Origin: Ascochyta rabiei
Taxonomy: Eukaryota; Ascomycota; Dothideomycetes; Pleosporales; Didymellaceae
DNA length: 64,000 bases
Assembly: GCF_004011695.2 (NCBI RefSeq)
Contig: NC_082424.1
Coordinates: 186,001-250,000, forward strand
Direction of reading: 5' to 3'
Shown: one piece after another, positions 1 through 64,000 of the stretch
Position numbering within the stretch: position 1 is the first letter of the stretch
Layout: the number at the start of each line of letters is the position of its first letter
The notes under the pieces: model-generated
The model's database searches: none
The model's input: the letters and a program-made list of their open reading frames with translations, nothing else
What the model was told of the DNA's origin: nothing
Made by a program: the position numbers and the translations under genes

Positions 1-3000
1 CTTGGTGGCGTAAGGGCTCTGGTACGTACCATTGGCAATGCTCTAGCTGGCTGCACACTCTTACACCTACAATAGGAGCTGGAGTTAAAAACATCTTGTA
101 TAGATTGACTGGCATGCGTATGCAAGCTGAAGCAGGATATTAAGCAAGGATTAGCTGCTACTTATTCCCTATCTCACAATGGTTACATCGACTTAGCACG
201 ACAGTGTGAGAGCACAGGAGGAATTGCATGTCTCTACCATCAAATTTGAGCAACTTGTTGTTGCTTAGCAGTAGAAATAAAGTAAGGGCGAACGTCGAAC
301 AACGGACTGGGGCCATCTGCGAGCAATCTGTTGAGACCGCGTTACGCGCAACTACTGTGGTGGCTGTTTTGGAGAATGCAGATTGCGTCTCACTGAACTG
401 GATAAGTAAGTGTGCATTTGGCGGCTAGGGCACTACATGAATATGCGATCGGCAATTCCAGCGCGCCCCCCCCCCCCCCCCCCTGCTACTGGCTGATGCT
501 TAACTGACTTATAAGCAAGAAAATCGATATATAAACGCAGGTCCAGATACAAGTTCATTCTCTAGTCTACCCAAGGTCATGACTTAATTACAACAGTTTT
601 AGGACGTCTGTGAAGATGAACGCTGGCTTTATGTCTGTAAACTATTTCTGTGGTATCTACAACCTAAAGATGTGCTACCTCCTTCAGCTAACACTAAAAA
701 CTGGACGCCATTCTGGGTTTGAAAATCATCGCTCCATGGGCTGGAAACACTAGCAGAGCAATTGCGACATCTTAAACCGGACGAGGTTGACAGAGAGTGT
801 TTTAAAATAACGGAAATCATAATGTTAGCAATGAAAAACCTTGTGGTAGGATCTGATTCTGAAGTGCTTGTATCGATACTTGCTGACAAAGGTCTCTAGA
901 TTGAGTTGCTTAAGCCTAATGAAAGCAGGTGTTAACCCTGTGCACGCGCTGTTAATCCGCATTCTTTGACTAGTATTACTGGCTGCGCCATACAACTTTC
1001 CTACGAACATTTCTAGTTGTTGCTGCAATGGGTCTGTGACCAGCAATCAGCATTCCCGCAATCACCCACAGATGAGCTTGTGAAACATCTTTAGCTGGGT
1101 ATGACCGTGTGTGTGGCATCTGGTCAGGAGCTGAGATCTTGTCTCTGGGACGAACGGTACGGTGCTGAGCTACTTTTTTGCAATAGAAGCTGATCTATAC
1201 AGCCTCAGAACCGTGCTACAGATGTACAGCCTTAACAAGCTCTTAAAGAGCCCTAGCCGTGTACATCAGACAGCGGTCAATTGAAGCTTTAATTTTGGGA
1301 AAGGAGGTATTGAATCTAAGCACATAATCTGAGAATGCTGTGAATATCCCGCTTGCTAATTGTCTGAGACGTGCACTGTGCCCTGCATACTGCGCCCCGC
1401 ACATAGCGTGAACATTAGGGTGTATAGTTGTATAAACAAGGGTCCCTAGTAGAGAAATCAAGGAATTGCTGGGATGACTGTCACAAAGCATGGACACGCC
1501 ATGTCTGACCTAGGTACACCTAATCAATTCTGGACAATAGCCGCCTAGAGAGTGATGCGTATGCGGCTTTTACCCCTAATATTGCTAAAGCTAAGCAGTA
1601 CTGCAGAGTGGTGCTAGCGGTGTCTTACCCTAAGATATTAAGCTCTGTGGCTTTGGAAAGGCCGCAATGCACAGGGAAGCTTGGATTGAAACAACATTTA
1701 AGGCAGCTTTCGCCGGCTTGTGGTGATTTTCGTCGAATTCAAGATCTGCAAATTCTGACACGCAAGCACAACATCGCTCCAGGCGCAATCGCTTTCCCTA
1801 TTTCTGGCTTGATCTAGCAGTTCTGATCTATGTGCAGCAAAAGATGTTGTACCTCCTTGGGTTTACCATGCACCTGGCGGGTGTTGATCTACTATTGTGC
1901 AGTAGACGTCTTACACTCAGGTGGCCTAAGCGTTAGCTCACTACTTGAAACTAATAGGACAGCTGCGTTTAGCGTAGAAGTGGGGACATAGCGGCGCAGC
2001 TGTTGTTCTTACTGGAAGATGGCTTGAGCGCGAAACGCGCTTTGCTTGCTTTTAGTAAATTGAGCGATTTCTTTGTTTTTTGCAACTCCCTCGCTTTTAT
2101 CGCTATCTTGCCAAGATGTCGTCCTACTTAGAACACCCTGAACCTTGCACATCAGATCAAGTTGATGAATCTTAGTGTTGATGCTAAGGAGGCTTATTGG
2201 AGCTGCATTAACCCGGACCAGCTTCCTGTTCTGAAAAGAGGCGAAAGGCGCAATTGCATGGCTAAGATGATTTTGATTGATCAGATATCATACGGTCATC
2301 AGAAGTTATAAAGTCACTGTTGATCTGCGAAGCACCTGCTAACCCCTCTTTTTGCTGGGTAAATGCGGCGCGGTACTTGTTTCACGCATGCTGCACACAC
2401 CACCAAGCAAGTTAGGCTATTGAAGTTTAATCGATAAGCTAAGAATTGAAATTGTAACTGCGATAAGCGTGATGTAGAAAAAGGTGTCTACATTACTATT
2501 GTTTGGTACTGACTTGATCATCTGGAGGACGGATTGTTCGTTCCACATGTTGCCCCAGTGGTGGCTTACGGATGAAGCAAATGCAGAGTACATAGCGTCC
2601 GTCAATTAATAACCGCTGACCCTGTCCCTTAGCGCATTGACTTTACACAAGATGCTGAGATAATGCAATGCATGTTATATTGAGGCGCTTATCTACCTGC
2701 TACTTGTTGTTTTAATCTATATCTGTCTTAAAACGGCATGCATAATGGCTCTCTGCACCTTGCATTGTCCAAGACGTGCTTTCCTCCAGGTGCTAATCCA
2801 CAGCCTTATCTTGCTATAGATAAGTGGCAAGGATCTCCTACTGCCGCTAAGGAGGACCGTTTTTACTAACCTCTGCGATTGTAACACAACCAAAGGTAAG
2901 GCATTTGAATTAACAAATGCATCCTGACATTCTGACTTTGCTGAAGATGACATTACTGAACAAGAAGCTGAGTCTTCTTTGGGACTGCATAAGACCTGGA

Positions 3001-3940
3001 GCATTAAAGCTCCAGGATCTTGTATCAGAGCTCGATCAGACCCCTGCAGAGTGCACTTTTGAGCGAATTGTTTTGATACCTTTGGAAAAGCAAACACTTC
3101 TGCATCTTATCTTCTGCCGCCCTGGTGAGAAAGGGTGTGAATTGAGTTATATAATCGCCTTGCTTAAAAGTGTTAATGGTTATCTGGGCGGCAGTTGAGA
3201 ATCTTACGGTAAAGGTTCAGTGTTGCGGGAGATAATTAGCTCCCTGAGATTTATTGGCCTGGAAGACAATAGTGGTGGCGAAAGATACATCTGCTTGGGA
3301 GACAACTTCGATATTAAGGAGATAACTGGTTCCCTGAGATACATTGGCTTGGAAGAGGATGCTGATAGCAAGGAGCTATACCTGATGTGGTGTAGTGAAG
3401 ACTCTGCTAGTGTTAAATAACAGCGATGCTGATTTGGCAAAAAGACTAACTCTGATTAATACGTCAAAATTGCCTAGGCCATAAGATATTGCATTTGAGA
3501 GTCTCCTCACTCGTATGAAGTATGCTGATTGGAACTATTGGTTCTGTACCCAACTACTCTTCTTATTTTACGATAGCGCTTGAATTCAAGATCTGTTTGT
3601 TTGAATTTGTCCTATTGCTAATATACGCTATCAAAAGCTTATTAAACTAGTTGAGCCCACTAATAGCGTAAGATTATGTGGTATCAAACTGCTTTACAAG
3701 ATTTGAGGTGTTATTCCTTAGGTTATGATGGCGATTGATTGATTGCGCGGCACGTAGTTAAACACCCATACAAGCTGCTCTCTTGAAAGAGGTAAAAGCA
3801 AGGCTCTGGAAAGCATTAATCTTGTACACGTAAGCTTCACTATTCTCTTTTTGTTTCGCCTACCTGCTTTGCCCTTCTAACCCTCTTCTTGGAGGATGAA
3901 CTGACCTTGATCACCAGAACTTTTTGAGGGCTTCTTCTAC
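1..3940. other. decayed DNA, no gene recognised
   Basis: This stretch shows long partly readable frames on the plus strand (for example around 1,530-1,815 and 2,100-2,890) broken mainly by TAA and TAG, the pattern seen in the recognisable pseudogenes further right. I could not match any of it to a family. An open 66-codon stretch at 3,220-3,420 carries an imperfect internal repeat (REIISSLRFIGLEDN and KEITGSLRYIGLEED). A short C-terminal hydrophobic segment is readable on the minus strand at 2,417-2,605. It is probably cargo of the same large element, but that rests on position and mutation pattern only. Confidence 0.4.
466..483. repeat. poly-C run (18 C)
   Basis: An uninterrupted run of 18 cytosines in otherwise AT-rich decayed sequence. 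Homopolymers of this length are often miscounted in assemblies, so the exact length is uncertain. Confidence 0.9.
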
Positions 3941-3945
3941 GTATC

Positions 3946-4435
3946 ATGGCATCCCACCAAAGGTTACTACAGAATCTCGTTTCTAAAATGCTAAGAGATA
4001 CCGAAAACGTTCCTAAGCCGGTTGTACCTGATTCCAGGCGGCAGCAATGCTGCCATCCTGATCTGTAGGCGCTGCTAAGAAAATATAGACTTGTAGATGC
4101 CAATGACTTTAAGCAGGATTATTAACAACTCAGGACGATATGTTAATAGACTGCAATTTTCTGGCGCTCAGCCAGCATCCTACGATGATCTGAAGTCAGA
4201 TTTAGTTAGGAGAGCTAAGAGTGTCTCAAACACCAAGCCTCTGAAATCTCTGAATGATGGCGCATCTTATACGAAAACAAAGCGCAAGTCTCCTAGTACA
4301 CAATGCGAGGCTATGGTCCCCTTAACAACCTATGGAAACCGCAATATCTGCAGCTTATCTAAAAGGAAATTCTACAGACGTCTCTACGACCAGGCTCTTG
4401 ACTTGATTAGGAAAGCGGTTAGAAGGGTTTGCTGA
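3946..4435 (+). pseudogene. unassigned decayed ORF, plus strand
   Basis: Two overlapping frames look protein-like here. One is open for 112 codons (4,097-4,435) and encodes a basic, Ser/Arg/Lys-rich segment. The other starts at an ATG at 3,946 and is readable only through TAG, TAA and two TGA codons. I cannot decide which frame was the gene and recognise no domain in either. Confidence 0.25.
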
Positions 4436-4538
4436 TTATCAGAGTCTGTGACGGCATATTGTCTTAAGGATAAAACAAGCTTCTTTCTTCTAAAGTAAAT
4501 CTATCTATTGTTCTCTTTGTGATTACACATTACAGAAC

Positions 4539-4805
4539 TTACTTTTGCGGTTGCTGCGCTTTAAGGTGCTGCAGTAAGCTGTATTGTTCCATCTTAAGCT
4601 TCTTGAGCTTTTCCTTTGCTCTCTGAATATTATCTATTAGATCTTGGAGCAAGATTGTATGTTCCAGCATTGTGGTTTGCGATGTTTCTGATAGCGACAT
4701 GGCTTTAGGGCCTAAGGGTATTTCTTTAGGTAATGTTGAAGTTGATGTTAAGGCCTGAGAACCCTTAATAGCCGTAGATTGCGTAGAGTCTACTGGAGAG
4801 GGCAA
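4539..4805 (-). pseudogene. small Gln/Lys-rich coiled-coil ORF
   Basis: An open frame of 88 codons on the minus strand. The N-terminal half is Ser/Thr-rich. The C-terminal half has heptad-like spacing of Leu/Ile with Lys, Glu and Gln (LLQDLIDNIQRAKEKLKKL), which suggests a coiled coil. Comparable small Gln-rich helical ORFs lie at 9,216-9,452 and 34,137-34,301, also on the minus strand, but I could not show that the three are homologous. It may be an exon of a larger broken gene. Confidence 0.3.
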
Positions 4806-6029
4806 TCTTAGAGGCAGTAATGGAGGCTTATGCGTACTGGTTGTATTGTATGCTCCTTAGCCTCAGCCTATAACTAATTTGGCTTCAGGCTTTCTAATAA
4901 ATCTGTGTTAGTAGCTGAATTCTCTCCGTGTTGTAGAATTGTACTTTAAATTCGCTTTTTGGAATTGACGGCATATTCTGCCCTGATGTGTGATGCCGCT
5001 CTTGTATGCACCAATTAAGTTTGCAACAAATCTGCAGTTTAACCTGCACTATTGGTGCATATAAGCCAATCCTATAAGTCTGTAAGGTGACACCACCTCT
5101 CTTTTGCAAGATTCTGGTCATTCTTAACAGGGGGCGGGTCGGCCCTACTTGGCGAACACTTGGCTATTGTATTGCGCCTTTGTTATCACATCTGCATGAA
5201 GCAATAAGCGCCTTTAACTATGACTGGCTATTCCCTGAGTTGGCCTCTGGCCTGGAGACGCTTTTTTAGTCCAGCGTAGGGAGAGGTGCCATTGTACTGT
5301 TCTAAAGCACCGCGCAAAACACACTACCCACTAATGTTTGGCGTTAGTTGGTTAATAAGAGGCCTATTATATATCTACACGTCACATTAGGTGCATACAT
5401 ATGCACAATTCTAGTCTTTTCACCCTGGTCTGGTCGCACTATGCATGTTGAGCTTGGACTTTAGCTTAATATTTGATTGTAATTGAGCTCTGCATATGGC
5501 ATGGGATAGGCGCTGCTGAAGCCCGTTGATGTTACCATCTGTCTCAAAATCCCTGTGGCTTGCTTGTTTAACACAGGCTTAATTAACATGACTAGGTAGT
5601 TTGCAAGCTTTATATGCAACCTCTACGCAACTCTGTGTTATGCGTCTAGGAAATCAGTTGCTAATTAATTGCAAGCGGAGAACTATCATCACACCTATAA
5701 CGCCTTAATCGTTACCTTATATCAGCGCGTTGATTGATAGGTGGTGCTGATCCCAACTACATCTAAGGTTACAGTTAGAAGATATCTCGTCAATTATTGC
5801 AAGGTCTAGACTGTTGCCTAACGCGAAGAGTGTCCCTTCTTGGCTTAGATCCCTTTAAGGCATGCTCTCTGTTTATACGTCATCTTATCTAAGACACAGA
5901 GATGTACCACAGAGGGACAGGAAAGGCGCTGGATATGCTTGGCTGTTAAGGGTCTGTGTATGCTGCATCTTCTCGCAGATCTAGAGCAGCTGAAGGGGGG
6001 TATGGTCTGTTGTTTCGCTGAATGATTGA
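4806..6029. other. no gene recognised
   Basis: Only short scattered open stretches on both strands, none with a recognisable motif. Composition matches the rest of the decayed block. Confidence 0.4.
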
Positions 6030-6850
6030 TATCAGATACTGATCAATCTTATCTCTGTTCTTAGTGCACCAATTACAACATGGCGCTTCCAGAGACGTCA
6101 GCGAGAAAATGTTGCGATATTGAAGGAAACATACATAGAATCTCAACCCTCAGCCCTACATCTTTTCCAGTTATCTAGTCTAACCTCAGAAGTTGATGCT
6201 GAACGCCCACGTTTTGATCTATTGTACAATGATCCCATCATCTATGCTTGTGAATGTGTCTATTTCTTCCAGCAGGAACCTTCTGTGCTTAATTGCCTAA
6301 GATCTAAGGCATTCCAACTGTTGAGACCTGGATTGATGCATGCAAACCATCTGCAGAAAAAATTCAAATCCAGGGTAGATAGCCGATGATATCTGTACAA
6401 CATATGGTTAAAATGGCGTGAAATAAGGTACGAAACGCATACTCTGTAGGACTGATTGATTTGCTTCGCCTTAAGATGCCTGGAATGCTTGCTACATAGT
6501 CACAAGCTGCTACTTCTTTATATGGCAGAGCTGCTAGAAGACTAAAGCTAAGACTGGAAGCTAGCAAGTAATATTGTGCACTGATGAAGAGGTTTTGCTT
6601 AAGCTTTTCACGCCATAAACTTCTTGATCCAGATTTAGCAAGGGGAATGGTGCTTGTGACCTGATCCATGACGGCGTTCCTGGATTTCTTCCTATTTCAC
6701 GGTAGGGGAGGTTTCAAACACTCCCCTGCTGATGCTGCTTGACGGCGCAAGATTTAGTTATTACTTTGTTGTTTGACCAAATTGCTAATTTGGTGCTCGA
6801 AGTTGAGGTGAAGTTTGATTAGAAGGAATCGTGAGCGCAATCTCTTGAGC
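6030..6850 (+). pseudogene. unassigned pseudogene, plus strand
   Basis: An open stretch (6,120-6,389) continues in the same frame to about 6,850 if TAA/TAG codons are read through, with few other interruptions. The predicted product is rich in Leu, Trp and aromatic residues (for example KAFQLLRPGLMHANHLQ and later SWISSYFTVGEVSNTP). I know no family that fits. The in-frame stop pattern (TAR at presumed Gln codons) supports a once-coding frame damaged by RIP. Confidence 0.3.
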
Positions 6851-6999
6851 TACATGCCTGAGGTATTCTTAATCTGCCGCACTAATGCGAGAATTGTGCT
6901 TAGAGAGCTGGGTTGATCTGAAGCAGGACTAGAAGCTGTCTCTGTATTCATTTTTGACAGATAGAGACAGTCTATGCCACATTGCAAGATCATCTGGAT

Positions 7000-8800
7000 T
7001 AGTCTGGTCTTTCTCCTTTCGCCTGGAAGCAATGGGTCAGCAAGAGCGGCGTTACACCAATTGATGATGTTAGAGGAAAGTGTCTGAGCGACCATTCCTG
7101 TCCTGTGCCAGCAGTAGGATTGCCTTTGTTGTCGCTATAATTGTACGATGTAAGATGCATGCCATCTATATTGTGACTGGCTATCTTTTGCTGGATCGCT
7201 AACATCTGATAGCCTTCTAAGAGCTTGCGAAGGAAATGCGACCTCATATTGGCACTGAAGCTGTGCACCAAGTTGGACCCAAAATACCCTTTGAGAGTAT
7301 AGCAGCAGCATAAGGCACATGAATCGCCATTAGGGTTGTTAGGTAGCTTGGATAATTTTAGCTTTTGATGTCTTAGTATAAGACTACAGAAACTTACCTT
7401 ATACATGCTTGCACTCTAGGGTCAACCATGTTGGCTTTTGGAACCAGTCGAACGAAAAGCGTTGGTCCAGCGTTCAGCAAGCTGATTAAGGATCCCAAAA
7501 GAGGTAATCGCACCACAATTAAGATCGATGACAGCCAACACCTAATGGTCGCGGCCTTTAGATAGAGACTGCTGGGCGAAGTTGACATGAAACAGCAGCA
7601 CAATTCCTTGACTTCCGGGCCTTGCGTCAGCTAGTACTTTAAGAGCTGTAGGGCTGTTGATATTAAGATTGAGAGAATCCGCTACATGGAATCCTTTGCG
7701 ATGGGCAATGAGTTGCAATAGTCTTATGAATATAGTATTATTGATCTGGTTACCAGATTGAAACTGCCCTAGGGTAGTCTAGAGTTGCTTTAAGTCTGCG
7801 CAGCTGAGCCAGGAAGGGGCCACACCTTGATCTACCGCGGCCTGAATGAGGCATTCCACGTCCTGGACATCATCCCTAAGCTTTTCAGGAATGCTTAAAA
7901 GAGGACTAAGCTTGGAGGATTCCTCGTCGTCGCTGATCTCAATAGCATGATCGGTGCTGGTGCGCCTACTTTGTTTTGTTCTCTTTTTCTTAACTGCATT
8001 TATGGGTATCTGAAAATTATTTAATTAAATTGCATTTGACCTGCAGCGATTACGACCCCTATAGCACCAGTTGTAAGCATTCAGACTACTTAAGGCATTA
8101 GAAAACTTGTAGTTGATCGCAATGGCAAAGTTTGCACTGGTGTTGATGACCTTATGGTAAGTCCGACCTGGCAGCGTGACCATCACCTTGCCAGGACGTT
8201 GAAGGACTAGGTCAAATTTAATAGCTCTATCTTGGAGCCAATGAGGACTGAGGATGATATGATAATGTTGCATAAATTGCAAGTAGTTTTTGCTACTAAA
8301 CTGCTCACGTACGCATTCTTTGAGCCTTGGATTTAAACTGCAATTACAACCTAATACTTCTCAGCTCCTGCTAAAAGCATGTTGGCTGATCCTGCAAGTC
8401 CGTCTTTAATGTGCATGGTTGTTGGTGTACCTTGGACGTAGCTCCTATACTAGTATGGACTATTGATCCCTGAGCAGGTCTGGTCGTTGGCTAGTGACAG
8501 GTCTAGGATCTAGGAGTCTCCCAATCTCCTGACCTGTTTTGGTATTGCTTGCGTGGGGCCTAATTGTGTGTGAAACACATGAGACACTATTATAAACTGA
8601 GTTGATGCATGCTTAAAACTTTTGTTCTGGGGAGTTTACTTTCTTGTACTTGTTAAGATCTGGCAATTGAAAATCTGCTCTAGCTCGATCGTTGCGGTAG
8701 ATGTGGTGGAACCCATCCACACTGTCTTGAAGGAAGAAGCATGTGCTATAGCTTTTGTTGCTGCAAGTCTTGTATTAAAGCATTTAAGCAAGATCTGCAT
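7000..8800 (-). pseudogene. JmjC-like + Ulp1-type (C48) cysteine protease gene, broken
   Basis: Read leftward, the first part (about 8,800-8,025) resembles a JmjC 2-oxoglutarate dioxygenase domain: QGTPTTMHIKDGLAGSANML near 8,400-8,450 (metal-site region; Lys sits where a metal-binding acidic residue is expected) and QRPGKVMVTLPG followed by YHKVINTSANFAIAINY near 8,100-8,200. A Lys/Arg-rich linker leads into a Ulp1/SUMO-protease-like domain: DH-stop-VLAVIDL near 7,540 (His motif, Trp lost to TAG) and PNGDSCALCC near 7,310-7,340 (catalytic Cys retained). A GTAAGT donor lies near 7,397. At least one frame change near 8,510 and several TAG/TGA codons destroy the frame. JmjC enzymes demethylate histones or hydroxylate proteins and Ulp1 enzymes cleave SUMO-type conjugates; whether this fusion did either is unknown. 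N-terminal material may extend to 9,125. Confidence 0.6.
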
Positions 8801-9215
8801 GATCCTAAGATATGGATGTAACTAAGACAAGATATCCGCGCTTATCAACAAGGTGACCCTGCAAAGCAAGACGTGCTTTTGTAATTGTTGATACTATGTT
8901 TAACCCTAGAGCTTCATGCGTACGATGATAACGTAGGGAAGGCGCATTGTGTGTTGGTCTTTTGTTGACTGGTTCTGCGCAAGTGTAATTGTGAACAGGA
9001 AGACTAGCCGGCGCATCGTTGATACTGCTGAGAGGAAGCTTGTGTTTTAAAATGTCTTGATTGGCTGGTGGACAAGTTGAGGAGATATCATCAGCCTGAC
9101 CTAAGGACGCGGCCAGTTCCGCCAAATGACTTTTCTTTACTCCTTTCTTGGGTTGAGTCTCCTCCAGAAGTTGATTTATGATACTGTTGAACCGCCTCCT
9201 TATGTCTTGAATTGT

Positions 9216-9452
9216 TTAATGAAGGTTAGCTAGAGAGCGTAAATGTACGCTTAACCCTTTTCTATAGAGAGTCTGTTGGCGCGCTTGTGGCTTCTTAAAT
9301 TTATTTGATTGAGCATGCCAAGCCTGTAGGTTCTCTTGTACTGCTTGAAGTAATGTTAATACCTTAGAAGTTTGGGAGAGCAACATTGCAATTATGGCAT
9401 CTGATCTCTGTATTGAAGACATTGTGCTCTGTCTGTAAAATAAATATGGCAA
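9216..9452 (-). pseudogene. small Gln-rich helical ORF
   Basis: An open frame of 78 codons encoding a helix-prone Ser/Gln/Leu-rich segment (MLLSQTSKVLTLLQAVQENL) with a basic tail. No family is recognised. It could be an exon of a larger decayed gene on the minus strand. About 580 bp of unassigned decayed sequence follows before the DUF7924-like gene. Confidence 0.25.
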
Positions 9453-10034
9453 TTGTGTCCCCTAGGGCGGAACCAACTTGTCAACTATCTTTGCTAGAAA
9501 CATAACGCTGATCAGTAAGATGATTATAATTATTAAGAGCCAATTGTTAGACGCATGGCGTTGCTGTGATTAAGCTTTGGTGATCTAAGGGCATGGATTA
9601 TGGGTCGCGCACGAAGTAACGCTGCAGTGTGGCTATTTATTCATCTACCTTAGGTAGTCTGTGCGTTTCTCGGCACGCTAAGACCTGCGCCCAACCTTGC
9701 CCTACCACCCCTAGCCGCCTATGCACCTACAACCCCAATCCTCCGCTTCTTATGCTATACGCCTTACTTCATCGCAGTACGCGCAGATAAGAATGCCTGC
9801 ACCCCACACAGCAGCCAGTACAATAGCCATTAACTGTTCAGCAGTAGCATTAAAGAAGAGGAAACATAGCACAGAATTAACAGGTATGTGTAGCTGTCTG
9901 ATGGTGTATGACTCTGACCAGAACTGCCAGAACCTTCGCAACACATCTGCTGTGTGAAGCCAGATAGCTACGGCACGTATTTAAACAAACTGAACAGGCT
10001 GGTACATTGTTATACCGCTGTGATGCTATAAGCT

Positions 10035-11383
10035 AACTTATTAGTGCAGAAGCAACCCTGTAAAGCGCAACGCCCATTGACAACAAGTTCTTCTAAGCCA
10101 GCAGCAAAAAGACTGTGTCTTCCAGATAACTGTGCACTGTATACCAGTTACGCTATTGACCACTAGCAGCGATTGGGATCCTGGCCTGACGAGTACTTCC
10201 AGCCTGACGCTATGTCTAGTATCTTTGCACAACCGCTGCTGAGACGCAAACAATCAGAAGCAGGATCGTTGGTATCCACAACTACACTGAGCCCTTTGCA
10301 CACTAGAGAAGAGAAATCAGCAGCTTATACATCTAACAAATATAATGCACTCTTTAAATTAAAAGATGTTATAACGGGTACGCCTACAGGGCAAATCACA
10401 CCAGAAAGTAAGCGGTGGTGCGAGACCTTAATGAAGACAGAGACGAGTGTTCGTCATGGTTTAATCTTTCAGGACAGCTCCTTTAATAGGCTTTACGACA
10501 AGCTCAAAGGCGCAAATGAAGCGAGGATTGTCTAAGATATCGCACGCCTGATTGTGCCTTCTGCTGAAACTTTCTACACCTTAGGCAATGACGATTTGGC
10601 TTACCTGGTTGAGAGTGTTAACAAAGGCTGGGACAATGCTGTACTGCTGGTTGGACCTTGCCCTTAACCTGATTATTTGGTTAGATTTCACCGTAAGGCT
10701 TTCTTAAAGGACTAGAACAAACAACTTGCGCCCTATGTTGGCACGTAGCCTTCTAGCTAGTTATTATACTTTATGGGCACTTGGTATATGCACTTCCTAT
10801 TTCTTACAAGCAAGGTCAAGTCTGGCTCTGGTGGCCTGGAAGTTGCTGATTGTTAGAATGCTTACAGCATGACTCTTGCTGTACAGGCTGTGGTTAATCT
10901 ATACCGCACAGTTAATCGCGTTAAAGAGATTGACAGGGAGATACTTGCATTCTCTGTCTCCTATAACAGCAAGTACGTACGCATCTATGGCCACTTTCCT
11001 GTTATAGATAGCGACAAGGTTGATTACTGCCGCCACTCTATTGATAGCTACGATCTGACAGCCAGTGAAGGCGAGAAGAGATGGACTGCATACAAATTTG
11101 TGGCCAATGTATACAATCTATAGGCTCTAAGGCACCTTTAGCGCCTGCAATTGGCTATTAATGATCTTTCCCACGAAAAGGACTGTGGATCTGTAAGGGA
11201 AACCCGGGAAACAGTGCAATCGCAGGGGTCTTCTACTTAAGTTGTGTCTTCTACTTAAGCGGGGTCTTCAATTGCCCCAGTTGAACCAATTGGGGATATT
11301 GACGGTGACGTGGAAGCGTTGCCACTAACGCTAGGCACGTCGTTCAGTGAGCAAGCCCCTTTAAAGAGGCGGAAGAATTAGAT
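10035..11383 (+). pseudogene. DUF7924-like (PD-(D/E)XK-like) fungal protein, broken
   Basis: A single plus-strand frame runs from about 10,035 to a stop at about 11,383, interrupted by TAG/TAA/TGA codons. The N-terminal third is Ser/Lys-rich and probably disordered. The conserved core lies at about 10,610-11,140: NKGWDNAVLLVG, then FLTSKVKSGSGGLEVADC, NAYSMTLAVQAVVNLYR, EILAFSVSYNSKYVRIYGH and YDLTASEGEKRWTAYKF. This order matches, from memory, fungal proteins annotated DUF7924. The Lys-containing strand followed by a conserved helix is reminiscent of a restriction-endonuclease-like fold. It ends in a basic PLKRRKN tail. Several stops sit at presumed Gln positions, as expected for CAR-to-TAR RIP changes. 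Family assignment is moderately sure; function is unknown. Confidence 0.6.
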
Positions 11384-12159
11384 TAATCTTTGCTAGTGTC
11401 CTTTGAGCTTACTGCCTTACATTATTTCACATTCTTACTGTGCAGCCTAAGTAACATGCTTACAATCAATTTGTCTGTAGCTTTAAACATTTGTCTAGTA
11501 TTCTTGCTAAAGTGTCTGGTGTCCTGTGCAGTAACTAGCCTAATATAATCATGCGCCTCTGCTTTGTTGTTGCCAGACAACGCCTAAGCAATAGACCGCA
11601 ACAATCCTTAGCTGCAAGACTTTAGCTATCTTTAGACATACCCTCCTGTTGACTTCTTGCGTGACGATGTGCTTAGAGGAGTTAAGGTGTGGGGCTGAAA
11701 TCTCAACACCTGACCGTACAACACGGCAATTCCGTGTGGCTTCTGCCACCAACAGCTGTGCCTTAATTAACATTACTTAACATTAGGCTGTGCACATTAA
11801 TAGGTTGTTAGATTGTTGCTGCGCGGCCCTTCTCTTGGAGGCTAGTACTTGAAGGATTACCTAAAGCCTAGGAAACAGAAGACATCTTTTAGGGCGGGTA
11901 GGAAGTTACGTCTTCCCACATGCGTGATTTGGTTGGTTGGCCCTCTAGGTAAGCTAACACATGTGAGGCGGTTAACTACACAGCACTTCTCAATAGGGCG
12001 ATGTGGATTAAGTTGTCTTATCTGTTGTATTTATTGCTCTGTGGTCCAAAATGTTATATCAGTTTTCATTCTTTATTGGTAAGTATTAAATCTATCTAAA
12101 TTATGTATCGTCTGGCTATATATTAATCTCTCTAGTTCTCCTGTTAGGTAAGATGCCTA
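11384..12159. other. no gene recognised
   Basis: Decayed sequence with short open stretches on both strands (74 codons minus at 11,549-11,773; 77 codons plus at 11,849-12,082). No motif is recognised. Confidence 0.35.
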
Positions 12160-12980
12160 TCACAAGAGAAGCTTGGTAAGAACTGGGAAGACGTAGACTA
12201 CAACAAGAAGTGCAAGGGGGCTACTTAATAACAGTTTAGATGTCTTGCTGATGTTCTTAGGTGTAAGTGAGGTTGCTAATGGCAGGTGTACGGTAGGTGA
12301 TATAGACGCGTTGGTGGAAATGCCTGTACTGTACCTGTTGCCTACGTTTAAAACTGTTTGTGGGACACTTCCGCAAGTTCCAAGCTCTTGCAGAGTACTT
12401 AGAACAGTACTAGAAGGCTTTGTATGGCTCTGAGTGCTGTTGTTGCTGGTGTCTAACTCCTTATTTGGGGCGACTATGAAAAACCTACTGGAGCTGCAGG
12501 ACGAAGAGTCAGGATACAACCACTGGGGGGACTCAATGTTAACAAGATAATTAAGAATCAGTGATCCGTTGATGTTGACTGGGTTGAGAACTTGATTTCT
12601 GATTCCTGCATGCTTAAGGGATACATTTGCCTGGATATGATCAAATGTTTGCACAAGGCTACAATTCATGGCTGGCAGGTGGAATCTTAGAACATTGCCT
12701 AAGTTGATCTCTGCACTATCTGGAGTAAATGCTGATGCATTGTTTGCTCCTATATTGATATGGATGACCGTCTAAGATAGAGAGGGCTGCTGGAACTAAT
12801 TGACCGCAGTTGACGACCACAATGACTTGTTCCATCCTTGCCTGTGACCACCCTAACTGATTGTTAGTGGAGAAGGCAAGGAAGTAGGTAGTTGTATTGA
12901 GTACATTTTCGAGTATAGCTCTCTTGCTGTTGCTAAGAGACACCCAGATCTTATAGGCTGCTATATCTACTGGGCATGCA
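12160..12980 (-). pseudogene. unassigned protein with C-terminal membrane anchor
   Basis: Two minus-strand open stretches (12,716-12,943 and 12,160-12,669) appear to be parts of one gene. The N-terminal part reads TTTYFLAFSTNNQLGW and later YRSKQC, and looks like an ordinary folded domain I cannot name. The C-terminal part is Ser/Thr/Asn-rich and ends in a hydrophobic helix (LLLSSPLALLVVVYVFPVL), which suggests a tail-anchored or single-pass membrane protein. The gene's 5' part runs into the 184-bp tandem duplication. Confidence 0.3.
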
Positions 12981-13345
12981 GCTAATAGTAATCCTTGTAA
13001 CCACGAAATTAGAAATTAATTTCTGTTTTCTAGGTTTTAATTATCTATACTTGCACTTGTAAAGGGTAAGATATGTCTATTACAGTCTTGTTAAAGCTGG
13101 CGTGAATATCTAGATACAAGTTGTAAGATTTTATATAAACTAGGTTGAATTTGTTCTTTACGCAGCTAATAGTGATCCTTATAACTACAAAATTAGAAAT
13201 TGATTTCTGTTTTCTAGGTTTTAATTATCTATACTTGCACTTGCGAAGGGTAAGCTATGTCTGTTACAGTCTTGTTGAAGCTGGTGTGAATATCCAGATA
13301 CGAGATGTAAGATTTCATATAGACTAGGTTGAATTTGTTCTCTAC
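12978..13345. repeat. tandem duplication, 2 x 184 bp
   Basis: Copy one spans 12,978-13,161 and copy two 13,162-13,345. Both begin GCAGCTAATAGT and end TTGAATTTGTTC plus TTTAC or TCTAC. The copies are collinear without gaps and differ at roughly 20 positions, nearly all transitions (A/G or C/T) with about two transversions. That spectrum fits RIP acting on a duplicated sequence. The copies contain no recognisable gene. Confidence 0.85.
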
Positions 13346-13687
13346 TAAGCAGAAGAGGCATGATTATCATTTATTTGGTTTCCATACTTGTATCTCGAAG
13401 ATCTAACAGTGCGAATTAAGTCTCTTTAGCACCCATAATTCCTGCATGGATTTGACTGAACTTAAAGCAGGAAGAGGGTTTGAATGTGGTTGTTGTTGAG
13501 ATTACGTGTAGCCACCTGGCCGTTAGTCATCTAATCTTTGTTACCATCATGACCTTGCGGACATGAAGTAGACTGCTTAGAATCTTATCACTGCAATGCG
13601 AAAGCCAGAGATAGGTAGAAAATATTTCAATTTACTTTAAGATATAAAAGCTAGTTATTAGGCTACCTATGCTAATTCAATACTGCA

Positions 13688-14766
13688 CTATAGATCAACT
13701 TTAGACCTAGACTTGAATGACAAGATCTGCCCACTGATTTTAACCCTACCCAGTACACTTACATCAGACCCTATGGACAAAGGAGTGTATTTAAGACCTT
13801 TGTACCAAGCGTTTCTTGCGCATGGGAAAGGGATCCTTGCAAGGAATAGAATCTCTATGTCCCCCTGTTGTAGAACTATTCTGACCTCTATTCCTCTAAC
13901 AATGTTGCTTTTGTATATATCACTTGTGTCTAGGCCGCTATTGTTAAGCCTATTAAGGCTTTCTGACCCGTCGCATTCCATTGAGGATTTGCCATCTTCA
14001 GTTGCAACTGAGAAGTCCAAATCAGGTGTTTTCTCAATCTTCCAGTCGCTTAAGAAGGAAATTGCGTTAGTTGTTTGTTCTTGCTTAATAGAATCTCTGG
14101 ACGGACTCATAGTGACTGGAGAAGGTCCAGTAACAAGCAGATAATCTTCATAATTAGCTTTACTTGTAATGAGATTTGGAGTAACAAAGCTCTACATACA
14201 TTCGTAACAGCGGGTAGAGGAAGGATTGCAGGTCTGCGTGGATCGATCTCTGACGTTCTGGCACCTAGAGACTTCGTTGTCTTTAGCGGAATCCAATAGC
14301 AGGTCACCGTTAAACATGTCAGGCTGATTGCCAAAAATGGGTAGAAAGCAAGACCAACAAAGAGGCGCTTCTTGATTAAAGGAGGAATAGACAAAGTCTG
14401 GTTGCTCTATAGGTAATAGTTGCTTCTCTATGCCGTTAAGGTTGGACGCAGTCCCTTGTTTAGGATTGTTTGTTGGCTTAGAAGCTACGATTTGAGTAGT
14501 TATAGCTATATACTTGTGGGGGGATATAAAGACAGAGTATAATTGAATCTAAGACAGCTCTAAAAGCCTTTTGTATGTTCTTTAAGGGCTATAGATCGGA
14601 CAGGGAGTTCTAAAATTAATGATCTTTTGGAGACACAAAGGGGAGGCTCACATTTTTGGAAAGTCAGATGTGAAAATTGACTTTTGATTCCAGATTTGCG
14701 ATGTTGGCAATTCTGAAGTAAACAACTAGACGCTTTTAACGCAGAAAGTTGTGGACTTCTGTTCAT
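13688..14766 (-). pseudogene. unassigned pseudogene(s), minus strand
   Basis: Minus-strand stretches at 14,560-14,766 and 14,107-14,394 share a frame separated by in-frame stops. The stretch at 13,688-14,110 is open for 140 codons in another frame, so either an intron or a frameshift lies between them. The 140-codon part is Ser/Asp-rich (KSSMECDGSESLNRLNNSG) followed by a hydrophobic/basic end. The upstream part has a hydrophobic segment (LFVGLAFYPFLAISLTCLTV). No family is recognised. Confidence 0.25.
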
Positions 14767-14971
14767 TATGTCCCTTAAACTTTTTTCGCACGATGAAAAA
14801 CTGGTTTATGATTGGCGACTGAATATGACTTAAGATTATATCTGAATATTGAGGTTACAATAATTTTGACATCTATGTACACTTTAAGCATTAAAATTCA
14901 CAAATTAACTAGTTTGTAATGCAGAATGTAATTAAGTTTACTTCTATCTTGTTTTACGAATTGCTCCTGTT

Positions 14972-15193
14972 CTATTTTGGGACAGGGTTTACATTTTGCT
15001 TTGACCAATATTGTTGAATCCAAGAGACTGAGCACCACAGAAAAGGGACGACTATGACTAAAAGAACTGCACCCAATATCGCTGCTACGGTCCCAGTTGG
15101 TTGTCCATTTAGTGCTTTAACACCACTCTTAATAGCATCGTTTATGTCTGTTGGAATATTGTTTCCTAACAAATTGGCGGATGTAGACGACAT
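14972..15193 (-). CDS. small single-pass membrane protein (hypothetical)
   Basis: An intact 73-codon ORF with an ATG start and no interruptions. The polar N-terminus is followed by a strong hydrophobic helix (GTVAAILGAVLLVIVVPFLW) and a short basic tail. It may be a genuine small membrane protein of the element or the last exon of a larger gene. The remaining sequence to about 16,190 is decayed, with one 67-codon minus-strand stretch (15,650-15,853) of unknown identity. Confidence 0.35.
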   Translation of the reverse strand: MSSTSANLLGNNIPTDINDAIKSGVKALNGQPTGTVAAILGAVLLVIVVPFLWCSVSWIQQYWSKQNVNPVPK

Positions 15194-16533
15194 TGCAGTA
15201 AAGCTTTGTGATATGAGATAATGTTCTTAATGTTTCACATCTATTTCAACGCACCTTATGCTAGGATCTGAGCTCATTGTATTTTAACAGGGTTAAGTGC
15301 TAGAGCCTAGGAATGGCAGTGTTATATATCATTAAAAGAAACTATCCTCTAACATTAACCTTAAAAATTGAAATTAAGATGTAATGCGTTAAATCCTAAT
15401 ATCTATACTGCAATACTGAAAACATAATTGAGATTTTATGTAACTAACATGAACACTAACTTTGCTGCAGGAAAGATGGAAAAAGTATCTGTAGAAAAGA
15501 ACCTTACACTAGTCAACAACTAAAGAGATTGTTGTAGCCTCTATTAAATTTGTTAATAAAACTTCCTTCTAATAATCAGTTTCGAAATCTGTGATTGCCA
15601 ACGATTCGAGTTTCTTGTTGATTTCTCAAAATGAATTTAGTTCTTTGTTTTAAGATTGAGTTGCTCTAGGTGCCAACTTACTATTGCAGATTAACGAGAA
15701 TGTAGGCCCACAGCTGATTAAATGTTCTATCCATTGTGGAGTATTGTGTACTTGGTGAAGGAGATTGTCTAACGCAGAAAATTTGTTTACAGTACGTGCA
15801 TTCTTAGCGCCTGTAAGCTGCCTAATTTGTTGGCGGGTGTAACTGATCTGCACTGCTTTGGTTTGTTTGCAGAGAGCGCATTTACAAAGCTTTGGGGATC
15901 CTATGTTAGAAGGTTCAGAGACAAAAAATTAATAGCTGGCCTTACTAACAAGGAGGTATTTGTACGCGCCCCATTGCCAAGGCTCTACCCTGGTCATTAC
16001 TATATATAGATGAGCTACAAGCAAAGGTCTTAAACAAAGATCAAATTTAATTTTTAATTTTTAGTCCTTAAGTTACTCTATGTTAGAACACTATAGATAC
16101 GCGCACATTTGTAGTATCCAGTCCAGCAAAGCTCCCACAGGCAAAAGAAGTTTAAATGAGATATCCGAATACCGTAATTGCTCTTGATGCAAAGCCTAGA
16201 AGTACAGTGCAATACTTTGATCCTGTTGCGAGAAGACCTCGCCAATCAAACGAAACTCATAAGGGTCTCTCTGATTGTAAGTTAAGAGAGTTGACCTATA
16301 AACCTTGTGTATGTTCACCCAGTAGCGTTTTGCGCGTGTTCGTAGAAGGGAGCGGGAGAAGCTGGGATCCTTCTCCTGATCTGAAAGAAGGTTTGCGAAT
16401 TGAACGCGAACTTTATCCGCAATTAAGACTTGTAACCTATTGCTTAACGTTATTATAACATTTTGCCTAATAATATCAGTAAAAAAGCTTAATCTTTGTC
16501 GGCGTATATGTTGGATATGATCTTTTCTAGCTT

Positions 16534-16596
16534 GGGATGGTATCTTAACAGTTTGGGATGGTATCTTGACAGTTTGGGATGGTATCTCGACAGTTT
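16534..16596. repeat. 21-bp tandem repeat x3 within a gene
   Basis: GGGATGGTATCTTAACAGTT-type units start at 16,534, 16,555 and 16,576. Being a multiple of three they preserve the minus-strand frame and encode a repeated heptapeptide rich in Ile, Pro, Ser, Gln, Thr and Val. Confidence 0.85.
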
Positions 16597-16880
16597 GAAT
16601 AGGCTCATCTGGTCTAAAACTAGACTGAATTGCTGACATGTAGCCAGCTATGACACCTTTAGTGTTTAGCAGCGCACGCGACGCTACTGTAGGCATAGGC
16701 AACTCCTTTAAAGTCTCTTAAGTTTTAAGTGACCTTATATCAGTGTATTAATTGCCTATAGGTGGTTTATTGTCTGCAGGGACACCTGCTGTACGACAAA
16801 GCTTGTGGTATAAAGGCAAGGAAGTACGCAAGCATGCCTTAGGACTTAGAGACCCAAACTAATTCTTAAAACTTTTGTTA

Positions 16881-18744
16881 ACGTACCCCACGGGCGAGTC
16901 AGACAACGGGCGAGTCGGACACTTTTGCCAAGCCCCCACCAAACACCTCCTCCTACACCAATGTCTTCTCAACAACACTATTTAAACGCGTTAAAGGAAG
17001 CGCAGATACAGCTTGCGCTCTAGGCTCTTAAACAAGACGCGACTCTATCTCTGCGACGCGCTGCTGCTATCTACAAGGTCCCTCGAAGCACACTAAGCAA
17101 CTAGCGCACTAGATAACTTTTACGCGCTGATTCTATAGCCAACTTATAGAAGCTAGACAACAATAAGAAGGAGGTAATTATTAAATATGTTCTTAAGCTA
17201 GATGCGTAAGGATTTTCCCCTTAGCTCTTAGATGTGGCTACTATGGCTAATTCTTTGCGCGCTAAGCGTAATCTGGGCCCTATTAGCGTAAACTGGCCTA
17301 GTACGTTTGTTAAGCAACACCTAGAACTTAAAGTTAAGTTTAATTGCAAGTACGACTATAAGAGATCTCTCTATAAGGATCCTGAGGTTCTATAGGGCTA
17401 GTTTAGCCTAGTAGCTAACACTAAAGCTAAGTATAGCATCTAGGATAAAGACATATACAACTTTAACAAGACAGGCTTTATAATAGGCTAGATCTCCCTA
17501 GGAGCAGTTGTTACAGCTTTAGAACGACAAGGTCGGCTAAAAGCTATCCAGCCAGGCGACTAGGAGTGGGCTACGGCTATAGTAAGCATTAATGCTAAAG
17601 GATAGGCTATTCCAGCCTTCCTTATCTTTAAGGCCTACCACTACCTCTCTGCCTGGTACAAGGAGGAAGAACTACCTTAAGACTGGGTTATTAGAGTCTC
17701 TAATAACGGCTGGACTACTAACAAGCTTGGTATAGACTAGATAAACCACTTTAACAGGCACATAAAGGAGCATACTGTTAGCACCTACTGTTTACTTATT
17801 ATTAATAGTTATAAGAGCCATAACTCTCTTAAATTCCAGCAATACTGCAAGGATAACAAGATTATTACTCTCTGTTTGCCTTCTTACTTATTACACCTTA
17901 TACAGCCCCTTAATATAGGTTGTTTTACTGCTTTAAAGAAGGCGTATAGGCGCTAAGCTAAAGTACTTATATAGAACTAGATTAACTATATTATAAAGAC
18001 AGAGTTCCTACCATGCTTTATACGCGCCTATAACGCTGCAATTACTTCTAAGAATATCTAGGGAGGGTTCTAAGGTGCTAGATTAGTCCTATTTAACCTA
18101 GACTGGGTTATAATAGCCCTTAATGTGAAGTTGCGCACTCTATCACCACTACTACCTGTTAACAACAAGCTCTAGCAGTCGCAAACCCTAAGCAACAGCC
18201 TTAAACTTAGGTTGTAATTAACGCTTGTAAAGATAAGGATTTAGAAGTATATAGATAGTTTGCCTACCTCTATAGTTAAGGCGTTTAAGAAGGTAGCAAA
18301 GGGGGCAGCAATAATTGCGTATAAGCTAGTGTTAGCGTAACAGGAGATTACTTAGCTTTAAGCTGCTAATAAGGCAGCTACACAACAAAAATTACACAAA
18401 AGAAAGCAAGTTTAGGCAGAAGGGACCCTAACAGTTAAAGAGGGCCAGCAATTAACAGCTCTTAAGGAGTTTGGGGCGCGTAGTGATGGGAAGAAGGCAA
18501 AGAAGCAGGTGCGCGCTAAAGGAGGTGAGCCCTCCTAAAGGCGCTGTGGACGGTGTAATTAGACAGGATATAACGCGCAAACGTGTAAGAAAGAGGTAGA
18601 AGTAGTTTCTAAATAGTATTACAGACTATACTGCACGTTGCAGCACTAAACTGGGTTGTTTTAGGCCATAATAGGGTGGTGTTTGGTGGGGGCTTGGCAA
18701 AAGTATCCGACTCGCCCGTTGTCCGACTCGCCTGTGGGGTACGT
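16881..18744 (+). mobile_element. Fot1/pogo-type (Tc1/mariner) DNA transposon, full length, inactive
   Basis: Terminal inverted repeats of about 65 bp start ACGTACCCCAC at 16,881 and end GTGGGGTACGT at 18,744. They contain internal copies of GGGCGAGTCGGAC. The element is flanked by a TA dinucleotide on both sides (16,879-16,880 and 18,745-18,746), the Tc1/mariner target duplication. Length is 1,864 bp, normal for the family. One transposase reading frame fills the interior. Confidence 0.95.
16961..18649 (+). pseudogene. pogo/Fot1-type transposase, RIP-inactivated
   Basis: 563 codons in one frame from ATG 16,961 to TAA 18,649. Domains in order: psq-type helix-turn-helix (AAIYKVPRSTLS), CENP-B-like DNA-binding domain (PISVNWPSTFVKQHLELK), DDE domain (YNFNKTGF, later INSYKSHNS) and a C-terminal Cys-rich zinc-knuckle (CGRC..TG....TCKK). 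About 29 in-frame TAG/TAA codons interrupt it. The catalytic acidic positions are altered as RIP predicts: the usual DETGF region reads NKTGF, and the second Asp motif (normally DGH) reads NSY. Both C-to-T and G-to-A changes are present, so both strands were hit. It cannot make an active enzyme. Confidence 0.93.
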
Positions 18745-19489
18745 TATTAACAGTGCCGTTTTCTAAAATCCTATAAACAGAGGTGATGATACAATTGTTG
18801 TTGCTTCTCTCTTGTATCTCTGCCTTAGTCTCATCCTTGTTCTTGTTCGACGTATGATTATCCTCTGGAGGGGCACACATTAGATGAGCTAAAGCTAACT
18901 TGCTGATGCGTGTAGGCTCTTTGCAATGTTTGGAGATAGATCTGGAAGGGCCGGCCAGATTTGGAGGCTTTGTTGACCTTAGCGACTGTCGCGCAGTTGA
19001 CAGCAAAGGGTGTATAGCCTTCTGCGAGCGCAAATTCATACTAAAAGTGGAGCTCTCAGCTTCTAAGGTTTGTTGACTTGAGCTGTTGTTTACGAGCGCT
19101 GTTGGTGTTAGGTTGAAGGTATGCTCTGGTGCAACCGCTTTAGAAGCAGATGGCGAGGCGGTTGTCTTTTGAGGGACCATTGAGCCTGAAGCTTGATCTT
19201 CTGCTACAATGGTTGACGCACGTGACAGGTCGTTTGAGCTTAAGATTGAATTGTAACGTTTTTCAAGCAGCATAATGAACTTGTAAGGCAGAAGTGGTAC
19301 CTTTTAGACGTAACAGGTGTTATAAGTAGAAGATACAGAGTACGAGAACTAGGTACTATACAACTAGTAGTCAGAAACTCGTTGACTTTTGGACTTGTGA
19401 AACCAAAATCCTGAATTTATTAAGTCAATCAGTATCTAGACTGATTGGCTGCACGCAGGTCAGATTTTGGTTTTCCTATTCTAACAGAT

Positions 19490-19965
19490 GGAATGACACC
19501 TTGCAAGGAACATTGACTCTGTGGCAAAAGATCGTGCATGGATCCAATGCAGACAGGGGGAATTGACCCGTGCAGAGCTTCTGCTGGGGCAGGGTTTACT
19601 AGGCGTCTAAAAGCGCGCTATAGAACTATTGCGAGTGCGGGTACAGTTAGCAAAGGGCAAAATCATGCGTGTGGATGAAGTCCCTGTGTGGACAGATTTA
19701 GTGCAGCGTACAATTGGCTTCATTCTTGGTTGAACTCCCTTCCCTATGCTCTCGCTTGCACCTTAGCGTGAACAATACGGCAAGATCTATGTTGCTGTGC
19801 AGGAGAGTTGTCCGTATAGGCTGATACCTGCAGCTTGTGAAGATTATACACACCCTTACATTTTTCACACTACATCTTGTTGACGTGAACGATTAGCCTT
19901 TGTTTAACTACATTGTATTCATTTTGTCTAAGACTATACTAATCTGAGTTGCCTATGCCTGGTTA
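19490..19965 (+). pseudogene. unassigned pseudogene, plus strand
   Basis: A plus-strand frame readable through TAG, TAA and TGA codons. It gives a helical Arg/Glu/Leu-rich part (AELLLGQGLLGV, then RVRVQLAKGKIMRVDEVPVW) and a Cys/His-containing part (SCPYRLIPAACEDYTHPYI). I recognise no family. It converges on the 3' end of the ferric-reductase-like pseudogene. Confidence 0.3.
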
Positions 19966-19989
19966 TGTGCTGGTTAACCCTTCCGTACT

Positions 19990-21741
19990 TTATCTCCTAC
20001 TGACTCTTGGATTGTATTGGCCCACTCTATAGCGTGACCACGTAGATTTGCTTGTTAATGACTCCTTAGGTCTAAAGCTGGCGTACTGTAGATCTACACT
20101 TCCTAAAGGACCTAACTCAACATCGTTCGCCTTTCTAATACGACTCTGGCTTGGCCAGGGAGAATTCCTAATTGCTGAAGTTAAAGCCTTCTTAAAGTGA
20201 GGAGTTCTACAGGCTGATCCCACTGTTAGTAGGAAAGATCTTCGAGTTAGGGATTGCAACTGACAAACGACAAGCATGTTTCCAGGCTCTTGCTCATGTT
20301 CTCCCTACACCTGATGACTTATGTCTATTACTGTATCTAGTCTAGCTATTAACATGACCACATGATGCACTGCTGCACCTAGGCTACTTGGGATGAATAA
20401 AGTTCTCGTAAAGGCGCGCTGTTTACCATTTAGGCGATCTAAAGAATTAAAGAACTCCTGTGCCCAGGCTTCCTGGTCTATGAAACTGTCAGCAAGCGAC
20501 ATCAGGCGGCACGGTACTTACCAGGTGTCTCCACGAGCCATGCTAAGGAAATACGCCTCACACATGTAGCCTTAGTTATCTTAGCTTCTATTAAGGCCTT
20601 GATCAACAGAAAGTGTGCCGCCACCCTAATCCTATTTGCTACAAAAAGCACCTTCTTGTAACCTTTAAAGCTCTGAACCTGCCTATAGGGTCTATCTACT
20701 AGTACTCTGGGCCCTGGTCGCAACACGTTGAATATATGTTGACTGATTCCAGATTCTCTTTGTATCAAAAAAGTACAATTAAAGCTGTCCTTCTAAGCCA
20801 CGACATAAGGATGCGCTTGGAAAGGACTTAGAGGATAACTGGCCAAATGTGGGAAGGTAAGATATGCATAGTGCCCTGGACGTATTTAACGTGATATCTC
20901 AGTACACACTGTCATCTTCATTATCTAGGACTTTGCATTGTTCCAGTTGCAAGACACGTGCTTTATAAACAATTTCTGTGACCTAATGTTTCGATATACA
21001 AAACAGCAAAGCCATGCAGTCTGCTGCAGAAGCCAGAGCCCAGAGATAGAGATAAGATAGGCGATAGCTGGGGCTTCTTTGATTGGTACATGGTACCAAA
21101 GTAGACTGATGAGAAACAATCTAAGAAAAAGATGAGTTTTTAGGATGGATTTGTACATATGTTGACGTATCTGTAGCAGGGAAAGAAGCATTATTGCTGC
21201 TATAATGCTTAGAAGCTGCATTGGTAAGCGGAAGTTCAAATAGATACGGGGAAGTACCTACAAGAATTTGAACGGTTGTTGCACGTTCTACGAGCATACC
21301 AAGAATCCCATGACATGCGCCTTGAAGAAGGCAAACTTGACCTATCTAACAGTGAGCTAAGGATTGATTCTATGGCCTCACTCGAGATAGCGCATGAGCC
21401 AAGAAGCTAAGACAACTGCCTAATGATAGAGGAATGAGGTTCACCAGACACAGAGTTCCACACTGCTTGGCTAATGCCCTGCGGTTGCTGGTACCCACTG
21501 CACATAGGGCAACATTTGCTCCTATGTAAACACAAATGTAGCAGAAGGAGAGAAAACTGATACTATTAGTGCTCTTGCGGCGGCGGAAGACTTCGGTACG
21601 CATGAAGAGCTTGTAAAACCATGAAAGTGCTGAACGGTAAACCAGTGATCCTGCTAACTGGAAGAGATGCGAGAGAATGAGGATTGTGGCGATAGACGCC
21701 ATAGTTATGAGGTAAATTGTTGTAGTCTCTAATTTCAGCAT
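19990..21741 (-). pseudogene. ferric-reductase-like (FRE) transmembrane protein, broken
   Basis: Read leftward: N-terminal hydrophobic helices, then GTSNRRALAKQCGTLCLVN and LIPLSLGSCLSFLAHAL (21,370-21,741), a helix carrying the conserved KTH motif followed by LWYHVPI (20,925-21,239), then the FAD/NAD-binding half with DRPYRQV (normally DGPYG-like), KKVLFVANRIRVAAH (normally a glycine-rich ASGIG motif) and RRISLAWLVE (20,502-20,768), and a C-terminal SACRTPHFKKALTSAIR. These are the landmarks of fungal ferric reductases, haem-containing membrane oxidoreductases that pass electrons from NAD(P)H to metal ions. The Gly-to-Arg changes, frame changes and stops make it non-functional. FRE genes are one of the recurrent Starship cargo families. 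Confidence 0.72.
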
Positions 21742-22465
21742 AATGGATATGCAAGTAAAGTGTTGAAGTGGAACGAAACATGAGGACTTTGATTAGTCTG
21801 ATAGATAAGAAGATGACAAGAAGGTTGCATTGAGACTAGGTACATCATAACCCTGAAGCTCAGCTAATACAGCAAGTTAAGGATATTAGAATTATAACTT
21901 AGTAGCCAGATTCTATTGTTAAATTTGATTTTGAATTTCGGTAAGTGGCTCTTTAAAGTCGAGTTTAGTGGCGTAGGAAGGGTAAGCTGATTGGTTGACA
22001 CTGCTGATCCCACAACTGCACATAAGCGGCGTAGGCCGCGTGGCTTCTACTCTAACACACGCTAATTCAGGATACAAACACGCAGGATGTATCTCTGCGC
22101 TTAAATGCGCCCTATGATTGATCAGATCAGCTTCCAATACGGATCATGTCTTCCCGCGTTAATAGCGTCTGTTCCTGCGCTTACCAACACGTTAATCATG
22201 CAGGGAACATGACGAGTACTGTTTAAAGGTCTGCGGGTCTATGTTACTTCGCACCTACATCTAATATTAGCTGAATTTCTGTATAAAAGACAAAGACAAG
22301 TTAGGTAATGGTCTGTAATTGAGCAGATTGCGATCTTGATCTCTTATTATCTCGTGCCATCAGTTATTGCTAAAGCTCTTTTATTGTATTATTCGTTACA
22401 ATGGTGTGTTGAACGTTGGAGGAAACTCCTGCAGACAAGAGCGCGCGCGTGTTTTTCGGCCGCCG
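21742..22465. other. no gene recognised
   Basis: Decayed sequence. A 72-codon minus-strand open stretch (21,919-22,137) contains several Cys residues but no motif I know. It may be part of a neighbouring gene. Confidence 0.35.
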
Positions 22466-22469
22466 TTGT

Positions 22470-23490
22470 TAAGGAGTGGACAGCAAGGTTTGGTCTATGA
22501 TCCTAGGTCTTGCAAACAAACATTACGTTGATATTAACGTAACTGTTATTTACGAGTACAAGAATGAGGTCTTGATCTTCAGGAGTCAGCTAGGAGATAC
22601 TGGACGATGGTTCTTAACTGTAAGGGATCTTGTAAGCTACCTGAAGAAGCTTCTATATCTAGCTAACACCTTATTTATAGCAGGCAGTAAGCAGTAACTG
22701 CACTGGCATGGGCCATGTTGATCTAATAACAAGAGAGCTTCTTAAATAGCAGCTAAGGCACGAGCACAACTAAACCGCTGTTACGCCTCAAGGCCTATCT
22801 ACACCTTAACGTAAAACAAGATCGCAGAAAGATAGACTGACGAACATCCGCAACCAGCCACAGATGGAAGATTGAGGTGGTGTTTCAGAAGATGCGGCTG
22901 CTGAAGATGAGACCGATGAAGACAATTGCACAGATGGCGATTATCCCAATGAGTCTGAGGATGAATCTGATGATGACAATTAGCAGCTAATAGGCAAGCA
23001 TGAAAACGATATAGATAGTAAAAAGGAGCTGTCTTGTGTGCCCTCTGTTAAGGTTCTACGTTAGTCCCTAAAGCGCAAGCGCGGTATGATGGCAGAGAGC
23101 AGTTAGGGCAATATACCATCATTCTCTAGCCCTACTCCTGCATTAATGTACCTAGTGTACAATTAATATGTAGGAGGTAGGTTACACATGCAGCTTAGAG
23201 GATCTTTAAGCGCTCTAGGCAACTTTATATCGCATCTGAGTATGCCACCCATGGAGCAAATCACCGCTTATTAGAATGGGATAATGCTAGAAAACTGCTT
23301 CTATCCTGATATGGGTATTGGCAACTTTAACATTGGAGCAAACTATTTATCTGAGCGTAACCCTTAAGTTATGCCTGTTCGATCATTATTAAGGACCACA
23401 TTGCCGCAGCCGCCGCTACTAAGAAAAGGTTGAGGCTCTAAGAGCTCTAAAAGAGGTGCGGGATTAAAGAGAACGAAGACTAGTTAGCTT
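22470..23490 (+). pseudogene. unassigned pseudogene with acidic tract
   Basis: An open stretch at 22,476-22,697 and a following frame at about 22,710-23,490, readable through TAG/TAA. The second part has a long acidic run (EDAAAEDETDEDNCTDGDYP, then NESEDESDDDN) and a basic tail with KSSKRGAGLKRTK. Such acidic/basic layout is common in nuclear or chromatin proteins, but no domain is recognisable. It lies between the FRE and patatin pseudogenes. Confidence 0.35.
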
Positions 23491-24179
23491 GTTTGACTTT
23501 GGGCTATCACTCTCTACTTGTGAGATTGGGCGTCTTTTGATCGAATATACTTGTTTGAAATTATTCTTAGGTCTTCTAACTTTGCGTTTGCTGGTGATGC
23601 GTGTTTAGATTATAGCATATGTAAAGGCCGCCACCGTCCCTATTAATCTTTCACAAACACTTAAAAGATAAATTTAGTGTGTTAAGTGCAGAACAGTGAG
23701 ATGATTGTGCGAAGTGGATTTTCCCTTTTTCTTTTATAAGAATATGCGCCATTATATGTACATAACCCACTTTGCTTTCTAAATGTAATCTATGTAATAA
23801 CAAGGTAGTCTAGACTTTTCTATTAGACTATACCCGTAGCTTTGCGCTTTAAAGGAGTATCTAGCAATGCTTTCTCTGAATAACAGCCTTTAATCGTCCT
23901 AAAAGGACTTTCTAGACTTTGAGCTTCAATAAGCCAGTTGAGCTGCGTTGGCATACCACTGATTAACGTAGGCTTACTTGTGATACTGGAAAGTCAAACA
24001 TTGATATCATCTGTCTTGCTCTTGAGCTAAAGATCAAACGAACAGCGGTACATAGGAAAACCAGAAGGTAGAGATAAGACACATGGATGTGCTTGGCTAT
24101 TAATGACAAACATTGCGTGTTTTCGTAGGAGAGTGTGGTAGAACCTTTTCCGCTCAGCAAAACCTAGTAGAAGCTGGTA

Positions 24180-26945
24180 ATATATTGCGACGCTAGCTTT
24201 ATACGTGGCATCTATTATCTAGCTGTAGTTATCAACCTCTAGATAGAAAAGCGAGGCGAATAATGAATTCTTTACCTTTGTTATTGTCGCATCTGTCTCT
24301 ACAGACTTCGACGCTGCTAATTTTAGCTAAGTGATGGCAGTTACATTATCTAATGAAGGTTCGCCCCTAGGCAGAGGCACATTGAGCCTTAAGTATTGGG
24401 ATCTTAGCTTTGCGGGAACGCATTGGATAAACGTATTCTATTGTTCCTTGTTGTTAAGTTGGTGCTCAAAACTGCTGCGCAGCCTCTTGAAGAAACGATC
24501 TAACTTTGGTGAATAAGGGCCTAATTGATATGTACTGGGAGCCGTTGTGCCTGTACCTAGGGAGATAAAGTGATCCAGGCGGACTCCTGAAGATTTGTTT
24601 CCAAATACGTGGAACTTTTCAGGCCAGATTGTTTTGCACTCCTACACTGCTAGCTAAGCTGGGTTGTTGTGACGCAGTCCGCTGTCTTGAAAAGTATCTA
24701 GTTGGACCACGTCCTTTAATTTGAAGAAGAATGGTGCTGCAGATGTACAAGCTGCCCTAGACATTATTAGCTGAGAAACAAGCTAAACAATGTATACTGA
24801 CGCTTTGCTGACTGTTATATCATGCTAAGGCTGTGCTGCGCAGATATAGTGATATGCTGCCTTGTGTTAGTATAACTCTAATTCTTGCTCTCTCTAACTA
24901 ACTAGTGGCGTCTAATTGTGGACCATAATTGTAATTAGATATTACACCAGCTACATTCTCGCAGACAGATGTTGTAGTAACTGCAACTTTAGTATTAGAT
25001 TGGAGAGGATTGAACATTTTGGTAGTAGAGCCTGACTTCGTTTGAAAGACCTTCTTAATAGGAGTCAGGTTGTAACGGTGATCTTGCAGGCAGACGCGAA
25101 AGAGTCTCTGAAGTTTTTGGGACTAGGTTAGACTCTCGCTGGCGTTGTCTAACCTGAATGTGGTTGTCGCCATCTCTTCGAAGCGTTGAAGGCATTCTGA
25201 TGGCGACTATTGCATTAGAAAGATTCCTAGAGCAATTAGACTACCTAAGCTTAGGGTAAGTGAAAGGCCTACTGAGTGAAAAGACACCCTTACCTGCAGA
25301 TGTGCTACAGATGTAGTTAAAACATTTGGAAATCATACCACCTAGCCCATTTATCTTGTCTTTAAGATGCTTTAAGAACGTTAATAGTATTACACCCTGA
25401 ACGCCGCTACTGTTAATACATAGCGTCCGGATACCTGCAGTTGGCAGTACTAATTGAAAGACCCTGCAATCTTTAGGCTGTTCGCAACCACACAGCACAC
25501 AGCATGGTAGCGTGAAGTTATGCTTTGCTGTTGTTGTTGAAACACTGAAACGTTGTATACAAACATCACAAATAGCGTGCCTACATTGAAAAACCTTTTC
25601 TGGCATAAACATCAAGCATGAAAGACATGAACGGTTGCTCTTTATCTTAGAAAGATAAGGCTACAGCGTTTTAAGAAGATGTCTATGCTGATTGAGCGCG
25701 CTTTGTCTAGAGGGATCAAATTTAAGTTGACGAAATTGTTCTTCCAGCCTTGACATGATTGAGGAAATTGCCTGTGAACGAACGTTAACATCCTGGGTGT
25801 ACTGGTTAAGAGCCTGCTAACAGGGTGTAGCGAAGAACTTAAGATACACATGCTCTAGAGGGAATTCTGTTTAAGTCAGCGCTTGAATCCTTACTATGCA
25901 ACTTACGGGCAGTCCTATAATAGGAATTAGGTGGATAGCTTGCTATAAAAAATGCTAATGCTATTAGTGGTATTACTACCCGCCACAGCTAGTGCTGACC
26001 TGGCATTGAGTTTAGCAGCCTGGTCAAGTGAGTTGATATTTGAGTAGTCTCAAATTGTTTGGTCTGGCAGTGATGGAGGAAATTAAAAAGCGCGCTATCA
26101 GTCCTGAGCTTAGAGATTATGCGACGCGAGAATTCTGTAAGGTGCTCTGCGCTGAAGTGGTATCTGCCTGTGTAACGCGCCCAGTATACTTCGCTCTGTA
26201 AGCTAGCCAGCTTGGCCTTTAAATCTGCTGTGCGCTGTTAAGCAGACAACTTTGCAGTAAAGCTACAAACATTGATAGCGCAATACTTCTGTCTAATGTC
26301 TTGCTGTGCAGCAGATGCGTTGCTGTATGTTTTCTTAGCCGCAATATGCTGAAGAATCTAAGCGAGTAAGGTTTCTAATGCGCTGGAATTATTATACGTA
26401 GTGGAACTTGCGTTAATAATAACTAGCACGTGTGGTAGAGTACTAGTTGGGAGAGAGTGCGCCGCAGGAAGCACTACTTACGAAGCTAAGAAGCTCGCGA
26501 CTCCTGGGAATCCTCTAAAGTTATCTGCAAATATACATAAGACGCTTGAGAGGGGTGTTAAGATGTTCCCAATGACGTAGCCTGGAAAGGCTGCTGATCT
26601 GCAGTTGCCTGTGCAAAACTAGTTTGCTTTGTAGGTATTAGCCGCAGGTTTAAGCTCTAACAGCGACCCTGCTAGTTGGAGTTTGCAATTAACATAAATT
26701 TCAGGTGAGTCGACGACTTTGGAGGTGCTGCGCACTAATTGAGCGGTTCTGTGACGCTTGTATAGTTTGGGATAAGCGCACAAAGCAGCAAGATTTGCTG
26801 ATTTAGTGCAATCTCTGATGAACGTTACTAAGGAAGGATAGTTACCTTGATTCACACTGGGCACGTGACTGAAGTCTGGACTGTGATCCTGTAGGAGAAC
26901 ATGATCTTCAGTCAATTGGAGGCTCATCCAAGATAGTGGGGCCAT
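24180..26945 (-). pseudogene. RING/patatin-like phospholipase (PLP), broken
   Basis: Read leftward, the N-terminal 400-odd residues match the poorly characterised N-terminal region of fungal patatin proteins (YPSLVTFIRDCTKSANL, VLCIFADNFRGFPGVASFL, FSAEHLTEF). A Cys/His RING-like motif follows near 25,570 (FQCRHAICDVCIQRF). The patatin domain follows: INSSGVQGVILLTFLKHL (oxyanion loop, normally GGGxRG) and CSTSAGK (nucleophile elbow, normally GTSxGG) at about 25,300-25,450, then LGIFLMQ, TKVAVTTTSVREN and AAPFFFK...FQDSGLRHNNP near 24,660-24,740, which holds the catalytic Asp (normally DGG). Glycine-to-serine and -lysine changes fit RIP. Patatin enzymes hydrolyse lipids, and in fungi this architecture occurs in self-recognition and NLR-like proteins. 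PLP is a recurrent Starship cargo family. Confidence 0.8.
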
Positions 26946-27169
26946 CTTGCGCCGAGGTGTGAGGGATTGCTGGGCTGGAACAGAGGTTGGGGTACTTGAT
27001 ATTTATTCTTAGCTGCTTATTTCTGGAAATATCAGGCTATAGAGCTTTAAGAACGTAACTTTCACATTTAGATTATAAAAGTAAATAACAGATCTGAATC
27101 TGGGTTTTCTGAACCTAACATTTAAAGCTTGCTAAATGTTTTTCTAAAAGCTGGGATACGATAAATGAG

Positions 27170-30100
27170 CCACCTCTGGTCGCAATGAGGCCTGGACAGC
27201 TCTTAGTTTACCAGTTTACACCAGCTTTCTATAGACAAGCGTCTATCTCCTAGCAGAGGTCTGAAACGCTATTATGTGTCTTGCACTTATGCTACCTATG
27301 CTGTGCAGCCTCTAGCTATGGAGCCTAATGTTAGAATATCTGACTTGAGTTCGATCAGTGTGCGAAAAGCAGCCTATTTACTGGGTATTGCCAAGATAGA
27401 CCTGGATTAGTTGGCCTTTAACATTGCATCTCCTAACAGGCACCGCAAAGAATTAAAGAAAATACAAATAAAGCTGATTAATGTCTTTAAATTAGAAGGC
27501 TGCTGCTGGTTGGAGCAGCAGCACTTTATAGACGCACTGATAAGTTAGGAGACCCTAAGTGTAGCTCTTTAACCCCACGGAAAGTTAATAGAGTCTTCCA
27601 GGGGTTCTTACGACACATCTGACAGCTCTCTGCGAGATATCTTGCAACTGAGACTATCTGGGCTGTTGCAGTGCTTGAGCAGCCTGCACAGAGTTGCTGC
27701 AGCAAAGCGGTATTTAAACAAAAACAACAGATGGTGGACTGTAAGGCTCTATGAAAAAGACCGTAAGTCTAGTTAATACTAGAAGCCTTATCTCATTATG
27801 GTAACCTGTCGTAGGTTTTAAGGCCGACTTGACTAACCACATCTAAGAAACCTTTGGGCATGAACAACAATATACGGATGGCACAATTTTCTGCAATATT
27901 TAAAGGTATTATTAGTCTGGGGACGAGGAGAATAAGAAGAAATGGTGGGCCTGTCTGACTCCTAGTAAGCGGAGAGACTTGAAGCAGCTACTTAAGGACA
28001 AGGAATGTACGAGGGCATTTGATGGTCTTATTAATCTCCTAGGTCTATGGCCACCAGTTTAGTTAGGAACGTTGCATTGGCAACATGGCTTGCGTTGCTT
28101 AGAGGTGCCGCCCCCTCTAATAGTTCTGTAGCGTTTGCTTACGTTGTTAGGAAATAATTAATTATCTAAAAAATATCTAAAATATCTGGTACGCTATGAT
28201 ACTACAAGACTTGCGCCTTTATCTGGACGAGTACACTGTCCATAAATTAGAGCTTTTAGCTCCAGCACTGTCTGATTCAGACCAAAGAAAGGTTGAAGAT
28301 CTGTTTTGTAGAGGTCTGGTCTTCTTGTCTGTAACAGATCGTGTCAAGAGAGAAAACCTATTACAATTAGTGTTGACTCAACGCTGTCTCATCCTGTCTT
28401 TATGGACTTTCTTTAAGAACCAGAAGTATCTTAAGCCATGCAGCATAATTCTTAAGTCTTTACTTAACAATTCTGATAAACGCTTAATCTAGCAATCTTT
28501 CTAAGCAAATTTCTTCCTGCTGGACACAATTCAGTTACAGGTGAACGAAGGTTCTCCAGAAATTGAGGATTTGCCACTTGCTGAAGGTGATAATACGGAG
28601 ATTACCTGCAAACTAGGATACATACAACTGTGGCTGTTCTGTTTCTGTTATTTTCCTGAGATGACTGCTATTAAACTGAGACTTGAGATGCGCACTAGTT
28701 AACAGACTTAACTACAGCCTACCATGGTTGCTCTTATGCCAAAGCTCGCTTGCCTCGCAGTCAACCTGGGGTTCCAAACAGATAAGGCAGTATTATTAGC
28801 TAACAAGGATTCTAATCTTCTGGTAGCTGAACAATTCCTCCGATCCTCTATACCAGATTTAACAGTTAACATATTAAAGCATGTTGTTTACATTAAACGT
28901 GTGCTGGCAGAGATAAGGGCAAGTTCTGATTATCTACCAACTACTATGTGCTCCGAATTCACTGCAAACTAACCTCTCCTGAAGGAACGTCGTTGTGGTC
29001 GCCCCTTTAAACAAGACCACATCTAGGACTGTAAGACTCTCTTTGTTCCTCTGCTCTATGCAAAAGTAGAGTTAGGTGCAGAATTCTCGTCGCTATACGC
29101 AAAAGCTGATATCTTTAAAGCCTTTTTTAAACACTGCATGCCCCTAGAAGACAATGTAAGATGGCTTATATTCCTTCACAGCCACAATGCTAAATAGAAA
29201 AAAGGTTGTGCGTAATTTGTTAAGCACCTGGATTTGAGAAACAGAGCGTAGAACGACGGCACATGCTATTAGACAACAACCTTGGGCCATTAATACTATA
29301 GATGATCTTTAGCAAGATAATAAGTCTAAGTTACGTCCTTAAATGGGGTTGGCATTACCTTAAGAGGCTCCTCTGCAGCGGGAAACTATAAGCGTCTAAG
29401 CGGATTGCTCTTAATGCAGTGACCATGAGACACTAAAAGCTAAAGTTAAGCAGCTTTGGAGTACACTAATAATAAAGGACATTAAGATACAAAGAATTCA
29501 AGATAAGATTGAGGAAATAGCTGTTGACAATGATGCGTTTTTTGGGGATTACTGTAACGAGGACGTTGGAGTTAGGTACAACAAGCTAAAGCACAACTAC
29601 AATAAGCTTGAATCAACGATGGCTCAGCTCAAAATATCTATGGATTCAGAGATTAAATCTTTACAAAGCAGTGTGGATGCTCTAACTAGAGACTGAGACG
29701 AGTTACAGAGCAAGTACACAGAGCTACAACACAAGTATGTTACCTATTAGTTGATAGCAGTGCAGCGCAGAAACGCACTGGAATCAGACCTTGCCAAAAC
29801 TAAGAAGGATCTGATTGATTCCTAAGCGGAACGCCAAAATTCTTAGGAAGGTTATGTTACATCTCTAGCTAAGCAAAGAAATTGCATAGCGGAACTGGAG
29901 AAGCAAGCAGTTAACCTGACCTTACAGCTATCTGCAGTATAAGACCTTTACAACAGCAACACAGAAGCCTTAGAACGCCATCGCAGGCTCTGTTTCCCTT
30001 TTCTAACATCAGCAGCCGAACGTACAGGAACAGAACTTATGTTTTAATCTAACATTTAATACATTATAAAACAACGCAAAATCTCCGCTAAACATTTTAC

Positions 30101-30374
30101 AGTGCGAGAACTCCTCTTTGATAAGGAAGGACTCAGAGTTAGGAGTTGTCTGTTCCAACTAGAGAAAACAAGAATCCAGGTTAAAGAGTTTCTGGCCTGG
30201 CTCTGTCCCTCTGAGCGCTATGTCTTTAACTGCTGTGTTAAACTTCTAGGTAGCTATGTAGACTTCTATATGATACCTGCTGCAGATGCAGAGACTTTGA
30301 TTTCCGCCAGCGGTGAGGGAGTACAGATTTTCTGTAGGTTAAAAGAGTGTTTCTACCTAACTAACTTCCCTTAG
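27170..30374 (+). pseudogene. DUF3723 protein, broken
   Basis: A long plus-strand gene. The DUF3723 core includes LLQCLSSLHRVAAAKRYL and NNRWWTVRLYEKD near 27,670-27,765. A well-formed intron follows (GTAAGT at about 27,767 to TAG near 27,818). Then come GTIFCNI, KWWACLTPSKRRDLKQLL, LINLLGLWPPV and LGTLHWQHGLRCL to 28,110, and LWTFFKNQKYLKPCSIILKS near 28,400. The C-terminal third (about 29,470-30,374) is a Lys/Glu/Gln-rich coiled coil followed by an open 90-codon part. Interruptions are mostly TAG/TAA at Gln positions plus at least one frame change near 28,150. DUF3723 has no established biochemical role; it is one of the most frequent Starship-associated families. Confidence 0.82.
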
Positions 30375-30769
30375 AGGTACAGGAACGGCACAGCCTTTAG
30401 TATTCCCCTAGGGGGGAAACGACCTTGAGGAACTGTAGGTGGTCTAAAACCAAAGCGCCATACTTCTATTAGGCGGAGGCTCCCTTTAGAAGGCGTAAAT
30501 TATCCCATACTAGATGTGGTCACTAAGCTGTACCAATCTGTAGTGAATGAGAGTTCTAGGGAGGTCTATAAGGCATCGCCAAGTCACGCAGATGTGCAGA
30601 GAAGGGACGAGATAATAGAAGATGGCAAGACTTCACCTGTGACAATACCTACAGATTCAGCGACAAGAGCCAGGACTACTTATAGAAGTGCATTGAATGC
30701 AGTAACCTATAAAGATATGTTGTAATTTAGAGATAAAATTGTAATTGCAACAACTATAGAATTGAGGTA

Positions 30770-33691
30770 ACGTCCATCCCTGCGTAACGCAAATTATGCT
30801 ATACCACAAATTCTAAGGGGTACCTTTACTTTAATTTTTTAGACTTTTATATATATATTATTACTATACTAAACTATATAAGAGTAATATTTTATAACTT
30901 TTTCTAGGAATATAGTTCTCTACTTATATAAAAATTAAATAGTTTTTGTCCTATATACTCTTATCTAAGAAGAATTCTTCTCAAGTACTAGATATACTAT
31001 TACTATTAGAATATTTAAACTAAAGCTGTATTACTTCTTATACTCTTAGATAACCTTATTAAAGTCTAGTAAGCTGTAAAGAGTGTACAAGGCGATTACA
31101 AGGGAGGATAGGGTTAAAGAGGATAGCAGGTGTATTGAGGTACGTAGTATGTAGTAACAAGACTAATTGCTGGAGTATTAGCAATAACCTCCGACACCTT
31201 TATATAGTCTGGGCTGGCTAGCCCCATAGTAGCTTGCCAAGACTGGCAGAGGTACCTCTGGGCCCAGCGCCTGACATAAGCCTTTAATAGGGCTAAGAAG
31301 TTAATACTAGCTTTAAGGCTAATACGGTGCTTAAATTTATACATAATTACCACCCTACTTAGTACTTCTTTAGAAAGTACCTTCTATATATAGCTAGCTT
31401 AGTATAGACTACAGGGCTATATATTATTACCAAACATAATTTTTAGTATATTATTATCTATACTAAGCTTAAAGCTAAAATATACTATTGCTAATGTTAG
31501 GCTCTTAGCCTTAGACTCTCAGCCTTAGGCATGTGGCGCGTCCACCTCTAACCTGTTTTAGCAAGCCTTAGGGCAAATAAGTACTGTTCTGGCCGCTGTC
31601 TCACTATCAAAGTGAGCATTGTTACCTTTTTGAGGATGCTTGGCACGGTGGGCAGAGCTGTGGCCTTGACAGCTAATCTTATTAGCTAAAACTTAGCTTA
31701 TAAAATATATTAGTATTAGTTTTACTATTAATAACATAAGGGCCCTGTCTATATACTAGGGTGATTAGGTACTTAGTAGTTGAGGCACAGGATGAAATCT
31801 TTAAATTTCAGGTCACGTGATGTAGCGCAAGGAGCGAGAGGAAAGGGCTTTGCTATGAACAGCGTGATGATATCTTGCAATCAGATTAATTCCCTTTAAT
31901 TTAAACAAATCCCTTTGAGATATAACAAAGCTCTATTTTGACCTTTTGCCCTAGGAGCGGAGACGGCAGGGATTTGGCATTTAAGTTGAAAATAGTCCAA
32001 GCAAGCCATGTCGTGATATCTTGCAAATGACGAGAAAAGCAAACATAGAGAGAAACATCGAATACAGAATATTTTCCTTAATAGCTCATTAAAGAGCGCA
32101 GGTCTGAAAGTCTGCGCGTTTAAGTCGCAACGTCTGCTTCTATGTTCTTATTGTACTGTGACTTTTGTAATGCAGCAGTTGCCACAACGAGCGTAACTAC
32201 ATGATGGACAAGTATTAGTTCTATAAGGGATTGAGGGTTCACCGTAGTCACACTTTCGATCTGGTGAGTCTACTAGATTGTTTAAAGTGTTTAAGCCTAA
32301 TTCTTACGCATTGCTACACATAAGTGTGTTTCTTCTTTGTAGTCTGCTGTGGAGCATCTGTTTAGCAAAAGCCTGTGAATTTTGGGTACACGACTGTTAG
32401 GAGCAATGCACTTACTGGCATTGCGAACGTGACTAGTGCACATTTACTGATAATGAAATTCTGCAGAAGGAATAATTAAACGCTTACAATTGATGACGAT
32501 GATTTCCTGTGGGAAGTCTCATATGGGCTTCTACGCTGTTGCTAGCAAGGTTCTCGCCTTTTAATACGTACTTGAACAGCCATTAGAGGCAGCAGCTGGG
32601 TTCCGCCAAGCAAGGAAAAACAAACAATCCTGTTGAGACAGACAGAGATCCGCGCAAGAATCTATGCCTATTCTAATTTTGGCGCGAGGCGGTAAAGGGT
32701 GATTGCAAAATATCCCTATCTTAGCTTTGCTTACTGTGCATGTTGCACAATTGGCTTCTGGTTTGTGCACATTAAAATTGACTTATTGTACAGGAGTTCC
32801 TGTCTTGCTTATTAGAGATTTATTCGCCTTAGCACTAGCCTGTCCACTCGTAATCTTGTGCTCTGGGGATTTGGAAACTTTCTCTTGTTGAGCTATTGTT
32901 TGTCAACGCTGACTGGTGCGCTGTTGCAATCTGGATTACAGAATCTGCTGTGTTAGAATTGTTTGTAGGAAAATGTAACATGAGTGTGAAAAATTCTTTC
33001 CTTTGTGCAACAGTAGCAGAAGTTCTTGCTAGTATAATCCTTTGCAGCTCTGCTGCATATACTATTAACGTTGTGTTAGATCTTATGTCCACTGCCTGCG
33101 TCTGCTGTGTGAGTAAGCACACTGCTGCTAATCCTATCTTGCCTTTAATGCTGTTGCCATCTGTGTAGATGTTGAGGTTGACTTTCTTTGCGTACTCTCT
33201 ACTGTGTCTATCTTGCGCCTTCTCAGCAGTCGTGTCGATGTGTTGTCGGGCCTCGTCTCTAGGGTGGAGTGAGGAAGCATGGGATCTGCTCTTGCGTGCT
33301 GAAGCTTTAGCTGCGCCTCTGCTCTATATTGTTGTGAATCTTCTGGCATGAGTTAATGTGTTTCTTGTGTTTGACCAGACTGAGCAGGCGTACATTGTTT
33401 GTGGGAGCGCAGTGCCTTTGTACAGCGTGCGCAAACTGATAATTCTGCGTAGTAAATGTCTTGGTTGCCTGTTGTCTAATCTCTTCTATGTGCTTCCTAT
33501 AGTACAGCTTAGATTCTATAGTCAGCCCTAGGTACCTGCAGGTTGCCGTAGGCTTAATCTTGCCCTATAACGTCTGGATTAGTCTTGTGGTATTGATTTG
33601 TCTTTGCGTTCTTGTGAAGTCTGGTAGCTGGAACTTGGTACTTCTTAGAATTTGCGGTATAGCATAATTTGCGTTATGTAGGGATAGACGT
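30770..33691. mobile_element. TA-flanked inverted-repeat element (Tc1/mariner-like) with nested LINE fragment
   Basis: A 55-bp sequence at 30,770-30,824 (ACGTCCATCCCTGCGTAACG...GTACC) recurs inverted at 33,637-33,691 with about seven differences, all transitions. Both ends are flanked by TA and begin ACGT, as in the pogo-type element at 16,881. The 2.9-kb interior starts with a very AT-rich, heavily RIP-affected stretch (about 30,825-31,740) and ends with a LINE fragment. No transposase could be recognised. It may be a mariner-type element that received a LINE, or a simple inverted duplication. Confidence 0.5.
32780..33650 (-). pseudogene. Tad1-like non-LTR retrotransposon fragment (end of RT, RNase H)
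   Basis: Read leftward: a reverse-transcriptase C-terminal segment with CRYLGLTIESKLYYRKHIEE (about 33,500), then GTALPQTMYACSVWSN (about 33,400), then an RNase H domain starting NIYTDGNSIKGKIGLAAV (first catalytic Asp, about 33,160) and VYAAELQRIILA (catalytic Glu, about 33,040). Frame changes and stops separate the parts. These motifs fit the fungal Tad1/I-like clade. The fragment is 5'-truncated at the inner edge of the right inverted repeat, as expected for target-primed integration. No 3' tail was identified. Confidence 0.75.
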
Positions 33692-34136
33692 TAAAGATGT
33701 GAACTCTAAATTATTCTGTCTATTAGGACTGATCAGGTAGAAACGCTTTAGGCATAAGATATCCTAATTATCACTAGTGGTATCTACAGCTAGTGCCTGA
33801 ATGGGAATTCTTGGTGAACGCATTATAACAGAACATAAATACACTATAAGTAAAGCTAAAGATTGAGATTAATGTCTATGGGATCAAACTGGGCTCTTGT
33901 TTGTCTAGCCTTGTACTGTTGTGATCCTTAGCGAAGCTCTCTGTACTGATCCCCACAACATGGCCATTAAGGCTTCGGCCCATGCAGCAAATTTGCATTT
34001 CCACTCTTCAGTATCTTCGATATCTGAGACTATAGTCTTTATTTTCTTCTTTAGAATGGTGTTCTTACTTAGAGACCATTAGCTTGCACAGGGATCAGTA
34101 GAGTTGCTACAAGCAAACGCAGAACCTACTCTTAAA

Positions 34137-34301
34137 GGTCCTTTACAGCAAGCTCTAAAGCTTGAAGTTGTTCTTCCTGTGTTTGACGGTCTTGTGCTAA
34201 TGTAGCCTGCTGGCGATCCATTATATTAGATAAAGTTAGAGACATAGTTAATAAGGCGTCTGTGTGGCAGATAAGGGAAAGGTTGTTTGCGGTAGACATG
34301 C
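34137..34301 (-). pseudogene. small Gln-rich helical ORF
   Basis: An open 55-codon frame starting MSTANNLSLICH, with a Gln/Glu-rich helical C-terminus (MDRQQATLAQDRQTQEEQLQ). It resembles the small helical ORFs at 4,539-4,805 and 9,216-9,452 in size and composition, but clear homology could not be shown. The frame continues weakly leftward after a stop, suggesting a longer original product. Confidence 0.25.
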
Positions 34302-34639
34302 AGGGTAGTTAGGTGTTCTGAATGCATTAAAGCATTAAGTAGTTAATGTCCTTATATTAAAGTCAGATGCGCTAACCTTGTATACATTTAATCTCTAACT
34401 ATTAAAACTGTTTTCTAGAATTTAGGCTGCAGAACTTGTGAAAACAGTTGCCTCTATTAAGACACATCTTTAATGTATACTGTTTCTTCTGCCTTGTCTA
34501 CCCTCCTACACTGTATAACACTTAAGAGTTACCAATTCTACATATAGGCAAAGGCATTCTGGATCTTTGCGTTTGTTATTTACAAATTTGTGCTGTTATT
34601 ATTAAGGAATGTTTTTTCTGTTATCCGTTTTACAACTTA

Positions 34640-35590
34640 CTGGTCTTGCAAACTTTGATTGGGAAGATCTGTCCTTGTTGAATAGCTTATCCAAAAAATT
34701 GATGAGCTGTTTTAATCCGCTCCACAGCTCGGCTTTACTCAGCCCAAATACCTTGTTATGCTTTCTTTGTCCATTAATGTAATCTAATTGTCGTTTTTCT
34801 GCTGGTAAGACGTGGCCTTCTATGCAATCTAGTAGGATGAGACCTAAATCAGTGAGATCTGGGTTCTGCGAAGCATCATCGCAAGCTTTTGCAACATGGA
34901 AATTAGCTACTAAATGTCAGCTATTGCATATCTATTGAGCTAGAATTACTACTTACATATAAGTACTTTGATTTCTGGCGTTGTGATACGGATTGATTTT
35001 GTATTGATGTGATTATGGATGATCCCGTGCTGCTTGAGATGAGAGAGCCCATCAAATACCTGAAATTAGAGATTAAAAAGATCTAGAGACGCTTAACTTA
35101 CTGATCAAGCAACAAAATGCAACTGAGGTTTATTAAGGCGTAGATGCACGTGAAGTATCTTAGCTATAGTAAATCGGCAGTATTCTATTGCAATGAAATG
35201 ATACTTGTTCTCCGCGTATAAGTGAATAAGTTTCGCAATATTATGGTGACTGATCCTGCACAAAAAGTTAATTTCTGCCTGCCCTGTAAGATTCTTGAGT
35301 CGCTTTATTATGATAAGGCCTTTTTGTCCACGTTGCGCTTGTACAATCTACTTTGTTTTATCCTAGGTGAAGGTGCCCAACGTGACTATTGGACCTAGCC
35401 GTTCCACAGGGGAATGCTGGAAGAGCTCCTTCTTAGGCAAAATGGTGTTATTATCTGAGATGATCGAAGAGGTTAGAGACAGTCTAGTTGGCTTTGGAGG
35501 CGGGTGCGATGGCGTGTCCAATGTTATAGAAGATTTAACTGGCACTGAGCAGCAAGTTGCAGCAGCTGTCTCTAATATAGATTAAATGCG
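34640..35590 (-). pseudogene. protein kinase-like gene, broken
   Basis: Read leftward: a Ser/Pro/Thr-rich N-terminus, then IKRLKNLTGQAEINFLCRIS (VAIK/alpha-C-like region) and HHNIAKLIHLYAENKYHFIAIEYC (hinge), an intron (donor near 35,100), VFDGLSHLKQHGIIHNHINT (the catalytic-loop HRD reads HNH), a second intron starting GTAAGT near 34,960, and the C-lobe: PDLTDLGLILLDCIEGHVLP and GLSKAELWSGLKQLINFLDKL. This is a eukaryotic protein kinase-like fold. The kinase may already have been a pseudokinase, or the HRD change may be RIP. Stops are few, but DFG could not be found. Confidence 0.7.
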
Positions 35591-38265
35591 CGCTTGCTCT
35601 TTTAGAAGAGCAGATACAGTAGGAACTGAGAGTCTCCCTGGATTTAAGACCTGCTGAGGGCGTGGTATGCGGTTGCTGTGAGGCTTGATAGGGTTTCCCA
35701 TTATTTGGTGAGATTTAACTGTGGATTGCAACCTTGCACTGGTCTTTGTTTATAGCTTTCCTTAAAAAGACTGTAAATGCCTAAAATTATCCGTGTCTAT
35801 GTGACGGAGAATGTGGAAACTGGAATTAAGAACTTAAAATTGGCCTATGCTATGTCTACGCTTTAATTGTTATTAAAGTTTGCATTCCTAAGTTTAAGAA
35901 AGCATTTGGATTTGGTTATCCTTCTAGAAAGAATACAATAAATACAAATTATTTGTTGGCCTTTCTATTAGAGGCGTGCAGCAAAGATTATTAATTTTTA
36001 TTAACATGCCTTGTCTCTTTGCACCACTCTGACCAAAGCGGCCAAATACAGATACTATCTCTAAACCCTTAAAGATAGGAACACCAACAGCTATACCTGC
36101 TTCGCTGTTGAGCTTTACACCTGGATTAGTGTGCACCCCCTCAGTATTTGTGAAGGTTAAAAATAATGATCAACTGCATATTGCTGATATCGCCGCGCAG
36201 CCAGCCGTCGAGCCTCCTGCAACTTTAATGCATAAAGGCACTGTGGTTGCAGTAGCCGATACGACAGGCACTAGAGATTTTGAAATTGTTTATTCCTTAC
36301 TTAATAATTCAAGCCTAAACTGCTGGCCATCTGAGGTTTATAATCGAAAAAGCACTATGTGGTTGTTGCCGCCGCAATTAAATTAGTCCTTGGCAATTGC
36401 TACACTGTTACAGTCGGAAATTTAATTATATAATACTACTTAAGAGATGTTGCATACAACTGAACAGCGTTGACTAGAAGCTGTTTAGAGAAGTAATTAA
36501 TTTGTAAACGATGCTTAAGGATGGGCTGCTGCGTACAACAACCTCTCTACAGCTCTAGGGAAGTGCGCAGAGGAGTATTCTCGTGTAGCAGCTAACAATG
36601 TTACTTTGAGAAACTAAATGCAATCCATTAAAGTAAGCACTTGAAAGCGCCTTTGGACTAAACTAACAATGAGCAGAATGATCCATACAATGCAACGTTT
36701 GGCTTAGAGGAACAAATTTGTATCCTACAAAGTTGTGAATTAGAGTCCTAAGCGGCCTAAGCAGCCCAAGCACTGTCTAGGACTTTGCGCATGAGCGGAT
36801 AGAGCGGCGATTCATCCTATTGTAAGCCGTGCTATGGTTTGGAATGCTTAGAAGGTCCTTATTTGCTAGAAGTTTAATCTGTAGTTGGCGTAATTTCAAG
36901 ATATATATGAATCCCCAAATGAAACACTATTAGACAGCTTTTAGAAAACTGCCCCCCTTGATTTTTTACTAAGTATTAGAGATTGGTGTTCTTCTCTTGC
37001 GGACATTGAATAAGCTTTCCTAGTCTGGAGAGTTGCTGTACTGATATCTGTCTAACTGTACATTGAACAATTGTATTCTACGCCAGCTTAGAGGCGGAAA
37101 ATAATGTTAACAAAACACTAGGTAAGCTGGAATGCACTGGAACATATCCTAAAGACCTTTTACACCCCAGTCTCTGATTTTTACTTAAGCCTTGCAACAA
37201 GTAGTTTTTATCTTTGCAGAACTGATTAGATCTTGAGGTGCGAGATAAATAGATGTGTAGCATAGTGTTTGTGTGGCCACGTTTAGTAAGAGACATACTT
37301 ACTATGTATCTTCACCTTAGGCTATTTCTAGCTTTTAGATCACATAAAATTGATATATTGATATGACAGGACTCTAATAAGGGAAGGTCCTATAATCTTA
37401 AAATATAGATTGATGAGACTTTACAATCAGCAGAAGCGATCTAAAATAGTGATGAAGTACGTCATCTATTGTGGCGGCGTAACTAGCCGCTGTAGGGAAC
37501 AATGGAAAGACTGCGCTGTATTGCTGTCTAGCTAGGAGAGTGCAATATATACCTGTCCCGAGACCAACTAAGCTAGGGCCGTCTGCCGTGGGTAGACGGT
37601 CCGATTGACACCCAATTGATACCGCAACATCTATCTTCCTTTGTTGAAGAGAGTTACAGAGTTCTTTGACGTTCTTCTTAAAATGCTGACGTAGATGGGG
37701 ATTCTGGAAGAGGTGGGTACGATATATCACCAGAGTTGCTAATTAGCCACTCCTAGTTATATAGCGGAGGAAGCTCTGGCGAGCATGCAGTAGATCGCAA
37801 AATTCTGACAAGGTCTTTCCTTGAGCCTCTATCTCTAATGATTATTGTTTTGATTTGCTGTAAGATTCGTTCTATGGACGCGTGCAAACGAGCGAGCGGA
37901 TTGACTGCCTAAGATGTTTTAATGGTGTGTTGGACTTTGTTGCAATTACAGACAGTGATAGTGAGACACATGATCTCAACTTAAAGTGGGCAAGCAATTC
38001 AGCAAATTGTATTAAACTTGAATAGAGATTGTGGATTATATATTGTTAGAGCACAGGGCAATATTTGTCTGGCTCTGGGTTTCTAAATATGAAAACCTAA
38101 AACCTAATGTATAATTATGCATTTGCCTTTATATGCAAGTTAATCTTAGGCAGAAATCCTGTGTTCATTTCTCTACAATCGCAGCTGTTTTACTAGATTC
38201 TGCCATTTAAAGGATTGTAGCAGATACTTGGACACGGTGAAAGGCTTAAGAATTGGCCAATCGCA
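35591..38265. other. no gene recognised
   Basis: Decayed sequence with open stretches of 60-110 codons on both strands (for example minus 35,924-36,136, plus 36,108-36,386, minus 37,398-37,730). The minus-strand stretch around 36,000-36,300 is Gly/Ala/Val-rich with small-residue patterns (GVKLNSEAGIAVGVP). I recognise no family. Confidence 0.35.
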
Positions 38266-38269
38266 TTTT

Positions 38270-38993
38270 CACGTGACATCTAACTTGGCTTGCGCAATTT
38301 GAGGCTTTGAAGCACTTCTACAGTACGCATACGTTTTGAGATGCTTGCCTGATTGATAGGGGTCTATTGAAAACGGGTCTCAGTATGAACGTCTGCCCTA
38401 GCATACACCAGCAAAGGCATGACGTTATTTGCTCCTGCAACTGCAGCAAGATAAAGAGTAGTATTTCCGTGATTGTCTTTGGCGTTTACATCTGCACCTG
38501 TTCTTATTAACAGAGACACTAGTTTAGCCCTGTTTCGCCCAGCTGCATAGTGCAATGGCGTTAATAAGCATGCGTCTGCTGGAGAAGTAGTTAACTGAGA
38601 TTCTTGCAGTCTCCGCAGTAAGGGTTTGACAAAGTTGGCTTGGCCAGATCTACAGATATAATGTAGCATTGTAACCCTATACTTGTCAGCGCGTATAACG
38701 TCCATAGCAGGGTCTGCTAAAAGTTATGAAAATGTTTAAAGTTGTCCCTGCATAACAGCCTATTCTAAGATTGATCTAGAGGCTCTATAGTTATACTAAA
38801 ATGACACTTCTTGCAGGCCCTTAGTTAATTTGTAGCTGCTATAATGCTCTTGCTCTCTTGTAAGTCTTGTTAGCTGTCTGTTTGCATGTGCGTAGAGTGT
38901 AGAGCAGGCTCTTCTAACATTTAGAACGTCTCTCGGCAGCAGTACTATAAATATGATCTTAAGTAACTTAGCTGGAAGGGCAGTTAATTGCAT
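38270..38993 (-). pseudogene. F-box + ankyrin-repeat protein, broken
   Basis: One minus-strand frame starts at ATG 38,993. Residues about 3-40 form an F-box (LPAKLLKIIFIVLLPRDVLN, then VRRACSTLYAHAN). After a short linker with four in-frame stops, three ankyrin repeats follow: YRVTMLHYICRSGQANFVKP, LLTPLHYAAGRNRAKLVSLL with GADVNAKD, and GNTTLYLAAVAGANNVMPLL. F-box proteins recruit substrates to SCF ubiquitin ligases and ankyrin repeats supply the binding surface. The frame is intact apart from TAG/TAA codons, so it was a normal gene before RIP. It lies about 3 kb inside the captain, a usual place for cargo. Confidence 0.8.
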
Positions 38994-39106
38994 TGTGATA
39001 TTTTGTAGACATGAATATTACGGCATTTAATGCGATTTTAAGTGGCAGCCTATTAACAGAAGCTTTAATGGCAGTATTTTAGTTTGATATCTTAAAATTG
39101 ACACTT

Positions 39107-39131
39107 AAAAAAAAAAAAAAAAAAAAAAAAA
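39107..39131 (+). repeat. poly-A run (25 A)
   Basis: Twenty-five consecutive adenines, preceded by TTGACACTT. It could be the tail of an old non-LTR insertion or a simple homopolymer. No LINE coding sequence was recognised immediately upstream. Confidence 0.85.
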
Positions 39132-40354
39132 CTCTATTGTAATTTAATAGTGATACAACAGCTTGAAGAGTGCAGTGTATGGGTAATAATAAAATCTATG
39201 TTTTTTAACGTTGTGGTCCTTCCAGGAGGTTATGGAGAAGACTAATAACGAAGTTGCTATGCAACTTTCCTGTACTTTCGCTAAATCTGTTAAACTTTAG
39301 GAATACTGTCTCTAAGCTTAATAGGTTTACGAGTAGGTTTCTGTTGGCCTCTAGACTAAACAGCTGCTTGGTAAGGTTACAATCTATATGTAAGATCCTC
39401 CTATTATAATTGTTGTATGTTGATATATAAGTTTGTACGTAGATCTGTAGAAGAGTGTTAAGAAAGGGAATCTAACTAGGTAAATGATTTGGCATTGTAC
39501 CAGCGAGGTAAGGAGCACATAGGACCCACCGAGAAAAATCCGCAATTTGCTTGGCAATTAAGGTGTCGAATTGTGCGTGAAGCTCTGTTAGATTAAGATC
39601 GTCCGGCACAAAGCCATGTTCTGGACTCTTGCGATAGTTGCGTACCAGGGTTGGACGACCGTTTAAATGAATTAAAGAATCTGAAACAACTATAAAAAGG
39701 TAGAAATGCTGTTTGCAAACTGGGGTACAAAGCTCTAGGTTTCTGAGCCTGTCTTAAAGTTTGTTAATGTCTAAACTGAGGATTCTGACTGTAAGACCGG
39801 CATTGGCCATCTAAGATATAATAGACGAGTCCTTAAAGACGTTATTAATAAGTTGGAGGTACCTCTTGTGCTCCTATTGTGAAAGCTTGCACCTAACAGC
39901 TTTTGCAAACATTAAGATCTTAGATAGACGGAGCAGAGAGAGCAAAATTCTGCGAAAAGGCTTAATGCAGACAAAGAGATCTTGGACTTGTGTTATAACG
40001 TTATAAGATTCATTTAGAGGACTTAGGTAGTTAGCAGGTAAACGATATTTCTGTACAATGACACGTGGTCCGTGCAATAAGTTACTACTCTAGCACTGGG
40101 ATTCTAAAAACGGTTTTGGACACTCAGCATTTTCGAATAAGACGAACTTGAGTGTGGACTTATCTTTCAGTCTTTTAATCTACGAATACTCTTTTAAGTC
40201 TCAAAAAAACCAAGAACATGACTCTAGGGCCAGGTGACCTAAACATATGCTAGAAGTAAAATAGTCTTTCTATATCAGCCTTTAAGTGGCTTATACTAGT
40301 TAATGTTAATGGATAAGTAGGACTAAGTATCCTAATTTTCCCTAGGATTGCTTT
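39132..40354. other. no gene recognised
   Basis: Decayed sequence between the poly-A run and the TPR array. A 67-codon minus-strand open stretch (39,874-40,077) has no recognisable motif. Confidence 0.35.
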
Positions 40355-41182
40355 CTAGAGTACATCTTGTAACTGTTTCCGCTTCCTACTTTGCTTGAGA
40401 AGGAAAGCTACATTTGTCATACTTGTCAGTGTAGCAGGGTGATCAGCACTAAGAGTACCGCGAAGACCTCGCAATGCCTGTCTACCTAGCTTACTAGCTT
40501 CTCTGGTGTTTCCCTGTTGCTGCAGTACCAGAGCGAGATTTACAGCGCTCTTCTACGTATCAACGTGCTGCTTTCCTAGAACCTTTTTGCTTCCTTCCAG
40601 CGCTTGTTGACCTAGGGTTTCTGCCTCTTTATATAAACCCTGATAGTACAGTAAGAGCGCCAGGTTACTGAAACTAGTGAGTGTTGAAGGGTGTTGTCGT
40701 CTGAGGGTTTTCTGGAAGCCTTTAAGAGCGCGCCTGTTTATAAGCTCCGCTTCTTTATATTTGCCCTGGCTTGTTAATATTCCTGCTGTTATTTCAGCTG
40801 TTACTAGGGTTAGTTCGTTATTAGGGCCAAGCGCTCCTTCTCTCAGCCTGAGTGCTTTAAAGACGAGGGTCTGAGCCTCTTCATGATCTCCTTGTCTCTA
40901 AAGATACCATGCAGTGTTTGTTAAGATTTGCCCCTAGGCTGCTGAAATATTAACAGTAAACTGGTAAAGGCATCTCTTCTGATACAACGACTGAACAAAG
41001 GGGAGTAGATGCTCGCAGTGCCCCTAATTTTTAAATTCTCCTGTTAGGTATATCTTTGCTAAGAGCTGTATAACATGCTTATATTAATTGTATGTTACTG
41101 CATTAGCGTACTGAGTAATGTTTCCTTTATATAAATCTGAATAAATGTCCCTCTGTTCTGGCAGACTGACTTTGTGATACAT
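40355..41182 (-). pseudogene. NLR-type tetratricopeptide (kinesin-light-chain-like) repeat array, broken
   Basis: Minus-strand frame ending at TAG 40,355. Successive about 42-residue TPR units: QGDHEEAQTLVFKALRLREG with LGPNNELTLVTAEITAGIL, QGKYKEAELINRRALKGFQK with HPSTLTSFSNLALLLYYQG, LYKEAETLGQQALEGSKKVL, and QGNTREASKLGRQALRGLRG with ADHPATLTSMTNVAFLL. The segment before them (HVIQLLAKIYLTGEFKN) matches the helical region that precedes TPRs in fungal NACHT/NB-ARC-TPR receptors. The nucleotide-binding domain itself was not recognised in the 960 bp of decayed DNA to the right, so calling it NLR rests on the repeat type and its position beside the captain. NLR receptors act in fungal self/non-self recognition. 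Confidence 0.72.
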
Positions 41183-42144
41183 AGTTGAATATACAGGGCG
41201 TTGTTTGTTTTTCTAGAAAAGGTATTAAACTCTTTGCAAAGCTACCCTAACAGTGTCTAGCATAGCGAAGGTGATTGACAAGACTTAGGGCTCACTAAGA
41301 TAGCTTTGAACTCGATGTTTGCCACTATTTGCCTTAGAAACGGCTTGAGCTGAGTTAAGTGTGCGTTTAGATGTGCGCGCTATTTAGTAATTCTAATAAA
41401 CATCCTTACAGAGCTTTTTGTTTTTTAATTTCTACAAACAATATCTAAAGACCCAGCATTAAGCTCTTCTAATAATGCAAGATAGCTTCTTATAATATTA
41501 AAACACTATTAGCAGGTCCTAACTGTACACATATATCAATTCTCTAAAAAAATTCCTGCTAAATTATGCGTGCTTACTTTGCTAAACCTCTAATACATTC
41601 ATACTCTCGTGGTCTGACACAGCTTGAAGGCATTTATTTAGTTCTTTTTAAGACGCACGCTCAGCACTGCTCTTGCTGCTTAAGGCTTTCTAATGGCATC
41701 CTGCCATCTTCTTGCAGACAGGGTTAGGCACTTGTTTCCCTGATCTTCTTGTGTTTCTATAAAGACAGGAACGGCATTATTTTCAGCACCGAAAATGAGC
41801 TAGAGCGTCTAGTTAGGGTAGAATTGCAAAGTTATAGGACTACTGTAGCAGCACTACTAGATCTCTAGTACTATTAATATGATGAAACACGTTTAGGAGG
41901 CAATATAAAGGTAGCAGAGGCAAGGCTTTGTAGATAAGAAGATGCTGGTCACTTAAGTCGTGATCTTTAGCAAGGCCCAAAGCACTGAAATGGGGGGTAC
42001 AGAGTCACATTTGCAGTACTAAGGTGCTAATAGGTGGGACAGTAGCGGTGATCATCAGGGATAATAGCAACAGGAATAGGTTGAGTTTCTGGATCTGGTT
42101 GATTGACTAGGAAAATATAATATCCCAGGCTTCCTTGTCTATAT
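41183..42144. other. no gene recognised (space for an NLR N-terminus)
   Basis: Strongly decayed sequence between the captain's zinc fingers and the TPR array. It is about the right size for a nucleotide-binding domain, but no P-loop or other motif was readable. Confidence 0.3.
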
Positions 42145-44050
42145 CTATTCTTGCGATTCTAGTTCTTCTGAAATGGTGACTCCGACTCCGCACATCTGGA
42201 TGTAGTGCCTCTTCTGGAGATGAGCCCGTAGGCGATCCTTGGATCCAGCTGTCACACTACAGCCCTTGGCCGGGCATTTCTGGTGACCTTCTACCTTTTT
42301 CTTCATGTGCACACTATTAATATGAGTTTTTAGATGCTAAGGATCTGTGAAACGTCTCTCTTTATAGATCAAACCGGCTCCATATGGACAGCGACCCTTA
42401 GAGATAACCAGGTTCCGCTACAGTATCACACCGTAGATTCTGTTATGTTCTAGGTTAAGGTCTAGACACATGTGGCCCCTAATTAGACAGTTGTTAATAA
42501 ACATAGCGCATTGCACGCAGAAGGTTACAGAGTATATAATCTGGTGACACTCTAACACATGCCTTACGCAGTAACAGTGGTTCTTTAAATTCCCTTTGCT
42601 GTACAACTTCCTAAAGCAGTAAGGGCACCTGCGGTTCTCTTGTGGTGACAAAACAGGGTCTGGATACTAGGCTCGGTATGGTTTGGGGCTGGCAAGGCCT
42701 ACTAAAGGCTTGACGCACTCTCTAAGAGAAGCAGTCTTGGCAGTCTACAGAGTTTCTAAGACGCGCGCATAAAGAGGACTGTACTTCAGCATCTGTTTAA
42801 AGACTGCTAAAGATTGCGGGAGCTGGAGAAGTGATACAGATCCTTAATTGTTGCAATCTTGTGCGTCTAAGTCTAATATACTTTTAGAAGGCATATGCAT
42901 CTTTCTAACGCTTGCGTTATACTTGTTGCGCGCCATAATGTGCTGTAGCTTTCTAGCTTTTAGGTATATTACTCTATCCGTAGGTAGTTGCATGCTAGAT
43001 TTGGCTTTCTCTAAAGCGCTCTTAGAGACAACGCTACCTATGCCTATTTGCGTTCCTGACAGCTTAGGGGCGCTGAAGTTACAAGTGACAGTAATGCTCT
43101 AAGTGAATTGTGTATGTAAGGCGTCTTTAGGTTTTCTGTAGGCTATACTCTAGCTATTAACGCTAATAATTGGCGCTGCATAAGCATGCCAGACGCGGTC
43201 GCCCTTGTGGCCTAGGGCTTCTTTAGTGCTTTTAGAGCTCGCAGTAGCTAAAGTAGACATGTTAGATCCTTTGCAATAAGTTGTCTGTATCTCTTACCTT
43301 CTATGTTGTTAGCAACACCTTGTCTGAATAAATAAGCTGTGACAGGTTCCGTATAGCCCGCATCTAGGCAGACCTGTTCTAGCATTGAATTGACAGACAT
43401 AGCACTCCAGATCTCTTAGGGATGGGTTTGCCTACTAGGCTTTATCTTACAAAGGATAGGCACGTCTTTTATCTCCGCTTTTATCGCAAAAACCTTAGAG
43501 CCAGCTGTGGGTGGAACCTAGCGGTTGTTGAGACTTTCTAGGGAGACGTTGTCTACAAAGATATCATCTGCTAATGCAAGGGCTAAGAACTTTCTCACAG
43601 GGCACCTAAAGCGCTCTCTTAGGTTTGTCTCCTCTTTTAACGTGATTGTTTTACTATGCAAGGTCAGTTACACAGGTATTGTTGCTTCTAACAATACTTA
43701 TATCTTGCTTGCATTATCCCTGTTGAACTTGTAGTTCTGTAGTTTAATCTTGATTTCGTACGTAAGCTCACTCCTTCTCCTAACAAGGCTGAATGTAACA
43801 TCGCTGTAGTGCACACCTTCGTTAGAACCGCGGTAAGTTGACAACTTAGTGAATTCCCTAGTTCAAAGACCCCAGATGCAGGTAACATGAAGCCAGAACG
43901 AGAACTGCACTATTATTTGTGGAGAGGCGTAGGTTCGCTCGCTACAGTTCTAGAGGTAGAATAGTATTTTATTAGCATTGGGGGCGTATGCTATAGCTTG
44001 GGTTCTTAAAGAAGTTAAGGCACCCTTAGATTTAAGGGTGGTATTAATAA
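42145..44050 (-). pseudogene. DUF3435 tyrosine recombinase ('captain'-type) with C2H2 fingers, broken
   Basis: Read leftward: YRGSNEGVHYSDVTFSLVRR (about 43,800), then CPVRKFLALALADDIFVDN (about 43,580), SMLEQVCLDAGYTEPVTAYL and FRQGVANNIEG (region of the catalytic Arg; about 43,350), EALGHKGDRVWHAYAAPI (HxxR/Tyr region; about 43,210), then a helical linker and C2H2-type fingers: CPYCFRKLYSKGNLKNHC (42,580-42,630) and CPAKGCSVTAGSKDRLRAHL (about 42,270). This is the domain order of fungal DUF3435 proteins, which include the Starship captains that catalyse excision and integration. Stops and changed catalytic residues make it inactive. Its reading direction, away from the nearby euchromatin boundary, matches the 5'-end captain of a Starship extending leftward. 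The gypsy element lies about 200 bp upstream and may have separated the domain from its 5' exon or promoter. Confidence 0.8.
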
Positions 44051-44248
44051 ACTAAATTAGAAATTAGTGATGGTTAGTTGTATGTTCTGTCTACTTAGGA
44101 CTTTACCTCTTTTATGTCCGCAAACTCTTTCCTAGACCAAATTCTGTCTGTTTCTTGTGTATTCTGTCTCGCAATCTGGTAGAACTCCTTCCTAAGCGTC
44201 TGAATTGTGATCTTGTTTCTGTTAATTCTGCCTTTCCTAGTATGTACC

Positions 44249-44441
44249 TGTCACGGGTGTTCTCCCTACAACAGGGGATACCTCGGACAGACCCCGGGCC
44301 AAGCCCGGAGACCCACCGACCAGTATATAATATCCACACACCTGAAGACTCATCCATTAAGGATTCGTCTTATCTCTCAATATCACCTATTATTTCATCC
44401 CATATCGCTCTGCTCTATTGCCTGCCTACAGTGCCCTTACA
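44249..44441 (+). repeat. 5' LTR (193 bp)
   Basis: Starts TGTCACGGGTGTTCTCCC and ends CAGTGCCCTTACA. It contains a TATATAA promoter-like motif near 44,323. It matches the 3' LTR except at three positions. Confidence 0.95.
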
Positions 44442-44520
44442 ATTCGAATCCTTCATACTTCCTCTCGGAACAGGCAGCCAATTGGCAGCAGAGAGACGGG
44501 AAAAAACTCAGCCATCAGCA

Positions 44521-45813
44521 ATGGCTGGAGGACAACGCAACCTCCGCTCAACCACTAGCGACGTGGAGGAGTTGCCCCCTCGCGACGACCTCGGTCAGGA
44601 GCCAGATGCGCAACGCCGCGACGACGCGCCCAGGGTATCGCCGGCACCCATGGAGCCACCGCTCAACCCTCACATCAGGGGCGGGTCAGCCACCACGGCG
44701 GCAGGCATCGCGACGCCAGACGTCCCAACGCCACGCGTCACACAAATGGAGTCGCTACAGGCTTCCATCCCGTTGTTGCTGGAGGCACTCAACGAGGCAG
44801 AATTGTCCGGCGCCCCCGAACGAGAAATTAAAATCCGGCAGCGGCAATTCAACCGGGTAGTGGAGACCCTGCAGCGGACGCACGTCGGACCCACGCCGGG
44901 TAGCCACCGCCCAGCGTTCGACGAGGCAGGCAAGATAATGCGAGTCCTCAACAACGTCCAACCTAAGCCAAAACTTGGGACGGATAACAAGCCTCCATCG
45001 ACCCAGCAGGTGGACCAGTGGATTAAGGACATAGACACGGCGTTCCAGTACGCTCAAGTAGTCGAAGACTCCGTGACCCGCACCTATTAGATTATAGGCA
45101 CTATCCACTATAGTGTCCATTGAGAATTGATCCAACAACGTATCAACAAGGGATCAATCCGAACCTGGGCTAACCTCCGCGCAGAGGAGGAGCAGCTTGT
45201 ACAAGACCCAGTCTTCACTCGGTACGAGAACTACGATAAGTACTTCAACTATGAGTGGAAGGCCGACGATTCCGTCAACACCTTCCTAATAAAGTTGAAC
45301 AAGCGGGAGTCTCTACTGCCCCGCAACTTCGCTAAGTTTGACGACGGCACGGATGACTATAAGTTCAAGATAGCGTTTGTATGGAGCCTTACTCCCCACA
45401 AACTCCGACGTGAGATCCAGCGCAATGGCAGCCTGGAACACATCACTGAGTGGATAGAGTTTGAACGGGCCCTCCGTAACGCAGAGACCGCAACAGTCCC
45501 CTTGAACTCAAGCCTCCGGGCTGAAGGCAGCGGTCGAAACAAAAGACCTCACTCTTCTCCTAATAGGGGAGGATTTAAAAGGCACCACAGCCAGGCCTCG
45601 ACCCCCTCCGGGAGCGACGCCGGAAAGCAGCCGGGAGACTCCCGGCCAGCAACCAATAACGCTAATTTGTCAGGCGGCAAGGGGTCCCATAGGGGCAATT
45701 ACCACCAACAATCTAATAGGGGTGGTTATCATCAGCAACGGGGCCATTAGAGAGGCCGCGGAGGTGGCAACCAACAGTCCAGTGGAAGCAACCAGGGAAA
45801 TGGGAAGCCCTAG
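44521..45813 (+). pseudogene. gypsy gag
   Basis: Starts at ATG 44,521. The N-terminal part is Arg/Pro-rich and probably disordered. The retrotransposon gag core is at about 45,230-45,500 (YEWKADDSVNTFLIKLNKRE, then HKLRREIQRNGS and ITEWIEFERAL). The C-terminal Gly/Asn/Gln/Arg-rich tail has no CCHC knuckle that I can see. In-frame TAG at 45,088 and TGA at 45,121, and TAG codons near 45,750 and 45,811, interrupt it. pol follows in the -1 frame, so a programmed -1 shift or a separate ORF is likely in the active relative. Confidence 0.88.
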
Positions 45814-48800
45814 TCGCCAACCTTTCCCACCTACGACTGGGGCCGGAAACCAAAGGGAAGCAGACCCGCATAGCGGTCACTGTCCAGCTAATTAACTCTA
45901 AGGGCAACCCTAAAACTCTCCGGGCCCTGTACGACTCAGGCTCGGAACTAAACCTCATCGCCGCACAGGTAGCCATAGACCTAGGACTCAACCTGGCAGG
46001 GACTGACCAGCGACCGAACGCGGTAGTCCTAGACGATACAAAGCTGTCGTTGATTAAGCAGTACCAGTTAACGATGGTCTGCCACGACAGCAAGGGAACA
46101 CCCAAAACAGTTAGGCCAACCAAATTCTGGTCTACACTATTTGTCGGGTACGACCTAGTATTGGGGTATCCATGGCTGGCTGAGGCAGACCCATGTATCC
46201 GTTTCTCCACAGGAACCTACGAGTGGTTCACTGACGACGTCGAGAGAGTCCAGCTGGTGACCGCCGAACAATTGTTCAGTGATCTGGAGCCAGGCGAGCA
46301 GCCATACCTGCTACAGCCCGAGAGTCTGGGCATGGGTGGTCCAGCGGACGTCCATCGGACGGACGCCGGACAGACGCCGGACGCGCCCCTCGCCGAATGG
46401 TCAAGGATTATGGCAGTGGGAATCGACGGCGGCCCCATCCCAGAAGATGACGCCCCAGATATAGAGGAGCTTAAGTATGTGCCAGAGCACCTCCATCACA
46501 AGTGGTTTGCCTTCAGCAAACGGCAGACGAGTGTGTTGGCACCACACCGGGAGTATGATCACTCCATAGATATCAAGGCTGGTGCCAAGGTTCCTAACCT
46601 CCCGATCTATAACCTGTCCCGCCGAGAGCTGGATATACTCCGGGAATACCTCGAGGCGGCACAGGAGAAGGGCTGGATCCGCCCAAGCAAGTCGCCGGCG
46701 GGAGCCCCCATCCTGTTCGTCCCCAAACCTGATGGTACTATGAGACTGTGCGTCGATTACTGGGGATTAAACAAGATAACCATCAAGAACCGGTATCCTA
46801 TCCCACTGGTGAGCGAAATGATGGATCGACTGTCGAAAGCGAAGGTCTTCACTAAGCTAGATCTACGTGACGCCTATCACAGGCTCCAGATCAAGGAGGG
46901 CGATGAGTGGAAGACCGCGTTCAAGACGCGATACGGTCATTTCGAATACCTGGTTATGCCGTTCGGGCTGGCCAACGCACTAGCCACGTTCCAATCCTAT
47001 ATCCACCAAGCCCTGGGAGGCTTACTGGATAGGATCTGCGTGGTGTACCTGGACGACATCCTTATCTATTCCCAGAACGAGGAGGACCACGACAAGCACG
47101 TCAAGGAGGTCCTAGATCGTCTGGTTGAGTGGGGGATGTTCGCGAAGGCAAGCAAATGCGTCTTCTCCAGTAAATCAGTAGAGTTTCTAGGATTCGTTAT
47201 TACCCCAGACGGTGTGGTAATAGACCCTAAGAGGGTCCGTACTATCACCAAATGGCCCAAACCATCCAGTTATAAGGATATTCAAGTGTTCTTAGGCTTT
47301 GCCAACTTTTATCGGCGATTTATATTCAACTATTTAGGAATTGTCTGGCCGCTCATCGACCATATGACGGCCGCCCAGCGCCCGGAGGAGGACCGGGGGG
47401 TCCCCGGTCAAGAAGAGGGGGGGGCGAAACCGAAGAAGAGTTAGAAGGGACCAACAAAATGGTATAAACTATAGCACTGGCCAGAGGAAGCTTGCACGGC
47501 GTTCCTTACAATCAGGGAGAAGTTCACAGGGGCCCCAGTGCTTCAGCACTTTGACCCGAACAAGCCTATTATTGTCCTTACCGACGCGTCAGATTTCGCC
47601 ATGGCAGCCATCCTGTTGCAACCCCAAACGTCCGACCTGGCCACAGAGCTTCACTGGAAGCCTGTGGCGTATTAGAGCCGGAAGTTCACGGGCCCATCCA
47701 TCAGATGGCACACCCACGATAAAGAACTGTCCGCAATCGTCGAAGCCTTTAGGCAATGGAGACACTATCTCAAACACGCCCCGGCAACAATCAGAGTACT
47801 CTCAGATCACAACAACCTGAGGTACTTCATGACAACAAAGGAGCTCTCTCCTAAACAAGCCCGATGGGCGGAGGAGCTGGCAAGATTCGACTTTGAAGTC
47901 GAATACAAGCCGGGACCTGAAAACGCGGCGGACGGCCCATTGAGGCGTCCAGATTACGCACAAGGTCTCAAGGTTAGAGAACAGCAGGCCCTGCGGGACG
48001 CCATGCTACCCACCTTACAACAGAAGCTTCAGATCTGGACAATTCGCAAGTCCAGGGCTTAACACGATGCACAGGCAACATCTGGGCTTAACGTGCCCGT
48101 GGCAGACCCAGCAGGGGTCCGGCAACCACCCGAAGTCGTCCCTGAGGAATTCTACCGGCATCAGGTCGGCCATAGAGATTCGTCTCCCACGGATCCCGAT
48201 CCTCCATCCATTAACCAAAGTCAGGATCGGCCCGTTACCGAAGCCAGGGGACCGAACTTTGACGTCGCAGAAGCTCTCCTTCGTAGCCTAGACGGCAGAG
48301 TCAGTGCCCCTACAAACCTTGCGAACGAAGCCGCGCAAGGAGATTCCGCTTTTGCCCTAGATACACCAGCAATCCTAGCGGATTTCGTCAAGCAGGTCCA
48401 GCAACGGGACGTACTATACCCCGGAAAGCTGTCGCTAACGACCGGGACAGATGGCGGAGCGAAGAAGGCACAACACCACTGGGAGGTTGACCCCAGTGGG
48501 ACCTTACGCAGGAGTGGGAAAGTTTAGATTCCTAATAATATCACTCTGCGCCACACTATCCTATTAAGGAATCACGATGACCCTATAGGAGGTCACTACG
48601 GCGTAGATAAGACCGCCGAAGTACTTAAGAAGAAGTACCATTGGCCAGGGCTGATGAAGGACGTACATCACTACATCCGAAGGTGTCCCACGTGCCAACT
48701 CCACAAAATCAGGAGGCACAAGCTGTGGGGCTTACTCACACCACTTCCAGTCCCTGATACTGCCTGGCGGCACTTCTCCCTTGACTTTGTGACAGACCTA

Positions 48801-49979
48801 CCGAAGTCAATAGACGCTAAGGGGAACGAGTACGACGCTATACTGGTCCTTATAGACCAGTTTAGTAAGTACGTCCGGTACCTACCCTGTACCAAGACAA
48901 TCACTGCCCAGCGCCTGGCCGAACTGTTGATGGAACAGAGCTTCTTGAAGCAAGGACCACCAGATACGCTGCTGTCAGATCGAGGTTCAGTGTTCACCAG
49001 CCAATTTTGGTCTGATATTTGCTACCACCTGACGATTGACCACCGGCTCAGTACGGCGTTCCATCCCCAGACGGACGGGCAAACGGAGCGTTAGAATCAG
49101 GAGTTAGAGACGTACTTACGCATATACATGAACTACCAACAGGATAACTAGGTAGACCTCCTGCCATATGCCAAGTACGCCTACAACTCCAAAGCTCACT
49201 CCGCACATGGAGAATCTCCCATTAAGGTCGCCTTTAGCACTGACCCTAAGGGATTTGACGGGATGCCTAATAAGCACTGGCTCCGAAAGCCCCCAGCTGT
49301 CTAGGACAAAGACGGAACCACGCCAGAGCTGCGTAGGCAGGTCGCCGGACGCTTAGAGCGCTGGCACGACATGTAGAGAACAGCAAAAGAGGCCTTAGAG
49401 TACACACAAAAGGGCAACGCCCGGTGGTACAATACGAAGAGGTCAGAACAACACTTCGCCGAGGGGGACTCAGTCCTCCTGCGGGCCAAGAACCTGATGA
49501 CGAGCCGTCCTTCAAAGAAGTTTGACGCTCGCTACCTTGGACCATTTGTAGTACTCAGGAAGATAGGAAAGCTGGCGTACAGGCTGAAGCTCCCCCTATC
49601 GATAGACAGAGTGCACCCGGTGTTCAATGTATCATTACTTAAGCGCTGGAGGGAACCCCTGGAGAACAGCGGGTTTCAGCCAGGTCCTATCAGTATACCG
49701 GAAGATATTCTGCCTGGCGACAGGTATAAGGTCGAAGGTATACTGTCACACCGAGACACTGTAGCCTAAGGAAGGGAGTACAGAGTCAAGTGGCTGGGTT
49801 GGCCCAACGAAGAGGCAACCTGGGAACCACTTGACCATCTCGACCACTGCGATGAGATCCTTCAGGATTATCACCAAAGCGTTCGCGCGGGTGATCCATC
49901 GGCGGGTGACCGGGCAGTGCCTGGGGAACTAACGCTACCAAAGCGTAAGAGAGGACGTCCTAAGAAGTCCGCCTCCTAA
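45814..49979 (+). pseudogene. gypsy pol (PR-RT-RNase H-IN-chromodomain)
   Basis: A single frame to TAA 49,977-49,979. Domains in order: aspartic protease with LYDSGSELNLIA (about 45,925); reverse transcriptase from about 46,690 with VPKPDGTMRLCVDY, KLDLRDAYHRL and the catalytic VYLDDILIYS (about 47,045); RNase H with LTDASDFAMAAIL (about 47,580); integrase HHCC zinc domain (HYGVDKTAEVL...CPTCQ, 48,590-48,700) and DDE core (DQFSKYVRYLP, LLSDRGSVFTS); and a C-terminal chromodomain (YRVKWLGWPNEEATWEP, about 49,780). A Glu/Gly-rich low-complexity stretch lies at about 47,380-47,440 between RT and RNase H. About nine TAG/TAA codons at Gln or Trp positions inactivate it (for example 47,442, 48,526, 49,092, 49,767). 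The chromodomain would target integration to heterochromatin. Confidence 0.95.
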
Positions 49980-51660
49980 AAAGGATATCCTTCTAACCCA
50001 GCCGAGAAGTGAGGATGGACGCTCCCAGAATAAGTGCAGCTGGTGGCCGAAGGAGGCCCGGCGTCTATCCGATACATCACTGGCAAGAATGGCACGTTCA
50101 AGTTAGAAGAGAAGATCAATTGCAAGGTTCATCAAAAGTCACTATAGAAGTGGAGAGTCTTCACGACTACTACCACACTAGGCAGAAGGACCGCCACGAC
50201 CCGCACTCGGGCTCATTTCGAAGGAGGGGCTACGGCGTCGACGGCCACCCGGAGTGAGCTTCGTGGGCGACGCAGATATCCTCTCGAAGGCGGCAGTGGG
50301 AGCCTGGGCGGACGACGGCAGGTCAGTACCATAGTAGTACCAGCGCTTCTCCGCCTCGTTCGCACGACCCGTCTTCTGGAAGTGCTCTTCGAGCACGGCA
50401 TCGATGACCACGTTGTTGGGCAGCTTCGCGCCGACCGTACCGACCGCAGCCTACTCATGTCAGCCTCAAGAAAAGAGGGGAGGAAAACAACGACCCGACC
50501 TCTGACCGCTCTCTCACCTGGGCGCAATTCACGCGCAAACAAACAAAAGTTTGCCTGCACCTAGGTAACACTTCCACCGACAATTGGATATTGTCCAATA
50601 ATCTCACCCGAGATTCACGTTGCAAACACAAACACGCTGGAGCCGGACCACGCTGCGCGAGAGTTCAGGCAAGGCGTCAGGCATGGCAAGGCTGACAGCT
50701 CACTGTCACAGGCCGGCATGCGGAGGAGATCCCCCGTGAATGAGCGAATCCCGCAGACCAGTTCGCGCAGGAACAGGCTGCAGGAGCCGCTGGCGATCCT
50801 CTCGCGGACGTCACCGGTTGGGGACTCACTCACTCACCACTCAGGCCCCAGGGATTTCGATCCCTGGCACAAGGCACCCAACCACCTAGGGGGTCGCGGA
50901 GAGTATAAACAAAAACGTCCACACGCAGGGCAGACCCCGGCCCAGTGCCAGTCGCCACTCGCGAGACGCAGGGAGCGGATAGCCCCTACACGTCTGACGA
51001 ACGACAGTCACGCTCCCCACGGGTTTCAGAGCCAAGGGACGCTTCGGCGTTGACCTTTGTGACGTCCAACAGTCACGCTCCCCACGGGTTTCAGAGCCAA
51101 GGGACGCTTCGGCGTTGACCTTTGTGACGTCCAACAGTCACGCTCCCCACGGGTTTCAGAGCCAAGGAACGCTTTGGCGTTGACCTTCGTGACGTCTAAC
51201 AGTCACGCTCCCCACGGGTTAAGCCAAAGGCCGCTTCGGCGATTGACCTTTGTGACGTCGGGTTCGAGCCACTGCTCACCCATCAAGCCATGGAGCTGAC
51301 AATTGCGGACTTGACCTGGGTTGAGACTCCGGCAAACAAGGAAGCGTTGCAACGACGGCGTAGCTGGCGTCTATAGGATTGCTCTTAACAGCTACCCAGC
51401 CTCACTTAATGCAGGAAAACCTGGTCGCCCGGCAACACAGCGGTGCCGCCCCAGTAGGGCACCGAGGAAGCGTCGTAACAACGGTGTAGCTGGCATCTGT
51501 AGGATTGCTCTTAAAACAGCTACCTAGCCTCACTTGATGCTAGATAGTCACCCCAGGCCACACCACATTTCTCCTGCCTAAGTTTTTCCCTCCACAGGAG
51601 GTTTTTCTAGAGCTTAATAATGGCGCTGGGGATTCCCCAAAACGGTTCGGGACGAACCTT
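49980..51660. other. long 3' non-coding region of the gypsy element
   Basis: About 1.7 kb between the pol stop and the purine tract. Open stretches on both strands have no retroelement or host motif. It holds the 65-bp tandem repeats (51,005-51,264) and an imperfect direct repeat of about 75 bp (51,338-51,415 and 51,466-51,541, both carrying TAGCTGGCRTCTRTAGGATT). Confidence 0.7.
51005..51264. repeat. 65-bp tandem repeat x4
   Basis: Units begin CAGTCACGCTCCCCACGGGT at 51,005, 51,070, 51,135 and 51,200. The last unit is the most diverged. Each unit carries GGCGTTGACCTTYGTGACGT (the last with a variant). It lies in the non-coding 3' part of the retrotransposon and could have a regulatory role. 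Confidence 0.9.
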
Positions 51661-51674
51661 CAGAAGGGGGGGGG
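51661..51674 (+). other. polypurine tract of the gypsy element
   Basis: A purine-rich stretch with a nine-G run lies directly 5' of the 3' LTR, where plus-strand DNA synthesis primes in LTR retrotransposons. Confidence 0.8.
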
Positions 51675-51678
51675 CTAT

Positions 51679-51871
51679 TGTCACGGGTGTTCTCCCTACA
51701 ACAGGGGATACCTCGGACAGACCCCGGGCCAAGCCCGGAGACCTACCGACCAGTATATAATATCCACACACCTGAAGACTCATCTATCAAGGATTCGTCT
51801 TATCTCTCAATATCACCTATTATTTCATCCCATATCGCTCTGCTCTATTGCCTGCCTACAGTGCCCTTACA
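51679..51871 (+). repeat. 3' LTR (193 bp)
   Basis: Same length as the 5' LTR and identical except for three CpA/TpA exchanges. It is followed by the target duplication GTACC (51,872-51,876). Confidence 0.95.
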
Positions 51872-51876
51872 GTACC

Positions 51877-52640
51877 CTCTACTACAGGTAAGCTTTAATA
51901 ATATTTAGGGGCACATCTGTGTTAAGAGCTTGATATGTCTCGCAGTTAGGAGATTTAAGAACGCTGCCAGCAAATCTAATATTGTTAGTTACTACTATTA
52001 GGACGTTTAACATTTTCTTACTGCTTCTAAAGTTTAAGAAGCTGGTTAACACTATCTTTTTTGTAAACTTTGCACCCTTGCTTCACAACTGTGCTATCAC
52101 CACTGGCCAAAGCTATGATATTGTTGAGGTCCTTAAAATCTATAATAGTAGCATTGCTATACTAGCAGGTTTTAGTAGCAAAAATGAAATAGTAAGGAAG
52201 AACTGAGTGTAAACTCTAGTGTGAGCGCGTGGGGATACGCAAGACCTAGGAGAGCAACAGGCAGTGCTGCATTATCCTGTCTTAGTTGTATGCAGCTAGC
52301 AAATAACTGCTCTTATAGTGTGCATTACAGGGTTCGTTCACTACTATTAGCTGTTTTAGGATCTTACTTATGGGTTTCCAAAAATCAGTTTTAGCAATTA
52401 TCTTCCCTATGCTAAGCTAAGCTAGGAGGAGACACTTTGGTAATAGGAGATTATCTAATAGCGCTGATACTGTCTGGAAACCAATATTACTGCCAAAGGA
52501 CTTTATTTCTGTCACCTGACTTGACCCTCTGCGACAGGCAAAAAAGTGAGCGAGCACAACAGATATTGCAATTAGAGTTATCTTTTACATTTTCTAGAAA
52601 AGATTTATCATAGTTTACTAAAGAAATGACCAGATGTTGT
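51877..52640. other. decayed flank of the captain region; compartment boundary
   Basis: Without the gypsy insertion this sequence would lie directly upstream of the DUF3435 pseudogene. On the minus strand a frame readable through stops runs about 52,500-52,000 (ALLDNLLLPKCLLLA, IIDFKDLNNIIALASGD). It could be the N-terminal part of the captain or another gene. AT-rich, stop-filled composition ends abruptly near 52,600-52,640, next to the tRNA gene. Confidence 0.45.
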
Positions 52641-52644
52641 TTCC

Positions 52645-52732
52645 GCATTGGTGGTTTAGTGGTAAAATTAGCCGTTGCCATCCCTCACAGGACAGTTTCG
52701 GCTAGCCCCGGGTTCGATTCCCGGCCGATGCA
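52645..52732 (+). tRNA. tRNA-Gly(GCC) with 17-nt intron
   Basis: Acceptor stem GCATTGG pairs with CCGATGC (one T-G wobble), discriminator A at 52,732. D-arm GGTTTAGTGGTAAAATT; T-arm CCGGGTTCGATTCCCGG. Anticodon stem AGCCG (52,670-52,674) pairs with CGGCT (52,699-52,703). Anticodon GCC at 52,677-52,679. A 17-nt intron (52,681-52,697) interrupts the loop one base 3' of the anticodon, the canonical eukaryotic position. A TTTT pol III terminator follows immediately. The D-stem has a G-to-A difference from the usual fungal sequence, so activity is likely but not certain. Confidence 0.93.
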
Positions 52733-52736
52733 TTTT

Positions 52737-53403
52737 GCCATTCTCGCATGGCTGAGGTTGGTGGTGAGTTTTTGTACGGAGGAATCTCGGTACAGCATCG
52801 ACAATTGCAGATGAGCGGACCACCACCATGTCGCAATTAGTGTTGGAAATGAGATTTTTGTCGTCTTCATAGCTATGGTTCAGGCCACCAGGGGGCTGTC
52901 CCCTGGAGAATTCTGTTGCTTATGCCAACAAACCAAAAGCTTTGTAATTAACACGAATCGACCGAGCGCAACGGAGTCACCGAGGAACCGAGTACTGTCA
53001 AGACACAGCCACAAACATGGAGCTGACGTGCTGCGGTGGCTGAGCCGCACATCCTTTCACAAAAGCAATGACAAGCACTTTGCCAAGGGACCTTAAATGC
53101 GTCGGGCCGTGATGTGCAGGCAGGCCGAGAGGGTCTGGAATCCCAGGAAACCGCGCCAACACATAATTAGAAGTCATTGATTGGAAGGGCATGGACTGGC
53201 CACGGATACCACGTTACCGACAGCTCAGCTGCAGTGTTTCGGCTGAGCACGTCTGCGAACCCTGCGGAGGGACAGATGCATGTGGATGATAAATAGCGCA
53301 GGTTGCTCTCCACCGTGTCGTGGTAAGTCTTGATACACCTGTCATTTCCACTCTTCACATTCACACTCACCAACACACCAACACAACAACACAACAACAC
53401 GCA
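52737..53403. other. intergenic and 5' leader of the WW-like gene
   Basis: No gene is seen. Composition is already that of the right-hand euchromatin. The last 80 bp before the start codon are rich in CAACA repeats, typical of a fungal 5' leader. Confidence 0.6.
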
Positions 53404-54313
53404 ATGGGCTTCCTTGACAGCATTGTTAGCAATCTCACAGGTCAAAGCCATGGCGGCGGACAGCAGCAGCACAGTCAACAGCATGGCCCCCCACCCGTCT
53501 CACCGCCGTGGTATGCCGAGTGGGACTCTCGCGAGAACAGGTGGCTCTTCGTGAACCAGCAGACCGGCGAACGTACATTCAACTACCCCGGCCCGGGCAG
53601 CCAAAGTCAAGGCGGCTACGGACAGCAGGGTGGTTATGGGCAACAGAGTGGTTATGGTCAACAGGGAGGATACGGTCAACAACAGGGCTACGGTCAACAA
53701 CAAGGCTACGGTCAACAACAGGGCGGATACGGTGGCGGTTATAGCCAGCAACAAGGCTACGGCCAGCAGGGTGGCTCTGGCGGCGGATACCCTCCACAAG
53801 AGCAGCCTCAGAAGAAGGAAGGTAGCAATGCCTGGAAGTATGCCGCAGGTGGCGCCGCTGGTCTTGTTGGCGGTGCTCTGCTAATGCACGAGGGCGAAGA
53901 GATTAGTACGTTATCCTCAAAGCTGAATGCCGCAACATACTGACATTTCTACAGAGCAAGACTGGGACGGCGACAAATACCGCATGGAGCAGCGTGTGGA
54001 CAACTTCGGCAACGACGTCGAAAACTTCCCCGAGAACGCCGCAAACTGGACAGGCCAGCAGGTCGGCAATGTAGAGAACTTCGGCGACCGGGTTGAGAAC
54101 CGATGGGACAATACTGTCAACGATGTTGAAGACTTCCCCGAAAATGCGGCGAGGTGGACTGGCGAGAAAGTCCAGGCGGTTGAGGATATCCCGCAGGATA
54201 TTGAAAACAAGTGGGACAATGGTGTGAACGATGTCGAGCAGTTTGGGGATCGCATGGACAACGCCTACGATGATGGAAGAGACGAGCAAAGATATGACGA
54301 TGATGACTACTAG
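53404..54313 (+). CDS. WW-like domain, Gln/Gly/Tyr-rich protein with glycine-zipper segment
   Basis: Two exons, 53,404-53,905 and 53,955-54,313, with a 49-bp intron (GTACGT...CTGAC...CAG), give 286 residues. Residues about 34-62 form a WW-like domain (PPWYAEWDSRENRWLFVNQQ, ending TFNYP). Next is a low-complexity QQGGYGQ repeat tract (about 70-135) of prion-like composition, then a small-residue hydrophobic stretch (AAGGAAGLVGGALLMH, about 150-165). The C-terminal half has degenerate repeats of the type VENFPENAANWTG / VEDFPENAARWTG and a highly acidic end. WW domains bind proline-rich peptides. The GxxxG hydrophobic stretch could insert in membrane or self-associate. Similar short WW proteins are common in filamentous ascomycetes without a defined role. 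Start chosen at the first ATG before a conserved-looking N-terminus. Confidence 0.87.
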
Positions 54314-54490
54314 GGAACCAAGTAGGGAAGTCCGAGGCGAATTATTCAGAAATGCATAGCAGTGAAGAAGATGACGTATATCCTATTCAACGATATCGAG
54401 TGCGTATTTGTACACGCTCCCGTCTCAATTGTTCGCAAACCTGTCCAGCACATGCGTACATATTAAATTTCGTGTTAGCGCATGTGAACG

Positions 54491-54874
54491 TCATCTTCTG
54501 CATCGTCTGTCTCTTTTCTTTTTCCTCTTTTTCCTATCTTCCCTTGCTGCAATTTCCAACTGCTGCGTTCTCTTCTTTGCTCGCTCCGCCTGCCAGCTCT
54601 TCCAGTAAGCATATACTTTCTTCAGAATGTAGAACACGAACATCACTGCAGCCTCGGCTTTGATCTTCACGTGCACTTGTTGCAAATATGAGAACCTGAC
54701 TGACAGCTTCGACATGACTGCTGTATATAACGCGTTCAAAACGGAGAACGGCGTGGTACTGTGCGTATCGAGGATGGAGGTGCTGTTGTATATTGGAGAT
54801 GTCACTGTTGCTTGAGCACGTGTCATGAAGGGCGCTGGGTCTAGGAGATCGAGACTATAATATATACTCTGCAC
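54491..54874 (-). CDS. hypothetical basic protein (uncertain)
   Basis: A 127-codon minus-strand ORF in the 1.2-kb gap between two plus-strand genes. The N-terminal part is unremarkable. The C-terminal part has an amphipathic or membrane-like helix (AAVMFVFYILKKVYAYWKSW) followed by a very basic Lys/Arg tail. It overlaps the probable 3' UTR of the WW-like gene and has no recognised family, so it may be spurious. I see nothing else in 54,875-55,511. Confidence 0.3.
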   Translation of the reverse strand: MQSIYYSLDLLDPAPFMTRAQATVTSPIYNSTSILDTHSTTPFSVLNALYTAVMSKLSVRFSYLQQVHVKIKAEAAVMFVFYILKKVYAYWKSWQAERAKKRTQQLEIAAREDRKKRKKKRDRRCRR

Positions 54875-55511
54875 TCATGGCACTGTCTGAGTATCAGAGT
54901 CACTGCTGTAATGTATGCGTGATGTGGGTTGAGCTCACATGGCCGCCCGCACTACCGTTCACGAGTATCGAAGCAACATATAGTAGCACTGGTACGTAGC
55001 TCATCACAAAACTTCATCACAGTCTGGGATCCACCAGATCAATTACTGAACGCCGTGGCTGAGTTGTGGTAGTGCACAAACCATGACGACGTCCCTAGCG
55101 CACCCTTTGTATTTAACTTTGTATGACGCATCTCGGACCGGCCCTGCATGACGTCGACATCCAACCAAACTCAGGACTGTGTGAGGTTGATATTCTTCGC
55201 AAGAGATCGGTTGATATATTTTTTACTCCAGTCACGATGTGCTGGACCTCCAATCCTTGAACGCACGACGAAGACGCCAAGCCTGGCAATTTTGATCCCT
55301 CTTTTCAAGCTGCGTGCGGTTTCTGTACAACCCAACAGAGCCTGGGTTGCATAACCACCATCAACTGCGCAAGCTAAGCGAGGTTCAGATCTCCCATCCG
55401 AACTGTGACAGCGACCTGAGTCTTGTCACGTAGATATCTACTCCAGTCCAGCTTAGCGTTTCTCGAGCATGCCATTTGCATACATAAAACGACATTACTA
55501 CAGAACAAAAG

Positions 55512-57185
55512 ATGGATGAACACCTGCGCATTCTTGAGGTAGGTGCTCGCGGCCCGGGTTGCACAACTTTGCTCACAAGCATGCAGCAAGAATACTGCCC
55601 ACCAATAGACCCCGCCCTTGTCGCTGCATTTTACAGCGACTTCGCAGATGCGCCCAACGCTCTAGCGCTGGCTAGGGAGCTGCTCGACCCAATTAAAGCC
55701 TCAGCGACTGCAGAGCAACTCACAGAATTCGATGCCTCGGGCAGTAGTGGAGGGCCCGTACGCGACAGCCTCGTCAAGCACAGCTCAGACCTCGAATCGA
55801 ACGCAGACACATGGGCGACGCGCACGACGCTGACCGACGCAACACACCTCTCCAACGATCTGTCGGCGCTCAGTCTGGATGGACGGTCAGCGACCGGCTC
55901 CGATGAGTCATGGGACGGTGGATACTACAAGGATACTGAGCAGTTCGACACCAAGACAAAAGAGCAGCTGCTGGCAGACACGTTCCCAAACCTGCGTCCA
56001 GAACTCGTATCATATACGCTGAAGAAGTGTGGCGACGATCTGAGCAAAGCCACGGATGAGCTGCTGAACCATGTCTACTTTGAGGACGCGCGGACGAGTC
56101 CCACCGAGGAGACAGGACTGGTCGCCAAGGGCATCGACGCGTTCTTCGAAGGCCACCATGTGCCTGAGAAGAGTAAGAAGGGCAAAGGGAAGAGAAAGCA
56201 GAAGGTTTCGTTATACAGTATGAACTCAGCCAACTCTTCTGGGACGGATCTCTCAGGCGCTGCGACACCCAATCGCTGGCAGAACAGCAGTCGCGACGTA
56301 GGGTTTATCACCGCAAGAACAAAGCTGCCAGCAAAGGCGGTTTCTTCATTGTACCACGAGAAGGCCGCGTCTCTGTCTGCCACTATCCTGGCTTTTGTCA
56401 ACAAGGACATGAAGGCACACGAGAAAGAAGAGCCCGACGCTGGCTTCGTGGTGGACGCCATGACGCTTAACGAAGACTTCCCATCGATAGGTCTCGATCA
56501 GGCTCTGGCGCTTGTGCGTCTAGCAGACGGCTCACCGGACAAAGCGCGCGACATGGCGAAAGCTCTTACCGAGCAGCCAGCAAGCGAAACCGGTGGGAGA
56601 GGTGGCATCCAACTCGACTTGCGTTATGCGCCCGTCAACCTGAACGATGATGAGCCTCAATCCAGCCGGCTCCCGGCTCTGCCGTCATCCATTCGACCAC
56701 ACAGCACGGCATCAATCGGGCTGCGACGCAGCGAGGCATACCAAAAAGCGGCGGAAGCACACCGCAAGGGCAGATCTGGTAACGGATACATGAAGGCAGC
56801 TGCCGGCTACTATTCACAAGAGGCCAGGGATCTTGGTGCTAATATGAAGGTGATGAGCCAGACTGACGCAGATGCATTTGTAGCACAACAATCTTCGACT
56901 ACAATCCTCGATCTTCACGGTGTCACTGTGGCAGATGCAACACGAATTGCCAAACAGAGAACGCGAATGTGGTGGGACTCGCTCGGTGAACAACGGATAG
57001 CTGAGTATGGTGGCGCACGGGGAGGGGTTGGCAGCTATAGGATTGTTGTCGGGCTAGGCAGGCACAGCGTTGACGGCAGAGGCAGACTTGGGCCCGCAGT
57101 CGTAAAGGCACTCGTGAAGGAAGGCTGGAAAGTCGAAGTCGGATCTGGCGAGCTGCTTGTCACCGGCTTGAACAGGAGGAGATGA
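55512..57185 (+). CDS. CUE-like / DUF1771 / Smr domain protein
   Basis: A likely 48-bp first intron (55,539-55,586, GTAGGT...GCAG) joins MDEHLRILE to QEYCPPIDPALVAAFYSDF; without it the frame also stays open. Spliced length is 541 residues. A CUE-like ubiquitin-binding segment lies at about 132-172 (LLADTFPNLRPELVSYTLKK). DUF1771 at about 390-445 (YQKAAEAHRKGRSGNGYMKA) precedes a C-terminal Smr domain at about 448-539 (TTILDLHGVTVADA, GLGRHSVDGRGRLGPAVVKA). Smr domains are nucleic-acid nicking or endonuclease modules. The CUE-DUF1771-Smr layout is that of the fungal relatives of yeast Cue2, a no-go-decay mRNA endonuclease that acts at stalled ribosomes. The key LDLHG and GxGxHS motifs are present. 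Orthology to Cue2 is inferred from layout only. Confidence 0.9.
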   Translation: MDEHLRILEVGARGPGCTTLLTSMQQEYCPPIDPALVAAFYSDFADAPNALALARELLDPIKASATAEQLTEFDASGSSGGPVRDSLVKHSSDLESNADTWATRTTLTDATHLSNDLSALSLDGRSATGSDESWDGGYYKDTEQFDTKTKEQLLADTFPNLRPELVSYTLKKCGDDLSKATDELLNHVYFEDARTSPTEETGLVAKGIDAFFEGHHVPEKSKKGKGKRKQKVSLYSMNSANSSGTDLSGAATPNRWQNSSRDVGFITARTKLPAKAVSSLYHEKAASLSATILAFVNKDMKAHEKEEPDAGFVVDAMTLNEDFPSIGLDQALALVRLADGSPDKARDMAKALTEQPASETGGRGGIQLDLRYAPVNLNDDEPQSSRLPALPSSIRPHSTASIGLRRSEAYQKAAEAHRKGRSGNGYMKAAAGYYSQEARDLGANMKVMSQTDADAFVAQQSSTTILDLHGVTVADATRIAKQRTRMWWDSLGEQRIAEYGGARGGVGSYRIVVGLGRHSVDGRGRLGPAVVKALVKEGWKVEVGSGELLVTGLNRRR

Positions 57186-58403
57186 GGAAATGTTGGCTAG
57201 ATTTATTTGCACATGGCTGTGGATGGGGGAATATTCCGACGAACATGGACAAATATGGTAGAAATCTGAGTATAGACTTGGACACGGCACAGCCTGCTAC
57301 CCAGACATCCAGTGCAGCTCTGCCTGATAACTGCTCTGTTTCAGGCCTCTCACACTAGCGATGCTAGCCTAACCTTCTTCCAACTTACCCCCGCAACTTC
57401 CACCAACCTACCATCATCTCCTTCTGGCCAGACCAACCCCAAAGCATGCGACAGCACGTCAAAGAGTGTTCTCACACAGCGTGTAGCAGTCCTGCTTGCT
57501 ACCGTAAAAAAATGTGGGACTTCGAAACCAAAACGCGCGGTTTCTACTCGGGAATCCAAGGCGCCGCGCTGTCGTTTCATGGCAGTCGCGACACGGAGTG
57601 CAACACTACAGTCGTGGAACTGTGAGATTGGGAGGTCCAGAATGGTGAGATTGACGCTGGATGGTGAGAAGCGTGGCTGAGGAAGAGATGTGCAGTGCAG
57701 CTCTGCGATGATCCAGTACAACCATACTGGCAGGTCTGATCGATGTGCAAGGAAAGCCAGGGTAGACATGCACTCTTGCACCGGGCCTGCGCATCTGCTC
57801 AATGCACATGTTGATCCCTGCAGTCACCTGTGAGAGACTTGGACTCAGCGAAGAAACACTTTCCTCACCACGGCTTCAACATCAAGCCCTCTATCAAGCC
57901 TGTACCTTGCTACGTCATGCTTCCAGAAGCCCACCATCGCTGAGCCACACTGGCAAGCAAACACGCATTCGCTTCCCATGAACAGTGGGTCCCAGGCCAC
58001 CACCATCGTTTGACAATCTTCAACAGCGCAGTTACAGGCTAGGCAATCCGCAACTTGCCTTGCGCCAGCATTGTTCCTCAGGGAATCTCGATCTGCATAC
58101 CTTCCAGCGCGCATTGCTACAGCCTTGCTACTAGGTTACTGCCCGTCGAACGATGCTTGAAAACGCGTCAACAAGCTGAGACCGATGCCTGCCCCTCGTC
58201 GGTCCTACCCCACAGAGGAGGATATATATGGCAAACGTGTGCCCAAGTATGATCTTCTCTCCAGTTCGATACTCTAGCACTTTCCAAGTATAATACATTT
58301 GGTCCTTTCTCTTCATTCCCTTCTATTGCTGCTAGTCGGCCTTTTATTCTTTCATTCTCTATACCTTACTGCAGCGCAGTAATCTTATCTTCAATCTATC
58401 AAC
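57186..58403. other. intergenic region; one possible small minus-strand ORF
   Basis: Holds the 3' end of the Smr gene and the promoter of the secreted repeat protein (TATATATGG-type sequence near 58,220-58,230). A 150-codon minus ORF at 57,350-57,802 has no motif and is probably chance. A better candidate is listed separately at 57,845-58,114. Confidence 0.5.
57845..58114 (-). CDS. hypothetical Cys-rich small protein (uncertain)
   Basis: An 89-codon minus-strand ORF with a Cys pattern (CLACNCAVEDC, then CVFACQCG), followed by a helical basic end (RYRLDRGLDVEAVVRKVFL). The evenly spaced Cys residues suggest a metal-binding fold and a protein-like frame. No ATG-proximal features or introns support it, and I know no matching family. 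It would be divergently transcribed from the secreted repeat-protein gene. Confidence 0.35.
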   Translation of the reverse strand: MRAGRYADRDSLRNNAGARQVADCLACNCAVEDCQTMVVAWDPLFMGSECVFACQCGSAMVGFWKHDVARYRLDRGLDVEAVVRKVFLR

Positions 58404-60199
58404 ATGAAGTTCGAAACATCTTTCATCCTTGCCACTTTGGCTGCTTCCGCTGTCGCCGCCCCGGCGCAGTTCCACTCTGCGAAGAGATGGGTTGTAAGTA
58501 CCCCGATAGATACTCGACAGGCACTTCAGCTCACGTTTGACAGCAAACCGACGGTGCCCAGAAGATGCCCGCTCATTTTGTCGCTTCCGTAGGCAATATG
58601 GCAGGTGAGAAGATAAGGACCAAGCGCCAGCTCGACCAGCTCCTCGGCGGTCTGACTGGTGCTGCTGGCGGTGCTGGCGGTGCTGGAGGTGCTGGCGGCC
58701 TGGCTAGTCTCCTTGGTGGAGCTGCGGCTGACGCTGGTGGCGCCGGTGCAGCAGGTGGTGCAGGTAATGCTGCCGCCGCCGCTGGTGCTGCGGGTGCTGC
58801 TGCTGCCTCGCCTTCTCCTGCTGCGGGTGCTGCTGCTGCTGGCGGAAAGGCTGCTAAGGGCGCAAAGGGCAAGGGCAAGGGCAAGGGCAAGGGCAAGGGC
58901 AAGGGCAAGGGCAAGGGTAAGGGAAAGGGAAAGGGTAAGAGTACTGCGGCAGCCGCGGCTACACCTCCTACTGCTGCAGGTGCAAGCGTCGCTGTAAGTT
59001 GAAATCCTCCATTCTAACTTTGAAAATTGTTAATATTTGCAGGGTGGCAACAACTCCACCGCCGCCGCCGCGGGCGCGAACGGCAACGGTCGCGCTGGTG
59101 CGGCAAGCACCGGAAACACCCAGAAGGGTACCGCAGCTACAGGTACTACAGGCACCCAAGGTGGTGCTGGAAGTAAGTTCATCGTTCGACGATTCGCAAA
59201 ATTGCCGCTGACTTCATTTAGCTGCTGGCTCCGCAGGCGCTGCGGGACAGGGACAAACAGGTGCTACAGGCACCACAGGAACCGGCTCTGGTACGTCAAT
59301 GTCAACACAACACTATTCTTCTGCTAACATATGTAGCCACCGGACAGGGACAGACTGTATCCACTGCTCAGCAGGGAACAGGCGCTGCTGCCGGACGAGG
59401 CCAGACTGGCTCTACCACCGGTGTGTAGCCATCCATCGACTCTTGATCATACATGCTAATATCCACAGGTACAAACTCGCAAACCGGCACCGGCGCGCAA
59501 ACTGGCACTGGCGCACAAACCGGTACTGGCGCGCAGACAGGCTCCAACTCTCAGACTGGCACTGGCGCACAAACTGGCACTGGCGCACAAACTGGCACTG
59601 GCGCACAAACTGGCACTGGCGCACAGACTGGCACTGGCGCGCAGAGAGGCTCCAACTCCCAGACTGGCACTGGCGCACAAACCGGTACTGGCGCGCAGAC
59701 AGGTTCCAACTCCCAGACTGGCACTGGCGCACAAACTGGCACTGGCGCGCAGAGAGGCTCCAACTCTCAGACTGGCACTGGCGCACAAACCGGTACTGGC
59801 GCGCAGACAGGCTCCAACTCCCAGACTGGCACTGGCGCACAAACCGGTACTGGCGCGCAGACAGGTTCCAACTCTCAGACTGGCACTGGCGCACAAACCG
59901 GCACTGGCGCGCAGACAGGCTCCAACTCTCAGACTGGCACTGGCGCACAAACCGGCACTGGCGCGCAGACGGGTTCTAACTCGCAGACTGGCGCCGGTGT
60001 CGCTACAGGTGCTAACTCCCAGACTGGATCTACAGGCTCCACAGGAACTGGTGCAGGTGCAGCCACTGGCGCGGGAGCCTCCCAGTCTGCTTCCGGAGCT
60101 TCTGGAGCTTCAGGTGCCTCTGCTGGCGGCAAGCAGGGCCAGTCGGCTACCGGAGCTTCCGACTCAGCTCTCGCTGACTCCCAGGAGGATGACAACTGA
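58404..60199 (+). CDS. secreted low-complexity Gly/Ala/Thr/Gln repeat protein
   Basis: Six exons: 58,404-58,493, 58,544-58,993, 59,043-59,172, 59,222-59,290, 59,337-59,420 and 59,469-60,199. Introns are 50, 49, 49, 46 and 48 bp with GTAAGT/GTACGT/GTGTGT donors. The total is 517 residues with all phases consistent. A signal peptide ([19 protein letters not shown]) is followed by KR dibasic sites, possible Kex2 cleavage points. Exon 2 encodes Gly/Ala-rich sequence and a (GK)n run of about 14 units. Exon 6 encodes tandem 18-residue units built from [12 protein letters not shown] and TGSNSQ or RGSNSQ. The acidic C-terminus ([13 protein letters not shown]) lacks a GPI signal. It is probably an extracellular or cell-wall-associated disordered protein. 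No enzymatic domain is seen, and an effector role would be speculation. Confidence 0.85.
59469..59994 (+). repeat. coding minisatellite (18-bp unit, 54-bp higher-order unit)
   Basis: About 25 copies of an 18-bp unit such as ACTGGCACTGGCGCACAA, organised in higher-order blocks encoding [18 protein letters not shown] (54 bp). The second block has extra TGTGAQ units. Copies are nearly identical and remain in frame, suggesting recent expansion. All frames stay open here, which explains several long antisense ORFs. Confidence 0.93.
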
Positions 60200-60714
60200 A
60201 TAACACGTCGAAGAGGAGCTTGCACTCTCGAGCCGATGGCTTGACATGGTATGCGTATATAGAAGGGTGGACAGAGTCACGTCTATAATGGAAATCATTT
60301 TTGGGGATTGTAATGTGCTGGGATGGGAAAGTGCTGGGATGGGAAAGAATTAGACCTGTATCCGTAGCTGGCACCAAATCTGAATACACTCGCTTTGCAA
60401 ACGTCATCTTGTTGGTACCTATCTTATGAAGAGTATCTTTTCAGCACAACAATGAGTGGCTCCGTTCCTGGTAATTTATTATGACAAATTCGATCCCGAA
60501 CTCCGTGGTATCCTTGCGCCTGAAAATGCCCAAGTTCGACCGATGCTAATGGCCCTGCAGTGTCCAGCTGCTATTCACCAACCCCTCGTGTAAATATCTG
60601 CTGGTGTAGCTTGCACTTGCACTTCCTACTCAGATATACAGGTCTTCTGTGCTCCGCGAGGATCCACATCCTCCGAACCACCATCACAGTGCAGTCTAAT
60701 GCTCAATTGCTCTT
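60200..60714. other. intergenic, between convergent genes
   Basis: Convergent 3' flanks of the secreted repeat-protein gene and the small membrane-protein gene. A short direct repeat (GTGCTGGGATGGGAAA twice near 60,314-60,347) is present; no gene is seen. Confidence 0.6.
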
Positions 60715-61224
60715 TCACCGATACGTATCCTTATCCGGCTGCCCATGATGCAGCGTCTGACTTTGGTATCCCATGGACTCGTCATGTACCTGAAAATCGT
60801 TAGCACGCACTCACAGCTCCTCCCCAACTCCCCCAGCCTCCCACCCCCAACTCCAAATCGAAACGAGAGAAGAAAAACATACCGGTGCGTAACCCCCCTT
60901 CCTCTCCCTCTCCAGCCCACCTTCACTCTCCATCTCAGCACTCCACGCCCCCTCCTCATCGTCCTCCAACTTTCCGTATTTCCCCACCCCTCTGCTCTCG
61001 CTGTTTCCACTCCCCCGCTCCAGCCGCGGTATGAACGCCTTGCCACCACTGCTGGAACCCCGGTGTGCGGCGCGCCGGTTTTTGAAAAATAGCAGGGCCA
61101 GGATTATGCACAGGACCAGGATGATCGCGCCTGCGATGAAGATGATTACCGCGACGGTGCCGTTGGGCGATGTGTCGTTACGAGAGAGGAGGATCGGCAT
61201 TGTCTTCGGCATTGTCTTCGGCAT
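60715..61224 (-). CDS. small single-pass membrane protein
   Basis: Two exons on the minus strand, 60,883-61,224 and 60,715-60,789, with a 93-bp intron (GTATGT...TTTCAG), encode 138 residues. Three in-frame ATGs lie in a tandem PKTM repeat at the start (61,224, 61,212 and 61,200); the third is the most economical start. Residues about 23-47 form one transmembrane helix (VAVIIFIAGAIILVLCIILA), followed by a KNRRAAHR basic stop-transfer and an acidic/polar cytoplasmic tail with an S/G-rich part. The short extracellular segment contains two possible N-glycosylation sites (NDTS, NGT). Family unknown; the layout resembles small fungal type I/III membrane proteins. Confidence 0.68.
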
Positions 61225-62701
61225 TGTGTTCGAGGAGGCGAGTTTGAGACTTGGTTCGAGGTTTCGACGGTGTGATGTCGTGGGTAGATGTTGTTACTGC
61301 TGCCGGCGCTGCAGAGACGGAGGATACGTCTGTGCGTATATGTATATGTGTGTGTATATATCCCGCGTCGTCCAAGTCCAACTTCAATATCTTATCCGCT
61401 CCAGTGCCCCCCGTCTAAAGAACCCAGCTCCAAGACGTTGTGCTGTGGTTGTGAGAGGGCGACGATCTTCTGATCCAGAGACAGATCAGCACAGCACAGT
61501 ACAACCCAGAAACGCAAACCGACGAAAATGTAGAAGAAGTTTTTGTCCGAACAAAAGGAGAAAGACCCGAAACAATAAAAGCAGGGAGGACGAAGAAGGA
61601 TGGACAGCAAAGACACGACGGCAGGGAAGAAACGATATGTCTCAGGAGCAAAAAGGCAGCGCAGAAACCAACAAGAACCCACCTCAATCTCGCAAGCCCA
61701 AGCAAGCACGAGGCGCATACCAGACAGTCCAGCACCACCGTCTCCACACCCGCTGTGCAGCACGATCCGTGCCCTGCTCTGCTAACCCATGCGCTGCACC
61801 GCGCCTTGCTGTGAGTCCTGCGCACCGCTCTACCGTACAGCCCCCAGACGGCACTCCACCATACAACCACCACCGCAACAGAGCAACCCGGCCCTGCCTC
61901 CCCTGCGCTCGAATCCTCCTCGTGCAGGAACAGAAACACCCACCATGAACAAAAACCACGGCATGCGTCCAAGCTCTACAACCACCGACCACCGACCACC
62001 GACCATCGACCATTGACCACCGACACCCACCGACACCCCCCTCGTCGTTTTTACCTACAACAAGTTCATCCACGCCGACTGGACGCATTTCCCACCCGCC
62101 TAAGATGAACGACGCTCTGCGGTTCAATTTCGATCAGGCCATCGAGGAACCGTTGAACTGGAATACAAATACAAATACACACACACACACACACACATAC
62201 ATAACCGTGGAGAGGTAGAGGTAGCGGTCTGAAGGGCGAGATGGACGGGAAGCATAGACCCACTACCGCTCCGAGGCATCTGTGAGTGCGCGTCTAAGAT
62301 TAGGTTTTAGGGCGATCTTGGTTTGGAGCCCCTGGCTCCACTGTTGCGTCTCCATCTGGAATGGGATTGGGCGAGTTGAAAGTGCGAGGCGTTGAACTTC
62401 AAAAGGGGGGGGGGGGGGGGGGGGGTTAATGGGGAATGGCCGAGATTGTGAGTTTTGAGATGAAAGGGTGATGCGATCAGAGGTCGTGCCAAACTACGGT
62501 AGATTTACAAGCTACGAATGGGTACAAAGAGAGAGACGCCAGACTGCCTTCTATGCATGATTCCATCCTGTTCTTGCGTTGCAATGCAATGCAATGCCAT
62601 GTCGTGAGGCCGTTAAAGAACAATGCACCCGTAAATGCCCAAAGAAACATTGCTAACAAATCTTGCAACCTATGCACCTGACATGCCCTGCAACGAGCTG
62701 T
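61225..62701. other. non-coding region with simple repeats
   Basis: Divergent or 3' flanking DNA between the small membrane-protein gene (promoter side) and the 3' end of the HECT ligase gene. It contains degenerate GACCACC repeats (about 61,983-62,030), an (AC)n microsatellite (about 62,174-62,197), a 21-G run (62,405-62,425) and (GCAAT)n (about 62,578-62,600). A 305-codon plus-strand ORF (61,031-61,948) is judged spurious. Confidence 0.6.
62405..62425. repeat. poly-G run (21 G)
   Basis: Uninterrupted guanine homopolymer; the exact length is uncertain in any assembly. Confidence 0.9.
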
Positions 62702-64000
62702 CTATGAAAGATGGAACGCGCCCTGGCCCTCCTTGACTGCAACGCTCAGCTTCTCGCGCAGCATGTCCAAGGTGCTGTAGTCTGGCATCTTGAGGTAATT
62801 GACGCACGTCATGACCGATGGGAGGTAATCGTCGGATGTGTACGGTGGTTCGGCTGGCTTGCACACAACGGTGAACATGGGCGTGAGACTCTTGAAGCCT
62901 GTGCCTTGTCAGTGGGTTTCTTTCAGTACGGGCAAACGCGCTTACCTCCGATAGGGAGTTTCGGACTACCAGTAATGAACTGCAAGAATTCTCGGCGTTC
63001 TTCTGGCGTGTATTGGCTCATGGTTTGAAGTAGGTTGCGGACGCTCTTGCTGTCGAGGTTGAAGCCATGGTCGGCCTTGATTGAGTCCATGAGGGCTGAT
63101 TTAGAGTTAGCTCAGTCGCTTCCAAGAACGTGAGGCACTTACTCTCGAGTGACCAATCCTCGTCGTTCCTGCCGAACAGCATGACAAGCTCGTCTGGGGT
63201 GAAAGCTCTGAGCGCGGAGTAGGGGAACACCTCTGTAAAGCCAGCGCTGAAAGCATCAATTTGGCGCTTCACTCCTGAACCTAGGGTAAAGTCGAGAACC
63301 TTCTCAACATACAGACCAACATTTTCGATTGTCACTGTTGTCTGCGCGCCATCCTCGATCAGCTCGATGGCTGGGTAGCCCGGCAATGTGAAGTCGAGTG
63401 CCAGGTCGTCGACAGCGCAGTCCTGGAAGCGGATGCTCTGTGCAGCATCAAGTTTCTGTGCATCAGTCTTGCTCTGGTCGACATCGATTTGCTTCTTGGC
63501 ATCTGCAAACTTCTTCAACAGCATTAGGGACTTGGCAAGATCTTCGTCGACGGTCCTAATGGTCGCGAGCGAAGGTGTGATGACTGTGCTACTGCTGTCG
63601 CTGAGACGGAACAGTGTAGGGTTGAAAGACACGTCAATGATGCGTGAGTCTAGCATTGATCGCGCAACAAACTTCCCAAGAACCTTGAACATCTCAAGCT
63701 TCTTCTCGCCGTCCTCCGAGGCCGCTTGTTGTGCGCTCATTGGCGCAGGGAACAGGCCTCGCTTGCCAAATGCGTACTCATCCGTGCCGTTCGAGTCGTT
63801 TTCTCTCCAGATCTTGAGTTTCTTCTTCGAGAACTCCCGAGAGACGGTCGAGTAGAACTCCAAGGTTGGGCCCAAGCCAGTGCCAACTTCCTCAAAGTAC
63901 TCAACTTCCAAGACGCTGGGGGAGTGTCCGTAGAGTTGCATGACCTTCATAGCAGACTCAAGGATCCTAGATCGCGAAATCCTGACCTTCTGTCGCTGAA
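62702..64000 (-). CDS. ufd4: HECT E3 ubiquitin ligase, Ufd4/TRIP12 type (3' part; runs off the window)
   Basis: Three exons are visible on the minus strand: beyond 64,000 to 63,143, 63,095-62,946 and 62,898-62,702 (stop TAG). The two 47-bp introns have GTAAGT/GTAAGC donors. The sequence covers the HECT domain: [20 protein letters not shown] (N-lobe), [20 protein letters not shown], the Ufd4-type insertion, [55 protein letters not shown] and the catalytic-Cys motif [11 protein letters not shown] (Cys codon 62,804-62,806). Ufd4/TRIP12 ligases accept ubiquitin from E2 as a thioester on this Cys and add chains to ubiquitin-fusion and N-degron substrates for proteasomal degradation. All landmarks are intact. 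The frame is open to the window edge, so the N-terminal armadillo part lies outside. Confidence 0.95.

Follow-up and report, generated by a model that had tools for sequence, protein, structure and literature searches.

Gene content of the AT-rich block

As shown in Table 1, the window (a 64,000-nt stretch of Ascochyta rabiei DNA, part of contig C20) holds an AT-rich block with broken remnants of several gene families and, at its right edge, a tRNA-Gly(GCC) gene. A preliminary description had placed in this block a DUF3435 recombinase, or captain, at 42.1-44.0 kb pointing inward from the right edge, a TPR array at 40.4-41.2 kb, DUF3723 at 27.2-30.4 kb, patatin at 24.2-26.9 kb and ferric reductase at 20.0-21.7 kb. 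All of these were detected by Pfam or by homologues within the 40.9-Mb genome, the comparison loci lying on C8, C9 and C12.

Table 1. Features in and beside the AT-rich block (positions in the window).
Feature	Position	Strand	Evidence
Probable Starship, right part	1..52643	.	boundary repeat, composition, gene content; rest extends left beyond the window to C20:162255
JmjC domain fragment, cargo	8112..8327	-	Pfam E 3e-6
DUF7924 domain, cargo	10482..11159	+	Pfam E 1.5e-71
DNA transposon, nested, RIP-marked	16871..18754	.	80-bp terminal inverted repeats
Ferric reductase, broken	20155..21218	-	tblastx to C8 frame E 8e-16
Patatin-like phospholipase gene, broken	23844..25687	-	tblastx to C8 patatin gene E 5e-68; Pfam E 0.07, below cut-off
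DUF3723 gene, broken	27501..29128	+	three frames, best piece E 8e-61
Protein kinase remnant	34635..35335	-	Pfam E 2e-6; tblastx to C8 E 5e-13
Ankyrin repeats	38382..38666	-	Pfam Ank_2 E 1e-13
TPR array remnant	40283..40957	-	Pfam E 2e-26 at about 40463-40684 (-); tblastx to C9
Unnamed frame, common to C8:1294264-1294482 (-)	41569..41787	+	tblastx E 2e-11
DUF3435 captain, broken	42193..44054	-	Pfam at 43299-43604 (-), E 1e-10 and 2e-10; tblastx to C12 captain E 5e-146
Ty3-type LTR retrotransposon, nested	44249..51871	+	193-bp LTRs 98% identical; 5-bp target duplication 44244-44248 / 51872-51876
Stretch conserved with DNA upstream of C12 captain, beyond LTR insertion	51945..51988	-	local alignment, 0/300 shuffles as good; best of 7 comparisons
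Direct repeat, right copy, 18 bp (first 18 bases of tRNA-Gly)	52645..52662	+	preceding base (C) agrees with left copy
tRNA-Gly(GCC) gene, intact, with intron	52645..52732	+	ARAGORN; Rfam RF00005 49.5 bits

Pfam and tblastx to the C12 captain agree on the captain, and the profile search at 42-44 kb, whose failure the preliminary description had named as a possible refutation, returned a match. The captain points inward from the right edge and lies ∼0.96 kb from the boundary repeat when the LTR element is discounted. The motif HKGDRVWHAY is retained near 43209, while FRRG is seen on C12 but not in the window; both are candidates for the tyrosine recombinase catalytic residues. No recombinase was among the 18 matches up to E 1 in a PDB search, and IMG/VR contigs searched with the C12 captain gave one pattern match and no relative.

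The patatin and ferric reductase calls were decided by homologues from the same genome, Pfam alone being weak or empty. The C8 patatin itself gave E 5e-8. Ferric reductase drew no Pfam hit on either strand between 19.9 and 21.8 kb, and the matching C8 frame showed NAD_binding_6 at E 0.007, under the cut-off. The Pfam searches took in 1-44.2 kb, on the minus strand apart from 14700-15000 and on the plus strand apart from 14700-20000 and 39500-44200, and, in the left part, C20:162256-176000 on both strands and 176001-178499 on the plus strand only. Weak matches to YwqH-like, Hep_core_N and DAN were all under the cut-off and were taken as chance.

Three of the four hallmark cargo families (DUF3723, ferric reductase, patatin and NLR) are present, NLR being represented by repeats only. 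Of the NLR-type remnants described earlier, the repeats held up (TPR and ankyrin, with WD40 left of the window, within C20), but searches for NACHT and NB-ARC among the best candidates of the window stayed empty up to E 1. Patatin and DUF3723 stand head to head both in the block and on C8, the TPR array follows the captain both in the block and on C9, and 4 of 9 DUF3723 loci lie at most 40 kb from a DUF3435 locus. Their meeting in this block therefore cannot be put down to separate repeats alone.

RIP and other decay

CRI was above 0 in 21 of the 44 1-kb intervals of 1-44 kb, in none of the 10 intervals of 1-10 kb and in 1 of 11 in the right flank. Because the CRI values are patchy, RIP was partial, and these intervals rule it out as the sole cause of decay. 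The claim that the block is dead by RIP is right as to the presence of RIP, which explains only part of the decay.

The tRNA-Gly repeat and a second locus on C12

The left repeat copy, matching bases 1-18 of the tRNA-Gly gene, lies at C20:162255, 76.4 kb left of the right copy, and the direct repeat is 18-19 bp long (19 with the preceding C). The repeated sequence forms the start of a tRNA gene, which stands whole at one end of the element. The tRNA-Gly boundary repeat is absent from the preliminary description. In the 40.9 Mb the exact 18-mer has two matches, one at each edge of the block, and with one mismatch there are 7 further matches, all of them tRNA-Gly genes. Against the proposed integration, other right-edge words of at least 12 and up to 15 bases recur by chance in the scan, the left repeat shows no sharp composition step (C20:159-162 kb is already mostly 0.40-0.50 GC), and no terminal inverted repeats were found at the element tips, where they are frequent in Starships but not required.

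The span between these edges, from C20:162255 to window position 52643, is 76,389 bp, and 62.0 kb after subtraction of two nested LTR elements. The earlier estimate was at least 44 kb; the size is ∼76.4 kb, within the Starship range (∼20-700 kb), and 44.2-51.9 kb is the nested LTR element. The proposed block 1..52640 is correct to a few bases at its right edge, but its left edge falls outside the window.

A relaxed tRNA-Gly-start pattern gave 10 exact genome matches, 8 in tRNA-Gly genes and 2 as orphans. The second orphan adjoins a sister captain on C12, which is the closest relative of the window captain and lies ∼0.84 kb from the orphan start. Both orphans have the adjoining AACTACCGAT in common, and the tip TTAGTGGAACTACCGAT occurs exactly twice in the genome, at the two orphans. 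An intact tRNA-Gly gene is located 54.1 kb right of the C12 orphan, where GC rises from 0.33 to 0.47. Another element, whose recombinase is a sister of the window captain, seems to have taken a different tRNA-Gly gene copy as its site. Several observations count against integration at tRNA-Gly genes: the C12 orphan differs from its tRNA by one base, it has no composition step (0.46-0.51 GC on its left), and the captain is on the orphan side on C12 and on the tRNA side on C20. Among seven comparisons of C20 and C12 ends, one beat all 300 shuffles (Table 1); the 194 bp directly before the captain did not resemble C12 (equalled by 137 of 300 shuffles), which also counts against it.

Reversed integration was rejected as the cause of the captain-side discrepancy, because AACTACCGAT keeps the same place relative to the tRNA on C20 and C12. 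Inversion, captain swap or nesting are candidate causes. The discrepancy, with the tip position constant relative to the tRNA, also fits a composite locus, in which an outer element at tRNA-Gly lost its own captain and the visible captain came from a second Starship nested or stacked beside it. Consistent with this, no captain remnant of the C12 kind was found at the left end when C20:162-186 kb was compared with the C12 locus by tblastx, and a captain C-terminal fragment outside the left repeat (C20:159446-159530) suggests earlier insertions. We nevertheless consider a composite unlikely: two sister captains both lie less than 1 kb from a tRNA-Gly start in a genome with 10 such starts, and with only two repeat copies on C20 no third boundary is visible.

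Far less probable is an AT-rich island in which captain, cargo and transposons gathered separately and the orphan tRNA start is chance or an unrelated fragment. Other AT-rich, repeat-filled islands exist in the genome, and the block has no intact gene left to prove its unity (longest ATG frame in 1-44 kb, 215 codons). However, chance would supply only about 6e-6 exact copies of any one 18-mer per 200 kb, each orphan goes with one of the two sister captains, the tip common to the orphans has no other copy in the genome, and C8 and C9 repeat the gene orders patatin-DUF3723 and captain-TPR.

Integration model and known systems

The Starship-like interpretation offered earlier is supported by the five hallmark families, the inward captain near one edge, the size and the flanking direct repeats. 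The AT-rich block is probably a dead, degenerate Starship of ∼76.4 kb that a captain-type tyrosine recombinase joined to tRNA-Gly(GCC) at the 5′ end of the gene. The best reading of C20 and C12 together is a captain lineage integrating at tRNA-Gly genes, with the tRNA left whole. The captain would be the agent of integration, the whole block would have moved as one unit, and the boundary tRNA-Gly gene is putatively functional.

The shared core of integration would be the first 18 bases of the tRNA-Gly gene, ending with its A box. In the integrated state one end of the element would run into the complete tRNA gene, so that the host would keep its tRNA, and the other would carry the orphan 18-base start, with AACTACCGAT next to it. 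Decay would have come later, through partial RIP, other mutation and nested transposons. Somewhat more tentatively, we lean towards a captain lineage that attaches at tRNA-Gly(GCC) genes, at their 5′ end and A box, restores the tRNA whole, can have its captain on either side of the tRNA and returns to such sites, as a eukaryotic counterpart of tRNA-borne genomic islands. In this reading the C-terminal zinc-finger-like part of the captain may be the reader of the target.

The finding bears on how captains choose sites. A defined gene start, carried by 8 whole tRNA-Gly genes, is the site here, and target choice, safe-harbour insertion and repeated occupation therefore become testable. The tRNA repeat would also define exactly where a dead Starship starts and stops, one whose genes would escape a gene caller.

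Bacterial genomic islands at tRNA genes use a tyrosine recombinase, have a repeat that lies within the tRNA gene and leave the tRNA whole. They mostly occupy the 3′ end of the gene, whereas the 5′ end is involved here, in a fungus. A literature search of limited reach returned no description of tRNA-Gly as a Starship target. Pezizomycotina Starships resemble the block in their DUF3435 captain near an edge, DUF3723, ferric reductase, patatin, repeat-protein cargo, direct repeats and size (PMC12153272, PMC12134995); the block differs in its tRNA-Gly target, 18-19 bp repeat and lack of terminal inverted repeats. In the Aspergillus fumigatus account, repeats are 2-12 bp in 19 of 20 Starships, those longer than 6 bp being tied to 5S rDNA, and 18 of 20 have terminal inverted repeats (PMC12153272). 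The same text indicates that 5S-rDNA-targeting Starships likewise find a stable target in a multicopy Pol III gene and have a long direct repeat (PMC12153272), the target being 5S there and tRNA-Gly here. Dada DNA transposons, described from fish and a protist, also insert in tRNA genes, frequently within the A box at nucleotides 8-13, but they are small elements with another transposase and 6-7 bp duplications (PMC8869645).

Boundaries of the decayed element on C20

The genome analysed comprises 40.9 Mb in 23 contigs, and the window is C20:186001-250000. The right edge of the element is an intact tRNA-Gly(GCC) gene. When 12-mers from this edge (52301-52760) were scanned against C20:86-230 kb, the longest repeat was 19 bases at C20:162254-162272, made up of the initial 18 bases of the tRNA gene and a single base ahead of them; the second-longest match was 15 bases and inverted. 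Beyond the 19-base repeat the left and right sides diverge immediately. Genome-wide, the 18-mer is present without mismatch at two places, and its one-mismatch matches are tRNA-Gly(GCC) genes in 7 of 7 cases. Both C20 copies (52645-52662 and C20:162255-162272) carry T at a position that is C in the 7 other tRNA-Gly genes and in a lone tRNA start on C12 (orphan). The element is 76,389 bp long, or 61,994 bp once two LTR elements are discounted. At the left end GC drops to 0.34-0.40 from ~162.75 kb; composition alone would not have set this edge, because GC at C20:159-162 kb is already low. Among the best 120 of 182 matches of the intact right-flank frame at 55488-57182, a protein of Ascochyta lentis shows 91% identity, and records named for Lizonia, Neodidymelliopsis, Macroventuria, Stagonosporopsis, Boeremia and Didymella show 73-87%. 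Together with the relatives of the C12 captain described below, this marks the host as Didymellaceae-like.

Repeats, nested elements and other features of the C20 region
Feature	Position	Remarks
Tandem pair	12978-13345	184 bp each, 91% identity
Transposon with inverted repeats	16871-18754	RIP-marked
200-bp repeat	31077-31276	C7 copy 90% identity; part recurs directly before C12 tRNA-Gly
Nested LTR retrotransposon	44249-51871	193-bp LTRs, 98% identity; 5-bp duplication; Ty3-like reverse transcriptase
65-bp tandem repeat	50995-51259	within LTR retrotransposon
18-bp periodic repeat	59357-60112	right flank
WD40	C20:166370-166706	left of window; Pfam
LTR element	C20:178684-185450	85% copy at C20:97448-104382

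Decayed genes and RIP marks

Block translations with stops replaced by X were searched against Pfam. Matches to DUF3435 (the captain recombinase), TPR, ankyrin and kinase were found on the minus strand and to DUF3723 on the plus strand, with JmjC and DUF7924 as further matches in the window. By tblastx, the window was compared with 25 fetched loci (L009-L033), and window 1-44060 with L021, L026, L032 and L033. The captain, TPR, DUF3723 and patatin genes named in the preliminary description were borne out by these same-genome loci, as was ferric reductase, more weakly than the other families. Patatin (-) and DUF3723 (+) stand head-to-head in the window and likewise on C8, and the order captain then TPR is common to the window and C9. 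Genome-wide, DUF3435 gave 16 matches at 9 loci and DUF3723 gave 19 matches at 9 loci; a DUF3435 locus lies within 40 kb of 4/9 DUF3723 loci (C20, C7, C8, C18), the chance expectation under uniform placement being ~0.16. Patatin and ferric-reductase matches, some under the cut-off, also occur at C7 (1.57-1.61 Mb) and C8 (1.25-1.29 Mb).

RIP converts W and Q codons to stops; it is not known to convert R codons. The tblastx-aligned pieces of six genes (pieces >=26 bits) contain 22 in-frame stops (16 TAG, 3 TAA and 3 TGA), opposite which the homologue reads W six times, R five times and Q three times. The RIP decay claimed for the whole block held for only part of it: the RIP index (CRI, >0 when RIP-marked) is positive for the captain (0.45), TPR (0.87), DUF3723 (0.21) and patatin (0.10), but negative for ankyrin, kinase, ferric reductase, DUF7924 and JmjC. 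CRI was >0 in 21 of the 44 1-kb windows in 1-44 kb and in 16/23 at C20:162256-185255. Because the sign of CRI varies by gene and by window, RIP marking of the block is uneven; it is stronger in genes with copies elsewhere.

A second instance on C12

Among 8 captain loci, the nearest by sequence was the C12 locus L026 (E 5e-147), followed by C8 (4e-9) and another at 0.007; the remaining five gave E no better than 1.5, or none. ARAGORN found no whole tRNA gene in these loci (10 kb each). When the fetched loci were scanned for the start of the tRNA gene, allowing <=4 mismatches, the C20 left repeat matched perfectly, L026 matched with 1 mismatch and all other matches had 4. A relaxed pattern of the start has 10 exact genome matches, namely 8 genes and 2 orphans; its two-mismatch matches (7) are at chance level, because the reversed control gives 17. 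AACTACCGAT directly continues both orphans, and TTAGTGGAACTACCGAT has exactly two genome copies, at these same orphans.

The C12 orphan is followed 54.1 kb to its right by an intact tRNA-Gly that points the same way. GC is 0.32-0.44 with strong RIP marks in five 600-bp samples (1206-1234 kb) and in the last 7 kb ahead of the tRNA, and 0.47-0.53 past it; left of the orphan there is no GC step (0.46-0.51). A weak NACHT match, under the cut-off, lies inside the putative C12 element (G000:C12:1217034-1217246). For the C-terminal frame of the C12 captain 12 relatives were found, and those with names come from Sporormia, Didymella and Massariosphaeria.

On C20, AT-rich DNA resumes beyond the LTR retrotransposon (51877-52643), and 44 bp within it align with DNA upstream of the C12 captain (0/300 shuffles as good; best of 7 comparisons). 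The 194 bp ahead of the retrotransposon showed no likeness to that DNA by shuffle comparison.

Putative integration site and captain placement

The C12 tip, the end of the putative element at the orphan, is an inverted repeat, GCATCGGTGG-10-CTACCGATGC (hairpin z -3.8, 1/200 shuffles as good); its C20 copy is weak (z -1.0, 36/200). The tip may be a recombinase site of two arms flanking a spacer, in which case the tRNA gene would supply the spacer and one arm. Zinc-finger matches to the C-terminal part of the captain relatives are weak, YY1 being the best (E 0.003), and our guess is that this part reads the target.

The word 'tRNA' is absent from the text of PMC12153272, PMC12506042, PMC12289983, PMC11623301 and PMC9594970, and stands once, for a synthase gene, in PMC13373834. 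No tRNA-targeting Starship was found among the matches listed for Starship and tRNA, a scope outside which key Starship papers lie, so an earlier report is possible; a literature search for Ascochyta and Starship gave nothing.

The captain lies on the tRNA side on C20 and on the orphan side on C12. Reversed integration is ruled out as the cause, because the tip keeps the same position relative to the tRNA at both loci. Outside the left repeat, C20:159446-159530 (in locus L016) holds a captain C-terminal fragment like the C12 captain, perhaps from an earlier insertion. Inversion, nesting or captain exchange remain as explanations of the differing side, the last being an idea raised in a passage of PMC12134995.
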